A stretch of 64,000 nt of DNA. It comes from Solilutibacter silvestris (GTDB lineage Bacteria; Pseudomonadota; Gammaproteobacteria; Xanthomonadales; Xanthomonadaceae). Below the pieces are notes generated by a model. It was given only the letters and a program-made list of their open reading frames with translations, made no database searches and was not told where the DNA came from. The position numbers were made by a program, and so were the translations under genes. The stretch is taken from the NCBI RefSeq assembly GCF_002895945.1, contig NZ_NPZB01000002.1:868001-932000 (forward strand), in the 5' to 3' direction. Position 1 is the stretch's first letter. Every line of letters begins with the position of its first letter. Positions 1 through 64,000 of this stretch are shown piece after piece.

Positions 1-1
1 G

Positions 2-24
2 CGCCCGGGAATCCCGGGCGTTTT
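2..24 (+). terminator. Rho-independent terminator of a gene left of the window
   Basis: A GC-only 8-bp stem (bases 2-9 pairing with 13-20, three-base loop) is followed by four T on the plus strand. It would end a plus-strand transcript entering from outside the window, converging on the kdp operon. The minus-strand side of the hairpin is cut by the window edge, so a bidirectional role cannot be judged. Confidence 0.7.
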
Positions 25-99
25 CATGATGCGGGACTTCCTGCATCAGCAGGCATCGGTCGTTGACAGAATGATCAGGCAGCTTTCGACCCAAAGCGG

Positions 100-795
100 T
101 CACTGGGTCTTGAAGCGGAGACCAACACCGGCTTCGGTCACGATCCAGCGCGGCATCGCCGGGTCATCGCCAAGTTTCTGGCGCAACTTTCCGACCAATA
201 CCCGCAAGTAATGCGTATCGTCCTGATGATGCTGACCCCAGAGCTCGCGCAGGATTTGCGGCTGGGTCACCACGCGTCCGGCATGCTGGACCAGCAATGC
301 GAGCAATGCGTATTCCTTGCGCGCCAACTGGACTGGTTCATCGCCGAGGAAAACTTCGCGCCGGGAGAGATCGACGCGCAGTTGGCCGTCATCGAAGACC
401 GGAAGTCCATCGTCTGTCGCAACGCGCACGCGCAACAAGGCCCGGGCACGTGCCATGAGCTCCTGGATGCCAAAAGGTTTGGTCACGTAATCGTTGGCAC
501 CCGCATCGAGAGCAGCGACCTTTCCGCTTTCGTCGGCGCGTACGGTGAGCATGATCACCGGAACCTGCGACCACTCGCGCAACCGCTTCAGCACTTCATG
601 GCCATCGATATCGGGCAATCCGATGTCCAGAATCACCAGATCCGCGCCGTGGGCAGCCAACGTTCGCAGGCCTTCCTCGCCGGATTCTGCCATCCCAACC
701 CGATACCCTTGGGCACGCAGGCTGATGTCGAGGAATTTGCGGATCTGCGGTTCGTCGTCGATGACGAGCACACGGATATCGGTGGCGTCGTTCAT
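100..795 (-). CDS. kdpE: Kdp operon response regulator KdpE
   Basis: Cytoplasmic OmpR/PhoB-family response regulator that activates kdp transcription when phosphorylated by KdpD. The 231-residue length is normal. The receiver domain (about 8-120) has the acidic pair D13-D14, the phosphoacceptor D57 in ILDIGLPDIDG and the conserved Lys in VTKPF. The C-terminal winged helix (about 135-228) holds the typical THYLRVLVGKLRQKLG recognition region. Its ATG overlaps the kdpD stop by four bases (ATGA), implying translational coupling as the last gene of the operon. KdpE, rather than a generic OmpR regulator, is called from linkage to kdpD and from close resemblance along the whole length. Confidence 0.97.
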   Translation of the reverse strand: MNDATDIRVLVIDDEPQIRKFLDISLRAQGYRVGMAESGEEGLRTLAAHGADLVILDIGLPDIDGHEVLKRLREWSQVPVIMLTVRADESGKVAALDAGANDYVTKPFGIQELMARARALLRVRVATDDGLPVFDDGQLRVDLSRREVFLGDEPVQLARKEYALLALLVQHAGRVVTQPQILRELWGQHHQDDTHYLRVLVGKLRQKLGDDPAMPRWIVTEAGVGLRFKTQ

Positions 796-3494
796 GGCGT
801 TGAGCCGGGCGGAAGGATGCGGGGAAGCGTCATGCGGATGATGGTGCCATGACCATCGTAACCGGGGATTGCCTCCACGGTTCCGCCGTGCGCACCGAAC
901 ATGCCCTGGGTGATCGCCAGACCCAAGCCAGTTCCCTGTCGCCCACGGTCGCCGCGTTCCACGCTGAAGAACATGTCGAAGATGCGTTTGCGCTCGTCTT
1001 CCGGGATGCCAGGGCCGCGATCACAAACGTCGATGCGCAAGCGTCCTTCCACATCGCGGGCGTCGATCACGATCGGCTCTCCCGATGGCGAGAAGCGGGC
1101 CGCGTTCTCCACCACATTGAACAGTGCTTGCTCGATCAGCGCCGGATGCACCCAGATTGGCGCAAGCCCTTCTGCCAGATGAAGATCGAATCGTGCGGCT
1201 GGCTCGTAACGTTGCAAGCGCGTGACCGCCGAACCGATCAGCTCATTGACACCGATCCAGTCGCGATTGAGGGTCAGGCCGCCGTGTCCGAGCCTCGTCA
1301 TGTCGAGCAGGTTCTGGATGTAGCGATCCAGGCGTTCGCCTTCCATGCGTACGGTTTCGAGCAGGCTGTGGCGATCTTCGCGGTTCATCGCATCGCCATA
1401 GCTATCGAGGCTGCCCGCCGCGCCAATGATGGACGCCAGCGGCGAGCGCAGATCGTGCGAGACGGATGACAGCAGCGCGGAGCGCAGGCGTTCGGTCTCG
1501 CTGGTGACGCGGGCATCCTCCAGATCGGAAACCAGTCGCGTGCGCACGATGGCTTGGGCAATGTCGTCAGCCATGGCATCGATCAGCCGGCGTTGCTCGG
1601 GCCCGGGGCGCGCGGCGTTCTCCGGGAAACGCAGGCCGATCAAGCCTGCCAAACCGCCATCTTCGATCAGCGGCATGAACCACCAGTCGGAATTGCCCAG
1701 CGTATCGGTGAAACGCCCTGCGCTTTGCTGGTGCTTCATCGTCCAGTCCGCCGCCGCGCGATCCCGGTCCGAGAGCGAGTACGGGCACTCTGGTGCAATT
1801 GGCGTATTTCCTGCCTGCACCAATGCGTCGACACCGGTCGCTTGTTTGAGTGCCTGACGGCCGGCGCTCACGACTTGCCCGAGGTCGGCCGCAACCGCGA
1901 GCTGGCGGCCAAGCGCTTGCAACGCCGTGGCATGTGCATTGGCAGCACGCAGGGCCAGAACCTGCATGCGCAGGCGCGACGCCAATCGTCCGGCAACCAA
2001 CGCGGCAACCAAAAACAGGAAGACCGTGGCCACGCCCTGTCGAGCACTGATATAAAAGGTGAAATGCGGTGGGATGAAAAAGAAGTCGTAAGACAGGAAG
2101 CACAATGCTGCGGCGAGTACAGCCGCAGCCATCCGTGTCCGTGATGCCACCAGGACCACGGCCACGATGAATACCATGGATAGATCGGTCAAACCCAGCC
2201 AACGGCCAGCAACCTCGCCACAGGCCGTCGCCAGCACCGTGGCCAATACCGCCAATCCAATATCGCTACGGGTGAGCCAATGACTGGACTGGCGTACCGA
2301 GCGGCGGGCCTTTGCCCGAGCCTCGGGCGTACTGAAAATGGTGAGTTCGTAGTGCGCTCCGCGCTGCAGGAGTTGTTGTGTCAGCGTGCGGTTGAACATG
2401 CGCGCGAAGGGACGCTCGCGTGTGCGCCCGAGCACGATGGTCGAGACGCCGCTGCGCGCTGCATGGTCGAGGATTGCATCAACGACGTTGCCACCATGCA
2501 GTACCTCGGCATCGCCACCGAGGCGCCGCGCCAGCGCGAACGCACGATCGAGCTCCAGTTGCCGGTGTTCGTCGACATCGCTGCCTGTTTGCACGGTGAC
2601 CACGGTCCACGGGGCATCCCGGCGCTCGGCAAGGCGACGTGCCACGCGCACGAGATATTCCGACTGGCCACGCCCATCGATTGCCACCAGCACGCGTCGT
2701 CGCAGCGGCATCCCGGGCAGACCGCGGGCGGCTTGCGCTTCGCGCAGGTCGCTGTCGACGCGATCGGCAGCGGTCTGCATCGCCAACTCGCGTAGCGCGG
2801 TGAGGTTCGATGGAGAGAAGAATGCCTGCAGTGCGTGGGCAGCCTGCTCCGGCACATAGACCTTGCCCTGCTGCAGGCGCTCGATCAGTTCGCGCGGCGG
2901 CAGATCGACCAGCAGGATATCGCGCAAGCGATCGAACACCAGATCGGGCACCGTCTCACTGACACGCACGCCCGTGATCCGGTGCACGATGTCATTGAGA
3001 CTTTCCAGGTGCTGGATGTTGACGGTGGTGTAGATGTCGATGCCGGCATCAAGCAGTTCAATCACGTCCTGCCAGCGGCGTTCGTGGCGGCTGCCGGGCA
3101 CATTGCGGTGGGCGAGTTCGTCGACCAGCGCCACCTGTGGCTTGCGCACAAGCAAGGCATCGATGTCGAGCTCTTCAAGTCGCCGGCCCTGATAGTCGAC
3201 TCGCTTGCGCGGAAGAACTTCCAGTCCATTCAACAGGGCTTCGGTCTCTGCGCGGCGATGGGTTTCGGCCAACCCCACCATCACGTCGATGCCTTGTTTC
3301 TTCAGTTCATGCGCCCGCGACAGCATGGAGTAAGTCTTGCCGACACCGGGAGCCGCTCCGAGGAAAATCGTCAGGCGGCCGCTGCCCTGGCGCCTCAGCT
3401 CACCGAGCAGCGCATCGGCCTGCTCCTGGCGCACAACATCACGGCGGTCGGCGTTCATCTGCGAATTGTGCGCCGGATCAGTGATGGAGGGCAT
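792..3494 (-). CDS. kdpD: Osmosensitive K+ channel sensor histidine kinase KdpD
   Basis: Inner-membrane sensor kinase that phosphorylates KdpE under K+ limitation. The 900 residues show every expected part: the N-terminal KdpD domain with Walker A GAAPGVGKT (about 46-54), a universal-stress-protein-like domain (about 265-385), four clustered membrane helices (about 410-510), a GAF-like region, HisKA with SVSHDLRSPL (phospho-His near residue 679) and HATPase boxes NVVENAARFSP, GPGIPEDE and GTGLGLAI. The first ATG lies inside kdpC (17-base overlap); a second Met at residue 13 is an alternative start. Order and overlap place it in the kdpFABCDE transcript. Confidence 0.97.
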   Translation of the reverse strand: MPSITDPAHNSQMNADRRDVVRQEQADALLGELRRQGSGRLTIFLGAAPGVGKTYSMLSRAHELKKQGIDVMVGLAETHRRAETEALLNGLEVLPRKRVDYQGRRLEELDIDALLVRKPQVALVDELAHRNVPGSRHERRWQDVIELLDAGIDIYTTVNIQHLESLNDIVHRITGVRVSETVPDLVFDRLRDILLVDLPPRELIERLQQGKVYVPEQAAHALQAFFSPSNLTALRELAMQTAADRVDSDLREAQAARGLPGMPLRRRVLVAIDGRGQSEYLVRVARRLAERRDAPWTVVTVQTGSDVDEHRQLELDRAFALARRLGGDAEVLHGGNVVDAILDHAARSGVSTIVLGRTRERPFARMFNRTLTQQLLQRGAHYELTIFSTPEARAKARRSVRQSSHWLTRSDIGLAVLATVLATACGEVAGRWLGLTDLSMVFIVAVVLVASRTRMAAAVLAAALCFLSYDFFFIPPHFTFYISARQGVATVFLFLVAALVAGRLASRLRMQVLALRAANAHATALQALGRQLAVAADLGQVVSAGRQALKQATGVDALVQAGNTPIAPECPYSLSDRDRAAADWTMKHQQSAGRFTDTLGNSDWWFMPLIEDGGLAGLIGLRFPENAARPGPEQRRLIDAMADDIAQAIVRTRLVSDLEDARVTSETERLRSALLSSVSHDLRSPLASIIGAAGSLDSYGDAMNREDRHSLLETVRMEGERLDRYIQNLLDMTRLGHGGLTLNRDWIGVNELIGSAVTRLQRYEPAARFDLHLAEGLAPIWVHPALIEQALFNVVENAARFSPSGEPIVIDARDVEGRLRIDVCDRGPGIPEDERKRIFDMFFSVERGDRGRQGTGLGLAITQGMFGAHGGTVEAIPGYDGHGTIIRMTLPRILPPGSTP

Positions 3495-4083
3495 CCAGAG
3501 CCAGGTTCAATTGCAACACATTGACTCGAGGTTCGCCCAGCACGCCAAATTGCCGGGTTGCGGTGTGCTGCGCCACCAACTTGCGAACGATCATGGAATC
3601 GAGCCCGCGTGCATTGGCCACGCGTGTTACCTGCACCTCGGCACCGGCCGGGGAAAGATGCGGGTCAAGCCCGCTGCCCGATTGCGTGACCAGTTCGTTG
3701 GGTACATCGATCGACGCAATGCCGTCGCGGGCAGCAATCGATATCGTGGCCTCCGCAATGCGCTTGCGCAAGTCGGGGTTGCTGCGGGCCTGATTGCTGC
3801 CGCTTGCCGACATCGGGTCGTAGTTGGCGGCAGAGGGCCGCGGCTGGAAGTAGCGCGCATCCTTGAACGGCTGCGAGAGCAGTACCGATCCAATGGCATA
3901 TCCATCGCGCTGGATCACGCTGCCGGTTGCCTCGGCGGGAAACAGCGCACGACCGAGCCCGGTACCCGCCAGCGAATAGAGGAGGCCGAATCCGACAAGA
4001 ATCAGCACGGCGAACAGGATTGGCGCACGGAGTCCGATACGTTCCTGCAGCGGATGGGTATCCATGGAAACGAGGTCATTCAT
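3478..4083 (-). CDS. kdpC: K+-transporting ATPase subunit KdpC
   Basis: KdpC is the single-span periplasmic-facing subunit of the KdpFABC K+ pump and raises the affinity of the complex. The 201-residue protein has one N-terminal membrane helix (about residues 22-44) and the conserved stretch around GSVLLSQPF, FQPRPSAANYDP and QSGSGLDPHLSPAGAEVQV, followed by LVAQHTATRQFGVLGEPRVNVLQLN, which is typical of the family. It starts ten bases after kdpB. An internal Met (residue 7) is a possible alternative start. Confidence 0.97.
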   Translation of the reverse strand: MNDLVSMDTHPLQERIGLRAPILFAVLILVGFGLLYSLAGTGLGRALFPAEATGSVIQRDGYAIGSVLLSQPFKDARYFQPRPSAANYDPMSASGSNQARSNPDLRKRIAEATISIAARDGIASIDVPNELVTQSGSGLDPHLSPAGAEVQVTRVANARGLDSMIVRKLVAQHTATRQFGVLGEPRVNVLQLNLALDALHH

Positions 4084-4093
4084 GATGGGTTCC

Positions 4094-6166
4094 TCAGGCG
4101 CCGATCGTCATGGCCAACGCCAGATCGATCAGCTTGATGGCGATGAAGGGAAGCAATACGCCGCCGACGCCGTACATCAGCATGTTCCGGCGCAGCAACA
4201 CGGTGGCGCTCGCAGGCTTGAAACGCACCCCGCGTAGTGCCAACGGAATCAATGCCGGGATCACCAGCGCATTGAAGATCAGTGCCGCGAGCACGGCATT
4301 CTTCGGACTGGACAGTCCCATCACGTTGAGCGCGGCCATCGATGGAATCGCGGCGGCGAACAGTGCAGGCAGGATGGCGAAGTACTTGGACACGTCGTTG
4401 GCCAACGAAAACGTGGTCAGCGCGCCGCGGGTGATCAACTGCTGTTTTCCGACTTCCACCACCGCGAGCAATTTGGCCGGATCGCTGTCCAGATCGACCA
4501 TGTTGCCGGCTTCCTTGGCGGCCTGCGTACCGGAATTCATCGCCAGGCCGACGTCGGCTTGTGCCAGTGCGGGCGCATCGTTGGTGCCATCGCCGACCAT
4601 CGCGACCAGCCGGCCCCCGGCCTGTTCGGCGCGGATGCGGGCGAGCTTGTCTTCGGGCCTGGCTTCGGCGATGTAATCGTCCACGCCAGCTTCCGCGGCA
4701 ATGGCCGCGGCAGTCAGCGGATTGTCACCGGTGATCATGATGGTACGCACGCCCATCTCGCGCAGGCGCGCAAAACGCTCCTTGACACCATGCTTGACCA
4801 CGTCCGACAACTCGATCACGCCGAGTACATGCCTGCCGTCGCTGACGACCAGCGGCGTTGCGCCTTCGCGTGCCACCTGATCGATGCGCGCCTTCATCTC
4901 GACGGGAATCAGCCCACCCAACGCCAGGGCATGGCTTTCGATCGCGTCGCCCGCACCCTTGCGGATCACGCGCTGCCCGTCATCGAGGTCAACGCCGGAC
5001 ATGCGGGTCTGCGCGGTGAACTGGATGTAGTGCGCATGCTCCGGCTCGTGGATTTCCGATCCGCGCTCACGCGCCAGCCGGACAATCGATTTGCCCTCTG
5101 GCGTCGGGTCGGCCAATGACGACAACAATGCCGCATCCCGCAGCTGGTCCGCATTGACCCCCGCCAGGACGTGGAAGGCAGTCGCCTGACGGTCGCCGTG
5201 GGTAATCGTTCCGGTCTTGTCGAGCAGCAATACGTCGACGTCGCCGGCGACTTCGACCGCCTTGCCCGACTTGGCCAGCACATTCGCGGACAACGCGCGG
5301 TTCATGCCGGCGATGCCGATGGCAGGCAACAGGCCACCGATCGTGGTCGGAATCAGGCAAACCAGCAACGCAATCAGCAGCAGCGGGTCGACCTTGACGC
5401 CGACGAAGGCGCCGATCACTGGTAGCGTGGTGCAGACGATCAGGAAGGTCAGGGTCATCGCTGCCAACAGCATGGTCAATGCAATCTCGTTCGGTGTCTT
5501 CTGGCGATTGGCGCCTTCCACCAGCGCGATCATGCGATCGAGGAAGCTGTGGCCGGGTTCAGCGGTAACGCGTACGACGATTTCGTCCGACAACACCTTG
5601 GTGCCGCCGATCACGCCGCTGCGATCGGTCCCCGCTTCACGCAACACCGGCGCGGATTCACCGGTGACCGCAGCTTCGTTGATCGAGGCGAGACCGTGAA
5701 TGATCTCGCCGTCGGCGGGGATCAGTTCGCCTTCGGAGATCACCATCAGATCGCCCGGGCGCAATTCCGCTGCGGGAATCCGGGTTTCGTCGTTGCGTTG
5801 ACCTGGACGGAACGTCTTCGCATCGACGATCTTGCGTGCTACCAGATCCTTGCGTGCACGCCTTAGCGATGCCGCTTGACCTCGGCCGCGTGCCTCGGCG
5901 ACTGCTTCGGCAAAATTGCCGAACAGCACCGTGACCAACAGGATTGCAGTCACCGACCAGCCGAAACCGGCGGGCGCCGCGCCCGCCGCGGTGATCAATG
6001 CCGCCAGCAGCGTGCCAAGGAGCACGATCGCCATCACCGGGCTCTTGATGATGTGCTGCGGCGCGAGCTTCAGGAAGGCATCACGGATCGAGGTCCGCAG
6101 GGCTGCGGCATCCAGCAGGGCTGGATGATCCCTGTGCGTCTTGGTTTGCGGGAAATCTTGGGTCAT
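4094..6166 (-). CDS. kdpB: K+-transporting P-type ATPase subunit KdpB
   Basis: Catalytic P-type (class IA) ATPase subunit of KdpFABC that hydrolyses ATP to drive K+ import. At 690 residues it has the normal family length. Visible motifs are the actuator TGES ([10 protein letters not shown]), the phosphorylation site DKTGT (Asp near residue 316), the nucleotide-domain segment KGAGDAIES, and [18 protein letters not shown] in the hinge. Membrane helices flank these domains as expected. It lies ten bases after kdpA and ten before kdpC. No departure from the family was seen. Confidence 0.98.
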
Positions 6167-6176
6167 CGGAATCTCC

Positions 6177-7892
6177 TCAATGCGCCATCAGGCTCAGGTG
6201 TTCGGCCACAGGGCCGAGCACGAGCGCGGGCATGAACTGCAACAGGGTCAGGATCACCGTCACAGCAATGAGGGTGAGCGCGAATGTCGGTGTTTCGACA
6301 TGCAGGCTGCCAGCACCCTCCGGCGCATGGCGTTTGCGCGCGAGACTGGCAGCCACGGCCAGTGGCACGATCAATGCGGGATAGCGGCCGAGCGCCAGTA
6401 CCAGCGAGCAGGTGAGATTCCACCAGTACGTGCCATCGCCCAGTCCCTCGAAGCCGGAGCCATTGTTGGAGAATGCCGATGTGTACTCATAGAACACCTG
6501 GCTGATGCCATGGAAGCCAGGGTTCGAGTTGGCGGTGAATTGCGGCAACGCCAATGCGAGCGCGGTGAAACCGAGCACCACGATTGGCTGCAGCAGGATC
6601 AGAAGCGAAAGGAGGCGCACCTCACGGGCTTCGATCTTGCGGCCGAACAATTCCGGCGTGCGGCCAGTCATCAAGCCTGCCAGGAACACTGCCAACAGCA
6701 GGTAGACGATGAATTGCTGCAGTCCGCAGCCAATGCCGCCCCAGATGGCGTTGATCAGCATATTGCCCATCGCGATCAACCCGGTCAGTGGTGCGAGCGA
6801 ATCGTGCATCGCATTGACCGATCCATTGCTGGTCTGTGTCGTGAGCATCGCCCACAACGCGGAATCATCGACACCGAGGCGTACTTCCTTGCCTTCCATC
6901 AATGCGGAGCTGGCAACACTTGCGGCGTGGCTCTCCAGCAGCATGCCGGCGCCGGTCGAGATGATCGACATCAGCAACATGCTGCCGAATACCAACGCGG
7001 TGAATTTCCGCCGCCCGGTCAATGGACCGACCATGAAGGCGACCGCGATCGGGATCAGGATGATCGCCAGCATTTCCAGCAGGTTGGAGAACGGCGTGGG
7101 ATTTTCCAGTGGCATGGCACTGTTCGGGCCGTACCAGCCGCCACCGTTGGTGCCGAGCTGCTTGATCGCGACCATCGGCGCTACCGGTCCCAACGGGATC
7201 TTCTGCTGCTTCATCTCCACACTGGTGTCCACGGGTGTCGCGACTGGTCCGGCTTGCAATGTCGATGGCACGCCCTGCGAAGTCAGCAACACGCTCCACA
7301 ACAGGCACAGCGGCAGCAGGAAGCGGACAGTCGCGCGAATCGTGTCGGCCCAGTAGTTGCCGACGTCGGCTTCTTCGCCAGCGGTTCGCGTTGGATCATT
7401 GCCGGGATGCATCGCCTGTCGACCGCCCATCAATGCACGCAAGGTCGCGACGACAAGTGCCAGTCCCATCATCGGGGTGATCACCTGGAGTCCGACGATC
7501 GCGACCATCTGCGAGAGGTAGGACAGTTGCGCTTGTCCGGAATAGTGCTGCTGGTCGGTGTTGGTCAGGAACGACATCATCGTGTGCAGCGCGTTGTCCC
7601 AGCGCATGTTCGGTGCCGCATCGGGATTCAACGGCAGCCAGGTCTGGGTCATCAGCATCACCCACACCACAAGACCGACCACGAGGTTGCTCAGCAGGAA
7701 GGCTTTGGCGTAACCACGCCAGCTCATGCCACGTTTGGGATCAGTGCCGAGCAGGCGATACAACGGACGCTCGATCCAGCCGAATACGCGATCCAGGCGC
7801 GAGGGTCTGCCGCGCATTATCGCGGCGAGATAGTGCCCGAGCGGCCAGCCGAGGCCGATTGCAAGGGCGAAGACGAGCAGTGTTTCGATCAT
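6177..7892 (-). CDS. kdpA: K+-transporting ATPase K+-binding subunit KdpA
   Basis: KdpA is the channel-like membrane subunit that binds and selects K+ in the KdpFABC complex. The 571 residues are almost entirely hydrophobic helices, with family signatures such as [16 protein letters not shown]-like [15 protein letters not shown], the loop [19 protein letters not shown] and [10 protein letters not shown]. It is slightly longer than the roughly 557 residues usual in enterobacteria, mainly in loops. It starts 18 bases after the kdpF stop. Confidence 0.98.
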
Positions 7893-7910
7893 GTCCGTGC
7901 TCTCTAATCG

Positions 7911-8003
7911 TCAGAAGCGGTCGGGCCGCAGGATCACGTACAGCAGGTACGCACATGCGGCGATCACCGCGATACAACAGACAATGGTCAGCCAACCGGG
8001 CAT
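7911..8003 (-). CDS. kdpF: KdpF, small stabilising subunit of the K+-ATPase
   Basis: A 30-codon reading frame (MPGWLTIVCC...YLLYVILRPDRF), read directly from the reverse strand between the outer-membrane gene and kdpA. It is a single hydrophobic helix with a short basic C-terminus, matching the size and end of KdpF, the small subunit that stabilises KdpABC. A Shine-Dalgarno-like GGAGAA lies just before its ATG, which is ten bases after the upstream gene's stop and 18 bases before kdpA. Identification rests on position, length, helix and the LLYVILRPDRF-type ending. Confidence 0.88.
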   Translation of the reverse strand: MPGWLTIVCCIAVIAACAYLLYVILRPDRF

Positions 8004-8013
8004 GGGGTTCTCC

Positions 8014-8862
8014 TCAGAAACGGCGCGAAAGGCCGACATAGACCTGCGAATGCGGGGTGGCATCGTTGAGGCCGAAGTTGGCGCCTGCATCCAATTGCAA
8101 CGTTGGCGTGGCCAGCCAGGTCACGGCGATATCGGCCGAAGATTGCTTCACCGTGCCGGATGGGTCGCGATTGGACATCGACCACATCTCGACGTAAAAC
8201 GTCGTGCGGCTGCCCAATGGGTGCGACAGGTTGGCCAGATTCACGACCGCGGCATGACGGCCGTTTCCACCGGAATTGGCGAGTGCATCCACTTCCGGTC
8301 CCAATGTCAGGGTGAAGCTGCTCGGCAACGTGATGCCGACCGGCAGGGCGACGCCACCCTCCCACATGCCATTGCCGATGCCGGTGCGCGCCGTCGGTGC
8401 TTTCACGAACGGGATCGCCGCGATGCTCACGCGATCATTTTCGAAAACTCGGGTTTTCAGCCGCACGTACACGTCACCCCCGCCGGAAAGCGAATGGCGC
8501 TCATCGGTTGCCCGGTCATTGGTGCGGATGCGAATGTCGGGTGCCCAGTTCAGTTGCAGATCGGTACGCGTGCCAATGCCGTACTTGATCGTCGGATTGG
8601 TGAAGTAGAGCGTTTCGGTACGCGTAACGGGCTGACGGTCAACGATCTGGTTGCCGACGTCGGTTTCGAGCTGCCACTGTCCCTTCGGCACCGTGCAAGG
8701 AACGTTGGCTTTGGTCGGGCGATCCGTGCAGATCGGTATTTGCTGGGTGTCGGAATCCGCGGCACGCGCCTGCGCACTCAGTGCCATCAAGCCGGCTGTG
8801 GCAAGCAGCGTCGCCAGCAGTGGCGCGCATGCTTCGCGCATCCGGAACAACTTCTGTTTCAT
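8014..8862 (-). CDS. Outer-membrane channel-like protein (phenol MetA degradation/transporter family)
   Basis: Predicted outer-membrane beta-barrel. From the chosen ATG at 8862, preceded by GGGTGGG, the protein has 282 residues: a signal peptide ending AQARA, then alternating amphipathic strands, and a C-terminal strand VYVGLSRRF ending in Phe as outer-membrane barrels do. The pattern resembles the MetA-pathway/'putative transporter' family, whose members are mostly uncharacterised. An in-frame start at 8907 is longer but would sit before the signal peptide and is less likely. The stop is ten bases before kdpF, so it is probably the first gene of the kdp transcript. No substrate can be assigned; a role in ion passage across the outer membrane is inference from context. 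Confidence 0.72.
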   Translation of the reverse strand: MKQKLFRMREACAPLLATLLATAGLMALSAQARAADSDTQQIPICTDRPTKANVPCTVPKGQWQLETDVGNQIVDRQPVTRTETLYFTNPTIKYGIGTRTDLQLNWAPDIRIRTNDRATDERHSLSGGGDVYVRLKTRVFENDRVSIAAIPFVKAPTARTGIGNGMWEGGVALPVGITLPSSFTLTLGPEVDALANSGGNGRHAAVVNLANLSHPLGSRTTFYVEMWSMSNRDPSGTVKQSSADIAVTWLATPTLQLDAGANFGLNDATPHSQVYVGLSRRF

Positions 8863-8955
8863 GAACCCACCCAAGAGGGGCAACGAGGCCAATTGGCCAC
8901 GGTGCAATTCTCGAGAGATGGCGCGTAAAACCTCTATTCGCTAAGCGAGCACTGC

Positions 8956-8972
8956 CATAAATTCGGCATAAA
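8956..8972 (-). promoter_or_regulatory. KdpE-box-like direct repeat
   Basis: On the minus strand the sequence reads TTTATG-N5-TTTATG, an 11-base-period direct repeat. This matches the layout of the E. coli KdpE site (TTTATA-N5-TTTACA). It lies about 94-110 bases upstream of the outer-membrane gene that leads the kdp operon and points toward it. The promoter hexamers downstream are not clear to me. Confidence 0.55.
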
Positions 8973-9140
8973 CTTCAGCGTGGGAGGCAGCGCTTGGCGG
9001 CGTATTCAACCGGTCCGAGCAACACACCAACCAACGCGTAAGCGGAAGGAGTATTGCGGATGAAGCGACGGCTGCGGATCACTACTCTGATAGCCAGCCG
9101 CCGTTCCATCGACATCGATCATGGCGATTCGCCGGATATT

Positions 9141-9160
9141 ACCTGTCAGAATTATCAGGG
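9141..9160 (+). promoter_or_regulatory. Lux-box-like dyad
   Basis: The 20 bases ACCTG-N10-CAGGG have the half-site layout of LuxR-family boxes (ACCTG-N10-CAGGT), differing at the last base and weakly symmetric in the centre. It sits in the AT-rich patch about 510 bases upstream of the autotransporter start. No LuxR gene is in the window, so function is uncertain. Confidence 0.3.
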
Positions 9161-9378
9161 TAGTCGCATTAATCCGTCAAAAATCACGTTCATTTAACGA
9201 ATCGAGTCATATACCTGACCGCAAGGACGGGAAGAGCAGGTCGCACTAGGGCGCTTGATGCAGTCGCCTTGATGGATGACGACCTGTTGGAAGGATCCAT
9301 TGGTGATCCGATGACGAAAGATTCAGAAGCAGTCGTTCCGTAGGGCACGGAAGATCTGGTTTCAGTTGAACAGGTCGC

Positions 9379-9393
9379 GCACGTGCCACGTGC
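9379..9393. promoter_or_regulatory. Perfect palindrome GCACGTG-C-CACGTGC
   Basis: Two seven-base arms in perfect inverted repeat around one central base, 274 bases before the autotransporter start and just upstream of the candidate 16-codon frame. It has the form of a dimeric regulator operator; the regulator is unknown. Confidence 0.35.
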
Positions 9394-9417
9394 TCAATCG
9401 ACATGACGGGGGGAGAT

Positions 9418-9468
9418 ATGCAGAACAAAGAGCCGATGCTCTGGTTACCCAAGCCAGCGCCTGAGTAA
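9418..9468 (+). CDS. Possible 16-residue leader peptide
   Basis: A short frame, MQNKEPMLWLPKPAPE, starts five bases after the end of a strong purine run (GGGGGGAG) and ends 198 bases before the autotransporter gene. No codon cluster typical of an attenuator and no homologue is recognised. It may be chance; it is listed only because the ribosome-binding site is good and it lies in a long 5' region. Confidence 0.2.
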   Translation: MQNKEPMLWLPKPAPE

Positions 9469-9507
9469 GCGGCGGGGTAACACCTTTTCCTGGCTTTCCG
9501 TGATTGC

Positions 9508-9525
9508 CTCTCCCGACAGGGAGGG
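9508..9525 (+). other. Seven-base-pair hairpin in autotransporter 5' region
   Basis: CTCTCCC and GGGAGGG pair (one T-G) around the tetraloop GACA. There is no T run after it, so it is not a standard terminator. It may be part of a structured leader. Confidence 0.3.
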
Positions 9526-9666
9526 CTCAGCCGGATTCGTCCTCGAAAAAGCCGTAGTGAAGTTCGAGCTGTCGTTTCCATGAGCGGCACGGCTGGTCCG
9601 TCCTTTTGCCTGAAGAAAGCGGGCAACGTCCGTGCTTCGTGTGCCAGACACATGTAGGGGGATGCT

Positions 9667-12600
9667 ATGCACAGCAGTTACGTCGGTCGTTTTCGTCGTT
9701 CACGCCGTAACCACCTTTGCCGATTGGCAAAAGCGATCCTGCTGGCGTTGAAAGCCGCGATGGTGCTACCTCTGGCAAGCGGGGTGGCCAATGCGGCATG
9801 CAACACCACCACATCGGGAACCGCGACGACAATCGACTGTCCCGCGGCGTCGAGCACCACCAACGTCGCGAGCAGCGCCAACAACGTCACGATGAACGTG
9901 GCAGCAGGCGCAACGGTCACCTCGAATGCCTTCCTGGGCGGACCTTCGGTCAGCCTGAGCGGCAACGGGATCACGCTCAACAATTTTGGCGTGATCAGCC
10001 CGATTGCAGGCGGCGGCAGTTTCAGTTTTGCTGCCCAGGGTGCGCTGCTCGGCAATGCTTCCGCCAACACCATCGCCGTGAACAACAATGCCGGAGCAAC
10101 GCTCGCGGGCGTGACCCTCACGGGCGCGGGCGGACAAGCCCTCGCGATAACGAACGGAGCAGGTGGCACCAACAACATTTCGAACGCTGGCGCCATCACC
10201 GCATATCAGTCGGTGTTTGGCATAGCAGCTCCGAATGCAGCCATGACTGCGGTGTCGACATCGGGCGGCGCCAATACCAACTTCACCAACGCCAGCACCG
10301 GCACCATCATCGGCGTGGTTGGCCTCGGTGCCGCCACAACCGGCGGCAATACCTTCCTCAATGCCGGTAGCGTCACCGGCAGCATCAATCTCGGCAACTC
10401 GGCCGGGGCCAACACCTTCACCGCGGTCTCCGGCTCGAGCGTCTCGGGTACGGTCGGTGCCGGCAATCTCACCAGTGGCCTGGTTCTGCAGAACTTGGCG
10501 ACCGGCCCTGGCACGGGCACCGGTGGCGCCATCACCAACATCAGCGCAAGCACCTACACCGGTTTCCAGAATCTGACCGTCCATAGCGGAACCTGGAACT
10601 TGCTGGGCAATGTGGTCGGCGGAAGCACCACGCTCAACGATGGCCTGGTGAACTTCAATAGCGCGGGTGCATTCGGCGCCGGTACATTCAACGTCAACGG
10701 TGGCGCGATCGCCGCAAGCCTCGGCGGCCTTTCGCTGGCCAACAATTTCAATCTCAACGGCCGCCTGACCTTGGGCGGCAGCAATGGGTTTTCGCTCGGT
10801 GGCACGCTGTCGGGTGCCACAGGTGGGCTCGACATCACCAACACCGGTGTCATTACGTTGAATGGTGCCAATGGCTTCGGTGGCGGCATCAATCTCAACG
10901 CAGGTGGATTGATGCTCGGCAACGCCGCAGCGCTCGGCATCGGCGCTCTCAACGTGGGAGGCAACACTACGCTGAACACGTTGGGTGCGTACACCTTGAA
11001 CAATGCCGTGAACCTGGGTTCCGGCTTTTCGCTGGACTTGCTGGGCGGCAATGCGCTGTCGTGGAACGGCAATATCGGCGGACTTGGCAGCCTGACCAAG
11101 AGTGGTTTGGCAACATTGACGCTGGGTGGCGCCAACTCCTTCACGGGTGGTTTGAACATCAATGGCGGCACGCTCGCATTGGGGGCGAGCGGCAGTCTGG
11201 CACCGACACTCGGGGTGACGCTGGGTGGCGCGGGCACGACGTTCGATCTGTCTGCTGCGTTGAATCCGGGCGTCGGTTCGCTGGCGGGTGTTGGAGGCAC
11301 CGTGAATATCGGCGCCAATTTCCTGATGCTGGGCGGTGCCGGCAATGCCAGCTTCGGCGGCAACATCGCAGGCACCAGCGGTGGCCTGATCAAGGCCGGG
11401 ACCGGCGTGCAGACGTTTGGCAGCGCGAACACCTTCAGCGGCGGCGTTGCGTTGAATGCGGGTGGCTTGGTGCTGGGCAATGCCGGTGCACTGGGCACGG
11501 GCGCGTTGAGCGTGGGCGGTGCGGCGACTCTGGATACGCTGGGTGCCTACACCCTGGCGAACAACCTGAGCCTTGGCGCGGGCGGTTCGCTGAATCTGCT
11601 TGGCAGCAATGCATTGACCTTGAACGGGACGCTGTCGGGTGCAGGCGGCCTGACGAAGAGCGGTTCCGCGCTTCTCACCTTGAATGGCGCGAACGCGGGA
11701 TTCACCGGCGGATTTGCATTGAATGGCGGTGGCCTGATGGTGGGCAACCTCAATGCGCTGGGCACGGGCGTGTTGAGCGTTGGCGGCACGGCAACGCTGG
11801 ATACCGCGGGTGCATACAGCTTGGCGAACAACTGGAACCTGGGTGTCGGGGCATCATTGAATCTGCTTGGAAGCAACGCCCTCACCTTGAACGGTTTGCT
11901 GTCCGGTGGTGGCGGTCTGACGAAGAGTGGTTCCGCGTTGTTGACATTGAATGGCGCGAATAGTGGATTCACCGGCAGCCTTGGATTGAATGGCGGCGGC
12001 CTGCTGCTGGGCAATGCGAATGCGCTGGGCACGGCAGCTTTGAACGTGGGTGGTGCGGTAACGCTGGATAACGCAGGTGCTTACAGCTTGACGAACAACA
12101 TCGCATTTGGTGGTGGCTCGTTGAATTTTCTTGGCGCCAACGCACTTGCAGTCAATGGCGGAATTTCCGGCACCGGCAATCTGGTCAAGAGCGGTGCCGC
12201 GACGTTGACGCTGGGTGGAGCGAACACCCTCAATGGCAACCTGGCAATCAACGCGGGGACGGTGAGCATGTCGGGCAGCGGCAGCTTGTCGTCGTTGTTG
12301 AATGTCGGTCTGTCCACTGGCGCGACGTTCGACCTGTCGGCGGGCATCAACCAGACGATCGGCGCGCTTTCGGGCGCGGGTGGCGGCATCAATCTCGGTG
12401 CCAACACGCTGAGTTTCGGTAATGCGACCAATCAGACCTTCGGTGGATCGATCTTCGGAACGGGCGGGCTCACCAAGCTGGGCGCCGGCGTGCAGACGCT
12501 GACCGGCGCCAATACGTTTGGCGGCGGATTGAACATCAGTGGCGGCATGCTGGCGATCGGTGCTGGCGGTAGTCTTGCGCCGAGTGTCGCAGTCACGCTT

Positions 12601-15600
12601 GGTGGTGCGGGAGCGAGCTTCGACATCAGTGCCGGCGGAAACATCGGGATCGACTCGCTGGCGGGCATCGCGGGCAATGTGAATCTTGGCGCGAATGCGC
12701 TGACGTTGGGCGGCGCCAGCAATACCAGCTTCGGCGGCGTCATCGGTGGTTTGGGTGGCAGCCTGATCAAACTCGGCACCGGCGTGCAGACGTTGAGCGG
12801 AGCAAACACTTTCGGTGGTGGCGTCGGGTTGAACGCGGGCGGCCTGGTACTGGGCAATGCGGGTGCGTTGGGCACCGGTGCGCTGAGCGTAGGCGGTTCA
12901 GCGACCCTGGATACGCTGGGGGCGTACACCTTGGGCAACAACGTTGGACTGGGTGCCGGCGCTTCGTTGAACCTGCTCGGCAGCAATGCGCTGACCTTCA
13001 ATGGCCTGTTGTCCGGCAGTGGCGGCGTGATCAAGAACGGCTCCGCGCTTCTCACCTTGAATGGCGCGAACGCAGGCTTCACCGGCAACCTGGGACTGAA
13101 TGGCGGCGGCCTGTTCCTGGGCAATGCGAATGCACTCGGCACTGCGGCGTTGAGCGTGGGTGGCAACGCGACGCTGGATACCGCCGGCGCATACACCTTG
13201 GGCGGCAACATCAGCTTGGGTAGTGGTGCATCGTTGAACCTCCTTGGCAGCAACGCGTTGACATTGAACGGAACGCTGTCGGGTGCGGGTGGCCTGACCA
13301 AGAGTGGTTCTGCAACGCTGACCTTGAATGGCGCGAACAGCGGCTTCATCGGCGGATTTGCCTTGAATGGCGGCGGCCTGATGGTGGGCAACGTCAATGC
13401 GCTGGGCACAGGCGCGTTGAGCATTGGTGGCGCCGCAACACTGGATACCGCGGGCGCCTTCAGCCTGGCGAACAACTGGAATCTCGGTGCCGGGGCATCT
13501 CTGAATCTGCTTGGCAGCAATGCACTCACCTTGAACGGCCTGTTGGCCGGCAGTGGTGGCTTGATCAAGAACGGTTCCGCGCTTCTCACTTTGAATGGCG
13601 CGAACGCGGGATTCACCGGCAGCCTGGGATTGAACGGTGGCGGCCTGTTCCTGGGCAATGCGAATGCGCTCGGTACCGCGGCATTGAACGTGGGCGGCAA
13701 CACGACACTGGATACCGCGGGTGCGTACACCTTGGGCGGCAATATCACGCTCGGTGGCGGCGGATCATTGAATCTGCTCGGCAGCAATGCACTGACACTC
13801 AATGGCGGGATTTCCGGTATCGGTGGCTTGATCAAGAGCGGCACCGCCACGCTGACCTTGGGCGGTGCCAACACTCTGAACGGCACGCTGGCGATCAATG
13901 GCGGCGCGGTGAACCTGTCGGGTGGTGCCAGCCTGTCGTCGGGGCTGGGGATCAACATGGCATCTGGCGCGACATTCGATCTGTCGGGTGCCTTCGGCAA
14001 CCAGACCATCGGGGCATTGTGGGGACTGGGCGGCAACATCAATCTCGGTGCGAACACGCTGAGTTTCGGTGACGCGACCAGTCAGACATTCGGCGGTTCG
14101 GTCATTGGAACGGGCGGGCTCACCAAGGTTGGCGCTGGCGTGCAAACGTTGACGGGTGCCAACGCGTTTGCTGGCGGATTGAACATCGATGGCGGCACGC
14201 TGGCGATCGGCGCCGGCGGCAGCCTCGCACCGAATGTGGCAGTCACGCTTGGTGGTGCCGGAACGAGCTTCGACATCAGTGCCGGCGGGAACACTGGAAT
14301 CGGTTCGCTGGCCGGTATCGCCGGCAACGTGAACCTTGGCGCGAACGTGCTGACGGTTGGCGGCAATGCCAGCACCAGTTTCGGCGGCACACTTGCCGGC
14401 AGCGGCGGGTTGATCAAGAACGGCAGTGGCACGCTGACGCTGGGCGGCGCCAATGGCGGGTTCAGCGGTGACACGACGCTCAATGCCGGCGGCTTGATCG
14501 TCGGCAACAACGCCGCTTTGGGCGCCGGGACACTCAATGTCGGTGCAGGTAGCGCAGTGACGCTGGCGGCAACGAGCGGAGCGATCAGTCTCGGCAACAA
14601 CATCGGCCTTGGTGCCGGTTCCGGAATGACGGTGCAGGGTGGCAATCCGCTGACGCTGGGTGGCGCGATCACCGGTGGCGGCAGTTTGACCATGAACGGT
14701 TCGAGCCTGACGCTGACTGGCACCAACACCTACTCCGGCGGCACCAATATCCTGGGTGGCACGCTTGCGATCGGTGCGGGTGGCAGCCTGTCCTCGACCG
14801 GCAACATCACCCTGGGCGGTACGGGTGCCTTCGATATTTCGGCGGCAGGTGCTCAGACGGTCGGTGCGTTGAACGGCACTTCCGGAACGGTGAATCTTGG
14901 CGGCAACACGCTGAGCCTGAGCGGATTGGGCAGCGCCAGCTTCGGCGGCACGATCAATGGTGGTGCAACCGGCGCGCTGGCCATCAATGGTGGGGTGCAG
15001 ACGTTGAGCGGCGCCAATACGTTCGGCGGTGGCGTTGCGCTCAATGGCGGCGGACTGGTCGTCGGCAACGGCAGCGCACTTGGTACCGGCGCGCTCACCG
15101 TCAACGGTGCGGCGACGCTCGACAGCACCGCTGCGCTCGCGCTGGCCAATAACATCGTGCTCAACAGCGGATTGACCTTCCAGGGCAGCAACGCGCTCAC
15201 CTTGAACGGCTCGCTGTCCGGCGCCGGCAGCCTCACCAAGAATGGCTTGGCCATGCTGACGCTCAACGGCAACAACACGTACGGTGGCGGCACCTTCATC
15301 AACACCGGTACGCTGGCCCTCGGAGCAGGAGCCAGCCTCAATGCCGGCGGCACAGTGAATCTCGCCACCGGCGCCACGTTCGATCTCTCGGCCGGCAATG
15401 GCACGCAGACATTCGGCACGCTGGTCGGCGGCGGCACCGTCAACATGGGCGCCAACAATCTCGTTCTCGGCGATGCCAGCAACGGTACTTTCAGTGGCTC
15501 GATCGCCGGCACCGGCAGCATGACCAAGGTCGGCACCGGTGTCGAAACGCTGACCGGCACGAACGGTTTCACCGGCGGCACCTTCATCAACAATGGCACG

Positions 15601-18600
15601 CTGGCGATCGGGGCGGGTGGGAGCCTGTCATCGACTGGCGCGGTGGCACTCGCGTCCGGGACCGCGTTCGACATTACTGCAGGCGGCAATCAAACCATCG
15701 GCGGGCTCAACGGCACTGCGATCAACAGCAGTGTTGCATTGGGCGGGAATACGCTGACCTTGGGTGGTCCGGGCAACTTCAGCTATGCCGGCACGATCAC
15801 TGGGCCGACCGGTGCGTTGGCCATCAATGGCGGCGTACAGGCATTGAGCGGCACCAACACTTTCAGTGGCGGCGTCACCCTCGGCAACAATGCTGGTCTT
15901 GTCGTCGGAAGCAATGGTGCGCTCGGAACGGGTGCGTTGACGATCAATGGTGCATCCACGCTGGATTCCAGCATCGCGGTCGCCTTGACCAATGTGGTGA
16001 ATCTGTCCGGCAATGGCGGTTTGGACGTGCTGGGCAGCAATGCACTGACGCTGGGCGGCGCGATCAACGGCACCGGCAGCTTGGCCAAGAATGGTGCGGC
16101 CACGTTGACGCTGACCGGCGCGAACGGCTACACGGGCGGCACCAGCATCAATGCCGGAACATTGGCGATCGGTGCGGGTGGCAGTCTGGCATCGACCGGC
16201 AACGTCACCTTGAATGGCACGGGTGCCTTCGACATTACCGCAGGCGGCAATCAAACCGTCGGTGCGTTGAATGGCACTTCCGGCAGCGTCAATCTGGGCG
16301 GCAACACACTGAGCCTGAGTGGGCTTGGGAATGCCAGCTTCGGCGGCGTGATCAATGGTGGAGCAACCGGCGCGCTGGCCATCAATGGCGGTGTGCAGAC
16401 CTTGAGTGGTGCCAACACGTTCGGCGGTGGTGTCACACTCGCGAATGGTGCGGGTGTAGTTGCCGGAAACAATGCTGCACTCGGCACCGGCGCACTCGAT
16501 GTCAATGGCGCGGCGACACTCGACACCACGGCGGCCGCGACTGCATTGAACAACAACATGAATCTGGCGAGTGGTGCCGGTCTGAACGTGCTGGGTAGCA
16601 ATGCACTGACGCTGGCGGGTGCGATCAACGGCGCCGGCAGCGTGGCCAAGAGTGGTGCGGCTACTTTGACCTTGACTGGCGCGAACGGCTACACCGGTGG
16701 CACCAGCATCAATGCTGGAACATTGGCGATTGGTGCGGGCGGCCATCTGGCGCCGACCGGTGCGGTGAATCTCGCCGCGAGCGGTGCGGGCTTCGACATC
16801 ACGGCGGGTGGCAACCAGGCCATCGGTGCACTGAATGGTGTCACCGGCAGCACGGTGTCGCTGGGGTCGAACACGCTGGCCGTGAATGGCACGGGTAGCT
16901 ATGCAGGCACGATTGCCGGACCGACCGGCGCACTGGCCATCAATGGCGGCGTGCAGACGTTGAGCGGCGTGAACACCTTCGGTGGTGGTGTCACGCTCGC
17001 GAACGGTACGGGTGTAGTTGCCGGGAACAATGCCGCGCTAGGCACCGGTGCACTCGATGTCAATGGCGCGACGACGCTCGACACCACGGCGGGTGTGACT
17101 GCATTGGGCAACAACATGAACCTGGCGAATGGTGCAGGCTTGGGTGTGCTGGGCAGCAATCCGCTGACCCTGAGCGGCACCATCGGTGGTCTCGGTGGTC
17201 TGGCCAAGAATGGCGCGTCGACGCTGACCTTGACTGGCGCGAACGGTTACACCGGCGGCACCAGCATCAATGCCGGAACATTGGCGATCGGTGCGGGTGG
17301 CAGTCTGGCATCGACCGGCAACGTCACCTTGAATGGCACGGGTGCCTTCGACATTACCGCAGGCGGCAATCAAACCGTCGGTGCGTTGAATGGCACTTCC
17401 GGCAGCGTCAATCTGGGCGGCAACACCCTGAGCCTGAGTGGGCTTGGGAATGCCAGCTTCGGCGGCGTGATCAATGGTGGAGCAAGCGGCGCGCTGGCCA
17501 TCAATGGCGGTGTGCAGACCTTGAGTGGTGCGAACATCTTCGGTGGCGGCACGACGCTCGGTTCAGGTGCGGGGGTGATCGTTGGCAATAACACCGCGCT
17601 GGGTACTGGCGCGATCAACGTCAATGGTGCGGCGACACTCGGCAACACGGCCGGTGCAACGTCGCTGGCCAATAACGTGAACCTGGCAGCGGGCGCGAAT
17701 CTCGGGGTGACGGGAAGCGATCCGCTCACATTGGCGGGTGCGATTACCGGTGTCGGGGGCGTGACCAAGAGTGGCGCGTCGACGCTGACCCTGACCGGCG
17801 CGAACGGTTACACCGGTGGCACCGCGATCAATGGCGGCACGCTGGCGATCGGTGCAGGTGGAGGTCTGGCCCCGACCGGCGCGGTGAATCTCGCCGCCAG
17901 CGGTGCGGGCTTCGACATCACCGCTGGTGGCAATCAGACCATTGGTGCATTGAACGGTGTCACCGGCAGTACGGTGTCGCTGGGTTCAAACACCTTGGCC
18001 TTGAATGGCCCGGGAAGCTATGCCGGAACGATCAACGGATCGACGGGCGCTCTGGCCATCAACGGCGGCGTGCAGACGCTGGGCGGCAACAACACCTATG
18101 GTGGCGGCACGACACTCGCCAGCGGGACCGGCGTGATCGTTGGCACCAACACTGCACTCGGCAGCGGTGCGCTCAATGTCCTGGGAGCCGGCAACTTGTC
18201 GGCGGGCGCGCCGGGCGTCAGCCTCGGCAACACCATCGCCATTTCCACCCCGGGCACGCTCACCGTCGGCGGCAGCAACGCGTTGACATTGAACGGAACG
18301 TTGTCGGGTGGTGGCAATCTGGTGTTGGCCGGCAATGGCCTGACCCTGGGTGGCGACAACTCGGCGTTCAGCGGCAATCTCGACATCCAAGCCGGCACCT
18401 TGAACGTGACGCATGCCATCACTGCAGGCATCGACACCGCGGTCGGCACGACGGTCAACCTCGGCAACGAGGGCAACTCGCTGACCAAGGTCACTCCGAA
18501 CTCGGTGCGGGGCACGGTCAACCTTGGCGGCGGCAATGACACCTTCAACAGTCCGCTCGGTTTCCTTGCCGGCATTACCGGACTGATCGATGGCCAAGGT

Positions 18601-20721
18601 GGCATCAATACGTTTGCGGTCACCGGCCCGGGCGTAGGTATCCTGCCGACCAACTCGTTGACCGGCTTTCAAGTGTTGAATCTGTCCGGTCCGGGGACTC
18701 TGGTCATTCAAAGTGGCGGCATCGCCAACTTCAGCAACGGTACCAACGTGAACGGCGGCAACCTTGTGGTGAACGGAGCCCTGAATGGTCCGGCTACCAT
18801 CGGTTCAACAAGCGCACTGATCGGTTCGGGCAGCATCAGCGGTCCCGTTACCGTGAACGGCATGTTGGCACCGGGCGGCCTGAGCGGTGCTACCGGTGCG
18901 GCAGCCAGCAGCGGCATGCCCGGCACTACGCTGACCGTGGGTGGATTGACGCTCGGTGCAGGGTCGACCACGCAAATCCAGACCAATACCGCCGGTACCA
19001 GCGACCATATCCAGGTCAACGGCGCGGCCACGTTGGGAGGCCAACTCATCGCGCTGCCGTCCGCCGGGACCTACGGACCGAGCACGACCTACACCATTCT
19101 CAACGCCAGTGGTGGCTTGAGCGGTTCGTATGCGAGCGTGATCCAGAACGTGCTGCCATTCCTCAATGCCAGCGCAAGCGTGAGCGGCAACAACGTATTG
19201 CTGACGCTCGCCCAGGCGCCGACCGGTCCGGGCGGTACCAACCTTGCGTTCAACCAGTTCCCCGGCCTGAACGGCAATCAGCAATCGATGGCATCGGCAT
19301 TGCAGACGATTTCGACGCAGACGCCCGCGCGCATGACCACGCTGCTTGATGCGGTGCGCGGACTCGCGACCAACCAGGTGATTCCGGCCTTCGATACGCT
19401 CACCGGCGAAACCTATGCGTCCGCCACGCAGAACGAGTTGAAAGGCCAGATTCGCGTCATGGACACGATGTTCAACCGCATGCAACTTGCGCGCATCGAA
19501 GGCAACACCGGCAAATCGTTGTGGGTCGAGCCGTATGCGATCGATGCGCGCCAGGATGCCGTCCAGGGCGTGGCCGCGACGGACTATCGCAATCGCGGCG
19601 TGATCATGGGAGTCGATACCGCAGTGACGCCGAGCCTGCGAATGGGTCTCAGCGCGAGTGCGGCGACCTCACGCACAAAGACTGGCGTGCGTACCGATAC
19701 CGTCGACACCAAGCAATACTCCGTCGGCGCGTATGGCACGTTTGCCCCTGCAAGCAGCGGGTGGTGGGCCGAAGGAACCGTATCCTACGGTTGGCAGCGC
19801 GCGAACAGCGATCGTCTGGTGCAGGTCGGCTCGCAATTGATGCAGCGTACCGGTGCCCGCTACAGCGGCAGCGCCATCAACGCAGGCGTGGAAAGCGGTT
19901 ATCGCTTCAATGCCGGCCAGTGGCATATCGAGCCGTTCGCGGGCGCCTACTACACCAAGGTGAAATACGATGGCTTCCAGGAAATGGGCTCGGCCGTTGC
20001 CAACCTCAACGTGGGAAGCAGCCATGCCAGCAACACGCAATACGGCGTCGGCGCACGATTGAGCGGCGACTTCGGCGGCAATGGGTCGAGTGGAGCGAGG
20101 CTGCATCCGATGGTGATGGCGCGTTTCCTGCGTGGCAACGCGAACAGCAACACCACCACCGCGATGGCGTTCTCCGGTGCGCCTGACGTCGGGTTCGTGA
20201 CGAGCAGTGCTCCGGCGACGCGCAATCGCTGGCAGGGCGGTGCAGGGCTGGGCTACGACATCACTCCTCAGGCCAATGCCTATTTCTATGTCACTACCGA
20301 TCGCGCTTCGCACAACACCAGCAACTCCGCGAACGTCGGCTTCCGCTGGGACTTCGATCCGTCATCGTTGTCAGCTACAGTGCGTCCCGCTCCGATCGTT
20401 CCAGCTGCCACGTCGAGTACGACGCTGGACGATACGCGTGGCGCTGGAGCAGTCGCGGCGACTCCGGTCGCGACGACGCCCGTGCTGCAGGATCCGGCGA
20501 CCAAGGATGCGCATTTCGGCAGGTGCAAGGTGCCCAAGGCTTCGGCGGAAGCCAAAGCCACGAAAAAGGGCGTGGCACGCGGACACCATCGTCGCCCCTG
20601 GAGCGGGAAGGGCAAGTCGGTCGGCGTTGTTCCCAAGCACCACGTGAAGTCACGGGTGTCAAGAAAGGGGCCATCGACTGCGCCCAAGCCCGTGCCAGCT
20701 GAGGAATCGTGCGATGGTTGA
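9667..20721 (+). CDS. Giant AIDA-type autotransporter adhesin with tandem passenger repeats
   Basis: A type Va autotransporter of 3684 residues: signal peptide with a long basic n-region and cleavage near SGVANA (about 43), a Gly/Asn/Leu/Thr-rich passenger of over 3000 residues, a linker (ARMTTLLDAVRGLATNQV...) and an autotransporter barrel (about 3281-3563) starting at LWVEPYA and ending in FRWDF. The passenger is built of autotransporter-associated beta-strand repeats, each with a motif like LTKSGxATLTLxGANxxxGG followed by xxINxGTLAIGAGGSL, forming a predicted beta-helix exposed on the cell surface. AGGGGG lies seven bases before the ATG. After the barrel there are 121 extra residues, Lys/Arg/Pro-rich with two Cys, which is unusual because most barrels end at the terminal Phe. 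No catalytic motif was seen; adhesion or aggregation is the likely role. Confidence 0.9.
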   Translation: MHSSYVGRFRRSRRNHLCRLAKAILLALKAAMVLPLASGVANAACNTTTSGTATTIDCPAASSTTNVASSANNVTMNVAAGATVTSNAFLGGPSVSLSGNGITLNNFGVISPIAGGGSFSFAAQGALLGNASANTIAVNNNAGATLAGVTLTGAGGQALAITNGAGGTNNISNAGAITAYQSVFGIAAPNAAMTAVSTSGGANTNFTNASTGTIIGVVGLGAATTGGNTFLNAGSVTGSINLGNSAGANTFTAVSGSSVSGTVGAGNLTSGLVLQNLATGPGTGTGGAITNISASTYTGFQNLTVHSGTWNLLGNVVGGSTTLNDGLVNFNSAGAFGAGTFNVNGGAIAASLGGLSLANNFNLNGRLTLGGSNGFSLGGTLSGATGGLDITNTGVITLNGANGFGGGINLNAGGLMLGNAAALGIGALNVGGNTTLNTLGAYTLNNAVNLGSGFSLDLLGGNALSWNGNIGGLGSLTKSGLATLTLGGANSFTGGLNINGGTLALGASGSLAPTLGVTLGGAGTTFDLSAALNPGVGSLAGVGGTVNIGANFLMLGGAGNASFGGNIAGTSGGLIKAGTGVQTFGSANTFSGGVALNAGGLVLGNAGALGTGALSVGGAATLDTLGAYTLANNLSLGAGGSLNLLGSNALTLNGTLSGAGGLTKSGSALLTLNGANAGFTGGFALNGGGLMVGNLNALGTGVLSVGGTATLDTAGAYSLANNWNLGVGASLNLLGSNALTLNGLLSGGGGLTKSGSALLTLNGANSGFTGSLGLNGGGLLLGNANALGTAALNVGGAVTLDNAGAYSLTNNIAFGGGSLNFLGANALAVNGGISGTGNLVKSGAATLTLGGANTLNGNLAINAGTVSMSGSGSLSSLLNVGLSTGATFDLSAGINQTIGALSGAGGGINLGANTLSFGNATNQTFGGSIFGTGGLTKLGAGVQTLTGANTFGGGLNISGGMLAIGAGGSLAPSVAVTLGGAGASFDISAGGNIGIDSLAGIAGNVNLGANALTLGGASNTSFGGVIGGLGGSLIKLGTGVQTLSGANTFGGGVGLNAGGLVLGNAGALGTGALSVGGSATLDTLGAYTLGNNVGLGAGASLNLLGSNALTFNGLLSGSGGVIKNGSALLTLNGANAGFTGNLGLNGGGLFLGNANALGTAALSVGGNATLDTAGAYTLGGNISLGSGASLNLLGSNALTLNGTLSGAGGLTKSGSATLTLNGANSGFIGGFALNGGGLMVGNVNALGTGALSIGGAATLDTAGAFSLANNWNLGAGASLNLLGSNALTLNGLLAGSGGLIKNGSALLTLNGANAGFTGSLGLNGGGLFLGNANALGTAALNVGGNTTLDTAGAYTLGGNITLGGGGSLNLLGSNALTLNGGISGIGGLIKSGTATLTLGGANTLNGTLAINGGAVNLSGGASLSSGLGINMASGATFDLSGAFGNQTIGALWGLGGNINLGANTLSFGDATSQTFGGSVIGTGGLTKVGAGVQTLTGANAFAGGLNIDGGTLAIGAGGSLAPNVAVTLGGAGTSFDISAGGNTGIGSLAGIAGNVNLGANVLTVGGNASTSFGGTLAGSGGLIKNGSGTLTLGGANGGFSGDTTLNAGGLIVGNNAALGAGTLNVGAGSAVTLAATSGAISLGNNIGLGAGSGMTVQGGNPLTLGGAITGGGSLTMNGSSLTLTGTNTYSGGTNILGGTLAIGAGGSLSSTGNITLGGTGAFDISAAGAQTVGALNGTSGTVNLGGNTLSLSGLGSASFGGTINGGATGALAINGGVQTLSGANTFGGGVALNGGGLVVGNGSALGTGALTVNGAATLDSTAALALANNIVLNSGLTFQGSNALTLNGSLSGAGSLTKNGLAMLTLNGNNTYGGGTFINTGTLALGAGASLNAGGTVNLATGATFDLSAGNGTQTFGTLVGGGTVNMGANNLVLGDASNGTFSGSIAGTGSMTKVGTGVETLTGTNGFTGGTFINNGTLAIGAGGSLSSTGAVALASGTAFDITAGGNQTIGGLNGTAINSSVALGGNTLTLGGPGNFSYAGTITGPTGALAINGGVQALSGTNTFSGGVTLGNNAGLVVGSNGALGTGALTINGASTLDSSIAVALTNVVNLSGNGGLDVLGSNALTLGGAINGTGSLAKNGAATLTLTGANGYTGGTSINAGTLAIGAGGSLASTGNVTLNGTGAFDITAGGNQTVGALNGTSGSVNLGGNTLSLSGLGNASFGGVINGGATGALAINGGVQTLSGANTFGGGVTLANGAGVVAGNNAALGTGALDVNGAATLDTTAAATALNNNMNLASGAGLNVLGSNALTLAGAINGAGSVAKSGAATLTLTGANGYTGGTSINAGTLAIGAGGHLAPTGAVNLAASGAGFDITAGGNQAIGALNGVTGSTVSLGSNTLAVNGTGSYAGTIAGPTGALAINGGVQTLSGVNTFGGGVTLANGTGVVAGNNAALGTGALDVNGATTLDTTAGVTALGNNMNLANGAGLGVLGSNPLTLSGTIGGLGGLAKNGASTLTLTGANGYTGGTSINAGTLAIGAGGSLASTGNVTLNGTGAFDITAGGNQTVGALNGTSGSVNLGGNTLSLSGLGNASFGGVINGGASGALAINGGVQTLSGANIFGGGTTLGSGAGVIVGNNTALGTGAINVNGAATLGNTAGATSLANNVNLAAGANLGVTGSDPLTLAGAITGVGGVTKSGASTLTLTGANGYTGGTAINGGTLAIGAGGGLAPTGAVNLAASGAGFDITAGGNQTIGALNGVTGSTVSLGSNTLALNGPGSYAGTINGSTGALAINGGVQTLGGNNTYGGGTTLASGTGVIVGTNTALGSGALNVLGAGNLSAGAPGVSLGNTIAISTPGTLTVGGSNALTLNGTLSGGGNLVLAGNGLTLGGDNSAFSGNLDIQAGTLNVTHAITAGIDTAVGTTVNLGNEGNSLTKVTPNSVRGTVNLGGGNDTFNSPLGFLAGITGLIDGQGGINTFAVTGPGVGILPTNSLTGFQVLNLSGPGTLVIQSGGIANFSNGTNVNGGNLVVNGALNGPATIGSTSALIGSGSISGPVTVNGMLAPGGLSGATGAAASSGMPGTTLTVGGLTLGAGSTTQIQTNTAGTSDHIQVNGAATLGGQLIALPSAGTYGPSTTYTILNASGGLSGSYASVIQNVLPFLNASASVSGNNVLLTLAQAPTGPGGTNLAFNQFPGLNGNQQSMASALQTISTQTPARMTTLLDAVRGLATNQVIPAFDTLTGETYASATQNELKGQIRVMDTMFNRMQLARIEGNTGKSLWVEPYAIDARQDAVQGVAATDYRNRGVIMGVDTAVTPSLRMGLSASAATSRTKTGVRTDTVDTKQYSVGAYGTFAPASSGWWAEGTVSYGWQRANSDRLVQVGSQLMQRTGARYSGSAINAGVESGYRFNAGQWHIEPFAGAYYTKVKYDGFQEMGSAVANLNVGSSHASNTQYGVGARLSGDFGGNGSSGARLHPMVMARFLRGNANSNTTTAMAFSGAPDVGFVTSSAPATRNRWQGGAGLGYDITPQANAYFYVTTDRASHNTSNSANVGFRWDFDPSSLSATVRPAPIVPAATSSTTLDDTRGAGAVAATPVATTPVLQDPATKDAHFGRCKVPKASAEAKATKKGVARGHHRRPWSGKGKSVGVVPKHHVKSRVSRKGPSTAPKPVPAEESCDG
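16120..17238 (+). repeat. 1119-bp super-repeat, copy 1
   Basis: This block and the next begin with the same words and keep a constant offset of 1119 bases (373 codons). Bases 16120-16430 match 17239-17549 with only a handful of visible differences; 16741-16880 match 17860-17999 at the same offset. This indicates an in-frame tandem duplication inside the autotransporter gene. Confidence 0.8.
17239..18190 (+). repeat. 1119-bp super-repeat, copy 2 (partial)
   Basis: Second, slightly shorter copy of the preceding block. Similarity is highest in its first 310 bases and decays after about 18100, where the passenger turns to non-repeated sequence leading to the linker and barrel. Confidence 0.7.
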
Positions 20722-20781
20722 AGAGGCCTGATTGAGAAGATGCCAGTGCATCGATCGCAATCGATTGGTTTGGGTAATTGG

Positions 20782-20811
20782 CCTCATCGGCAAGTGCAAC
20801 TTTCGATGAGG
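20782..20811. terminator. Possible terminator hairpin between convergent autotransporter and hflD genes
   Basis: An 8-bp perfect stem (CCTCATCG with CGATGAGG) with a 14-base loop lies between the convergent genes. It lacks a T run on either side, so it is a weak terminator candidate; a smaller ATCGAT/ATCGAT hairpin lies at 20750-20765. Confidence 0.35.
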
Positions 20812-20818
20812 ATTCTGC

Positions 20819-21439
20819 TTAGCTTCGTTGCAACAGATGTTCGACGCTGTCCGTCATCCGCTTCCGTTGCAACAAAAAATCCAGCGACGATCCGCCCAGC
20901 TGCCGCCACAACACCGCCGAACGCAACGCCGCCAGCAGCAGTGCGCGGATTTCCACCACGACCGACGGCTGGTTGAGGTAGTGCGGATTGCCTTGCACCA
21001 TCACTTTCGGTTTCAGCGGACTGATGTGCTTCACGTAGAGATCGGCCAACGCGGACAGCGTCGCCGGCTGCGTCGGTGACTGTCCCGTCGATTGTGCGGC
21101 GAGTTGCGTCAGGCCAGTGCGCAACGCGCGTTGCGCGTCGGCATCGCGACTGTAGCTGCGCTCCAGCGCCATCACGCCCATCACCAGTTTCGGGAATTGC
21201 GGATCACGCGATTCCTTGCGCAACTGTTCGCGCATGCGTATTAATCCGGGACGGATCGTGGCGGTGTTGCCGTAGACGTCGTCGGTGGATGCAGGATCGA
21301 GCTGGAACACGCCTGTCAGCACGCCATCCATTGCGCGGACATCGGCTTGGCCGTTTTCGGCGAGGCGGCGCACCTGCGTCAATGCCTGCGCCAACCCGGC
21401 AAGGGCAATCATTCGATCCTGGACGGGGGCTTGGCTCAT
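20819..21439 (-). CDS. hflD: High frequency lysogenization protein HflD homologue
   Basis: Peripheral membrane protein of 206 residues, named in E. coli for its effect on phage lambda CII; its housekeeping role is unclear. The start [20 protein letters not shown] and the C-terminal segment [34 protein letters not shown] fit the family. The ATG overlaps the mnmA stop by four bases, the conserved mnmA-hflD arrangement of gammaproteobacteria. A longer reading frame upstream on the same strand is only an open frame under mnmA. Confidence 0.9.
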
Positions 21440-22545
21440 TCGGGGAAGCTCGGTTCGAGGGGCGCGTCGGTCGCGGCGATCACCGCGCCACCGAGACATT
21501 CGTCGCCATCGTATAGGACCAGCGATTGTCCGGGCGTGACCGCACGTTGCGGACGCGCGAAATGGACGATCACCCCGCCATCGTTTCGTGGGATCACCGT
21601 GCAGGCTTCCGCTGGCTGGCGATAGCGTGTCTGCGCGAGGCAATCGAATGCTTCGTGGCGTGGTTGCCCGGAAATCCAGTGCATTGCTTCCGAACGCAGG
21701 CGATTGGATTGCAGCCACGGTGAATCGTGGCCTTGTTCGACATGGAGGATGTTGCGTGCGACGTCCTTGCCAACCACGTACCACGGCGCGGCTTCGCGTC
21801 CGCGCATGCCGCCGAGTTGCAGTCCGCCGCGCTGGCCCAGGGTGTGGAAGAACACGCCCTGGTGTTCTCCCAACAGCGCGCCATCGGGGGTGCGGATTTC
21901 TCCAGCCTTCATCGGCAGGTATTGCGAGAGGAAGGTGCGGAAATCGCGCTCGCCGATGAAACAGATGCCGGTGGAATCCTTTTTCGCCGCAGTCGGCAAC
22001 TGCGCATCGGCGGCCATCCTGCGCACGTCGGGCTTGTGCAGTTCGCCGAGCGGAAAGCGCGTCGCCGCGAGTTGCGCCTGACCGAGTTGGTGCAGGAAAT
22101 AGCTCTGGTCCTTGCCGGCATCGATGGCGCGCAGCAGGCGCCAGCGACTCTCGTGTTGGTCGATGCGCGCGTAGTGGCCGGTGGCGATCTGTTCGGCGCC
22201 AAGTTCGCGGGCGGCATCGAGGAAGTGCTTGAACTTCACTTCGCGATTGCACAGCACATCGGGATTTGGCGTGCGTCCGGCGGCGTACTCGTCGAGGAAA
22301 TGGCGGAACACGCCATCCCAGTATTCGCCGGAGAAATCGCGGAAATGGATCGGGATGCCGAGTCGTCCGGCAACCGCCACGGCATCGCGACGATCATCTT
22401 CGGCGCGGCATTCGCCGCTGCCGTCATCGGCCCAGTTCTGCATGAACAGTCCGGCGATCGACTCGCCATCGGCGAGCAGGCGCAACGCCGCGACCGAGGA
22501 ATCGACCCCCCCGGACAAGCCGACGATGATCTTCGCCTTGCTCAC
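21436..22545 (-). CDS. mnmA: tRNA-specific 2-thiouridylase MnmA
   Basis: Cytosolic enzyme that makes 2-thiouridine at the wobble position (U34) of tRNA-Glu, -Gln and -Lys using ATP and sulfur relayed by Tus proteins or IscS. The 369-residue protein has the PP-loop SGGVDSS (11-17), catalytic C99 in NPDVLCN and C195 in [12 protein letters not shown], and the [12 protein letters not shown] segment near the C-terminal barrel. The start is GTG at 22545, with GAGGAG nine bases upstream; the ATG at 22553 is only one base from that site and is followed by a stop after three codons. Confidence 0.97.
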
Positions 22546-22569
22546 TGCAACATGCTCCTCACAGCCGGT

Positions 22570-23070
22570 TCACTTCACGAACGCAGCCATGTCCAGCGGG
22601 AAACGGCGACCTGCGAGGAAGTCCTGCGCCACGCGCCACACCATCGGGCTGCGGTGGTCATCCAACCGTGCTTCCAGTTCGGCAGGCGTCCACCAGTGCG
22701 CGGCGATGATGCCGTCATCGAGCGCACGCGCGGCATCATGTTGCAGCGGTTCGGCGGCGAAGGCGAAGCGCAGGTAGTGGCGACCCGATCCTTCCGGTGC
22801 CGGTGGGGCGGTCCACTGGTAGGCACCGATGAAGGCGGTCAGGCGCACATGCCAGCCGGTTTCCTCCAGCGTCTCGCGCAGGGCAGCGTGCTGCAGGGTT
22901 TCGTCGGGTTCCAGGTGCCCAGCCGGCTGGTTGATCACCACGCGGCCGCCGGCGTTCTCTTCGACCATCAGCAGGCGGCCATCACGCACCACCACGGTGG
23001 CGACGGTGACGTCGGGTTGCCAGAAGCGGCCTTCGCGATAGCTCACATCGATGATCCGTGGCGATATCAC
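22570..23070 (-). CDS. NUDIX hydrolase, NudJ-like phosphatase
   Basis: Cytosolic Nudix pyrophosphohydrolase of up to 166 residues. The Nudix box [23 protein letters not shown] fits GX5EX7REUXEEXGU exactly. The flanking [19 protein letters not shown] and INQPAGHLE are as in NudJ, which cleaves nucleoside diphosphates/triphosphates and the thiamine precursor HMP-PP. The frame opens with GTG at 23070; an inner GTG at 23046 ([13 protein letters not shown]) would give a length closer to NudJ. It lies 24 bases before mnmA in the same direction, an arrangement seen in many gammaproteobacteria. Confidence 0.85.
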
Positions 23071-23120
23071 GGCATTGTGCCGGGCCGGGCCCGGTCACGT
23101 CCATTCAGCGGCTGGCGATT

Positions 23121-23126
23121 TATAAT
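23121..23126 (+). promoter_or_regulatory. Perfect -10 hexamer close to clpS start
   Basis: TATAAT ends six bases before the clpS ATG, with GGGGG directly before the ATG. If used as a -10, transcription would begin at or near the start codon. No -35 hexamer is seen 16-18 bases upstream. Confidence 0.4.
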
Positions 23127-23132
23127 CGGGGG

Positions 23133-23453
23133 ATGAGTCAGGAACGCGACGCCGCCCAAGAACGCGGCACCGTGGCCGAGGTTGCCCGGCCGGAAACACA
23201 GCCGCCTTCGCGCTACGCGGTGCTGATGCTGAACGACGACTTCACCCCGATGGACTTCGTGGTGGAAGTGCTGACGCGCTTTTTCGCCATGGATCTCGAG
23301 AAGGCGACCCAGATCATGCTCCACGTCCATACCCGTGGCCAGGCGGTGTGCGGGGTCTATACCCGCGACGTCGCCGAGTCCAAGGTGGGGCAGGTGAACG
23401 AATACGCCAGGGTGGAACAGCATCCCCTGTTGTGTCGGGTGGAAAAGGCGTAG
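23133..23453 (+). CDS. clpS: ATP-dependent Clp protease adaptor ClpS
   Basis: Adaptor of 106 residues that binds N-degron substrates (Leu, Phe, Tyr, Trp N-termini) and hands them to ClpA. After a flexible N-terminus come the conserved core [20 protein letters not shown], with the ligand-pocket [10 protein letters not shown], and [27 protein letters not shown]. The ATG at 23133 gives the normal length; an open frame extends 25 codons upstream but lacks family features. It is 46 bases from clpA, the usual clpS-clpA pair. Confidence 0.97.
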
Positions 23454-23499
23454 CGTCGTCCCCATAACGGTCCCAGACCACCATTTGGGGAAAGCGCTC

Positions 23500-25794
<2,295 letters not shown>

Positions 25795-25805
25795 CACTGG
25801 ATACG

Positions 25806-25833
25806 AAAAAGGCGACCCGTGGGTCGCCTTTTT
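25806..25833. terminator. Bidirectional terminator between clpA and infA
   Basis: AAAAAGGCGACCC and GGGTCGCCTTTTT form a perfect inverted repeat around a two-base loop. The A and T runs make it a Rho-independent terminator for both the convergent clpA (plus) and infA (minus) transcripts. Confidence 0.93.
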
Positions 25834-25853
25834 GCTTCGAGCGCGTCGCCGAC

Positions 25854-26072
25854 TCAGCGGTGACGATAGGTGATGCGACCCTTGGTCAGATCGTAGGGCG
25901 TCATCTCGACCTTGACGCGATCGCCGGTCAGGATACGGATGTAGTTCTTGCGCATGCGCCCGGAAATGTGCGCGATGATCTCGTGCCCGTTCTCCAGCTT
26001 GACCCGGAACATGGTGTTCGGCAGGGTTTCGGAAATCGTGCCTTCGAACTCGATGACGTCGTCTTTCGCCAT
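25854..26072 (-). CDS. infA: Translation initiation factor IF-1
   Basis: IF-1 binds the ribosomal A site during initiation. The 72-residue length equals that of E. coli IF-1, and [24 protein letters not shown] begins a single OB/S1-like fold ending [11 protein letters not shown]. It converges on clpA across a strong shared terminator. A tRNA-Ser gene found near infA in E. coli is not seen here. Confidence 0.98.
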
Positions 26073-26217
26073 AAATACTCAGTAGGTGGGCGGCCGGTGC
26101 GGCGCCCGAAAGAGGAGGATTGTCGCACGCCAACGGGATCGGCGCAAAAAACGGCCAGATCGGGTCCGGTCGCTCAGCCTGGAGGCAGGGAAATCCGGCC
26201 AAATGCGCAGGAGCCGT

Positions 26218-27483
26218 TCAGCCCGCGCTCGCCGGGTGGCGCACCTGTCCGTCGCCATGCACCACGTAGCGCTCGATGGTCAGCGATTCCGCGCCCATTG
26301 GCCCGTAGGCGTGCAGGCGCGTGGTCGAGATGCCGATTTCGGCCCCGAGGCCGAGTTCGCCGCCGTCGGAAAAACGCGACGAGGCATTGACCATCACCAC
26401 CGCCGAACGCAGCGCTGCGACGAAGCGCGCCGCAGCGGCCGCGTCGCGGGTGGCGATGACCTCGGTGTGATCGGAGCCATGGCGGCGGATATGCGCGATC
26501 GCAGCGTCGAGATCGTCGACCACGCGCACGGCGATGACGAGATCGAGGAATTCCTCGGCGTAGTCGTCTTCGCTGGCCGGTACCACACCTGTGGCGAGCG
26601 TTTGCGTGCGTTCGCAACCACGCACTTCGACACCACGTTCGCGCAATGCGGCGATCGCCGGCGGCAGGAACGTCGGCGCACTGTCAGCGTGTACCAGCAG
26701 CGTTTCCAGCGCGTTGCAGACCGATGGCCGGGTGGTCTTGCCGTCGATGAGCAGACGCAAGGCGAGGTTGGCATCGGCGCTGGCATCGACGTAGAGATGA
26801 CACACGCCCTTGTAGTGCTTGATGACCGGCACCCGCGCGTGTTCGGTGACGAAGCGGATCAGGCTTTCGCCACCGCGCGGGATCGCGAGATCGACGAGAT
26901 CGGACAGTTGCAGCAGCTCGAGCACGCTGTCGCGGCGCAGATCCTCGATCAGGGTGACCGCGGCTTCCGGCAGCCCCTGCGCGCGCAGGGCAGTGCACAG
27001 TGCGGCAGCGATCGCGCGATTGCTGTTGAACGCTTCGGAGCCACCACGCAGCAGCACGACGTTGCCGGCGTAGAAGCACAGCGCGGCGGCGTCGGCGGTC
27101 ACGTTCGGGCGTGCTTCGTAGATCATCGCGATCAGGCCGAGGGGAATGCGCACGCGCGCCACGCGGATTCCGTTTGGGCGGGTTTCGTTGCGGGTGACTT
27201 GACCCACCGGATCGGGCAGGTCGGCGATCGCGCGCACGGCGTTGGCGACTGCGGCGAGACGCGTGGCATCCAGTCGCAATCGGTCGATCAGGTGTTCGGC
27301 ACGACCGGCCGCGCGCGCCGCTTTGACATCGAGCATGTTCGCGGCGAGGATCACCGACGCCTGGTGGTCGAGCTCATCGGCCATGTGTCGCAGCGCCGAT
27401 TGTTTCGCACTGGTCGACAGCGCCGCGATGACCGGCGCCGCTTCATGCGCGGCCAGCGCCAGATCGCGCACCGACGCGCTCAT
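26218..27483 (-). CDS. proA: Gamma-glutamyl phosphate reductase ProA
   Basis: Second enzyme of proline synthesis: reduces gamma-glutamyl phosphate to glutamate semialdehyde with NADPH. The 421 residues have aldehyde-dehydrogenase-type folds with [41 protein letters not shown] and the catalytic Cys in [15 protein letters not shown], ending [25 protein letters not shown]. The ATG at 27483 overlaps the proB stop (ATGA) and is chosen over a much longer open frame that lies within proB. Confidence 0.97.
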
Positions 27484-28628
27484 GCCAGCACCTCCTGGAA
27501 GACCACCAGATCGTCGCGGCGGATCACCGTGTCGCCATAGCTGTAACCGAGGATCGATTCGATCTCGCGCGTGTGCCGACCGAGCATTCGCCGCACCGCG
27601 ACCGCTGCGTATTGGCACAGGCCGCGGGCGATGACGTTGCCGTCGATGCCTGCGACGTCAACCAGATCGCCACGGGTGAATTCGCCTTCGACGCCGACGA
27701 TGCCGCCGGGCAGGAGTGACGCGCCATTGAGCAGTGCGCGCACCGCGCCGGCATCGACGATGAGTCGTCCCGCGCAGCCAGGCGCGTGGCGCAGCCAGTA
27801 TTTGCGTGCGGCAAGTCGCGTGCCCGAAGCGGCGAAATGGGTGCCGCGGAATCGTCCATGCGCCAGTTCCGCGACGGTGGCATGCGTGGCGCCATTGAAC
27901 AGCACCGTGGCGACGCCGGCCTTGGCCGCCTTGGTCGCCGCTTCCAGTTTGGTGTGCATGCCGCCGGTGCCGACGACACTGCCCGCACCGCCAGCCATCG
28001 CCAGTATTTCCGGCGTGATCGCGGCGACGCGATCGACCGGCTGCGCGGCAGGATCGAGCCGTGGGTGCGTGGTGTAGAGCCCATCGACATCGCTGGCGAT
28101 CAGCAGCAGGTCGGCATCGACGAGTGCGGCGACGATCGCGGCGAGATTGTCGTTGTCGCCGAGCTTGAGTTCCTCGACCGCGACGGTGTCGTTCTCGTTG
28201 ATCACCGGGATCGTGCGCAGGCGCAACAACTCCAGCAACGTGTTGCGTGCATTGAGATAGCGACGGCGGTTGCGCAGGTCGTCGTGGCTGAGCAGCACCT
28301 GTGCGACCGGCGCGTCGAGCAATGATTGCCACAGCGCTACCATGCGCGTCTGGCCGAGTGCGGCGAGTGCCTGCCGCTGCACCAGTCCATCGGCCTTGCC
28401 GGAATTCTCAGGTACTTGCGAACGTCCCGCAGCGACCGCGCCGGAAGACACCAGCACGACGTCGCGTCCCGCCGCGCGCGAGGCAGCGATGAACGCGGCG
28501 AGGCCGCGCGCGTTGTGATCGGACAATCCGCCATCGACACCGGTCAGCAGGCTGCTGCCGACTTTCAATACCGCGCGCCGCCATGTCGGCAGTGCTTGCG
28601 CGGCGAATGTCCGTGACGTCGAGTGCAT
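27480..28628 (-). CDS. proB: Glutamate 5-kinase ProB
   Basis: First, feedback-regulated step of proline synthesis: ATP-dependent phosphorylation of glutamate. From ATG 28628 the protein has 382 residues: an amino-acid kinase domain with [48 protein letters not shown] and [15 protein letters not shown], then a C-terminal PUA domain (about 285-375). It starts four bases after the aat stop and overlaps proA by four, giving an aat-proB-proA series. Confidence 0.97.
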
Positions 28629-28632
28629 GATT

Positions 28633-29355
28633 TCAGGATAGCCCGGACACCGGGAGATCGGGCAGATCGTTGCACCAGGAACCGATCCGTCCCGGCTGTT
28701 CCACCAGCGTGGCAATCCGTCGCGCGAAAATCTCCCGCGGCATCGTCTCGGCACCCAGCGTGCGCAGATGCGGACTCTCGACCTGGGCATCGATCAGCGG
28801 CCAGCCACGGCTGTCGAGCAATCGCGCAAGCGCGGCCAATGCGATCTTGGAGCCGCCGGATACGCCCGAGAACATCGATTCGCCATAGAACATCCGGCCG
28901 ATGGCGACGCCGTAGATGCCGCCGACCAGGCGTTCGCCGTCAAAGACCTCGATCGAATGGGCATGACCGAGACGGTGCAGTTCGACATAGGCATCGAGCA
29001 TGTCGTCGCCGATCCAGGTACCGTGCTGGCCCGGGCGCGGCGAGATGGCGCAGGCGCGCATCACCGCGGCGAACGCGCTATCGGCGCGCAACGTCCACGT
29101 GTTGTGACGCAACTGGCGACGGAATTTCGACGACAAACGCACGCTATCGCTGCGGAACACCATGCGCGGGTCGGGCGACCACCACAGGATCGGTTCGCCG
29201 GGGTTGAACCACGGGAAGATGCCATGGTGATAGGCATTCAACAGGCGCGGAGCGGAAAGATCGCCGCCGGCGCAGAGCAGTCCATTGGGTTCGTGCAACG
29301 CGCGTTCCAGCGGTGGGAACGGTGCGTGCGGATCGACAGGCAGGATCGGGATCAT
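28633..29355 (-). CDS. aat: Leucyl/phenylalanyl-tRNA--protein transferase Aat
   Basis: Cytosolic transferase that adds Leu or Phe from aminoacyl-tRNA to proteins with N-terminal Arg or Lys, making primary N-degrons for ClpS-ClpAP. The 240-residue protein has FPPLERALHEPNGLLCAGGDLS, GIFPWFNPGEPILWWSPDPRMV, and GGIYGVAIGRMFYGESMFS, all family hallmarks. The ATG overlaps the stop of the upstream GNAT gene by four bases. The recognising partners clpS and clpA are 3-6 kb away. Confidence 0.97.
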   Translation of the reverse strand: MIPILPVDPHAPFPPLERALHEPNGLLCAGGDLSAPRLLNAYHHGIFPWFNPGEPILWWSPDPRMVFRSDSVRLSSKFRRQLRHNTWTLRADSAFAAVMRACAISPRPGQHGTWIGDDMLDAYVELHRLGHAHSIEVFDGERLVGGIYGVAIGRMFYGESMFSGVSGGSKIALAALARLLDSRGWPLIDAQVESPHLRTLGAETMPREIFARRIATLVEQPGRIGSWCNDLPDLPVSGLS

Positions 29356-30521
29356 CCCGCCGCGCTTCCATCGTCACCCTTGAACGGCGAATGCGTGTGC
29401 AACTGCGCCGCATGTCGACGCACGTCACGACGCTCGGCCGCGCACCAATCTTGCAGTGCCGTTCGGAAACGCGGATCGGCGATCCAGTGGCGGCTGCGGA
29501 CGAGGGTCGGCAAGAAGCCGCGCGCGATCTTGTGCACGCCTTGCGCGCCGGGTTCGAAGCGCGTCAATCCATGTTGCAGGCAATAGTCGATGCCCTGGTA
29601 GTAACAGGTCTCGAAATGCAGCCCCGGCAGTTGAGCATGGCTGCCCCAGTAGCGTCCGTACAAGGTATCGGCGCTGCGCAGGCAGAGTGCGCCGGCGATC
29701 GGTTCGCCATCGAGTTCGGCGAGGATCAGCACCAGTTGCCGCGGCATCGTGCGGGCGATTTCATGGATGAATTCGAGCGTCAACGCCGGCGAGTTGCCGT
29801 ACTCCGAAAACGTCTGCAGGTAGAACCCGTGGATCGCGGCGAGGTCGCCATCGCTGGCTTCATCGCCATGCACGACGCGGAAACGCACGCCGGCACGTTC
29901 CGCCTTCGCGCGCTCCTGGCGGATGTTCTTGCGATGCTTGGCATCCATCGCCGACAGGTAATCGTCGAACGTGCGCCAACCGTCGCGGTTGTGCCAGTGG
30001 TACTGGATGTCCTCGCGCAGCAGCCATTCGTGTTCATCGCCGTCCTTTTGGCGGACGAAAGCGCCGTCTTCATCATCAGGATGGAAATTGACATGCACCG
30101 AAGACAGTCCCTGCGCCGTGCACAGTTCACGCATCGCGACGGCAAGCGCGTGGCGGAGCTCCGGTGTCGGCGCCAGCAGGCGCGGACCCGTCACCGGCGA
30201 GTAGGGCGCCGCGCACAGCCACTTCGGGTAGTAGTCGACGTCGTGCTGGGCATAGGCATGCGCCCAGGCGTGATCGAACACGAACTCGCCATGCGAATTG
30301 GATTTCAGATACATCGGTGCGGCGGCGACCAATGCCTCGCCATCCCACAACGTCAGATGGTGCGGTGTCCAACCCCAGTCGGCGCGCAGGCAGCCGGTAC
30401 GTTCCAGTGCCGACAGGAAGGCATGGCTGACGAAGGGGTGATCGGTGGAATGCAGCGCGTCCCATTGCCCGGCGGAAATCGCGTCGAGCGAATCGAGAAT
30501 GCGTGCGTGCAGCTGTGGCAT
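29352..30521 (-). CDS. GNAT-fold protein of the FemAB-like/DUF482 family
   Basis: A 389-residue cytosolic protein resembling the DUF482 (peptidoglycan-biosynthesis/recognition) family of N-acetyltransferase-like proteins. Recognisable segments are DHPFVSHAFLSALERTG near the N-terminus, HAWAHAYAQHDVDYYPKWL, KHRKNIRQERAK, and LYGRYWGSHAQLPGLHFETCYYQGIDYCLQHGLTRFEPGAQGVHKIARGF near the C-terminus. The substrate is not known. It is linked to aat by a four-base overlap and follows the GST gene by eight bases. Confidence 0.8.
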   Translation of the reverse strand: MPQLHARILDSLDAISAGQWDALHSTDHPFVSHAFLSALERTGCLRADWGWTPHHLTLWDGEALVAAAPMYLKSNSHGEFVFDHAWAHAYAQHDVDYYPKWLCAAPYSPVTGPRLLAPTPELRHALAVAMRELCTAQGLSSVHVNFHPDDEDGAFVRQKDGDEHEWLLREDIQYHWHNRDGWRTFDDYLSAMDAKHRKNIRQERAKAERAGVRFRVVHGDEASDGDLAAIHGFYLQTFSEYGNSPALTLEFIHEIARTMPRQLVLILAELDGEPIAGALCLRSADTLYGRYWGSHAQLPGLHFETCYYQGIDYCLQHGLTRFEPGAQGVHKIARGFLPTLVRSRHWIADPRFRTALQDWCAAERRDVRRHAAQLHTHSPFKGDDGSAAG

Positions 30522-30529
30522 CGCTCCGG

Positions 30530-31201
30530 TCAGCTTTCAGGACTGCGGAAATCGGCGCTGATGCGGCCATGCGCGGCGATGCTGGTTTCGTGCGCGTCCT
30601 CGCGCCAGGTTTCGGCCAGCGCCGATGCATACCAATCACGCATCGCCGGCAGCTCGAGCAGGCGTTGCACATAGGCAGATGCGGCATCGCCCAGCTTCAA
30701 TCCGTAGGTCTGGATGCGGAACGCGACCGGCGCGTAGAAGGCATCGACTGCGGAGAACTCCTTGCCGGCCAGGAACGGGCCGCCGAAGCGCCACAAGCCT
30801 TCGCTCCACAGGGCATCCAGGCGCGCGATGTCATCGGCCAGTGCCGGTGGGATCGCTGCAAGTTCGACCCGCTGGCCACAGCTCATCGAGCAGATGTTGC
30901 GCAGTTCGGAGAATCCGGAATGCATTTCCGCCGTGGCCGAACGTGCCCACGCGCGGGCGACGAGATCGCGCGGCCACACCTGCGAGTAATGCTCGGCGAG
31001 ATATTCGGTGATGGCCAGAGAATCCCAGATCGTCACGTCGCCGTCGACCAGGCAGGGCACGCGCCGGGTCGGGGAGAACGAGAAAATTTCGCCGAACGGA
31101 TGCATCTGTTCGGCGAAGGGAATCTCGAGCACTTTCATCAACAACCATGGCCGCAGCGACCACGACGAATAATTCTTGTTGGCGATGTGCAAGGTCAGCA
31201 T
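30530..31201 (-). CDS. Glutathione S-transferase family protein
   Basis: Cytosolic two-domain protein of 223 residues. The N-terminal thioredoxin-like domain starts LHIANKNYSSWSLRPWLLMK and contains TRRVPCLVDGDVTIWDSLAITEYLAE, where VPxL and the D-S pair that bind glutathione are conserved. A helical C-terminal domain follows. The catalytic residue is probably a Ser in NYSSW. The ATG at 31201 is chosen because the longer frame lacks family features. Substrate unknown. Confidence 0.85.
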   Translation of the reverse strand: MLTLHIANKNYSSWSLRPWLLMKVLEIPFAEQMHPFGEIFSFSPTRRVPCLVDGDVTIWDSLAITEYLAEHYSQVWPRDLVARAWARSATAEMHSGFSELRNICSMSCGQRVELAAIPPALADDIARLDALWSEGLWRFGGPFLAGKEFSAVDAFYAPVAFRIQTYGLKLGDAASAYVQRLLELPAMRDWYASALAETWREDAHETSIAAHGRISADFRSPES

Positions 31202-31226
31202 GGCGTCCTCGGTTCGTGTGGCGAAT

Positions 31227-32498
31227 TCAACGCAAGAAGGAGAGTTGTAACAACGCGTACAGGAGCAACCCGGCAAGCCCACCAATCAGCGTGCCATTGA
31301 GGCGGATGAATTGCAGGTCGCGACCGACGCTGCGTTCGATTTCGTCGACCAGGAAGCGCGTGTCCCAGGCATCCACGGTCTGGCGGATATACGTTGGCGC
31401 GATGGCGCGCAACTGCGTGGCGATGTGTTCGCCGGCGATCCGCAGTTGTTCGTTGGCGTTGCGCTGCCATTCGGGATCGTCGCGCAGGCGCTTGCCGAGG
31501 CGTTCGGCGTAGTGGCGGAACTGCTGCATGCTGGTGGAGTCGTCGCGCGCAAGATCGGCGTGCAACCAGTCGCGCAGTTGCCGCCATAGTCCGCGCACGT
31601 AGTCCTGCAATTCCGGACTGTCGATCAGTTTCTGCTTGAACGCGGCGATGCGTTCCTGCAACTGCGGATCATCGTCGAGCGCATCGATCAGCCGCATCGC
31701 TTCGGCGCCGTAGCGCTGGCGCAACGGATGATCGGGTGTCTCCAGGACTTCCTGCAGTTCATCGACGATGGCGTTGGCCAGTCGCGTCGACAGCGATACC
31801 GCGAGGTCTTCGGTGTAGTCGAGTTTGTCGGCGAGCCACGTCAGCTTGGGAAATTCCCGGCGCGCCATCACGATGAGTTTTTCGGTGATGAAATCGCGCA
31901 CCCCAGGCTGGCCCATCCACGCCGCGATCTGCGACAGTCCGGCGTTCAACACTTTCTGGTGGTGGCCACCACGCGTCAGGATATGCAGCAGTTGCGAGGC
32001 GGTTTTCGCCACGTTCCAGTGCTGCAACTGGCTGCGCGCCATCGCCAGCAGCTCGCGCTCGAACGCCGGTGAATCCAGTGCGGTGAGCGATTGACGCGCC
32101 CACGCCTGCAACTGTCGCGACAGCTGTTCGAGCCGCTCAGGCGTCGAGAGGAACTCGCCGAGCCGCAGCGCGGGGTTCCATTCGTCCACGCGCTTGAGGA
32201 TCTGCTCGGGCGCGAGGAAATTGTCGGCGACGAATCGCGCCAGCGCATCGGCGATGCGCGCCTTGTTGCGCGGGATGATCGCGGTGTGCGGGATCGGCAA
32301 TCCCAACGGATGGCGGAACAGCGCCACCACCGCGAACCAGTCGGCCAGTGCGCCGACGGTGGCTGCTTCGGCGAAGGCGCCGATCCAGCCCCAGATGCCA
32401 TGGCGTCCGAAGTGTTGTGCCAGCACCAGCAATGCGATCGCGCCGAGCAGGAACGCCAGCGCGATGGCTTTCATCTGCGCGAGCCGGCTCATGCCCAC
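31227..32498 (-). CDS. DUF445 membrane-associated protein (YjiN-like)
   Basis: Up to 423 residues. One or two membrane helices are at the N-terminus (KAIALAFLLGAIALLVLA and WIGAFAEAATVGALADWFAVVALFRHPLG), a long helical soluble middle with Arg/Glu-rich heptads, and a final helix LIGGLAGLLLYALLQLSFL. ADWFAVVALFRHPLGLPIPHTAIIP is the DUF445 signature. The frame can start at GTG 32498, directly after the upstream stop, or at ATG 32492. Function is unknown. Confidence 0.82.
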   Translation of the reverse strand: MGMSRLAQMKAIALAFLLGAIALLVLAQHFGRHGIWGWIGAFAEAATVGALADWFAVVALFRHPLGLPIPHTAIIPRNKARIADALARFVADNFLAPEQILKRVDEWNPALRLGEFLSTPERLEQLSRQLQAWARQSLTALDSPAFERELLAMARSQLQHWNVAKTASQLLHILTRGGHHQKVLNAGLSQIAAWMGQPGVRDFITEKLIVMARREFPKLTWLADKLDYTEDLAVSLSTRLANAIVDELQEVLETPDHPLRQRYGAEAMRLIDALDDDPQLQERIAAFKQKLIDSPELQDYVRGLWRQLRDWLHADLARDDSTSMQQFRHYAERLGKRLRDDPEWQRNANEQLRIAGEHIATQLRAIAPTYIRQTVDAWDTRFLVDEIERSVGRDLQFIRLNGTLIGGLAGLLLYALLQLSFLR

Positions 32499-33080
32499 TC
32501 AGAAGTACGCAAATGCCATTGCCACCGCCCCAGCGAGGCCGAGCAGCAGCGATCCCCACCAAACCTGCTTCTTGCGCGTCAGTGCAGCCACTGCGCCCAA
32601 CGCGATTCCCACCTGCAGCAGGGCGACTGCATCGGCAAAGTAGTGATGACGATGGATCAGATGCCCGGCTTCCGCGTTCTTTTCGTCACGCGCCTTTTCG
32701 AATGCCGTGGCTTTGGTGGCACTGTCCTTTTGTTGCGCGAGATGACGCTGCTGGTCGGCGGCGATTTTCTCCGGCACGGGCTTGCCGGCCGCTTGCCATT
32801 GCTGGCTCGCCATGTCTTCAACCACCGCCTTGATGCCTTTCGCCTGGTAGTAGGCCCACTGGTCCGATGCCTGTGCCTGCAACTGGGTCGCTTCGGTCTT
32901 GAGTGACAGCGCCTCGTTCACCGTGGCGCCGGCCTGCAGCGAAGCGATGGCGGCGATCGCCGCGAACGCAGACGTGCTCAAGGCAATCCAGCGCAGCAGC
33001 GAGCCGTCTTCCGCTTTCTCGACTTCCGCGTCGATGGTTTCGCGCAGGGTGTCGGTATCGATTTCGATGTCTTCAGGCAT
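32499..33080 (-). CDS. DUF4337 membrane protein
   Basis: A 193-residue protein with an acidic N-terminus, one membrane helix (about 30-50), a charged helical middle rich in Gln, Lys and Glu (likely coiled coil, about 60-145), and two helices at the C-terminus around VALLQVGIALGAVAAL and LLLGLAGAVAMAFAYF. This matches the DUF4337 layout. Function is unknown. It is 33 bases after trxB and directly adjacent to DUF445. Confidence 0.78.
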   Translation of the reverse strand: MPEDIEIDTDTLRETIDAEVEKAEDGSLLRWIALSTSAFAAIAAIASLQAGATVNEALSLKTEATQLQAQASDQWAYYQAKGIKAVVEDMASQQWQAAGKPVPEKIAADQQRHLAQQKDSATKATAFEKARDEKNAEAGHLIHRHHYFADAVALLQVGIALGAVAALTRKKQVWWGSLLLGLAGAVAMAFAYF

Positions 33081-33113
33081 GGTCGTGGTCGCAGCTTGGG
33101 TCTTGGCAGGAGA

Positions 33114-34112
<999 letters not shown>

Positions 34113-34204
34113 CTAGTGTAAGCGCCCGATCCTTCCAGATGCGGCCGCGGCCGCATCGACACAACCCGTCATTCCACTGATTCTTCCTATTGCAGGCATC
34201 GACA

Positions 34205-35272
34205 ATGCGTATCGGCGTACCCAAGGAAACCAAGACTCTCGAAGGGCGCGTCGCGCTCGTTCCCGCCGCGGCCGGCGATCTGGTCAAGCGCGGCCACGAA
34301 GTGTGGATCGAGAAGGACGCCGGCGTGAAGTCCGGTTTCAAGGACGAGCAATACACCGCGCTCGGCGTCAAGATCGCGGCGGATGCCGCCGCGTTGTACG
34401 ACAAGGGCGAGCTGATCGTGAAGGTGAAGGAGCCGATCGCGGGCGACCTCGCGTTGCTGCGCAAGGATCACCTGTTGTTCTGCTACCTGCATCTGGCCGC
34501 GGAACCGGAACTCACCAAGCGCCTGCTCGATATCGGCCTGACCGGCATCGCTTTCGAAACCGTCGAGCTGCCCAACGGCGATCTGCCGCTGCTGGCGCCG
34601 ATGTCGGTGATCGCCGGCAAGATCGGCGTGCAGGTCGGCACCCACCTGCTGCACCAGCCGATGGGCGGCAAGGGCAAGCTGCTGGGCGGCCTGCCATCGA
34701 CCGAGCGCGGCAATGTCGTGGTGTTCGGCGCGGGCCAGGCCGGCAGCGCGTCGGCGGCGCTGGCCGCGGCCGGTGGCGCCAATGTCACCGTGTTCGAGAT
34801 GCGCCAGGACCGCATGGAAGACGCCATGCGCCTCGGCAACAACGTCACCGTGCTCTATCCGTACCACGACGTGGTGGCCAAGGCTGTCGCCAATGCCGAC
34901 CTGGTGATCGGCGCGGTACTGGTCACCGGCGCCAAGGCGCCGCACGTGATGACCCGCGAGATGCTCAAGGACATGGAGGACGGCAGCGTCGTCGTCGATA
35001 TCGCCATCGACCAGGGCGGCTGCTTCGAGACCTCGCGCCCGACCACCTGGAAGGACCCGACCTACGTGGAAGAAGGCGTGATCCACTTCTGCGTGACCAA
35101 CATGCCCGGCGCGGTGCCGCAGACCAGCTCGCAGGCGATCTGTGCCGCCATCCTGCCGTGGGTCAACAAGCTGGCTTCGGGCGACTGGCGCGGCAATGAA
35201 GCGCTGGTGAAGGGCATCAACGTCGAGGGTGGCAAGATCATCCACCCGGCCTTGCAGGGCATGAAACTCTGA
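34205..35272 (+). CDS. ald: Alanine dehydrogenase
   Basis: NAD-dependent oxidative deamination of L-alanine to pyruvate and ammonium, or the reverse. The 355 residues start [20 protein letters not shown] and show the Ald/PNT family pattern: [42 protein letters not shown], the Rossmann stretch [28 protein letters not shown] and [25 protein letters not shown]. The ATG at 34205 gives the standard N-terminus; an upstream in-frame start is five codons longer. Confidence 0.96.
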
Positions 35273-35318
35273 TTCAATATCAGAGACTTGTAGCCATTAC
35301 TTAAAGTCAGATCACGCC

Positions 35319-37700
35319 TTGGCAGCCACTCGACCCAACCGCCGCACCCGCGCGAAACCCGATTCCGGGAGCGAGCGCGGCCGTGCGGCGGCCGAGCCGC
35401 GGCCGATGAGTCCGCAGCGCAAGCGGATGATCCGCGACGTCGTCCTGATCGCCGTTGCGCCGATCCTGCTCTATCTGTTCGCCTGCCTGTTCACCTATTC
35501 GCCGCAGGATCCGGGCTGGTCGAGCAGCGTCGGCGTCACCGCGCCGCTGCACAACGTCGGTGGCAAGGTCGGGGCATGGCTGGCGGACGTGCTGATCTAT
35601 CTGTTCGGCTATGTGGCGTGGCTGCTGCCGATCCTGCTCGGCGCGGTGGTGTGGATCACCCTGTTCCGCCCGGTCGACGCCGACGCCAGCGAGCAGGAGG
35701 CGGAGATCACCCCGGCACTGCGCCTGATCGCGTTGTTCGCCTTCCTGATCGCCGCGGTGGGATTGCTCCAGCTGCGGGTCGGCAACGTCGAGAATTTCTC
35801 GGCGGGCGCGGGTGGCATCCTTGGGCGTCTGGTCGGGGATTCGTTGCGGCATAGCGTCGGCCAGGCCGGCGGCACGCTGTTCATGATCGCGTTGTTGCTG
35901 ATCTCGGTGACGCTGGCGACGCGCTTCTCCTGGTTCTGGTTGATGGAGAAGATCGGCGGCTGGGTGATGACGATTCCCGCGCTGTTCCGCAAGGGCCAGC
36001 AACAGGCCAGTGAATGGCAGGAAGTGCGGCAGATGCGCGAGGAACGCGTGGAGGCGCGCAAGGTCGACAGCGAGCTGCGGGCCAAGCGCGAGAAGGTCAG
36101 GATCGAGCCGCCGGCAGCGCCGGTGATCGAGAAATCCGAACGCGCCAAGCGCGACCAGCAGATCCCGCTGTTCATGGGCGGCGATCCCGGCGCGGTGCCG
36201 CCGCTGGCGCTGCTCGACGATCCCAAGCCGCAGGCCAAGGGCTACGACGAGGAAACGCTGGAAACCCTGTCGCGCCAGATCGAATACAAGCTCAAGGATT
36301 TCCGCATCGATGCGCAAGTGGTTGGTGCCTACCCGGGCCCGGTGATCACCCGCTTCGAAATCGATCCGGCGCCGGGCATCAAGGTCAGTTCGATCAGCGG
36401 CCTCGACAAGGACATCGCGCGCGGGCTGTCGGTGAAATCGGTGCGCGTGGTCGATGTCATCCCCGGCAAGTCGGTGATCGGCCTCGAAATCCCCAACACC
36501 AGCCGCGAGATGATCTATCTCTCGGAACTGTTGCGCTCGAAGGAATACGACAAGTCGCCCAGCCCGCTGACGCTCGCCTTGGGCAAGGACATCGCCGGAC
36601 GCCCGACGGTGGCCGATCTCGCGCGCATGCCGCATCTGCTGGTCGCGGGTACGACAGGCTCCGGCAAATCCGTTGCGGTCAACGCGATGGTGTTGTCGCT
36701 GCTGTTCAAGGCCAGCGCCAAGGACGTGCGCATGCTGATGATCGACCCGAAGATGCTGGAACTCAGCGTTTACCAGGGCATCCCGCACCTGCTGGCGCCG
36801 GTGGTCACCGACATGAAGGAGGCCGCCAATGGCCTGCGCTGGTGCGTTGGCGAGATGGAGCGCCGCTACAAGTTGATGAGCGCGGTCGGCGTGCGCAACT
36901 TGGCCGGCTTCAACAAGAAAGTGAAGGATGCCGCCGACGCCGGCCAGCCGATCATGGATCCGCTGTTCAAGCCCTCGGGCCTGCCCGACGAAGCGCCGCA
37001 ACCGCTCGACACGCTGCCGTTCATCGTCGTCTTCATCGACGAATTCGCCGACATGATGATGATCGTCGGCAAGAAGGTCGAAGAGCTGATCGCGCGACTG
37101 GCACAGAAGGCCCGTGCCGCCGGCATTCACCTGATCCTCGCCACCCAGCGCCCGTCGGTCGACGTCATCACCGGCTTGATCAAGGCCAACATCCCGACGC
37201 GCATTGCCTTCCAGGTGTCGAGCAAGATCGATTCGCGCACCATCCTCGACCAGTCCGGCGCGGAAACACTGCTCGGTCATGGCGACATGTTGTACTTGCC
37301 GCCCGGCACCGCGCTGCCGGAGCGCGTGCACGGCGCCTTCGTCAGCGACGAGGAAGTGCATCGCGTGGTCGAGCACCTCAAGCGCAGCGGCCAGCCCGAA
37401 TACATCGATGGCGTGCTGGAGGAAGTGCAGACGATGTACGACGGCAGCAGCGTCGGCGCGACCGGCCTGCCGGAAGCATCGGGTGGTGGTGGCGATGAAA
37501 GCGATCCGCTGTACGACGAAGCGATCCGCATCGTCACCGAAACGCGACGTGCCTCGATTTCCGGCGTGCAGCGCCGCCTGAAGATCGGCTACAACCGCGC
37601 CGCGCGCCTGGTCGAAGCGATGGAGGCGGCCGGCGTGGTCAGTCCGCCGGAACACAATGGCGATCGCACCGTGCTGGCACCACCGCCCGTGCGCGATTGA
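35319..37700 (+). CDS. ftsK: DNA translocase FtsK
   Basis: Septum-anchored DNA pump that coordinates chromosome dimer resolution with division. The 793 residues comprise a basic N-terminus, four membrane helices (about 40-215), a short charged linker, the alpha/beta RecA-like motor with Walker [14 protein letters not shown] (near 443) and [12 protein letters not shown], and the gamma winged-helix domain (about 725-785, [38 protein letters not shown]). The linker is short compared with E. coli FtsK. The frame opens with TTG at 35319; an ATG at codon 30 is an alternative, though the basic stretch before it is usual. Confidence 0.96.
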
Positions 37701-37708
37701 GGTTCTCT

Positions 37709-37726
37709 GTCGCGAAGTATCGCGAC
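37709..37726. other. Inverted repeat after ftsK
   Basis: GTCGCGA and TCGCGAC pair perfectly around AGTA, eight bases past the ftsK stop. No T run follows, so it may be a Rho-assisted transcript end or processing hairpin. Confidence 0.4.
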
Positions 37727-37826
37727 GCGCCTGCCTGTCAACCTTGCCGATCTCCACGCGTTGATCTCTCCAACACGCGGCGCTGGATGCGTCCTCGCCG
37801 CGGAAATGGCAAGGAGAACGCGTTCG

Positions 37827-38435
37827 ATGAGTCGGCATCACGTTGTCATCACCGGAACGGGGCGCGCTGGCACCACGTTCCTGATCCAGTTGATGACGGC
37901 GCTCGGCATGCCGACCGGATTCCGCGAGCATGCGCCCGATATCCATCCGCACTCGAATGCCGGGATGGAATGGGATATCCGCGATCGCCATGCGCCCTAC
38001 GTGGTGAAGAGTCCGTGGCTGTGCGACCAGCTCGATGACGTGCTTTCCGACCACGATATCGCCATCGACCATGTACTCGTGCCCGTGCGCGATCTGTTCA
38101 GTGCCGCGGAGAGTCGACGCTCGGTATCGCGCTCCGCCCGCAAACACGATGCGCCGGGTGGGTTGTGGGACACCTCCGATCCCGAAAATCAGGAAAAAGT
38201 CCTGATGGCCAAGCTTTACAAGTTGATGTATGCGCTTGCCAAGCACGATATCCCGGTGACGTTGCTGCATTTCCCACGCATCACCCACGATGCCGATTAT
38301 CTCTACGACAAGTTGAAGCCGCTGCTGAGCGTTGCGCAACGCTGGAGTTTCCACGATACCTTCAGCCGGGTCGTGAATCCGTCGCTGGTGCACGACTTCA
38401 GATCGCCCCGCCAACCGGAAAAGGACTTGGCATGA
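37827..38435 (+). CDS. Sulfotransferase-like P-loop protein
   Basis: A 202-residue cytosolic protein beginning MSRHHVVITGTGRAGTTFLIQLMTALG, where TGTGRAGTTFL matches the 5'-phosphosulfate-binding loop of sulfotransferases. A later KSPWLCDQLDDVLSDHDIAIDHVLVPVRDLFSAAESRR resembles the 3'-phosphate loop region. AAGGAG stands eleven bases before the ATG, fixing the start. Acceptor unknown. The gene and the next lipoprotein gene lie between ftsK and lolA, which are usually neighbours in this group. Confidence 0.65.
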   Translation: MSRHHVVITGTGRAGTTFLIQLMTALGMPTGFREHAPDIHPHSNAGMEWDIRDRHAPYVVKSPWLCDQLDDVLSDHDIAIDHVLVPVRDLFSAAESRRSVSRSARKHDAPGGLWDTSDPENQEKVLMAKLYKLMYALAKHDIPVTLLHFPRITHDADYLYDKLKPLLSVAQRWSFHDTFSRVVNPSLVHDFRSPRQPEKDLA

Positions 38436-38485
38436 ATCGTCCCGATCCCGGCAATATCCGCAATCGCCAAAATCCTGGAGTGTCC

Positions 38486-38860
38486 ATGAAGTTTTCCCGC
38501 AGCATCGTCGCCAGCCTTGGCCTCTGCGCAGTGTTCGTGATCACCGGATGCCATCGCGGGCAGGATGGGCAGGCGGAGGCGGCAAGCAGCGGGCACCATG
38601 GCCATGGCATGGATTTCAGCGGCATGAGTTTCCCGATGGCCAAGGCCGATTTCCTCGCCAAGATCAACACGCGCCTGCGCCAGCGCTGCGCCAGCCGCGA
38701 CGTGCAATCGCAGCAGCAGGGCCGCGGCGTCGATTGCGCCACGCTGGAAGCCGGTATCGCCAAGTGCGCGACCTCGGGCGATGTTCCCGACAGCATCACT
38801 GATCAGGACGATGCCCACGAAGCCTCGCGCGACTATTTCGAGTGCGTGCGCGGGGAATGA
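38486..38860 (+). CDS. Small secreted lipoprotein of unknown function
   Basis: A 124-residue predicted lipoprotein: signal MKFSRSIVASLGLCAVFVITGC with the lipobox VITGC, acylated Cys near residue 22. The mature part has a His/Gly/Met-rich stretch (SGHHGHGMDFSGMSFPM) and four further Cys. CTGGAG lies a few bases before ATG 38486. An ATG at 38432 overlapping the previous stop would add 18 residues before the signal and seems less likely. I do not recognise a family; the His/Met segment could bind metal. Confidence 0.6.
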   Translation: MKFSRSIVASLGLCAVFVITGCHRGQDGQAEAASSGHHGHGMDFSGMSFPMAKADFLAKINTRLRQRCASRDVQSQQQGRGVDCATLEAGIAKCATSGDVPDSITDQDDAHEASRDYFECVRGE

Positions 38861-38953
38861 TCCCCTGAGCGGATCGGGTCGGAGCTGCGCATTCATCTTG
38901 CGGTTCAGGCGATTCGCGGCACACTTGCAGCAGAGTCAGGCAAGGAGTTCCCG

Positions 38954-39574
38954 ATGCGCATTTCCCATTGGCTGGCCGGCGCGCTGGCGCTGGCATCGAC
39001 ACAGATCGCGCACGCCGACGCCCGCGCCGATCTGACAGTGTTCACCCGGGGATTGAAGTCGCTGCAGGGCGGCTTTTCGCAGGAGGTGTACGACACCAAG
39101 GGCCACCTCAAGCAGTCGTCGTCGGGGCGCGTGTCGTTGGCGACGCCGCGGCAATTCCGCTGGGAATACGTCAAGCCGTACCGGCAGCTGGTGATCGCCG
39201 ATGGCAAGACGGTGTGGATCTACGAACCCGACCTTCAGCAGGTGAGCAAGCGTCCGCAGGGACCAGAGGAGCAGAACAGTCCGCTGGCGATCCTGGTCGA
39301 TCCGGCGCGGCTCGATCACGATTACATCGTGACCGATGGCGGCACGTCCGCCGGCATGAACTGGCTGGGCATCGCGCCGCGCTCCAAGGCCGACAGCAAT
39401 TTCCAGTCGGCGCGCATCGGCTTCAAGGATGGCCAGTTGTCGCAGATCGTCGTGACCGATCCGCTCGGCCAGCGCACGCAGATGTATTTCGCGCTGTGGC
39501 AGCGCAACCTGGCGCTGCCGGCGACGACCTTCGGTTTCACGGTGCCCAAGGGCGTCGATGTCATCGGCGATTGA
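38954..39574 (+). CDS. lolA: Outer-membrane lipoprotein carrier LolA
   Basis: Periplasmic chaperone of 206 residues that carries lipoproteins from LolCDE to LolB. It has a signal peptide ending QIAHA, then LTVFTRGLKSLQGGFSQEVYD and SSSGRVSLATPRQFRWEYVKPYRQLVIADGKTVWIYEPDLQQV, the concave beta-sheet typical of LolA, and FGFTVPKGVDVIGD at the end. AAGGAG stands seven bases before the ATG. It precedes rarA by 48 bases, a common pair. Confidence 0.96.
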   Translation: MRISHWLAGALALASTQIAHADARADLTVFTRGLKSLQGGFSQEVYDTKGHLKQSSSGRVSLATPRQFRWEYVKPYRQLVIADGKTVWIYEPDLQQVSKRPQGPEEQNSPLAILVDPARLDHDYIVTDGGTSAGMNWLGIAPRSKADSNFQSARIGFKDGQLSQIVVTDPLGQRTQMYFALWQRNLALPATTFGFTVPKGVDVIGD

Positions 39575-39622
39575 GCACAGTTCCGAGCCATGCTTCGGCG
39601 TGGCGTCGTACCATCGACGGTG

Positions 39623-40966
39623 ATGAACTCCAGCATGTCATTGCCCGGGCTTGATCCCGATATCAGCGCATTGCAGCCGCTGGCCGAACGCATGCGTCCG
39701 CGCACGCTGGACGAGATGGCGGGCCAGCAGCGCCTGCTTGCACCCGGATCGGCGTTGCGCCGCGCGATCGAATCCGGCCACGTCCACTCGATGATCCTGT
39801 GGGGGCCGCCTGGTTGCGGCAAGACCACGCTGGCGCTGTTGCTGGCGCAATACGCCGATGCGCATTTCGAGGCGGTCTCGGCGGTGCTGTGCGGCCTGCC
39901 GGAAGTGCGCAAGGTGCTGGCGGCGGCCGAGCAGCGTTTCCTCGGCGGGCATCGGACGCTGCTGTTCGTCGACGAGGTGCACCGCTTCAACAAGGTGCAG
40001 CAGGATGCATTCCTGCCGCATATCGAACGCGGCACGATCATCTTTGTCGGTGCGACCACCGAGAATCCCTCGTTCGAATTGAATTCGGCGTTGTTGTCGC
40101 GCTGTCGCGTGCATGTGATGGAAGCGGTGTCCGTCGCCGATGTCGTGCCGGTGTTGCAACGCGCGGTGCAGGATGAAACCCGCGGCCTGGGTAGGCACGG
40201 ATTGCTGGCATCGCCGGAGGCGCTGGAACAGATCGCTGCGGCCGGCGATGGCGATGTGCGACGTGCGTTGACCTTGCTCGAAATCGCCGCGGAACTGGCG
40301 GGCGAGGAGGGCGGCCACATCAGCGATGCGACCTTGCAGCAGGTGCTGGCCGATCGTACCCGCCGCTTCGACAAGGGTGGCGAGCAGTTCTACGACCAGA
40401 TCAGCGCCCTGCACAAATCGGTGCGCAGCTCCAATCCCGACGCCGCGTTGTACTGGTTCGCGCGGATGATCGACGGCGGTTGCGATCCGGTGTATCTCGC
40501 ACGCCGGCTGACGCGAATGGCGGTGGAAGACATCGGCCTCGCCGATCCACGCGCGTTGGCGATGGCGACCGAAGCCTGGGATACCTATGAACGCCTTGGT
40601 TCGCCCGAAGGCGATCTGGCGCTGGCGCAACTGGTGATCTATCTCGCCAGCGCCGCGAAATCGAATGCAGCCTACATGGCCTGGAACGCGGCGCGACAGG
40701 ATGTGCGCGAATACGGCACGCAGGACGTTCCGTTGCATATCCGCAACGCGCCGACGCGATTGATGAAGGAACTCGGCTACGGCAAGGGCTACCAGTACGA
40801 CCACGATGCCGAAGGCGGCGTCGCCCTCGACCAGACCGGGTTCCCCGATGCGATGGGCGAACGCGTGTATTACCAGCCGGTGGCGCGTGGCATGGAACTG
40901 AAGTTGAAGGAGAAGCTCGACGCCTTGCGTGCGGCGCGCCTCCGTGCGCGCCAAGGCAAGGACTGA
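39623..40966 (+). CDS. rarA: Replication-associated recombination protein RarA
   Basis: AAA+ ATPase acting at stalled replication forks, related to RuvB and clamp loaders. About 447 residues with Walker A GPPGCGKTTLALLLA, Walker B TLLFVDEVHRFNKVQQDAFLP, sensor GATTENPSFELNSALLSRC, and the C-terminal tetramerisation region with YGKGYQYDHDAEGG. Several Met codons occur at the N-terminus (39590, 39623, 39635); 39623 is chosen from length. The stop is immediately followed by the stop of the convergent gene (TGATCA). Confidence 0.95.
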   Translation: MNSSMSLPGLDPDISALQPLAERMRPRTLDEMAGQQRLLAPGSALRRAIESGHVHSMILWGPPGCGKTTLALLLAQYADAHFEAVSAVLCGLPEVRKVLAAAEQRFLGGHRTLLFVDEVHRFNKVQQDAFLPHIERGTIIFVGATTENPSFELNSALLSRCRVHVMEAVSVADVVPVLQRAVQDETRGLGRHGLLASPEALEQIAAAGDGDVRRALTLLEIAAELAGEEGGHISDATLQQVLADRTRRFDKGGEQFYDQISALHKSVRSSNPDAALYWFARMIDGGCDPVYLARRLTRMAVEDIGLADPRALAMATEAWDTYERLGSPEGDLALAQLVIYLASAAKSNAAYMAWNAARQDVREYGTQDVPLHIRNAPTRLMKELGYGKGYQYDHDAEGGVALDQTGFPDAMGERVYYQPVARGMELKLKEKLDALRAARLRARQGKD

Positions 40967-42196
40967 TCAGTTCCCGTTGTTGTCGTGATGATCGCGCCGA
41001 TCATGGTGCGGATCGCCACCACCACCATGTGCCTGTTGCGGTGGCGCCGGATGCGGCGCGGGGGGCGCGTGCATGACCGCAGCCTGCATATGGGGTTGAT
41101 GTGGCGGCGGCATGCGCGTGGGTGCGGGCTGCATATGCGGCTGCGGCGGTGCGTGCGTCGGCATTGGCGGACGCGCTGCCATGCGCCGTTCGTCGCCGTT
41201 CATCGGCGGCTGGCGATCCTGCGGCGCCTGCTGGTGCGCTCCCTGCCATTGTTGCGGATGACGCGGCGGCTGTGATCCATCGGGCATCGGCTGGTTGGCC
41301 GCATGCTCCGTCCGTGGTTGATGCAGTTGCGCAGCGGTGACACCATCGGTCGGGGATGCATTCCGTGGCGCTTGGCCTTGCGGCATCGGGCGTTGCTGTG
41401 CGGGACGGTTGTCCCTGTTCTGCACATGCGTCTGCTGCGATGCCAGCGCAGCCTGTGGCGGCAGTACGCCATGCCACTGCATCTTCTCCGCCTGTCCATG
41501 ATTGAAGCCGTAACGCGCAGTACGATCCTCGTGCGCCTGCTGCATTGCGGTGCGCTGTTCCGGCACTGCATCCCAATGCCGTAGCCGTTCGGCCTGCCGC
41601 TGCTGCCCGGTCGGTTGCGCGGTCACGCCGCCAGGACCGCCGTTGTAACTCACGCGGTTGTTGTTGATGACGGTCTTGTTGATGATCGTCGTATTGTTGT
41701 TGTAGACGTTGACGATGCGATTGTCGATGTGGTTGTAGCCGCGGTTGTAGTTGAAAACGCCGCGATTCCAGTAACCGCCGACATAATCGCCGCCGAAGTA
41801 GCCGAAGCCGTAGTTGATGCCGCCGTAGTAACCGACCACGGGTCCCCAGTAACCGCGGTGGAAGAAATACCCGCCACCGCGCCATGCCCAGTAGCCCGGC
41901 GTCCACAATGCGCCAGCGAACGGCGGTTGCACCCATTGGCCCGGCACCCAGTAATAGTCGCCGTAATTGTCGTCCCAGGCCCAGTAGCCCGGTATCCAGA
42001 GGTAGCCGGATGCGGGAATCATCGGCTGCTCGTAGACCAGCAAGGGCGGCGGCGCGAAGTTCACGCTGATCGATATGCCGGCTTTGGCGGGATGGCTCAG
42101 CATCAGTGCGGTGCCCATGGCCAGGCCTGCAAGCAGGGATTTCGCGAGTGGTTTGCGCGGAGGTGAAGCGACGATGGACTTGCTCATGGAAGGCAT
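40967..42196 (-). CDS. Secreted YXWGXW-repeat protein
   Basis: A 409-residue exported protein: signal peptide ending SHPAKA, then Trp/Tyr/Gly-rich repeats of the YXWGXW type (LWIPGYWAWDD, YYWVPGQWVQPP, LWTPGYWAWRGG, FFHRGYWGPVVGY), an Asn/Tyr-rich stretch, and a long Pro/Gln/His-rich low-complexity tail ending HHDRRDHHDNNGN. Such proteins are common in Xanthomonadales and of unknown function, probably envelope associated. The start could be Met 1 or Met 4. The His-rich tail may bind metals. Confidence 0.8.
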   Translation of the reverse strand: MPSMSKSIVASPPRKPLAKSLLAGLAMGTALMLSHPAKAGISISVNFAPPPLLVYEQPMIPASGYLWIPGYWAWDDNYGDYYWVPGQWVQPPFAGALWTPGYWAWRGGGYFFHRGYWGPVVGYYGGINYGFGYFGGDYVGGYWNRGVFNYNRGYNHIDNRIVNVYNNNTTIINKTVINNNRVSYNGGPGGVTAQPTGQQRQAERLRHWDAVPEQRTAMQQAHEDRTARYGFNHGQAEKMQWHGVLPPQAALASQQTHVQNRDNRPAQQRPMPQGQAPRNASPTDGVTAAQLHQPRTEHAANQPMPDGSQPPRHPQQWQGAHQQAPQDRQPPMNGDERRMAARPPMPTHAPPQPHMQPAPTRMPPPHQPHMQAAVMHAPPAPHPAPPQQAHGGGGDPHHDRRDHHDNNGN

Positions 42197-42307
42197 CCGG
42201 GGGAGGGCTCATGCCAGTAGACGCTCGACACGCGGCCTGGTGATCATTCGCACCTGAAACGTTTAGCGCTGATTCGGGAACATTGTCCTCTATGTCATGA
42301 TTCATCC

Positions 42308-42694
42308 ATGTTGATCCGACTGTCCGCCGTTGCCTTGGGCGCCGTGCTTGGCGCGTGGCTGCGCTGGGGCGTGAGTACCTGGCTGAATCCTGCATTCACC
42401 CCGTTGCCGCTGGGCACGCTGCTGGCGAATCTGGTCGGCGCTTACGTGATCGGGCTGGCGATGGCGGGCTTCGGGCAGAACGGCAGTCTCGGTCCGGAGT
42501 TGCGCCTGTTCCTGGTCACAGGATTGCTCGGTGCATTGACCACCTTCTCGACGTTCTCGGCGGAATCGGTGACGCTGCTGCAGCGCCAGATGTACGGCTG
42601 GGCGGCGACGCACATGATCCTGCACGTGGCGGGATCGTTGCTGATGACCGTGCTCGGGATGTGGACGTGGAACGCGCTGCGCGGCAACGCGTGA
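42308..42694 (+). CDS. crcB: Fluoride ion channel CrcB (Fluc)
   Basis: Dual-topology inner-membrane fluoride exporter of 128 residues with four predicted helices. LPLGTLLANLVGAYVIGLAMA and VTGLLGALTTFSTFSAESVTLL are the family signatures, the latter giving the Phe box and Na+ site. The 111-base region upstream does not contain a recognisable fluoride riboswitch. Confidence 0.95.
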   Translation: MLIRLSAVALGAVLGAWLRWGVSTWLNPAFTPLPLGTLLANLVGAYVIGLAMAGFGQNGSLGPELRLFLVTGLLGALTTFSTFSAESVTLLQRQMYGWAATHMILHVAGSLLMTVLGMWTWNALRGNA

Positions 42695-42699
42695 ACTTC

Positions 42700-42906
42700 T
42701 CAGATTACGCCGCGCCATTTCTCCAGCACGAAATAGCCGCCGCCGATGGCGAGTCCGACCAGCCATGCGGCGAGTGTCGGCAGGTTCGTCAGCCAGTTGA
42801 GCAGGCCACCGGCAATCACCGCGACCAGCACGAATTGCAGGTAGCGCCACGCACCCAGGTTCTGCACGATGCGATCGCCGGCATGGCGTGGTGCGTTCGT
42901 CGTCAT
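42700..42906 (-). CDS. Small two-helix membrane protein
   Basis: A 68-residue hypothetical protein: a basic N-terminus, then two hydrophobic helices (LQFVLVAVIAGGLLNWL and LAAWLVGLAIGGGYFVLE). It overlaps the stop of the upstream aldehyde dehydrogenase gene by four bases (ATGA), so it is probably translated, coupled to it. Function unknown. Confidence 0.6.
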   Translation of the reverse strand: MTTNAPRHAGDRIVQNLGAWRYLQFVLVAVIAGGLLNWLTNLPTLAAWLVGLAIGGGYFVLEKWRGVI

Positions 42907-44306
42907 GTCATCAACCAGTCGATCACCCGTTGCGTCATCTTGCCATAGGGCGGGAAGATCAATCGCAGCGTGTCCGGTCGCATCGGTTTCGACAGCACCG
43001 GTTTGAAATGGCTGAAGATGTGGAAGCTTGATGCGCCGTGATACGCGCCCATGCCGCTGGCGCCGACACCACCGAACGGCATGTCCGGCGCGCTGAGGTG
43101 GGCCACCGCGAAATCGAAGACCAATGCGCCCGATGAGGTTTCATCGACGAAGCGCTGGCGCAGCGCGTGGTCGGAGGTGAACGCATACAGTGCCAATGGT
43201 TTCGCGCGGGCGCGGATGAAGGCGATCGCGGCGTTGGCATCGGATACCGCAACGATGGGCAGGATCGGGCCGAAGATTTCATCCTGCATGACAGCGTCAT
43301 CGGCATGCGCGGGATACAGCACGGTCGGCGCGATGTAGCGATCGTCGATGTCGTGACCGCCGCCGATTACGCAACGTGCCGGATCGACCAGCGCCAGCAG
43401 GCGTTCGCCATGGCGGCGATTGATGATGCGCCCGTATGCCGGGTTGTTGCGCGGATCGTCGCCATACAGTTCGCCGATCGCGTTGCGCAGGTGCGGCATC
43501 AGCACGTCGGCGACCTTGGGTGTCGCCAACAGGTAATCGGGTGCGACACAAGTCTGCCCGCAATTGAGGAATTTCGCCCAGACAATACGGCGCGCAGCCG
43601 TCGCCATGTCCACGCTGTCGTCGATCCACAGCGGCGATTTGCCGCCCAGTTCCAGCGTCACCGGCGTGAGGTGTTGCGCAGCGGCTTCCATCACCACCCG
43701 TGCCACGGTGGCATTGCCGGTATAGAAAATGTGATCGAAGCGTTCGCGCAGCAATGCCGTGGTTTCCGCGACGCCGCCTTCGACCACGATGATGGCTTCG
43801 TTGTCGAGATATTTCGGAACGAGTCGTGCCAGCGTGGCGGACACGTTTGGCGACACTTCGCTGGGCTTGAGCACGGCGGCGTTGCCGGCAGCGATGGCGC
43901 CGATCAGCGGGCCCAGGAGCAACTGCACCGGATAGTTCCATGGCGCGATGATCAACGCGACACCGAGCGGCTCCGGCACCAGGCGGCCACGTGCGGGCAG
44001 CAGCGTCAGCGGCATCGCGATCCGTTGCGGACGCATCCAGCTGCGCAGGTGCTTCAGGGTGTGGCCGATTTCGGCACGGAGGAACGCGGTTTCGCTCAAG
44101 CTCGACTCGATGGCGCACTTGCCGAGGTCGGCATGCAGCGCGGCGTGCAGGGCATCGCCGTCCTCCGCCAGCATGCGGCCGAGTGCGCGCAATTGTGCAG
44201 TGCGCCACGCGTAGGGGCGAGTGCGACCGCTGTCGAAGCTCGCACGCACACGGGCAACGCGATCATCGCCATCGCGGAGGTGAATGGGTGGGGTATCGGC
44301 GCGCAT
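42903..44306 (-). CDS. Aldehyde dehydrogenase, coniferyl-type/class 3
   Basis: NAD(P)-dependent aldehyde oxidation. The 467-residue length and sequence match the short (class 3, coniferyl/fatty aldehyde) group: LGVALIIAPWNYPVQLLLGPLIGAIAAGNAAVLKPSE, FYTGNATVARVVMEAAAQHLTPVTLELGGKSP with the general-base Glu, FLNCGQTCVAPDYLL with the catalytic Cys near 251, and HLSAPDMPFGGVGASGMGAYHG. The C-terminal end is hydrophobic enough that membrane association is possible. Substrate is not certain. Confidence 0.9.
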   Translation of the reverse strand: MRADTPPIHLRDGDDRVARVRASFDSGRTRPYAWRTAQLRALGRMLAEDGDALHAALHADLGKCAIESSLSETAFLRAEIGHTLKHLRSWMRPQRIAMPLTLLPARGRLVPEPLGVALIIAPWNYPVQLLLGPLIGAIAAGNAAVLKPSEVSPNVSATLARLVPKYLDNEAIIVVEGGVAETTALLRERFDHIFYTGNATVARVVMEAAAQHLTPVTLELGGKSPLWIDDSVDMATAARRIVWAKFLNCGQTCVAPDYLLATPKVADVLMPHLRNAIGELYGDDPRNNPAYGRIINRRHGERLLALVDPARCVIGGGHDIDDRYIAPTVLYPAHADDAVMQDEIFGPILPIVAVSDANAAIAFIRARAKPLALYAFTSDHALRQRFVDETSSGALVFDFAVAHLSAPDMPFGGVGASGMGAYHGASSFHIFSHFKPVLSKPMRPDTLRLIFPPYGKMTQRVIDWLMT

Positions 44307-44367
44307 CGTTGTGTCCTATGATGGTGATTGACCGGGCAGCAGCCCTCGCCAACGGAAGGCGGTCGAC

Positions 44368-45036
44368 ATGAAGGGATTTTTCTCGCGCACGCGAGCCACA
44401 GTCTGCCTGATCGCGATGGCATGTGGCGGCGCATCTGCCGCACCGCGAACTGCGGTCGCGCAACCCCCGGAACACTCGCAGGTGGGCGAAGAAGCCCGCG
44501 GTGTCATCGCGGGTGCGGTGATGGTCGCGTTGACCGAACGCCTGCACGATACCGCGCTGCGCATCCGCCTGAAAACGGTGGGGGTGAAGTCGCGCGAAGG
44601 ATCGGCGCAGAACCTTGAGGGCATCGGCGAATACATGTCGCCCAGCCACAAGGACTGGACGGTGTTCCGCTTCAATACCCGCTACGTGCCAAACGACGGC
44701 AGTGCGACCTATCCCGCGCTGGATTTCGGCCCGCAGGCCGGCGCGCCGCAGCGCGTGCTCAACGATCCAGCCTTGGTCGGCGAGCTGGAAACGCGGGTCT
44801 GCGACCAGATCGCCAAGGACAATGGCGTGCGCGACGTGCGCCTGCAGTTCGACGAGATCCAGAGCCGGCGCAGCCCCGGCGGTGCACTCGACATCAGTGC
44901 CGATGCCCGTGTCGATGTCGGTGTCGATACTGCACGCAAAACGCGCATCGAAGGCAGCTACGACGAACGTGCCAGGCGCTGGATCAACGTGAATTACCTG
45001 TTCGACATTCCGGATCGGCTGACCGGTGGGCGCTGA
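44368..45036 (+). CDS. Exported protein of unknown function
   Basis: A 222-residue protein with an N-terminal signal-like helix (TRATVCLIAMACGGASAAP) and no family I recognise. The mature part is mixed alpha/beta in appearance, with one Cys in ETRVCDQIAKDNGVRDVRLQFDEIQ. GGAAGG precedes the ATG. Its end overlaps the next (phosphopantetheinyl transferase) frame by eleven bases, so it may be the first gene of the biosynthetic transcript; no link in function is evident. Confidence 0.6.
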   Translation: MKGFFSRTRATVCLIAMACGGASAAPRTAVAQPPEHSQVGEEARGVIAGAVMVALTERLHDTALRIRLKTVGVKSREGSAQNLEGIGEYMSPSHKDWTVFRFNTRYVPNDGSATYPALDFGPQAGAPQRVLNDPALVGELETRVCDQIAKDNGVRDVRLQFDEIQSRRSPGGALDISADARVDVGVDTARKTRIEGSYDERARRWINVNYLFDIPDRLTGGR

Positions 45037-45817
45037 GCGCCGAGCCGTGATTGCCGCTGCCAACAGCGAAGACTGGTTCGCTGGCGAGCACATGGACGAT
45101 CTCCTTGCATTGTTCCCGACGGTGGAACAGTTCACGGCGACCCCGCGCGTGATCGCGATCACCGACCTGCGCGCCTGGCGTGGCCAGGCATGGCGCTTGT
45201 ATCCACTGGTGTCGCCGGCCTTGCGCGAGCGCGCCGGGCGTCTGAACAATCCGCTCGAACGCGAACGACGTTTGCTTGCATATGCCTTGCATCGCATGGT
45301 GGTCGCGTTGGCGCTCGGTCGCGATGCCGATCGCGTCGAGGTCGGCCGGATGGCATCGGGAATGCCGATGGTCGCCGGCTTGCCGAACGTGGCGACCAGC
45401 CTCAGTCATGCCGACGATTTCCTCGCGATCGCGGTTGCGCGCGACGTCGGCCTGGTTGGTGTCGACATCGAAGCGATGGATCGCGTGGCCTTGCTTGATG
45501 GCCTCGCTGCCGACGTGCTGCATGCGCAGGAATGCGCCGGCGACGAGGCGCTGATCGATGTCTGGGTGCGCAAGGAAGCCGTGCTGAAAGCGATCGGCAG
45601 CGGCCTCTCGATCGACATGAACACGTTTCTCAGCCGCCAGGGAATCGCCGTGAACGGCTTGCCCGCGGCAACCGGCCTGAGCGCGTGGTCCTTGCGCGTA
45701 TTTGCCGGTCGCGCCCGCCTCGGGTTCAGCGCGGCCACGCCTGATGGGGTGCTGGTACGGCTCGATCCCGGAACTGTCGATGTCGTATCACTTCGGGAGC
45801 GGGTGGCATGGATATGA
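45026..45817 (+). CDS. 4'-phosphopantetheinyl transferase (Sfp type)
   Basis: Transfers phosphopantetheine from CoA to carrier-protein Ser. Of up to 263 residues, the core is clear: SLSHADDFLAIAVARDVGLVGVDIEAMDR, with the Mg-binding GVDIE, then DVWVRKEAVLKAIGSGL (W-x-KEA motif). The frame opens with GTG 45026 inside the previous gene; GTG 45047 or ATG 45092 are possible starts. It lies directly upstream of the sugar transferase and NRPS/PKS genes, which contain four carrier domains, so it is likely the dedicated activator. Confidence 0.9.
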   Translation: MGAERRAVIAAANSEDWFAGEHMDDLLALFPTVEQFTATPRVIAITDLRAWRGQAWRLYPLVSPALRERAGRLNNPLERERRLLAYALHRMVVALALGRDADRVEVGRMASGMPMVAGLPNVATSLSHADDFLAIAVARDVGLVGVDIEAMDRVALLDGLAADVLHAQECAGDEALIDVWVRKEAVLKAIGSGLSIDMNTFLSRQGIAVNGLPAATGLSAWSLRVFAGRARLGFSAATPDGVLVRLDPGTVDVVSLRERVAWI

Positions 45818-45840
45818 CTTGACAGGCGCGGCACGGCAAG

Positions 45841-45854
45841 CGGACGATCGTCCG
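45841..45854. promoter_or_regulatory. Perfect 14-base palindrome upstream of the sugar transferase
   Basis: CGGACGATCGTCCG is a perfect palindrome in the 129-base gap between the phosphopantetheinyl transferase and the sugar transferase gene. It is a candidate operator of the biosynthetic operon. A TTGACA at 45819 lies near but has no matching -10. Confidence 0.35.
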
Positions 45855-45922
45855 GTTGTCGAAGTCCCGTGGCCAGGCGATTGGAACGCTGCGGCACGGG
45901 CATGGAGTGGTTCGGTATTGGT

Positions 45923-45938
45923 CTGAAATGGATTTCAG
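45923..45938. promoter_or_regulatory. Dyad overlapping the sugar transferase ribosome-binding site
   Basis: CTGAAAT and ATTTCAG form a perfect inverted repeat around GG. Its right arm runs into CAGGAG, the ribosome-binding site of the sugar transferase ATG at 45947. It could act as an operator or as an RNA hairpin hiding the site. Confidence 0.4.
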
Positions 45939-45946
45939 GAGTAGTC

Positions 45947-47338
45947 ATGGCAACGCCAGGGAAAAGCGGCCCATCAAAGGTTTTCTTCCTTTGGTTTTTT
46001 GAACTCGCATTGTTGGTCGGCTGCGTCCGGCTCTCGGGATCGGTGCGTTTCATGCACGATCCGGCGGGGTATCTCGAATTTTCGAACGGACTACCCTGGC
46101 GCGCAGCCTTGTTCGCGCTGGTGCTGTGCGTGTCGATGACAGCCTTCGGGTTGCATCACGTTTATCTGCGCAAGAACCGCTTCGGATTCATCCTGCGCGA
46201 GCTCTACGCCTTCCTGTTCGGCGGCGTGGCGCTCCTGGTCATCTATTACTTGTTCCCTGATGCCTACATCGGTCGCGGCGTGTTGATCGCGTCGCTGCTG
46301 CTGGGCTTCATCGGCGTACTGACATTGCGGATGGTCTGGAGCACGGTCTACGCATCGCCGACGCTCAAGCATCGCGTGCTGGTACTCGGCGCAGGGGAAA
46401 CCGCCAGCTTCCTCGAACGGCGGATGCGGCGCGCCAATGATCGGCGCAATTTCCGTGTCATCGGCTACGTGCCGATCGCCGACGAAGAGATCAAGATCGA
46501 TTCCAGCCTGCTGGTCCGTGGCGAAGGCGGTGTCGACCAGGTTGCAAGCCTGCTCGATGCCGACGAAATCCTGGTGGCATTGGAAGACGCCCACCACGGA
46601 ATCCACATGGAATCACTGCTGGCGGCGATCGAGCGCGGCGTGCGCGTGTGCGACCTGCCGACCTTCGTCGAGCGCGAAGCCGGGATGATCACGCTCAGTC
46701 GCCTCGATCCGTCATGGCTGGTGTTCTCGCACGGCTTCGACCATTCATTGCCGCGGCGCCTGAACAAGCGTGCGTTCGACGTCATCTTCGCATCGCTGAT
46801 GCTGGTGCTTGCCATGCCACTGATGTTGCTGACGGCGTTGGCGATCCGCCTGGAATCGAAGGGACCGATCCTGTACCAGCAGATGCGCGTCGGCTTTCAT
46901 GGCGCGAATTTCAGCGTGATCAAGTTCCGCAGCATGCGCGTCGATGCCGAGAAGGATGGCGTCGCGCAATGGGCCAAGCGCGACGACGACCGGGTCACGC
47001 GCGTCGGTCGCTTCATCCGCAAGACCCGTCTTGATGAACTTCCCCAGCTGGTCAACGTGCTGCGTGGCGAGATGAGCCTGGTCGGGCCGCGTCCTGAGCG
47101 CCCGCAGTTCGTTGATTCGCTGAATGAACAGGTTCGTTACTACAGCATGCGCCACAGCGTGCTGCCGGGCCTCACCGGCTGGGCGCAATTGCGCTATCCA
47201 TATGGCGCATCGGTGCGCGACGCCGAGGAAAAGCTGCGTTTCGACCTGTTCTACGTCAAGAACCACACCTTCTTCTCCGACCTCAGCATCCTGGTGCAGA
47301 CGGTGGAAGTGGTACTGATGGGCAAGGGAGCACGTTGA
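45947..47338 (+). CDS. EpsB/WcaJ-type undecaprenyl-phosphate sugar transferase
   Basis: Polyisoprenyl-phosphate hexose-1-phosphate transferase that would load the first sugar on undecaprenyl phosphate. About 463 residues: four or five N-terminal membrane helices, a CoA-binding-like domain ([19 protein letters not shown]), a re-entrant helix and the bacterial sugar transferase domain with [77 protein letters not shown]. It resembles the group found with exosortase/PEP-CTERM exopolysaccharide loci (TIGR03013 type). The ATG at 45947 follows CAGGAG; the longer frame lacks membrane-segment logic. It is 36 bases from the oxygenase gene. Confidence 0.88.
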
Positions 47339-47374
47339 CACGGACTGCATCGGCCGGGGGGTCGACGGGGAGGG

Positions 47375-48286
47375 ATGGTGATGGCAACAACGACACACGA
47401 CATGGAGACTTGGGTCGACGTCGACTGGGCGAAGTTCGATCCCTGGCGGATCCAGCCGCTGCGCCACCATGTGCAGGATCATCCGCTGATGCAGATGGAT
47501 GCGCTGCTGGCATTGGCGCAACGCCTGGACGCGGCCGGCAGCGTGCGCACGCATTCCGATTCGGCCAAGGCGGGCACGCCGTTCAATTCCGCGCCTGAGC
47601 TGTTCCCCAATGGCACCAATCCGGTCGAGACCTTGCGCAATCTCGCGCGGGCGCAGGCATGGATGTCGTTGCTCAATATCCAGAAGGATCCGCTCTATCG
47701 CACGCTGGTGCGCGGCGTGCTCGACGAACTGCAACCGGAGATCGATGACTGCGATCCCGGCATGAGCTATCGCGGCGGCTGGATCTTCGTGACGTCACCG
47801 AACGCGGTGACGCCGTACCATTTCGATGCCGAGCACAATTTCATCCTGCAGGTGCAGGGCAGGAAGCGCGTCTACGTCTGGGCGCACGATGACGTCGAAG
47901 TCGCCAGCGAGCAGGCGCGCGACCTGTTCCACCTCAATCACGAACGTTACCTGCTGCGCTGGCGCGATGCCTTCCGCGAGCGCGCCCAGGTCATCGACCT
48001 GCAACCGGGGCAGGGCGCCTACATGCCGTCGACCAGCCCGCACATGGTCGAGAACGGCGATGGCCCCTCGGTCACGGTGAGCTTCACCTACTACACCGAC
48101 GCGACGCGCGAGAAGTCGCGGCTGCATGCCGGGCATGGTGCGTTGCGCAAATTGGGATTGCAGCCGTCGCCGATCGGGCAGTCGGGATTGTCGGATGCCT
48201 TGGGAACACTGCTGCTGAAACTGCGTGGCGACTATCGCGACAAGGCCGCGCACGCGCGCGACGCCTATGCCGAGGAGGCAGCGTGA
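47375..48286 (+). CDS. JmjC/cupin-like Fe(II)-dependent oxygenase
   Basis: A 303-residue cytosolic protein with a cupin_8/JmjC-like core. H149-x-D151 in TPYHFDAEHNFILQVQG and H223 in STSPHMVENGDG form the expected iron triad; K164 in GRKRVYVW could bind 2-oxoglutarate. The GTG of the following PKS-NRPS gene overlaps its stop by four bases, so translation is coupled. A hydroxylase acting on the growing or finished product is the best guess. Two ATG codons (47375, 47381) are possible starts after a GGGAGGG site. Confidence 0.8.
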   Translation: MVMATTTHDMETWVDVDWAKFDPWRIQPLRHHVQDHPLMQMDALLALAQRLDAAGSVRTHSDSAKAGTPFNSAPELFPNGTNPVETLRNLARAQAWMSLLNIQKDPLYRTLVRGVLDELQPEIDDCDPGMSYRGGWIFVTSPNAVTPYHFDAEHNFILQVQGRKRVYVWAHDDVEVASEQARDLFHLNHERYLLRWRDAFRERAQVIDLQPGQGAYMPSTSPHMVENGDGPSVTVSFTYYTDATREKSRLHAGHGALRKLGLQPSPIGQSGLSDALGTLLLKLRGDYRDKAAHARDAYAEEAA

Positions 48287-51200
48287 ACCCCCGCGCCACC
48301 GGCACCACGAACATGATCGCGGTATCGCCGCTGCGTGGCGCGCGCAGCGATCGCGCCGAAACACTGTCGGCATCGTTGGTCGATGCTTTCCTCGTCCACG
48401 TTCGCCAGCGACCCGGGGCCACCGCCATCCGTGATGGCGAGCGCTGCCTCGATTACGCGCAACTGGATGCCATCTCCGCTGCCGTCGCTGCCGGATTGCG
48501 CGAACGCGGCGTCGGCCATGGCGACATTGTCGCACTCGACGCCCGGCGCGGCGCTGATGCGTTGATCGCGATGCTGGCTATCCTGCGTTGCGGCGCGGCT
48601 TACCTGCCACTGGATCCGGCGCAGCCGATGGCGCGACTGGCGACGATCCTGGCGAATGCCAATGTGCGCCTGTGCCTGGTGTCGTTGGCGGGTAACACCA
48701 CGATCCGCTTGCCCGATGCCATCACGAAAGTGGCGATCGAGGATTGCGCGATCGCGACTGCCGTAGATGCCGATGTCCAGCGCAGCGGCGAAGACCTCGC
48801 TTACGTGATGTTCACCTCCGGCTCGACCGGAACACCAAAAGGTGTGTGCATTCCCGATCGTGCGATTGTCGGATTGGTGTGCGATGTCGACTTCATCGCC
48901 CTGGATGCGGGCAGTGTGTTCCTGCAGGCGGCACCGCTCGGTTTCGATGCATCGACCCTGGAAATCTGGGGGGCGCTGCTCAATGGCGGTCAGGTGGTGA
49001 TCCATCCCGAAGCGGTGCCGACCGCTGCAGGCCTGGGCGAGACAATTCGCCGCCATGGCATCACCCACCTCTGGCTCACTGCGGCGTTGTTCAACAGCGT
49101 GGTCGATGACGATCCGCATCAGCTGCATGGCGTGCGGCAGTTGTTCAGCGGCGGCGAAGCGTTGTCATTGCACCATGTGCGGCGGATGCGCGCGGCGGAA
49201 CCGGATGTTGCCTTGTTCAATGGCTATGGTCCGACCGAATGCACGACCTTCGCGGTCACCCATGCCATCACCGATGTTGCCGATGGTGCGCACAGTGTGC
49301 CGATCGGCCACGCGATCGATCGTGCGCGGCTGTTCGTTGTCGATGGCGATGGACAACCCGTTCGCGATGGCGAGCAGGGGGAATTGTGGATTGCCGGCAG
49401 CGGTGTGGCATCGGGGTATCTGGGGCGCGCGGACCTGACCGTGGAACGTTTCGTGGCAGCGCCGGATGGCATCGGCATGGCTTATCGCAGTGGCGATCAG
49501 GTGCGTGTCAACGAGACTGGTTGTATCGAATTCTGCGGTCGCTTCGACCAGCAGGTGAAAGTTCGCGGGTTCCGCATCGAGCTGGGCGAGATCGAAGCCG
49601 TGCTCGGTGCGGTTCCCGGGATATGCAATGCCGCCGTCACCGCGCCGGAAACCGTGCACGGCGAACGCCGCCTCGTCGCCTATCTGCAAGCGCAAGACGG
49701 AAAGAACGTGGATGTGGAGGCGATCCGCACGCAACTCGCAGGCACGCTGCCGGACTACATGGTGCCGCTGCGCTACGTGGTGCTTGAACGGTTTCCCGTC
49801 ACGGCCAATGGCAAGCTGGATCGCGCCGCGCTGCCGCCACCCGACCGCACTCGGCCCGAGATCGCGACGCCGCATGTCGCGCCGCGTGGCGACCGCGAAA
49901 TGGCAATCGCACGAGCCATGGGCGAATTGCTCGATATCGATGGCGTCGGCCGCGACGATAGTTTCTTCGATCTCGGTGGAAGCTCGCTGCTGGCCGCACG
50001 ACTGGTCGCGATGTTGAAGCACGACGGAATCCTGCCGCTGTCGGCATCGCCAGGTCACGTCTTCAGTCATCCGGCGCCGGCATTGCTGGCTGCCCATTTC
50101 GAATCGTCGCGACAACCGCAGGCACAGCCCGCGCAACCGGCAGCAACACGCAACGGTTCGGAAGCGATCGCCATCATCGCAATGGCCGGACGTTTCCCCG
50201 GCGCCGTGGATGTCGAAGCATTCTGGTCGATGTTGTGCGAAGGCCGCGAAGGCATCACCCGCTTCGATCGCGCGGCGCTCGATCCTTCCATTCCGGACAC
50301 GCTGCGCAACGATCCCGACTACGTGCCTGCACGCGGCGTGATCGCTGGCGTCGAGCAGTTCGATGCGGCCTTCTTCGGGATTGGTGCGCCGGAAGCGGAG
50401 GTGATGGATCCGCAGCAACGCATCGCGCTGGAGCTGGCGTGGGAATGCATGGAACGCGGCGGCCATGCCCCCGGTGACGAAGCCGATGGCGATGTCGGCG
50501 TGTTCGCCGGCATGTATAACGCCAGCTATTTCCAGAAACACGTGTCGCAGCACCCCGATCGCATCGCGCGCGTCGGCGAATTCCAGACGATGCTCGGCAA
50601 CGAGAAGGACTACATCGCCACCCGTGTCGCCCACAAGCTCGGGCTGACTGGTCCGGCGATCAGCATCCATACCGGCTGCTCGACCTCGTTGGTGGCGATC
50701 TGCCAGGCAGTGGAAAGCCTGCGCGCCGGGCAGTGCCGGATGGCCTTGGCCGGTGGTGTGTCGGTGACGTGCCCGAGCAACAGCGGCTACCTGCACCAGG
50801 AAGGCAGCATGCTGTCGCCGGATGGCCATACCCGCAGTTTCGATGCGAAATCGGCGGGCACGGTGTTCAGCGATGGCGCGGCGATGGTGTTGCTGAAGCG
50901 GCTTGCCGATGCGCAGGCCGATGGTGACCCAATCCACGCGGTGATCCGCGGCGTCGGGCTGAGCAACGATGGCGCGCAACGCGCCAGCTTCACCGCGCCA
51001 AGCGCGGCGGGCCAAGCGCGTGCGATCCGCATGGCCCACCGTGATGCCGGCGTCGATCCGCGCAGCATCGGCTATATCGAGGCGCACGGCACCGCGACAC
51101 CGATCGGCGATCCGATCGAGATCGAGGGACTGGCGCTGGCATTCACCGAATACACGCAGGACACCGGCTTCTGCACGATTGGCTCTCTCAAGAGCAATGT

Positions 51201-54200
51201 CGGCCACCTGGTGATCGCGGCCGGCGCGGCTGGAATGATCAAGACCGCGCTCGCCCTGCGCGAGAACGTCATCCCGGGAACGCTGCACTTCACCGCAGCG
51301 AATCCCGCCATCGATTTTGCATCAACCCCCTTCGTCGCCAACGCCGAAGCGGACACCTGGCGCTGCTCCCCATCCCCCCGCCGCGCCGGCGTCAGCAGCT
51401 TCGGCGTTGGCGGCACCAACGCCCACGTGGTGATGGAACAGGCGCCGGACGCCGTACCATCCGATGCCGCGGCCGGAGTGCAGCTGTTGCAGTTGTCAGC
51501 GTGTTCGCCGCAAGCCTTGCAGCAGGCCAGCGAACGCCTGGCGATGCATCTGGCAGATCATCCCGACGCCAATCTCGCCGATGTGGCATGGACGCTGCGT
51601 AGTGGTCGCAAGGTGTTCGCCTATCGTCGTGCAGTCGTTGCCGACGGTCGCGATGCGGCGATTCGCGATTTGCAGCTACCTGCATCCACGCCGACCCGCA
51701 TGGCCGGTGGCGACACTGGCGTGGTGTTGCTGTTCCCGGGGCAGGGCGCGACCTATCCCGGCATGGGCCGTGCGCTGTACCGCGATCATCAAGTGTTCCG
51801 CGACGCCATCGATGCCTGTGCCGAGCACCTTGGCGATAGGGTGGGAGAAGACCTGCGCACGCTGCTGTTCAGTGACGACACCGACGCGCTGCGGCCGACC
51901 TCGCGCATGCAGCCGGCGACATTCGCGCTGGAATATGCGCTGGGGCGGCTGTGGCAGTCGCTGGGCGTGATGCCGGTGGCGATGCTGGGACACAGCATCG
52001 GCGAGTTCACGGCGGCGACGCTGGCGGGGGTCTTTTCGCTGGACGATGCCATCGGCCTCGTCGCCCGGCGCGCTGCCTTGATGCAATCGCAACCCGCTGG
52101 TGCCATGCTCGGCGTGCGCCTGTCGGAAGCCGAGCTGTTGGCGCGACTGCCGGTCGATCTCGACCTCGCCGCCGTCAACGGACCGCGCGCCTGCGTCGTC
52201 TCGGGTCGCGCCGATATGATCGAGGCCTTCGTCGAAACATTGGCGAAGGAACAGATCGCCTGCACGCCATTGCGCACCTCGCATGCCTTCCACTCCCGGA
52301 TGATGGAACCAGCGCTGGCGTCGTTCGCGGATGCGGTCGCGACCTGCAGTCGCAACGCGCCATCGTTGCCGATTGTGTCTTCGCTGACCGGCATGCTGCT
52401 GACCGGCGACGAGGCGATCTCGGTCGACTACTGGGTGAACCAGTTGCGCGCACCGGTGCAATACAGCCGTGCCGCAGCCTGCGCACTCGCGTTGCCGGCC
52501 GTGCGTGCATTGCTGGAGACAGGGCCGCGCAACACCTTGAGCCAATTGGCGAAACAGCAGCGCTTCGGTGATGGCCAGTTCGCGTTGGCCTCGCTGGCCG
52601 ACAACACCGGCGCGGAAAACGCGACATTGCTGCAGGCGGCCGCTGCGTTGTGGTGCGCCGGCATCGCCGTCGATATCGACAGCCTCGATGCGCGACAACA
52701 GCGCCATCGCGTCGAGCTTCCGACCTATCCCTTCGAACGCAAGACCTATTGGCTGCCCGCGCCCACTGCCGCGCTGCGTGCGCCCGTCGCGATCCACGAG
52801 GAGAGTTCCATGCCTGCCAGCCATCCTGCGCCAGTCGCCCAGCCGGCGGCACCAAACACGGAAGTCATTGCACGGATTCGCGAGGTATTCGAAGACGTGT
52901 CCGGCATCGACATGGCGGGCATGTCCGACGACGCCAATTTCGTCGAAGCCGGGCTGGACAGCCTGACGCTGACGCAGATCGCGCTGCAGCTGCAGAAGTC
53001 CTTCGGCACCAAGATCAGCTTCCGGCAGTTGATGAGCGAATATTCCAGTTTGACGCGACTCGGCGCGGCGCTAGGAGCAACGGTGACTCCGGCACGCGTC
53101 GAGCCGCAGGCGTCGGTTCCTACTGTCGCCGCCGCTGTCACGGCAACCGTTGCCTCGATCGCGGTGCCGACGGCCTCAACGGATCTGCAGCAACTGATGC
53201 AGCAACAGATGCAGCTGATGCAGCGCCAGCTGGAGTTGCTGGGCGCCGCACCTGTCGCACGCAGCGAAGCAGCGATGCCGCAAACGTCCGCGGTCATGAT
53301 GCCGCGGGCACCAATGGCAGCCGCGACAACCGCGCAACCACAATCATCCGATCAGGCCGAAGCGGAAGCGTTGGCGCACACCCGTTACGACGTCAAGAAG
53401 GCTTTCGGTGCCATCGCCCGCATCGACAACGGCGCATCGTCGGAACTGGGGCCGAAGCAGCGCGATCGCCTCGATGCCTTTATCCAGCGCTATGTCGCGC
53501 GCACCCAGGCATCGAAGGACTACACGCAACGTCATCGCGGGCATCTGGCCGATCCGCGCGTGGTCAATGGCTTCAAGCCGATGCTCAAGGAAATCACCTA
53601 CCAGATCGTGATGTCGCGGTCGCAGGGTGCGCACCTGACCGATCTCGATGGCAACGACTACGTCGACGCGCTCAATGGCTTCGGCATGAGCCTGTTCGGC
53701 TGGCAGCCTGATTTTGTGCTGGATGCGGTGCGCACGCAACTCGATGCCGGCTACGAGATCGGACCGCAGCATGTGCTGGCTGGCGAGGTCGCTGAATTGT
53801 TCTGCGAAATCACCGGCAACGATCGCGCCGCATTGTGCAACACCGGATCGGAGGCCGTGCTCGGCGCTTTGCGCATCGCGCGCACGGTGACCGGTCGCGA
53901 TACCGTCGCGGTGTTCAGTGGCGCCTACCACGGCATCATCGACGAAATGATCGTGCGTGGCACCCGCACGCATCGCGCGGTTCCGGCGGCGCCGGGCATT
54001 TTGCGCAACACCGCCGAGCATGTCGTCGTGCTCGATTACGGCACCGAGGAATCGGCGCAGTGGCTGCGTGAACACGCCAGCGAACTGGCCGCAGTGCTGG
54101 TGGAACCGGTGCAGAGTCGTCGCCCGGATTTCCAGCCGGTGGAATTCCTCAAGGAACTGCGCGCGATCACCGACGCCGCGGGCGCCTTGCTGGTCTTCGA

Positions 54201-54933
54201 TGAAGTGGTCACCGGATTCCGCGCCCACCCTGCTGGAACACAAGGACTGTTTGGTATCCGCGCCGATCTCGCCACCTACGGCAAGGTGGTCGGCGGCGGA
54301 TTCCCGATCGGCGTGATCGCAGGCAAGCGCGACTACATGGATGCGCTCGATGGCGGCGACTGGCAGTTCGGCGACGACTCGGTGCCGTCAGTGGGTGTCA
54401 CCTATTTCGCCGGCACTTTCGTGCGCCACCCACTGGCGCTCGCCGCTGCGGCTGCCGTGTTGAAGCACCTCAAGGCACAGGGCCCGGAGCTGCAGGTGAG
54501 ACTGAACCAGCGCGTGGCCACCTTCGTCGATGATCTCAACCGTCATTGCGCGGCGGTCGGCGCGCCGGTCGCAGTGCGTCATTTCGCCTCGGTGTGGAAG
54601 ACCTTCTTCCGCGAAGACCACGCGTTGCAGGATCTGTTGTTCGCGATGATGCGCAGTCGCGGCATCCACATCCTCGACAATTTTCCGTGTTTCTTCACCA
54701 CCGCGCACAGCGAAGCCGATTTCGCCCGGATCGCCGAGGCCTTCAAGGCCTCGATCGACGAATTGCAGGACGCCGGATTCCTGCCAAAACCCAAGGCGAC
54801 TGCGCAAACGGTGATGGATGCCAGCGCACCCAGGGTCGCCGGCGCGCGCCTGGGGCGCGATCCGCAAGGGCAGCCGGCGTGGTATGCGCCCGACCCCGAA
54901 ACGCCGGGACAGTACGTCAAGGTGGAGGTGTAA
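48283..54933 (+). CDS. Hybrid PKS-NRPS: A-PCP-KS-AT-ACP-aminotransferase
   Basis: A 2216-residue megasynthase. Domains: adenylation (about 25-520; core FTSGSTGTPKG near 178), PCP (DSFFDLGGSSLL, Ser near 568), ketosynthase (about 625-1045; HTGCSTSL Cys near 798, EAHGTATPIGDP, SNVGH), acyltransferase (about 1145-1440; GHSIGEF Ser near 1237, HAFH near 1333, as in malonyl-CoA-specific ATs), ACP (EAGLDSLTL, Ser near 1559), a Gln/Met-rich linker and a PLP class III aminotransferase (about 1700-2170; Lys in YGKVVGGGF near 2000), as in the mycosubtilin/iturin synthetases. The pocket residues read D-A-L-W-F-G-G-T-F-K against GrsA, close to valine codes. There is no upstream C domain and no KR, DH or ER. 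GTG start, GAGGAG six bases before it. Predicted product: a 3,4-diamino-5-methylhexanoyl thioester. Confidence 0.92.
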   Translation: MNPRATGTTNMIAVSPLRGARSDRAETLSASLVDAFLVHVRQRPGATAIRDGERCLDYAQLDAISAAVAAGLRERGVGHGDIVALDARRGADALIAMLAILRCGAAYLPLDPAQPMARLATILANANVRLCLVSLAGNTTIRLPDAITKVAIEDCAIATAVDADVQRSGEDLAYVMFTSGSTGTPKGVCIPDRAIVGLVCDVDFIALDAGSVFLQAAPLGFDASTLEIWGALLNGGQVVIHPEAVPTAAGLGETIRRHGITHLWLTAALFNSVVDDDPHQLHGVRQLFSGGEALSLHHVRRMRAAEPDVALFNGYGPTECTTFAVTHAITDVADGAHSVPIGHAIDRARLFVVDGDGQPVRDGEQGELWIAGSGVASGYLGRADLTVERFVAAPDGIGMAYRSGDQVRVNETGCIEFCGRFDQQVKVRGFRIELGEIEAVLGAVPGICNAAVTAPETVHGERRLVAYLQAQDGKNVDVEAIRTQLAGTLPDYMVPLRYVVLERFPVTANGKLDRAALPPPDRTRPEIATPHVAPRGDREMAIARAMGELLDIDGVGRDDSFFDLGGSSLLAARLVAMLKHDGILPLSASPGHVFSHPAPALLAAHFESSRQPQAQPAQPAATRNGSEAIAIIAMAGRFPGAVDVEAFWSMLCEGREGITRFDRAALDPSIPDTLRNDPDYVPARGVIAGVEQFDAAFFGIGAPEAEVMDPQQRIALELAWECMERGGHAPGDEADGDVGVFAGMYNASYFQKHVSQHPDRIARVGEFQTMLGNEKDYIATRVAHKLGLTGPAISIHTGCSTSLVAICQAVESLRAGQCRMALAGGVSVTCPSNSGYLHQEGSMLSPDGHTRSFDAKSAGTVFSDGAAMVLLKRLADAQADGDPIHAVIRGVGLSNDGAQRASFTAPSAAGQARAIRMAHRDAGVDPRSIGYIEAHGTATPIGDPIEIEGLALAFTEYTQDTGFCTIGSLKSNVGHLVIAAGAAGMIKTALALRENVIPGTLHFTAANPAIDFASTPFVANAEADTWRCSPSPRRAGVSSFGVGGTNAHVVMEQAPDAVPSDAAAGVQLLQLSACSPQALQQASERLAMHLADHPDANLADVAWTLRSGRKVFAYRRAVVADGRDAAIRDLQLPASTPTRMAGGDTGVVLLFPGQGATYPGMGRALYRDHQVFRDAIDACAEHLGDRVGEDLRTLLFSDDTDALRPTSRMQPATFALEYALGRLWQSLGVMPVAMLGHSIGEFTAATLAGVFSLDDAIGLVARRAALMQSQPAGAMLGVRLSEAELLARLPVDLDLAAVNGPRACVVSGRADMIEAFVETLAKEQIACTPLRTSHAFHSRMMEPALASFADAVATCSRNAPSLPIVSSLTGMLLTGDEAISVDYWVNQLRAPVQYSRAAACALALPAVRALLETGPRNTLSQLAKQQRFGDGQFALASLADNTGAENATLLQAAAALWCAGIAVDIDSLDARQQRHRVELPTYPFERKTYWLPAPTAALRAPVAIHEESSMPASHPAPVAQPAAPNTEVIARIREVFEDVSGIDMAGMSDDANFVEAGLDSLTLTQIALQLQKSFGTKISFRQLMSEYSSLTRLGAALGATVTPARVEPQASVPTVAAAVTATVASIAVPTASTDLQQLMQQQMQLMQRQLELLGAAPVARSEAAMPQTSAVMMPRAPMAAATTAQPQSSDQAEAEALAHTRYDVKKAFGAIARIDNGASSELGPKQRDRLDAFIQRYVARTQASKDYTQRHRGHLADPRVVNGFKPMLKEITYQIVMSRSQGAHLTDLDGNDYVDALNGFGMSLFGWQPDFVLDAVRTQLDAGYEIGPQHVLAGEVAELFCEITGNDRAALCNTGSEAVLGALRIARTVTGRDTVAVFSGAYHGIIDEMIVRGTRTHRAVPAAPGILRNTAEHVVVLDYGTEESAQWLREHASELAAVLVEPVQSRRPDFQPVEFLKELRAITDAAGALLVFDEVVTGFRAHPAGTQGLFGIRADLATYGKVVGGGFPIGVIAGKRDYMDALDGGDWQFGDDSVPSVGVTYFAGTFVRHPLALAAAAAVLKHLKAQGPELQVRLNQRVATFVDDLNRHCAAVGAPVAVRHFASVWKTFFREDHALQDLLFAMMRSRGIHILDNFPCFFTTAHSEADFARIAEAFKASIDELQDAGFLPKPKATAQTVMDASAPRVAGARLGRDPQGQPAWYAPDPETPGQYVKVEV

Positions 54934-54935
54934 CG

Positions 54936-57900
54936 ATGAATGTCGAGACCCCCATGGCGCCGACAGCGGTTGCCCACGATCCATTCGCGCAGGCCGTCTT
55001 GCGGGTGGTGCCGACCACCGAGGCGCAACGCGAGATCTGGCTGGTCGATCGCCTCGATCGCGAAGCATCGCTGGCGTACAACGAAGCGCTGTCGATGCGC
55101 ATCGACGGGCCGTTCGATCACGCCGCCTTGAAGCAGGCGCTGGGTGGGTTGGTGCAACGCCACGACGTGTTGCGTTCGGTGCTGTCGGGCGATGGCCAGA
55201 CTCTGTGCGTGCTGGAACACGCGACGACCGCGATGGCGTTCGGGAACCTGTTGGAGCTCGGCGCGGCGGAGCAGGGTGCACGCATCGCCCAGGCCGAGAT
55301 CGAATCGGTGTCGGTTCCCTTTGACCTGCAGGACGGACCGCTGTTCCGTGCCACGCTGTTCCGTCTCGGGCCACAGTCGCATCGGTTGTTGCTCAGTGCG
55401 CATCACGCAATATGCGACGGCTGGTCGTGGTGGGTGCTCGTCCGCGATCTCGGCGCACTCTACGGTGCCGCACTGGAGGATCGTCCGGCGTCGTTGCCGC
55501 CGGCTGAATCGTTCGCCGATCATGCGCTGGCCGAAGCCACACAATCCGGTCACGCCCATGCCGGCGATGAAGGTTACTGGCACCAGCGTTTCAGCGATGG
55601 CGTGCCGGTGCTGGAACTTCCACTCGACCTGCCGCGTCCGCATACCCGCCATTTCGCCTCGCGCCGCGAAGAGCTCGAACTTCCACCCGAGTTGTTGCAT
55701 GCCTTGCGCGAAACGGCGGCAAAGCAAGGCTGCAGTCTGTTCTCGTTGATGCTGTCGGCATTCGCATTGCTGGTTGCGCGCATTGCCGGGCAGGACGACG
55801 TGGTGATCGGCATTCCCAGCGCGGGGCAACCCGCGAGCGGGAAGCTTGCACTGGTCGGGCATTGCGCCAACACCTTGCCGATGCGTTTCGCGCTACGCAA
55901 GGACGAGGCCTTCGCCACCTTCCTGGCGCACGCCAACAATGATCTCCTGGATGCGGTCGAACATCGCGGCTGCACGCTCTCGACCCTGTTGCAACACCTG
56001 GCGATCGCCCGCGACCCGTCGCGGGTGCCGTTGGCGTCCTTGTTGTTCAACATCGACCAGAGCCTGGAGGGCGAAAGCGCCGCGTTCGCCGGCGCACGCA
56101 TCGATTGCCGTGGCGTGGCGCGCATCGCCGACAATTTCGAACTGTCGCTCAACGCCGTGCAGACACCGGCCGGCATGCGCCTGGAGTGCCAGTACGCGGC
56201 GTCGCTGCTGCATGGGAGCACCGTCCGACGCTGGCTGCGTGCTTATCGCATGCTGCTGCGCGGAGTCGTCGAACACATTGATCGCCCCGGCAGTGCCTAT
56301 GGCTTGCTGGACGATGACGACGTGCACGAACTCGCCACGCTGTCACCGCATCCGACGTCGTTCCATCGCGAACGATTGATGCATCAGCATTTCGAAGCGA
56401 GTTGCGATCGCCGGCCCGATGCCGTCGCCGCGCACGATGGCCGACGCGGCATTCGCTATGGCGAGCTTGATCGCGAAGCCAACCGCATCGCCCACCTGCT
56501 GTCCGTGCAAGGCGTCAAGCCAGGCGATCTGGTCGGCATCGCGGTCGATCGCGGCATCCCGATGCTGGCAGCACTGCTCGGCATCCTCAAGGCTGGCGCC
56601 GGCTACATCCCGCTCGATCCCGCCTTCCCGGCAGTGCGCCTGCAACACATGCTGGACGATGGCCGCCCGTCCGCAGTGCTCACGACAGATGTGCTTGCAA
56701 TGGCATTGCCGCTGCATGGCCAACGCATCGTGCTGCTCGACGACGCAGCGCTTTCCGCGCAACCCGACACGCGCCTGCAATCGCCGGGCGCTGCCGATCC
56801 GGAAGCGATCGCCTACGTGATCTATACCTCCGGTTCGACCGGCACGCCGAAGGGCGTGGAGATTCCGCATCGCGCCGTCGCCAATTTCCTCGCCAGCATG
56901 GCCGAACGACCTGGCCTGCATCAGGATGACGTGCTGGTCGCGGTGACCACGCTGTCGTTCGACATCGCCGTGCTCGAACTGATGTTGCCACTATGCGTCG
57001 GTGCACAGGTCGTCATCGCCGATCGCGAGACCACGCTCGATGGTGGCGCGCTTGCCGCCTGCATCGCCGAACATCGGGCGACCGTGATGCAGGCGACACC
57101 GGCAACCTGGCGCACGCTGATCGAAGCCGACTGGGTGGGCAGTGCAGGCTTCAGGGTCCTGTGTGGCGGTGAATCGTTGCCAGCGACGCTGGCGGCGCAA
57201 TTGCTGGCACGCAGCCGCGAAGTGTGGAACGTCTATGGCCCGACCGAAACCACGGTGTGGTCGACTTGCGCGCGAATCGCGCCGCCTGCACGCGGCATGC
57301 TGCCTGATATCCACATCGGTCGACCGATCGCCAATACCAGCGTGTGGATCCTCGACGATGCAAACCTGCCTTGCCTGCGCGGCATCCCCGGCGAACTGTG
57401 CATTTCCGGCGAAGGCCTGGCGCGCGGCTATCGCAACCAACCGGCGCTGACCGCCGATCGTTTCATCGACTGGAACGGCCCGGACGGGCGCCTGCGCCTG
57501 TATCGCACGGGCGATCGCGCACGCTGGCGTGACGACGGCATGCTCGAACACCTCGGACGCCTCGACCACCAGATCAAATTGCGCGGCTATCGCATCGAAC
57601 TGGGTGAAATCGAAACACGCTTGGCCAGCCATCCCGATGTGCAATCGGCGGTGGTGCTGGTGCGCGAGGAAAACGAAGGCGATGCGCGACTGCTTGCCTA
57701 TGTGGTGATGGTGCCGGGACGCGAGATCGAACCCGTGCAGCTGAAGACGCATCTGCGTGGATCGCTTCCGGATTACATGATCCCGCAGCACGTCATGGTG
57801 CTGGCGCAGTGGCCGCTGACCGCGAACGGCAAGATCGATCGCAAGGCATTGCCGCTGCCGGGTGCATTTGCGAATGAATGCACGACATCGGCTGCAGCGG

Positions 57901-59846
57901 AGTCGCCACTGCAGGAACGCCTGCTGGAGGCCTTCAAATCCACGCTCAAGCTCGGGATGCTCGGGATCGATGACGACTTCTTCCTGTCCGGCGGGCACTC
58001 GCTGCTGGCCGCGCAACTCACCACGCGGCTCAAAAAGGAATTCGCGCTGCATTTGTCGCAACGCACGCTGTTCGATGCACCGACGGTGCGCAAGTTGTCG
58101 CGCATCATCGATGGCAACGCCGCAGCGAACACGGAATCGCAATCCGGCATCATTGCCAGGCGCGAGCACCGCGAATGGGCGCCGCTGAGCATCTTCCAGC
58201 AGCGACAGGCGTTGATCCACGAATTCCATCCGGAAGTGCTGGCCTACAGCTTGCCGTCCGGGCACGTGCTGAATGGTGCGCTCGATCTCGAGCATTTTCG
58301 CCAGGCATTGACGACAGTGGTGAATCGGCAGACCGTGCTGCGCACCGGATTCGAGCGTCGCGGCGACGATCTTGTGCAAGTATTGCGCAGTGGGCTGGAA
58401 TCGCGCGTGCTGGAACCGCTGATCGATCTCACCCATCTCGCGCCCGCGCAGCGCCAGGATGCACTTGAAACCGACATCAGGACGCTGGTCGCGCGACCGT
58501 TCGAATCCCTGGCCGATGCGCCGCTGTTCCGTTCGCGCCTGTACCGCATGGCTGACGACGAACACGTCTGGTTCTTCATGCCGCACCAGATCATCTGGGA
58601 TGGCTGGTCGTTCGATCTGTTGTATGCGGAATTGTCCGAATGCTATGCCGCGTTGTGCGCGGGGCGCGAGCCGTCGCTACCGGCGTTGCCGGTGGATTAC
58701 GGCGATTACGCCATCTGGCACAACGCCTGGATGGAGAGCGATGCTTATCGCGGCCAACGCGAGCAATGGCGGCAATGGATGTGCATGCCCAATGCACGCG
58801 GTGGCTGGCCGCGCGCGCTGCCGACCGATCGCCCGCGGCCGCGGTTGATGACGGGGACCGCCACCGCGATTCCGCTGGAACTGTCGCCGGCCCTGTCGCA
58901 GTCGCTGCGCGAGACGGCGAAATCGCTGGATTCGACCGTGTTCGTGGTGATGCTGGCAGCCTGGTTCGTGGCGCTCGCGCACTACGGCGGCGACCCGGAT
59001 GTCGTGGTCGGAACACCCGTGCGTGGACGCCATCACGCCGAAACCGAACCGTTGATGGGACACATCGTCAACTTGTTGCCGCTGCGCATGGACGTGCCGA
59101 TGACGGGCGTATTTGCCGATGTCGTGCGCCTCGCCAAGTCGTCGCTGCTCGACAGTCTCTCGGCACCCGACATCCAGTTGGAAGACATCGCGGAGATGCG
59201 CTCCGGACTTCCCGGTGTCGCCAGCAGCATCCTCTACCACGCGCAGTTCTCCTTCCAGGACATCCGCGATCGCATCACCCATTGGGGCGAACTCTCGCAT
59301 CGCCGTTTCGACATCGACCAGCCGAGCATCGCCGAGGATCTCAATCTGTGGGTGGTCGATCGCGGCGACGGCGGCCTGCAGGGAACACTGCTCTACAACA
59401 GGGAATTGCTTGAGGAACGGACCGCACGTCGCATCGCCGGGTATTACCAACATCTGCTGGCGGAATTGGCCGGCGATCCGCGGCAGGCCATCGAAGCCGC
59501 ACTACATTCACTCAACGACACGAGCCACGACATGTCCGCAACCATGGAACACGCTTCCGCTGCACCATCGGCGCTGGCCACCGTCACGCGCCTGGACTAT
59601 CTCCAGGCACTTTGGGAGCGTCACCTGGGCGTCAGCGTCGGCCCCGGTGACAATTTCTTCGATCTTGGCGGTAGTTCAATGCAGGCGGTGCGCGTCCTCG
59701 TCGAACTCGCCCGGGATACCGGCGTCAAGCTCAGGTTGCCGCAACTTGCGGTGCAGACGGCGGCGGAAATCGCGGCACAATTGCCCGAACGCAACATCGA
59801 ACCGGCAAACTCCGGCTGGTTCAAGCGTATCTTCGGGCGGAAATAA
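54936..59846 (+). CDS. Non-ribosomal peptide synthetase: C-A-PCP-C-PCP
   Basis: A 1636-residue NRPS starting two bases after the first synthetase, with GGTGGAGG before the ATG. Domains: condensation (HHAICDGWS near 156), adenylation (core YTSGSTGTPKG near 629; pocket D-I-L-Q-L-G-V-V-W-K, close to glycine codes), PCP (FFLSGGHSLLA, near 1020), a second condensation domain (about 1078-1500) and a second PCP (FFDLGGSSMQA, near 1578). The second condensation domain has HQIIWDG where HHxxxDG is usual: the catalytic second His is Gln. No A domain feeds the last PCP and there is no thioesterase. The longer open frame beginning at 54546 lies inside the previous gene. Confidence 0.92.
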   Translation: MNVETPMAPTAVAHDPFAQAVLRVVPTTEAQREIWLVDRLDREASLAYNEALSMRIDGPFDHAALKQALGGLVQRHDVLRSVLSGDGQTLCVLEHATTAMAFGNLLELGAAEQGARIAQAEIESVSVPFDLQDGPLFRATLFRLGPQSHRLLLSAHHAICDGWSWWVLVRDLGALYGAALEDRPASLPPAESFADHALAEATQSGHAHAGDEGYWHQRFSDGVPVLELPLDLPRPHTRHFASRREELELPPELLHALRETAAKQGCSLFSLMLSAFALLVARIAGQDDVVIGIPSAGQPASGKLALVGHCANTLPMRFALRKDEAFATFLAHANNDLLDAVEHRGCTLSTLLQHLAIARDPSRVPLASLLFNIDQSLEGESAAFAGARIDCRGVARIADNFELSLNAVQTPAGMRLECQYAASLLHGSTVRRWLRAYRMLLRGVVEHIDRPGSAYGLLDDDDVHELATLSPHPTSFHRERLMHQHFEASCDRRPDAVAAHDGRRGIRYGELDREANRIAHLLSVQGVKPGDLVGIAVDRGIPMLAALLGILKAGAGYIPLDPAFPAVRLQHMLDDGRPSAVLTTDVLAMALPLHGQRIVLLDDAALSAQPDTRLQSPGAADPEAIAYVIYTSGSTGTPKGVEIPHRAVANFLASMAERPGLHQDDVLVAVTTLSFDIAVLELMLPLCVGAQVVIADRETTLDGGALAACIAEHRATVMQATPATWRTLIEADWVGSAGFRVLCGGESLPATLAAQLLARSREVWNVYGPTETTVWSTCARIAPPARGMLPDIHIGRPIANTSVWILDDANLPCLRGIPGELCISGEGLARGYRNQPALTADRFIDWNGPDGRLRLYRTGDRARWRDDGMLEHLGRLDHQIKLRGYRIELGEIETRLASHPDVQSAVVLVREENEGDARLLAYVVMVPGREIEPVQLKTHLRGSLPDYMIPQHVMVLAQWPLTANGKIDRKALPLPGAFANECTTSAAAESPLQERLLEAFKSTLKLGMLGIDDDFFLSGGHSLLAAQLTTRLKKEFALHLSQRTLFDAPTVRKLSRIIDGNAAANTESQSGIIARREHREWAPLSIFQQRQALIHEFHPEVLAYSLPSGHVLNGALDLEHFRQALTTVVNRQTVLRTGFERRGDDLVQVLRSGLESRVLEPLIDLTHLAPAQRQDALETDIRTLVARPFESLADAPLFRSRLYRMADDEHVWFFMPHQIIWDGWSFDLLYAELSECYAALCAGREPSLPALPVDYGDYAIWHNAWMESDAYRGQREQWRQWMCMPNARGGWPRALPTDRPRPRLMTGTATAIPLELSPALSQSLRETAKSLDSTVFVVMLAAWFVALAHYGGDPDVVVGTPVRGRHHAETEPLMGHIVNLLPLRMDVPMTGVFADVVRLAKSSLLDSLSAPDIQLEDIAEMRSGLPGVASSILYHAQFSFQDIRDRITHWGELSHRRFDIDQPSIAEDLNLWVVDRGDGGLQGTLLYNRELLEERTARRIAGYYQHLLAELAGDPRQAIEAALHSLNDTSHDMSATMEHASAAPSALATVTRLDYLQALWERHLGVSVGPGDNFFDLGGSSMQAVRVLVELARDTGVKLRLPQLAVQTAAEIAAQLPERNIEPANSGWFKRIFGRK

Positions 59847-59863
59847 CCTGCGAGGAGGGAGTC

Positions 59864-60655
59864 TTGTCGGGGGGCACAACGCCGCAGATCGAACCACTGC
59901 TGTTGCCGCAGGGCGACGGGCATCTGTTTGCTGTCCGTCATCGCTGCGCGATGCCGCTGCGTGCCCGCGTCCTGCTGTGCCCGCCATTGCTGCACGAACA
60001 TGCCCGCAGCTACCGCTTCTTCGCCCAGCTTGCCGAACACTGGGCGCGCCACGGCATCGAAGTGATCCGCTTCGATTATTCCGGCAGCGGCGACTCCAGC
60101 GGATCGACACGCGATTTCGCCAGCGCAGGCGCGATCCGCGATATTCGTCATGTTTGGGATGCGCTTGTTCCGGTGGAAGAGGGAGTTCCGCGCATCATCT
60201 GCGGCGTGCGCATGGGCAGCCTGTTCGCCGCCCACGCAATTGCCGGTGGACTCGACGCCGACATGGCCTGGTGGTGGCAGCCGGCGCTTTCCGGCGCGGC
60301 ATGGGTCGATGCGCTCGAAATGATCGACGCGCGCGAGCGGCAGTCGCCCAGTCGCTTTCCACTTCGCACTGGGCCACAGGCACGCGTAGGCGAACTGATG
60401 GGTTACGACCTGGATCCGCAGTGCATTGGCGACCTGCGTCGACTGCAATGGCCGCTGCTTTCCTTGCCAACGACCTGCTTGCTGGAAAGCGACGGCGCGC
60501 TGCAATCGTGGATGCGGGCCGTTGACGTGATTCGCTTGTCACTGGCATTCGATGCGTGGCCATGGCAAGTCGATTTCGAAGCCATCATCCCGGTGCGCCT
60601 GGCAGATCCGGCGAGTGAACGCCTGTTTTCGCGGCTGCAGGAGGCCACGACATGA
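59864..60655 (+). CDS. Alpha/beta-hydrolase-fold protein without a usual nucleophile
   Basis: A 263-residue protein with the alpha/beta-hydrolase pattern: LLCPPLLHEHARSYRFFAQLAEHWARHGIEVIRFDYSGSGDSSG and a nucleophile elbow that reads CGVRMGSLFAA, Arg where Ser is expected. Exosortase-associated hydrolase-2-like proteins have a similar GxRxGA elbow, as far as I recall. The start is TTG at 59864, three bases after GAGGAGGGA. Coupled to the next gene by a four-base overlap. It may be a structural or non-classical partner of the NRPS. Confidence 0.7.
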   Translation: MSGGTTPQIEPLLLPQGDGHLFAVRHRCAMPLRARVLLCPPLLHEHARSYRFFAQLAEHWARHGIEVIRFDYSGSGDSSGSTRDFASAGAIRDIRHVWDALVPVEEGVPRIICGVRMGSLFAAHAIAGGLDADMAWWWQPALSGAAWVDALEMIDARERQSPSRFPLRTGPQARVGELMGYDLDPQCIGDLRRLQWPLLSLPTTCLLESDGALQSWMRAVDVIRLSLAFDAWPWQVDFEAIIPVRLADPASERLFSRLQEATT

Positions 60656-61455
60656 TGCAATTGCTGCCAGTGGGCAATGGCTATGGATTCCTCCATCGCG
60701 CCGATCCGCAGCGGCCGCCGCGTGCGACGATGCTGATGCTCAATGCCGGCCTGATCCATCGCGGCGGGCCGGCGCGCATGAACATCGAACTCGCCGATCA
60801 CCTCGCGCCCCACGGCATCGATCTGTTCCGTTTCGACTTGCCGGCAGTGGGCGATGCGCCTGCGGGCGGTGTTGACCGGCAACAGCATATCCGCCAAGCG
60901 ATGGACATCGCTGCGGCTGCCAATGGCTGTGAGCGCTTCATCGTGGGCGGCATCTGCAGCGCCGCCGATCTTGCCTGGAGGCTGCCACCACTGGATGCGC
61001 GCGTGCAGGGATTGTTGTTGCTCGATCCCTGTGCCGTGCGTGGGCTGTGGTTCCGCTGGGCGCAGTTGCAGCACTTCGCGTCGCGGCCGGTCGCGACCTG
61101 GGGTCACATGCTGCAGCGATGGTTGCGGCACGGATGGAACGACGGCGGCGCGGCGCCCGCCGGACGCGACTGGCCATCGCAGCGCGAATTCATCGACGGC
61201 AATCGCCGTATGGCGACAGCCGGAATCGCCATGTACGTGCTCTATACCGCTGGGGTCACCGAGTACTTCCTGCATCCGCGGCAGATGCACACCAGCTTCG
61301 CCGCGACCGGCAATGATCCGCGCCTGCGCCTGCGTCATCGCCCGGACATCGACCACATCCTGTTCGTTCCGCACCAACGTGCGGAAGTCCTCGACGACAT
61401 CGCTGCCTGGCTGGATGCGTGGCTGCCCGCAGCGGAATCCTCCGTTGCGGGTTGA
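60652..61455 (+). CDS. Alpha/beta-hydrolase-fold protein with Cys elbow
   Basis: A 267-residue protein, second of the pair. It has LMLNAGLIHRGGPARMNIELADHLAPHGIDLFRFDLPAVGDAP and an elbow GGICSAADLAWRLP with Cys in the Ser position, which may be a functional nucleophile. A His near the C-terminus (RPDIDHILFVPHQRAEVLDDIAAWLDAWLP) could complete a triad. CAGGAGG precedes the overlapping ATG. It is the best candidate for release or transfer of the NRPS product, as neither synthetase has a thioesterase. Confidence 0.7.
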   Translation: MMQLLPVGNGYGFLHRADPQRPPRATMLMLNAGLIHRGGPARMNIELADHLAPHGIDLFRFDLPAVGDAPAGGVDRQQHIRQAMDIAAAANGCERFIVGGICSAADLAWRLPPLDARVQGLLLLDPCAVRGLWFRWAQLQHFASRPVATWGHMLQRWLRHGWNDGGAAPAGRDWPSQREFIDGNRRMATAGIAMYVLYTAGVTEYFLHPRQMHTSFAATGNDPRLRLRHRPDIDHILFVPHQRAEVLDDIAAWLDAWLPAAESSVAG

Positions 61456-61470
61456 CGCCGACGGGTTCGA

Positions 61471-63387
61471 TCAGGGCGCCGGGTGCGGTGGCGGCGGCAG
61501 TTTCACCGCCGGACTGTTGGGCGTGGTGATCGGCAGGGGCGGGGGCGATGTGGAGGGCGGAGGAGGTGGAGGCGGTGGTGGAGCAGGCGACGGTGTCGGA
61601 CTCGGACTCGGACTTGGTGCCGGGGTTGGCGCCGGTGTTGGTGCCGGCGGAACCGGAGTGGGTGCGGGTGTCGGACTCGGCGTGGTTGCCGGTTGCAGTT
61701 CCACCGCACCAATGTCCGGACCTGCGCCATATACGCGTGGATTGCCGGTGTAATCCTGGGTGACCGATGGAATCGACAAACCGGCATCGATCAACGGGCT
61801 GTTCTGCTGCGGCGTCGGGTTGAATGTCTTGTAGTTGCCATCGACGAACAATGGTGGCTTGCCGCAGATGTTGCCGGTGCCCACGCTGCATGGGGGACTC
61901 TTGAGGTTCCAGAACAGGTTGTTCTGGAAGATCACTTGTGCCGCACCACCATCTTGGTAATAGGCGCAAGTGAGCTCGCCAGTATTGCCCTGCAGGTTGG
62001 CACGCCAGTCGAGGTCGCCGGAAATGGCATTGTTCTGCAACACGAGTGCGCTGCCGGCGCCGCCGCCACCACTGATGACCTCGCAATCGCCGAGGCCAGT
62101 GATGGTGTTGAAGCGCATTGTCACCATGTTCGCGCCGGTGAGCAGGTCGATCGAGACGGTATTGCCGAGGGCGCGACACAGGTCATCGGATTCCAGCGCC
62201 GAGGTCGGATAGCCGAGGAGGGCGTTGCAGTTGCCGATGATCACGCTGTTCTCGATCAGGCCGGGGCCTGCGACTTTCACCTGATTGCCGGCATTGGCGT
62301 ATGACAACACCTGTCGCACGGTCACGCTGCCGGTGCCGTTGGCGTACAACAGGTCGATGCCATCGGATGTGTTGTGGTGCACCTTGGTGCCCTGGAAGAT
62401 CCAGTTGCCACCGGTGCGCCCGGTGCCAAGGCCATCGCCGTAACCGCCTTCCAGCTGTCCCCAGCAACCGAAGTAGGTGTGATCGACGTAGTTCTCGATG
62501 CAACCGTTCCAGGCGATCTCGCCGCCAATGAAGGCGATGGTCCCGCTGTTGCTCGATCCGGTCTGGCTGCCATAGGCGACATCACCGTCCCAACCAGCCC
62601 AGCCGTTGCCGAGGATGCGCACGTTGTATAACGTCCAGTCGGTGAGTTTCCCCGCCGACACGCCATTGTGCGGAAAGCCGTGGACATCGACGTTGCCGAT
62701 GAAGGTCTTGCCGGCGCCGACGGCAACGATCCCGTCGGCACCGATGTCGCCGAACGGCGGATTGGCGGGACATGCCGCGGTGACGGCCCCCGGCGTGGTC
62801 GTTCCGGAATGGTTGTGCGCGTAAGCGCAACTGGCATGATCGGTGAGATCGAGGCATTGCACTTCGACGTTCTGGCTGCCGGTGAGGTTGAGGACGCGAT
62901 CGGCGCGCCCGCTCGCCCACAGTTCCGGCTTGGTGCTGCACGTCGTCCAGTCCTTGCCGAGGATGCGCGTGCGCGTGTCCCAGGTCGCGCCGGAGGGAAT
63001 CGGCGGCGGGTAACAGTCGTAGCTCCAACTCGGCGAACAGTTGGCCGTTCCTGGCGCACCGACACCGATCTTATAACTGCCCGGCGAGATGATCAAGGTA
63101 TCGCCGCCGGCGATCAGTGGCGTGGTCGGCGTGGTCTGGCCGAGCGGAAACGCAATGTTCGGGCTGGACCACGCGCAGTTGCGACTCTTGCCGTCGTAAG
63201 CGGCATCGACCAGACCGGTGCACTGGGTGGCATCACCGCCATCGCTGCGCACGTAATACGTGTTGGCCGCGAACGACAGCGGCGAGGCGATCGCCAACGG
63301 CAGCGCGGCGGCGATGCCGAGCGGCAATGGCAGCATGCGGATGCGCGGATGGCGACGGGCAGGAATGGCTGTCTTGTACGTAGTCAT
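61471..63387 (-). CDS. Secreted beta-helix protein with proline-rich tail
   Basis: A 638-residue exported protein: signal peptide (cleavage near LSFAA, about 40), a parallel beta-helix of about 500 residues, with short Asn/Gly-rich turns (ADGIVAVGAGKTFIGNVDVHGFPHNG and similar), many Cys, and the segment SPLIDAGLSIPSVTQDYTG...AGPDIGAVEL, which is the close of 'choice-of-anchor Q' type beta-helices. After that comes a tail of about 70 residues of Pro with Thr, Ser and Ala. No catalytic residues of pectate lyases are evident. It overlaps the stop of the ATP-grasp gene by four bases and has no ribosome-binding site of its own, so is probably made by coupling. Confidence 0.78.
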   Translation of the reverse strand: MTTYKTAIPARRHPRIRMLPLPLGIAAALPLAIASPLSFAANTYYVRSDGGDATQCTGLVDAAYDGKSRNCAWSSPNIAFPLGQTTPTTPLIAGGDTLIISPGSYKIGVGAPGTANCSPSWSYDCYPPPIPSGATWDTRTRILGKDWTTCSTKPELWASGRADRVLNLTGSQNVEVQCLDLTDHASCAYAHNHSGTTTPGAVTAACPANPPFGDIGADGIVAVGAGKTFIGNVDVHGFPHNGVSAGKLTDWTLYNVRILGNGWAGWDGDVAYGSQTGSSNSGTIAFIGGEIAWNGCIENYVDHTYFGCWGQLEGGYGDGLGTGRTGGNWIFQGTKVHHNTSDGIDLLYANGTGSVTVRQVLSYANAGNQVKVAGPGLIENSVIIGNCNALLGYPTSALESDDLCRALGNTVSIDLLTGANMVTMRFNTITGLGDCEVISGGGGAGSALVLQNNAISGDLDWRANLQGNTGELTCAYYQDGGAAQVIFQNNLFWNLKSPPCSVGTGNICGKPPLFVDGNYKTFNPTPQQNSPLIDAGLSIPSVTQDYTGNPRVYGAGPDIGAVELQPATTPSPTPAPTPVPPAPTPAPTPAPSPSPSPTPSPAPPPPPPPPPSTSPPPLPITTPNSPAVKLPPPPHPAP

Positions 63388-64000
63388 GGCGGGGGATCCA
63401 TGGGGGGGAAATTGGAAGTGGAGACCGCAACCTGGGTGGTCGCTGGTACCAGGTGGACGCTGCGCGCGAGGGAACGGCGCAATTGGACGGACACGCGATG
63501 GATGGCCGGGCGGGGATCGTTCCAGCGGTACACGTGCTCATAGGCGCCGGGCCAGTCGAGCAGTGCGGTGGTGATCGAGGCGCGCGCATGCTTCAGCGCG
63601 TTGGCATCCTCGATCCAGTTCACGCAACCCTTGCCGATGCGATAGCGACGCACCGCCGCCACCGGCAGTTCCTGCGCATCGCGCCATGCCATCTCGCAGA
63701 CGTTCACGCCGCAGCGCGCGGCGAATTCGACGTACCACCAGGCCCGCGTGTTCACTTCGAGGAGGCGGTACTCGCCATCACGTGCATCCTGCTTGAACTC
63801 GGCGCTGAAGATGCCGCGGTAATCCAATTGGTCGAGCAGGCGCATGCAGGCCATCACCGCTGGTTCGATCTCCTCCAGCGCGATGCTGCGGCAGAACGTG
63901 CTGTTGCCGAAATCGGGTGGGTGGATGCGGGTGCGCCGGCGCGCGAACAGGCCGGGATAGCGGCCGGCGCGATCGCGGAAGCCATCGACGAACACGTGGT
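63384..64000 (-). CDS. ATP-grasp protein, C-terminal part (cut by window edge)
   Basis: Open to the right edge of the window; the frame continues with His before the first GTG, so the start is outside. Over 203 residues are seen. The end of an ATP-grasp domain is clear: LDQLDYRGIFSAEFKQDARDGEYRLLEVNTRAWWYVEFAARCGVNVCEMAWRDA, with the metal-binding E-x-N (EVNTR). ATP-grasp enzymes join carboxylates to amines or thiols; the substrate is unknown. It is followed, with a four-base overlap, by the secreted beta-helix gene. Confidence 0.75.
   Translation of the reverse strand, partial: HVFVDGFRDRAGRYPGLFARRRTRIHPPDFGNSTFCRSIALEEIEPAVMACMRLLDQLDYRGIFSAEFKQDARDGEYRLLEVNTRAWWYVEFAARCGVNVCEMAWRDAQELPVAAVRRYRIGKGCVNWIEDANALKHARASITTALLDWPGAYEHVYRWNDPRPAIHRVSVQLRRSLARSVHLVPATTQVAVSTSNFPPMDPPP

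What the first reader, a model, noticed from the sequence alone, without database searches (positions are those of the whole stretch)
45026..61455. Unrecognised PKS-NRPS cluster predicted to make a diamino-acyl-glycine product
One plus-strand run encodes a PPTase, a lipid-linked sugar transferase, a JmjC-like oxygenase, A-PCP-KS-AT-ACP-aminotransferase, C-A-PCP-C-PCP and two alpha/beta-fold proteins. Read against GrsA, the two pockets are D-A-L-W-F-G-G-T-F-K (valine-like) and D-I-L-Q-L-G-V-V-W-K (glycine-like); the AT has the malonyl HAFH motif. With no KR, the beta-keto group of a Val-malonate unit would be aminated in cis, giving 3,4-diamino-5-methylhexanoyl-glycine as the scaffold. I know of no named pathway with this set.
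Basis: partly seen in the sequence, partly recalled or inferred. Interest (0 to 1): 0.85.

Follow-up and report, generated by a model that had tools for sequence, protein, structure and literature searches.

The report
Peptide-making enzymes inside a slime-polysaccharide locus
A bacterial assembly line that should join valine, malonate and glycine into a short diamino-peptide is not a lone antibiotic-type cluster: it sits inside genes that build and export a surface polysaccharide, so it probably makes a chemical decoration for that polysaccharide.

Summary
In detail: PPTase, sugar-1-P transferase, JmjC/cupin oxygenase, A-PCP-KS-AT-ACP-aminotransferase, C-A-PCP-C-PCP and two alpha/beta-hydrolase-fold proteins form one tight plus-strand run (45026-61455), with the pocket codes, malonyl AT motif and lack of a KR as stated. 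The reading as an isolated product cluster does not hold. The sugar transferase is TIGR03013 (XrtA/PEP-CTERM type), the two hydrolases are distant relatives of the exosortase-A-associated pair TIGR03101/TIGR03100, and the locus continues about 18 kb past the window into glycosyltransferase, Wzx, Wzy-like, chain-length, kinase and export genes. No exosortase was found in the genome. The aminotransferase marker (68% identity or more) is in 73 of 397 sampled genomes of the order. The export gene is over cut-off in 50 of 50 named carriers tested, within 50 kb on the same contig in 41. In the window's genus 6 of 6 carriers have the export gene, 0 of 11 non-carriers. Best reading: an EPS-dedicated PKS-NRPS making a 3,4-diaminoacyl-glycyl group, perhaps passed to the glycan by the Cys-nucleophile protein Hyd1. 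The genomic link to EPS is well supported; acceptor, transfer step and final structure are inference, and the chemistry is untested.

The parts
44368..45036 (+). Conserved small protein, probably exported (signal-peptide-like start, by eye); overlaps the PPTase start; possible first gene of the run
   Evidence: No Pfam or NCBIfam match; present at 70-75% identity in 4 same-genus loci
45026..45817 (+). 4'-phosphopantetheinyl transferase
   Evidence: PF01648 40.7 bits, cut-off 25
45869..47338 (+). Polyprenyl-phosphate sugar-1-phosphate transferase, TIGR03013 EpsB_2 (XrtA/PEP-CTERM system type)
   Evidence: 497 bits, cut-off 393
47375..48286 (+). Cupin_8/JmjC oxygenase with HFD...H metal triad, possible hydroxylase of a tethered building block
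   Evidence: PF13621/PF08007; H149, D151, H223 in 47 of 47 homologues; model pLDDT 91; nearest solved relatives by sequence JMJD5 and FIH, weak, best E 4.7e-5
48283..54933 (+). PKS-NRPS subunit 1: A1-PCP1-KS-AT-ACP-AMT
   Evidence: Pfam, motifs, code DALWFGGTFK
48397..49815 (+). A1 adenylation domain, Val-like pocket
50161..51291 (+). Ketosynthase
   Evidence: PF00109/PF02801; TGCSTS, EAHGT, GHLVIAAG
51730..52551 (+). Malonyl-type acyltransferase (GHSIG, HAFH)
53602..54567 (+). Class III (GSAM-like) aminotransferase domain; PLP lysine in YGKVVGGG
   Evidence: PF00202; mean column identity 81% over 10 sequences
54936..59846 (+). NRPS subunit 2: C1-A2-PCP2-C2-PCP3, no thioesterase, no third A domain
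56391..57833 (+). A2 adenylation domain, Gly-like pocket DILQLGVVWK
58128..59435 (+). C2 condensation domain with HQIIWDG in place of HHxxxDG (bounds approximate)
   Evidence: HQ in window, L039 and L040 only; HH in the other 72 of 75
59864..60655 (+). Hyd2, alpha/beta-hydrolase fold with Arg at the nucleophile position (probable pseudo-enzyme partner)
   Evidence: TIGR03101-like 51.8 bits, below cut-off 202.75; Arg116 in 32 of 33
60652..61455 (+). Hyd1, alpha/beta-hydrolase fold with Cys at the nucleophile position (GICSA); candidate acyl transferase
   Evidence: TIGR03100-like 39.6 bits, below cut-off 168.45; C102, D234 and H235 each in 32 of 33 and invariant in the 24 rows of A3; model and fold search
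61471..63387 (-). Choice-of-anchor Q protein with proline-rich tail, first gene of the opposite-strand EPS part
   Evidence: NF041518 35 bits, cut-off 25
63384..64000 (-). ATP-grasp-type protein of the EPS locus (continues to 64616 outside the window); the locus then runs to about 82100
   Evidence: weak NCBIfam matches; PF15632 just below cut-off

Best explanation
The run is the acyl-peptide module of an exopolysaccharide locus. Shown by sequence: a PPTase, two megasynthases with four carrier domains, and two hydrolase-fold proteins encoded inside an XrtA-type but exosortase-free EPS locus. Predicted: A1 loads valine (the JmjC-type oxygenase may hydroxylate a tethered residue); KS-AT-ACP add one malonate; with no KR, the fused aminotransferase turns the beta-ketone into an amine, giving 3,4-diamino-5-methylhexanoyl-ACP; C1-A2-PCP2 add glycine; C2-PCP3 receive the chain or, in relatives with A3, add a second glycine. 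With no thioesterase, release is inferred to go through the Hyd2/Hyd1 pair: Hyd1 takes the acyl chain on Cys102 and passes it to a sugar of the lipid-linked repeat unit begun by the TIGR03013 transferase; the decorated unit is then flipped, polymerised and exported by the Wzx, Wzy-like, TIGR03007 and TIGR03027 proteins. EPS dedication is the well-supported part; acceptor, transfer enzyme and final structure are inferred.
For: EPS genes continue past the window: TIGR03007 309 bits (cut-off 279), TIGR03027 195 (180) and TIGR03013 497 (393) over cut-off, with TIGR03087, 03088, 03097, 03016, 03018 and 03006 matches below cut-off, plus PF01943 and PF04932 (Wzx, Wzy_C). Among 100 relatives all 12 carriers of the close aminotransferase have the export gene over cut-off against 19 of 88 others (Fisher 1.3e-7); same genus 6 of 6 against 0 of 11. 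In the complete Dyella jiangningensis genome PPTase, EpsB2, JmjC, PKS and NRPS are followed by a GT2, a deacetylase, a Wzy-like ligase and two GT4 genes, with Hyd1/Hyd2 next to the outer-membrane, kinase, chain-length and export genes. Gene order differs between loci: the next recognised gene after the NRPS is Hyd2 in 30, GT2 in 23, deacetylase in 9 of 72, so the link outlives rearrangement. Hyd1-like and Hyd2-like genes lie within 50 kb of an export gene in 11 of 11 genomes tested (in one, G118, that export match is partial and below cut-off). Every domain is under purifying selection against two sister species (pN/pS 0.08-0.44).
Against: No chemistry; the acyl acceptor is unknown. Relatives share ancestry, so the counts are not independent. 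In G029 assembly line, Hyd1/Hyd2 and JmjC lie about 0.7 Mb from the export gene. In 7 of 50 genomes the export gene is on another contig (short contigs or near contig ends for most), and so it is in 3 of the 6 same-genus carriers (G002, G014, G015, fragmented assemblies). One of 7 genomes with a distant aminotransferase lacks the export gene (G090), and 13 of 81 relatives with neither close nor distant aminotransferase have it, so the EPS machinery does not need this assembly line. Hyd1 and Hyd2 score far below the TIGR03100/03101 cut-offs. C2 lacks the second motif His here. The structure search of Hyd1 gives hydrolases, many of them esterases; none of the 50 rows shown is named an acyltransferase.
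Confidence: 0.6

Rival explanations
1. Free diffusible natural product: the line makes and releases a diaminoacyl-glycine compound (hydrolysed by Hyd1), and sits near EPS genes only for shared regulation or island-like inheritance.
For: PKS-NRPS lines of this kind usually make small molecules (general knowledge); G029 keeps assembly line, Hyd1/Hyd2 and JmjC about 0.7 Mb away from the export gene; no sugar acyltransferase of a known family was seen in the run; stieleriacines, N-acylated tyrosines, are assigned as likely products of synthase genes lying beside EPS and PEP-CTERM genes (PMC7293339, passages read).
Against: No exporter or resistance gene among the genes of the run; the EPS link holds in 41 of 50 genomes through rearrangements; in the genus both are present or both absent.
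Confidence: 0.22
2. The product is a cap, primer or lipid/protein anchor of the polysaccharide (one per chain) rather than a repeat-unit decoration, perhaps standing in for the missing exosortase-sorted proteins.
For: 45 of 50 carriers tested have no PF09721 exosortase match, nor has the own genome, so this EPS system has mostly lost its usual protein partner.
Against: Carriers with strong exosortase matches keep the line as well (G137, G118, G145); nothing shows one copy per chain.
Confidence: 0.1
3. Degenerate or silent cluster: the third A domain is lost and C2 lacks its motif His, so the line is decaying in this genus.
For: No A3 in the window and HQ motif.
Against: pN/pS 0.08-0.44 in all domains against two sister species; final modules with a short C2-PCP3 gap and no A domain recur in 21 of 72 complete relatives; carrier serine GGSSM kept.
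Confidence: 0.05

Closest known systems
XrtA/PEP-CTERM exopolysaccharide loci (TIGR03013, 03007, 03027; associated hydrolases TIGR03100/03101, ligase TIGR03098, decarboxylase TIGR03099)
   Same: Sugar transferase, chain-length and export genes over cut-off; hydrolase pair with the same nucleophile-position residues (Cys in Hyd1, Arg in Hyd2) as the one over-cut-off pair found, in G137
   Different: No exosortase found in the genome; no TIGR03099 over cut-off in the own genome; a PKS-NRPS is present
MycA/ItuA-type synthases (mycosubtilin, iturin; PMC3039948 and PMC3547906, passages read)
   Same: KS plus carrier plus GSAM-like class III aminotransferase acting on a beta-keto thioester before NRPS modules
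   Different: Loaded by an A domain with an amino-acid pocket instead of a fatty-acid ligase; own cis AT; no thioesterase; embedded in an EPS locus. Microcystin McyE was also considered, from recall only
N-acyl amino acid synthases linked to PEP-CTERM/exosortase loci (Craig et al. 2011, as cited in PMC7293339; the 2011 paper itself is not held)
   Same: Acyl/amino-acid chemistry encoded beside EPS and PEP-CTERM genes
   Different: Single-enzyme N-acyl transfer, not a modular assembly line
Acyl modification of lipid-linked EPS intermediates (WcaF, PrmO; PMC11340318, passages read)
   Same: Acylation of a lipid-linked sugar is reported or proposed to be needed for repeat-unit assembly
   Different: OafA/WcaF-type acyltransferases; no peptide or polyketide assembly line

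Membership tests
Hybrid type I PKS-NRPS assembly line | A, carrier, KS, AT, C domains with intact active-site motifs | tested here: met
   exception: C2 motif HQ instead of HH
Hybrid type I PKS-NRPS assembly line | Release domain (TE/R) or trans release enzyme | tested here: inconclusive
   No TE in either subunit; Hyd1 is only a candidate
MycA-like beta-aminating PKS | GSAM-like aminotransferase domain after KS and carrier | tested here: met
   PF00202, GSAM-type models, conserved lysine
MycA-like beta-aminating PKS | Fatty-acid loading by acyl ligase | tested here: not met
   A1 has an amino-acid-type pocket code (codes recalled)
XrtA/PEP-CTERM EPS system | Exosortase XrtA | tested here: not met
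   TIGR03109 and PF09721 without a match in the genome
XrtA/PEP-CTERM EPS system | System-type sugar transferase, chain-length and export proteins | tested here: met
   TIGR03013, TIGR03007, TIGR03027 over cut-off
XrtA/PEP-CTERM EPS system | PEP-CTERM sorted proteins | not tested
   no search was made for the PEP-CTERM motif
Exosortase-A-associated hydrolases 1 and 2 | Score over curated cut-off | tested here: not met
   39.6 of 168.45 and 51.8 of 202.75 bits
Exosortase-A-associated hydrolases 1 and 2 | Adjacent pair with Cys / Arg at the nucleophile position as in over-cut-off members | tested here: met
   (compared with one over-cut-off pair only, in G137)
Named MIBiG cluster | Close match to a characterised cluster | not testable with these tools
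   MIBiG not held; among the 25 best of 191 and of 103 NCBIfam matches shown for the two megasynthases no full-length NRPS/PKS model reached its cut-off

The most novel reading that the evidence does not exclude
A modular PKS-NRPS line dedicated to decorating a bacterial exopolysaccharide: it builds a beta-aminated Val-malonate-Gly(-Gly) diaminoacyl group and hands it, through a Cys-nucleophile/pseudo-hydrolase pair, to lipid-linked sugars, giving a positively charged peptide-bearing EPS; spread through Lysobacterales and, by MAG labels, into Burkholderiales and Rhodocyclaceae, mostly without an exosortase.
Probability: 0.42. Interest if true: 0.85.

Novelty: new variant of a known kind. Interest (0 to 1): 0.62.

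Why it matters
If right, a thiotemplate assembly line of the kind known for antibiotics and lipopeptides serves to modify a structural polysaccharide. It would give a first role to a biosynthetic type whose marker is present in 73 of 397 sampled genomes of the order, suggest what the two hydrolase-like proteins of XrtA-type EPS loci do (acyl transfer), and give a testable source of cationic, diamino-acid-bearing EPS. It would also mean that genome miners may be filing such clusters as orphan antibiotics.

Tried and rejected
Exosortase-dependent system: rejected for this genome, none found. Strict replacement of the standard decarboxylase (TIGR03099) by the PKS-NRPS: not strict, 4 of 40 genomes tested hold both. 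Recent decay of the cluster: not supported. The C2 HQ motif as a shared signature of the family: rejected, 72 of 75 have HH and only window, L039 and L040 have HQ. Hyd1 structure search for a known acyltransferase: the 50 rows shown are hydrolases, many of them esterases. Literature: searches returned 0 papers; some searches returned papers that do not look relevant from the listing, except PMC7293339; one search returned PMC11340318; others (N-acyl amino acid synthase with PEP-CTERM, 17 papers, 10 listed; mycosubtilin aminotransferase, 4 papers) gave the comparisons. Haft et al. 2006 (PMC1569441, term search only) holds none of the terms peptide synthetase, ligase, hydrolase, polyketide, acyl carrier. 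A first alignment (A1) had two rows in the wrong strand (L010, L013) and was replaced by A2, which also leaves out the two distant rows from L034 and L035. Gene calling on G137 looked poor (many wrong-strand calls) and was used only for its domain hits.
Full report
What is there. The plus-strand run is real. Pfam and NCBIfam scans give a PPTase (45026-45817), a sugar-1-phosphate transferase of TIGR03013 (45869-47338, 497 bits, cut-off 393), a Cupin_8/JmjC protein (47375-48286), A-PCP-KS-AT-ACP-aminotransferase (48283-54933), C-A-PCP-C-PCP (start ATG 54936, end 59846) and two alpha/beta-hydrolase-fold proteins (59864-60655, 60652-61455). No KR, DH, ER, MT or TE family was matched. Motifs are intact except the second C domain, which reads HQIIWDG.

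Surroundings. The window is part of a 2.85-Mb genome of three contigs. I called genes on the window plus 53 kb downstream and scanned those that follow. The genes from 61471 on, most of them on the minus strand, form a polysaccharide locus that ends near 82100 in window numbering: choice-of-anchor Q protein, ATP-grasp, DnaJ-like, Wzx (PF01943), hexapeptide acetyltransferase, ElyC-like, four glycosyltransferases, two polysaccharide deacetylase-like proteins (weak matches), a Wzy_C protein, outer-membrane protein, tyrosine kinase, chain-length protein (TIGR03007, 309 bits, cut-off 279), export protein (TIGR03027, 195, cut-off 180), GalE and a second epimerase-like gene (named by eye). Several match XrtA-system models below cut-off (TIGR03087, 03088, 03097, 03016, 03018, 03006). 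XrtA (TIGR03109) and any exosortase (PF09721) gave no match in the genome. To the left lie genes that look like housekeeping genes (named by eye from the ORF list, not scanned) and an aldehyde dehydrogenase.

Relatives. A search of 100 related genomes with the aminotransferase region found 12 close copies (66-100% identity) and 7 more distant ones (47-52%) above a background of ordinary class III aminotransferases that rings in all 100. In an even sample of 397 genomes of the order, 88 had a match at E of 1e-120 or better: 73 close (68% or more), 15 distant (47-55%). A scan of genome contigs (84,980 species by the tool's description) with the alignment A2 gave 266 relatives, of which the 80 best were kept: among them Lysobacter, Pseudoxanthomonas, Rhodanobacter, Frateuria, Dyella, Luteibacter, Luteimonas, Dokdonella, Mizugakiibacter and MAGs, a few labelled Burkholderiales, Rhodocyclaceae or Rubrivivax. 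In those 80 loci (up to 10 kb each side, many cut by contig ends) tblastn found C1 in 79, A2 in 77, KS in 71, EpsB2 in 44, JmjC in 42, a DnaJ-like gene in 41, Hyd1 in 32, Hyd2 in 32, PPTase in 25.

Link to polysaccharide genes. I tested 50 of the 80 named genomes: 50 of 50 have TIGR03027 over cut-off, while 45 of 50 have no exosortase match (of the five hits G143 and G149 are weak). The export gene is on the same contig as the aminotransferase, judged by equal contig length, in 43 of 50; 41 lie within 50 kb of the locus midpoint and the other two at 51.5 and 81.8 kb. Chance for a single gene in a 4-Mb genome is about 2.5%. In the 100 relatives, all 12 close carriers have the export gene over cut-off against 19 of 88 others (Fisher p 1.3e-7); 6 of 7 with a distant copy have it (not G090), and 13 of 81 with neither. 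In the window's own genus it is 6 of 6 against 0 of 11; in 3 of those 6 (G002, G014, G015, fragmented assemblies) the two lie on different contigs. These counts are not independent of phylogeny, but gene order varies: after the NRPS the next recognised gene is Hyd2 in 30, GT2 in 23, a deacetylase in 9 and something else or nothing in 10 of 72 complete loci. In the complete Dyella jiangningensis genome (labels by blastp to window genes) the PPTase, EpsB2, JmjC, PKS and NRPS genes are followed by a GT2, a deacetylase, a Wzy-like ligase and two GT4 genes, with Hyd1/Hyd2 about 19 kb past the NRPS, between GalE and the outer-membrane, kinase, chain-length and export genes. G137, labelled Burkholderiales (L086), carries the line about 35 kb from a strong exosortase hit and about 65 kb from over-cut-off TIGR03100/03101 genes. 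Counter-example: G029, where line, Hyd pair and JmjC lie about 0.7 Mb from the export gene.

The hydrolase pair. Hyd1 has Cys102 in a G-x-C-S-A-type elbow in 32 of 33 homologues (the other, L040, is cut by a contig end there), with D234 and H235 likewise in 32 of 33; Hyd2 has Arg at the same place in 32 of 33. The one over-cut-off TIGR03100 and TIGR03101 pair found (G137) shows GLCGGA and GVRAG, so the window's pair shares that signature although it scores far below the cut-offs. Hyd1 models as an alpha/beta hydrolase (pLDDT 83), nearest to hydrolases, many of them esterases (50 rows shown). A Cys nucleophile next to a line without thioesterase suggests transthioesterification and acyl transfer; that is inference.

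Final module. In 48 of 72 complete relatives a third A domain lies between C2 and PCP3; in 21 the gap is 148-256 bp, too short for one, as in the window's sister genomes L036, L039 and L040; in 3 it is about 1.3 kb with nothing recognised. The window itself has a single AMP-binding stretch in this subunit. Where two A domains were read in the NRPS, the last is DILQ-type in 29 of 29, Gly-like by recalled codes. A1 is DA[LF]W-type in 47 of 64 and DVQF-type (Pro-like, recalled) in 10 of 64. C2 reads HQ in window, L039 and L040, HH in 72 of 75, so condensation there may be weak or absent in this subgroup. All domains are under purifying selection against two sister species (pN/pS 0.08-0.44).

Mechanism and comparison. 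[quoted passage not shown] Acylation of lipid-linked sugars needed for repeat-unit assembly is described or proposed for other EPS pathways (PMC11340318, passages read). N-acyl amino acid synthases next to PEP-CTERM loci are a looser parallel (PMC7293339, passages read). I found no paper describing a PKS-NRPS in an EPS locus; the searches were in an open-access library only, so this is weak evidence of novelty. MIBiG was not available.

Verdict. Observation confirmed, interpretation partly supported. The genomic link to EPS is the main new result; the acceptor, the transfer step and the chemistry are unproven.

Noticed in passing
window 9667-20721 (+): Single 3684-aa ORF with 12 passenger-associated-transport repeats (PF12951), a giant autotransporter-like protein.
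   Followed up: partly
window 58584-58604 (C2 motif in 54936-59846): Second C domain reads HQIIWDG; same change in L039 and L040 only, HH in the other 72 of 75.
   Followed up: yes
own genome and 45 of 50 named carriers: XrtA-type EPS genes without any exosortase match: the EPS part seems to have outlived the protein-sorting part in Lysobacterales.
   Followed up: partly
L205 and L206 (G143, Dokdonella immobilis contig), 37708-40810 and 67414-69203 in contig numbering: Small carrier-protein-sized ORFs next to A-domain-like ligases, one set with a TIGR03099 decarboxylase over cut-off, in the same region as the PKS-NRPS.
   Followed up: no
L166 (G137), ORF after hyd1 in the same frame: ORF with a condensation-domain-like AMCDGWS motif next to an over-cut-off exosortase-A hydrolase 1: C-domain chemistry may be a wider part of XrtA loci.
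   Followed up: no
window 40967-42196 (-): WXXGXW-repeat protein with a long His/Pro/Gln-rich tail (by eye).
   Followed up: no
L034, L035 (G038, G049): Distant aminotransferase-PKS lines (about 50% identity) also sit beside EpsB2-like and epimerase genes, and in L035 beside export and chain-length genes, so the EPS link may extend to a wider family.
   Followed up: partly
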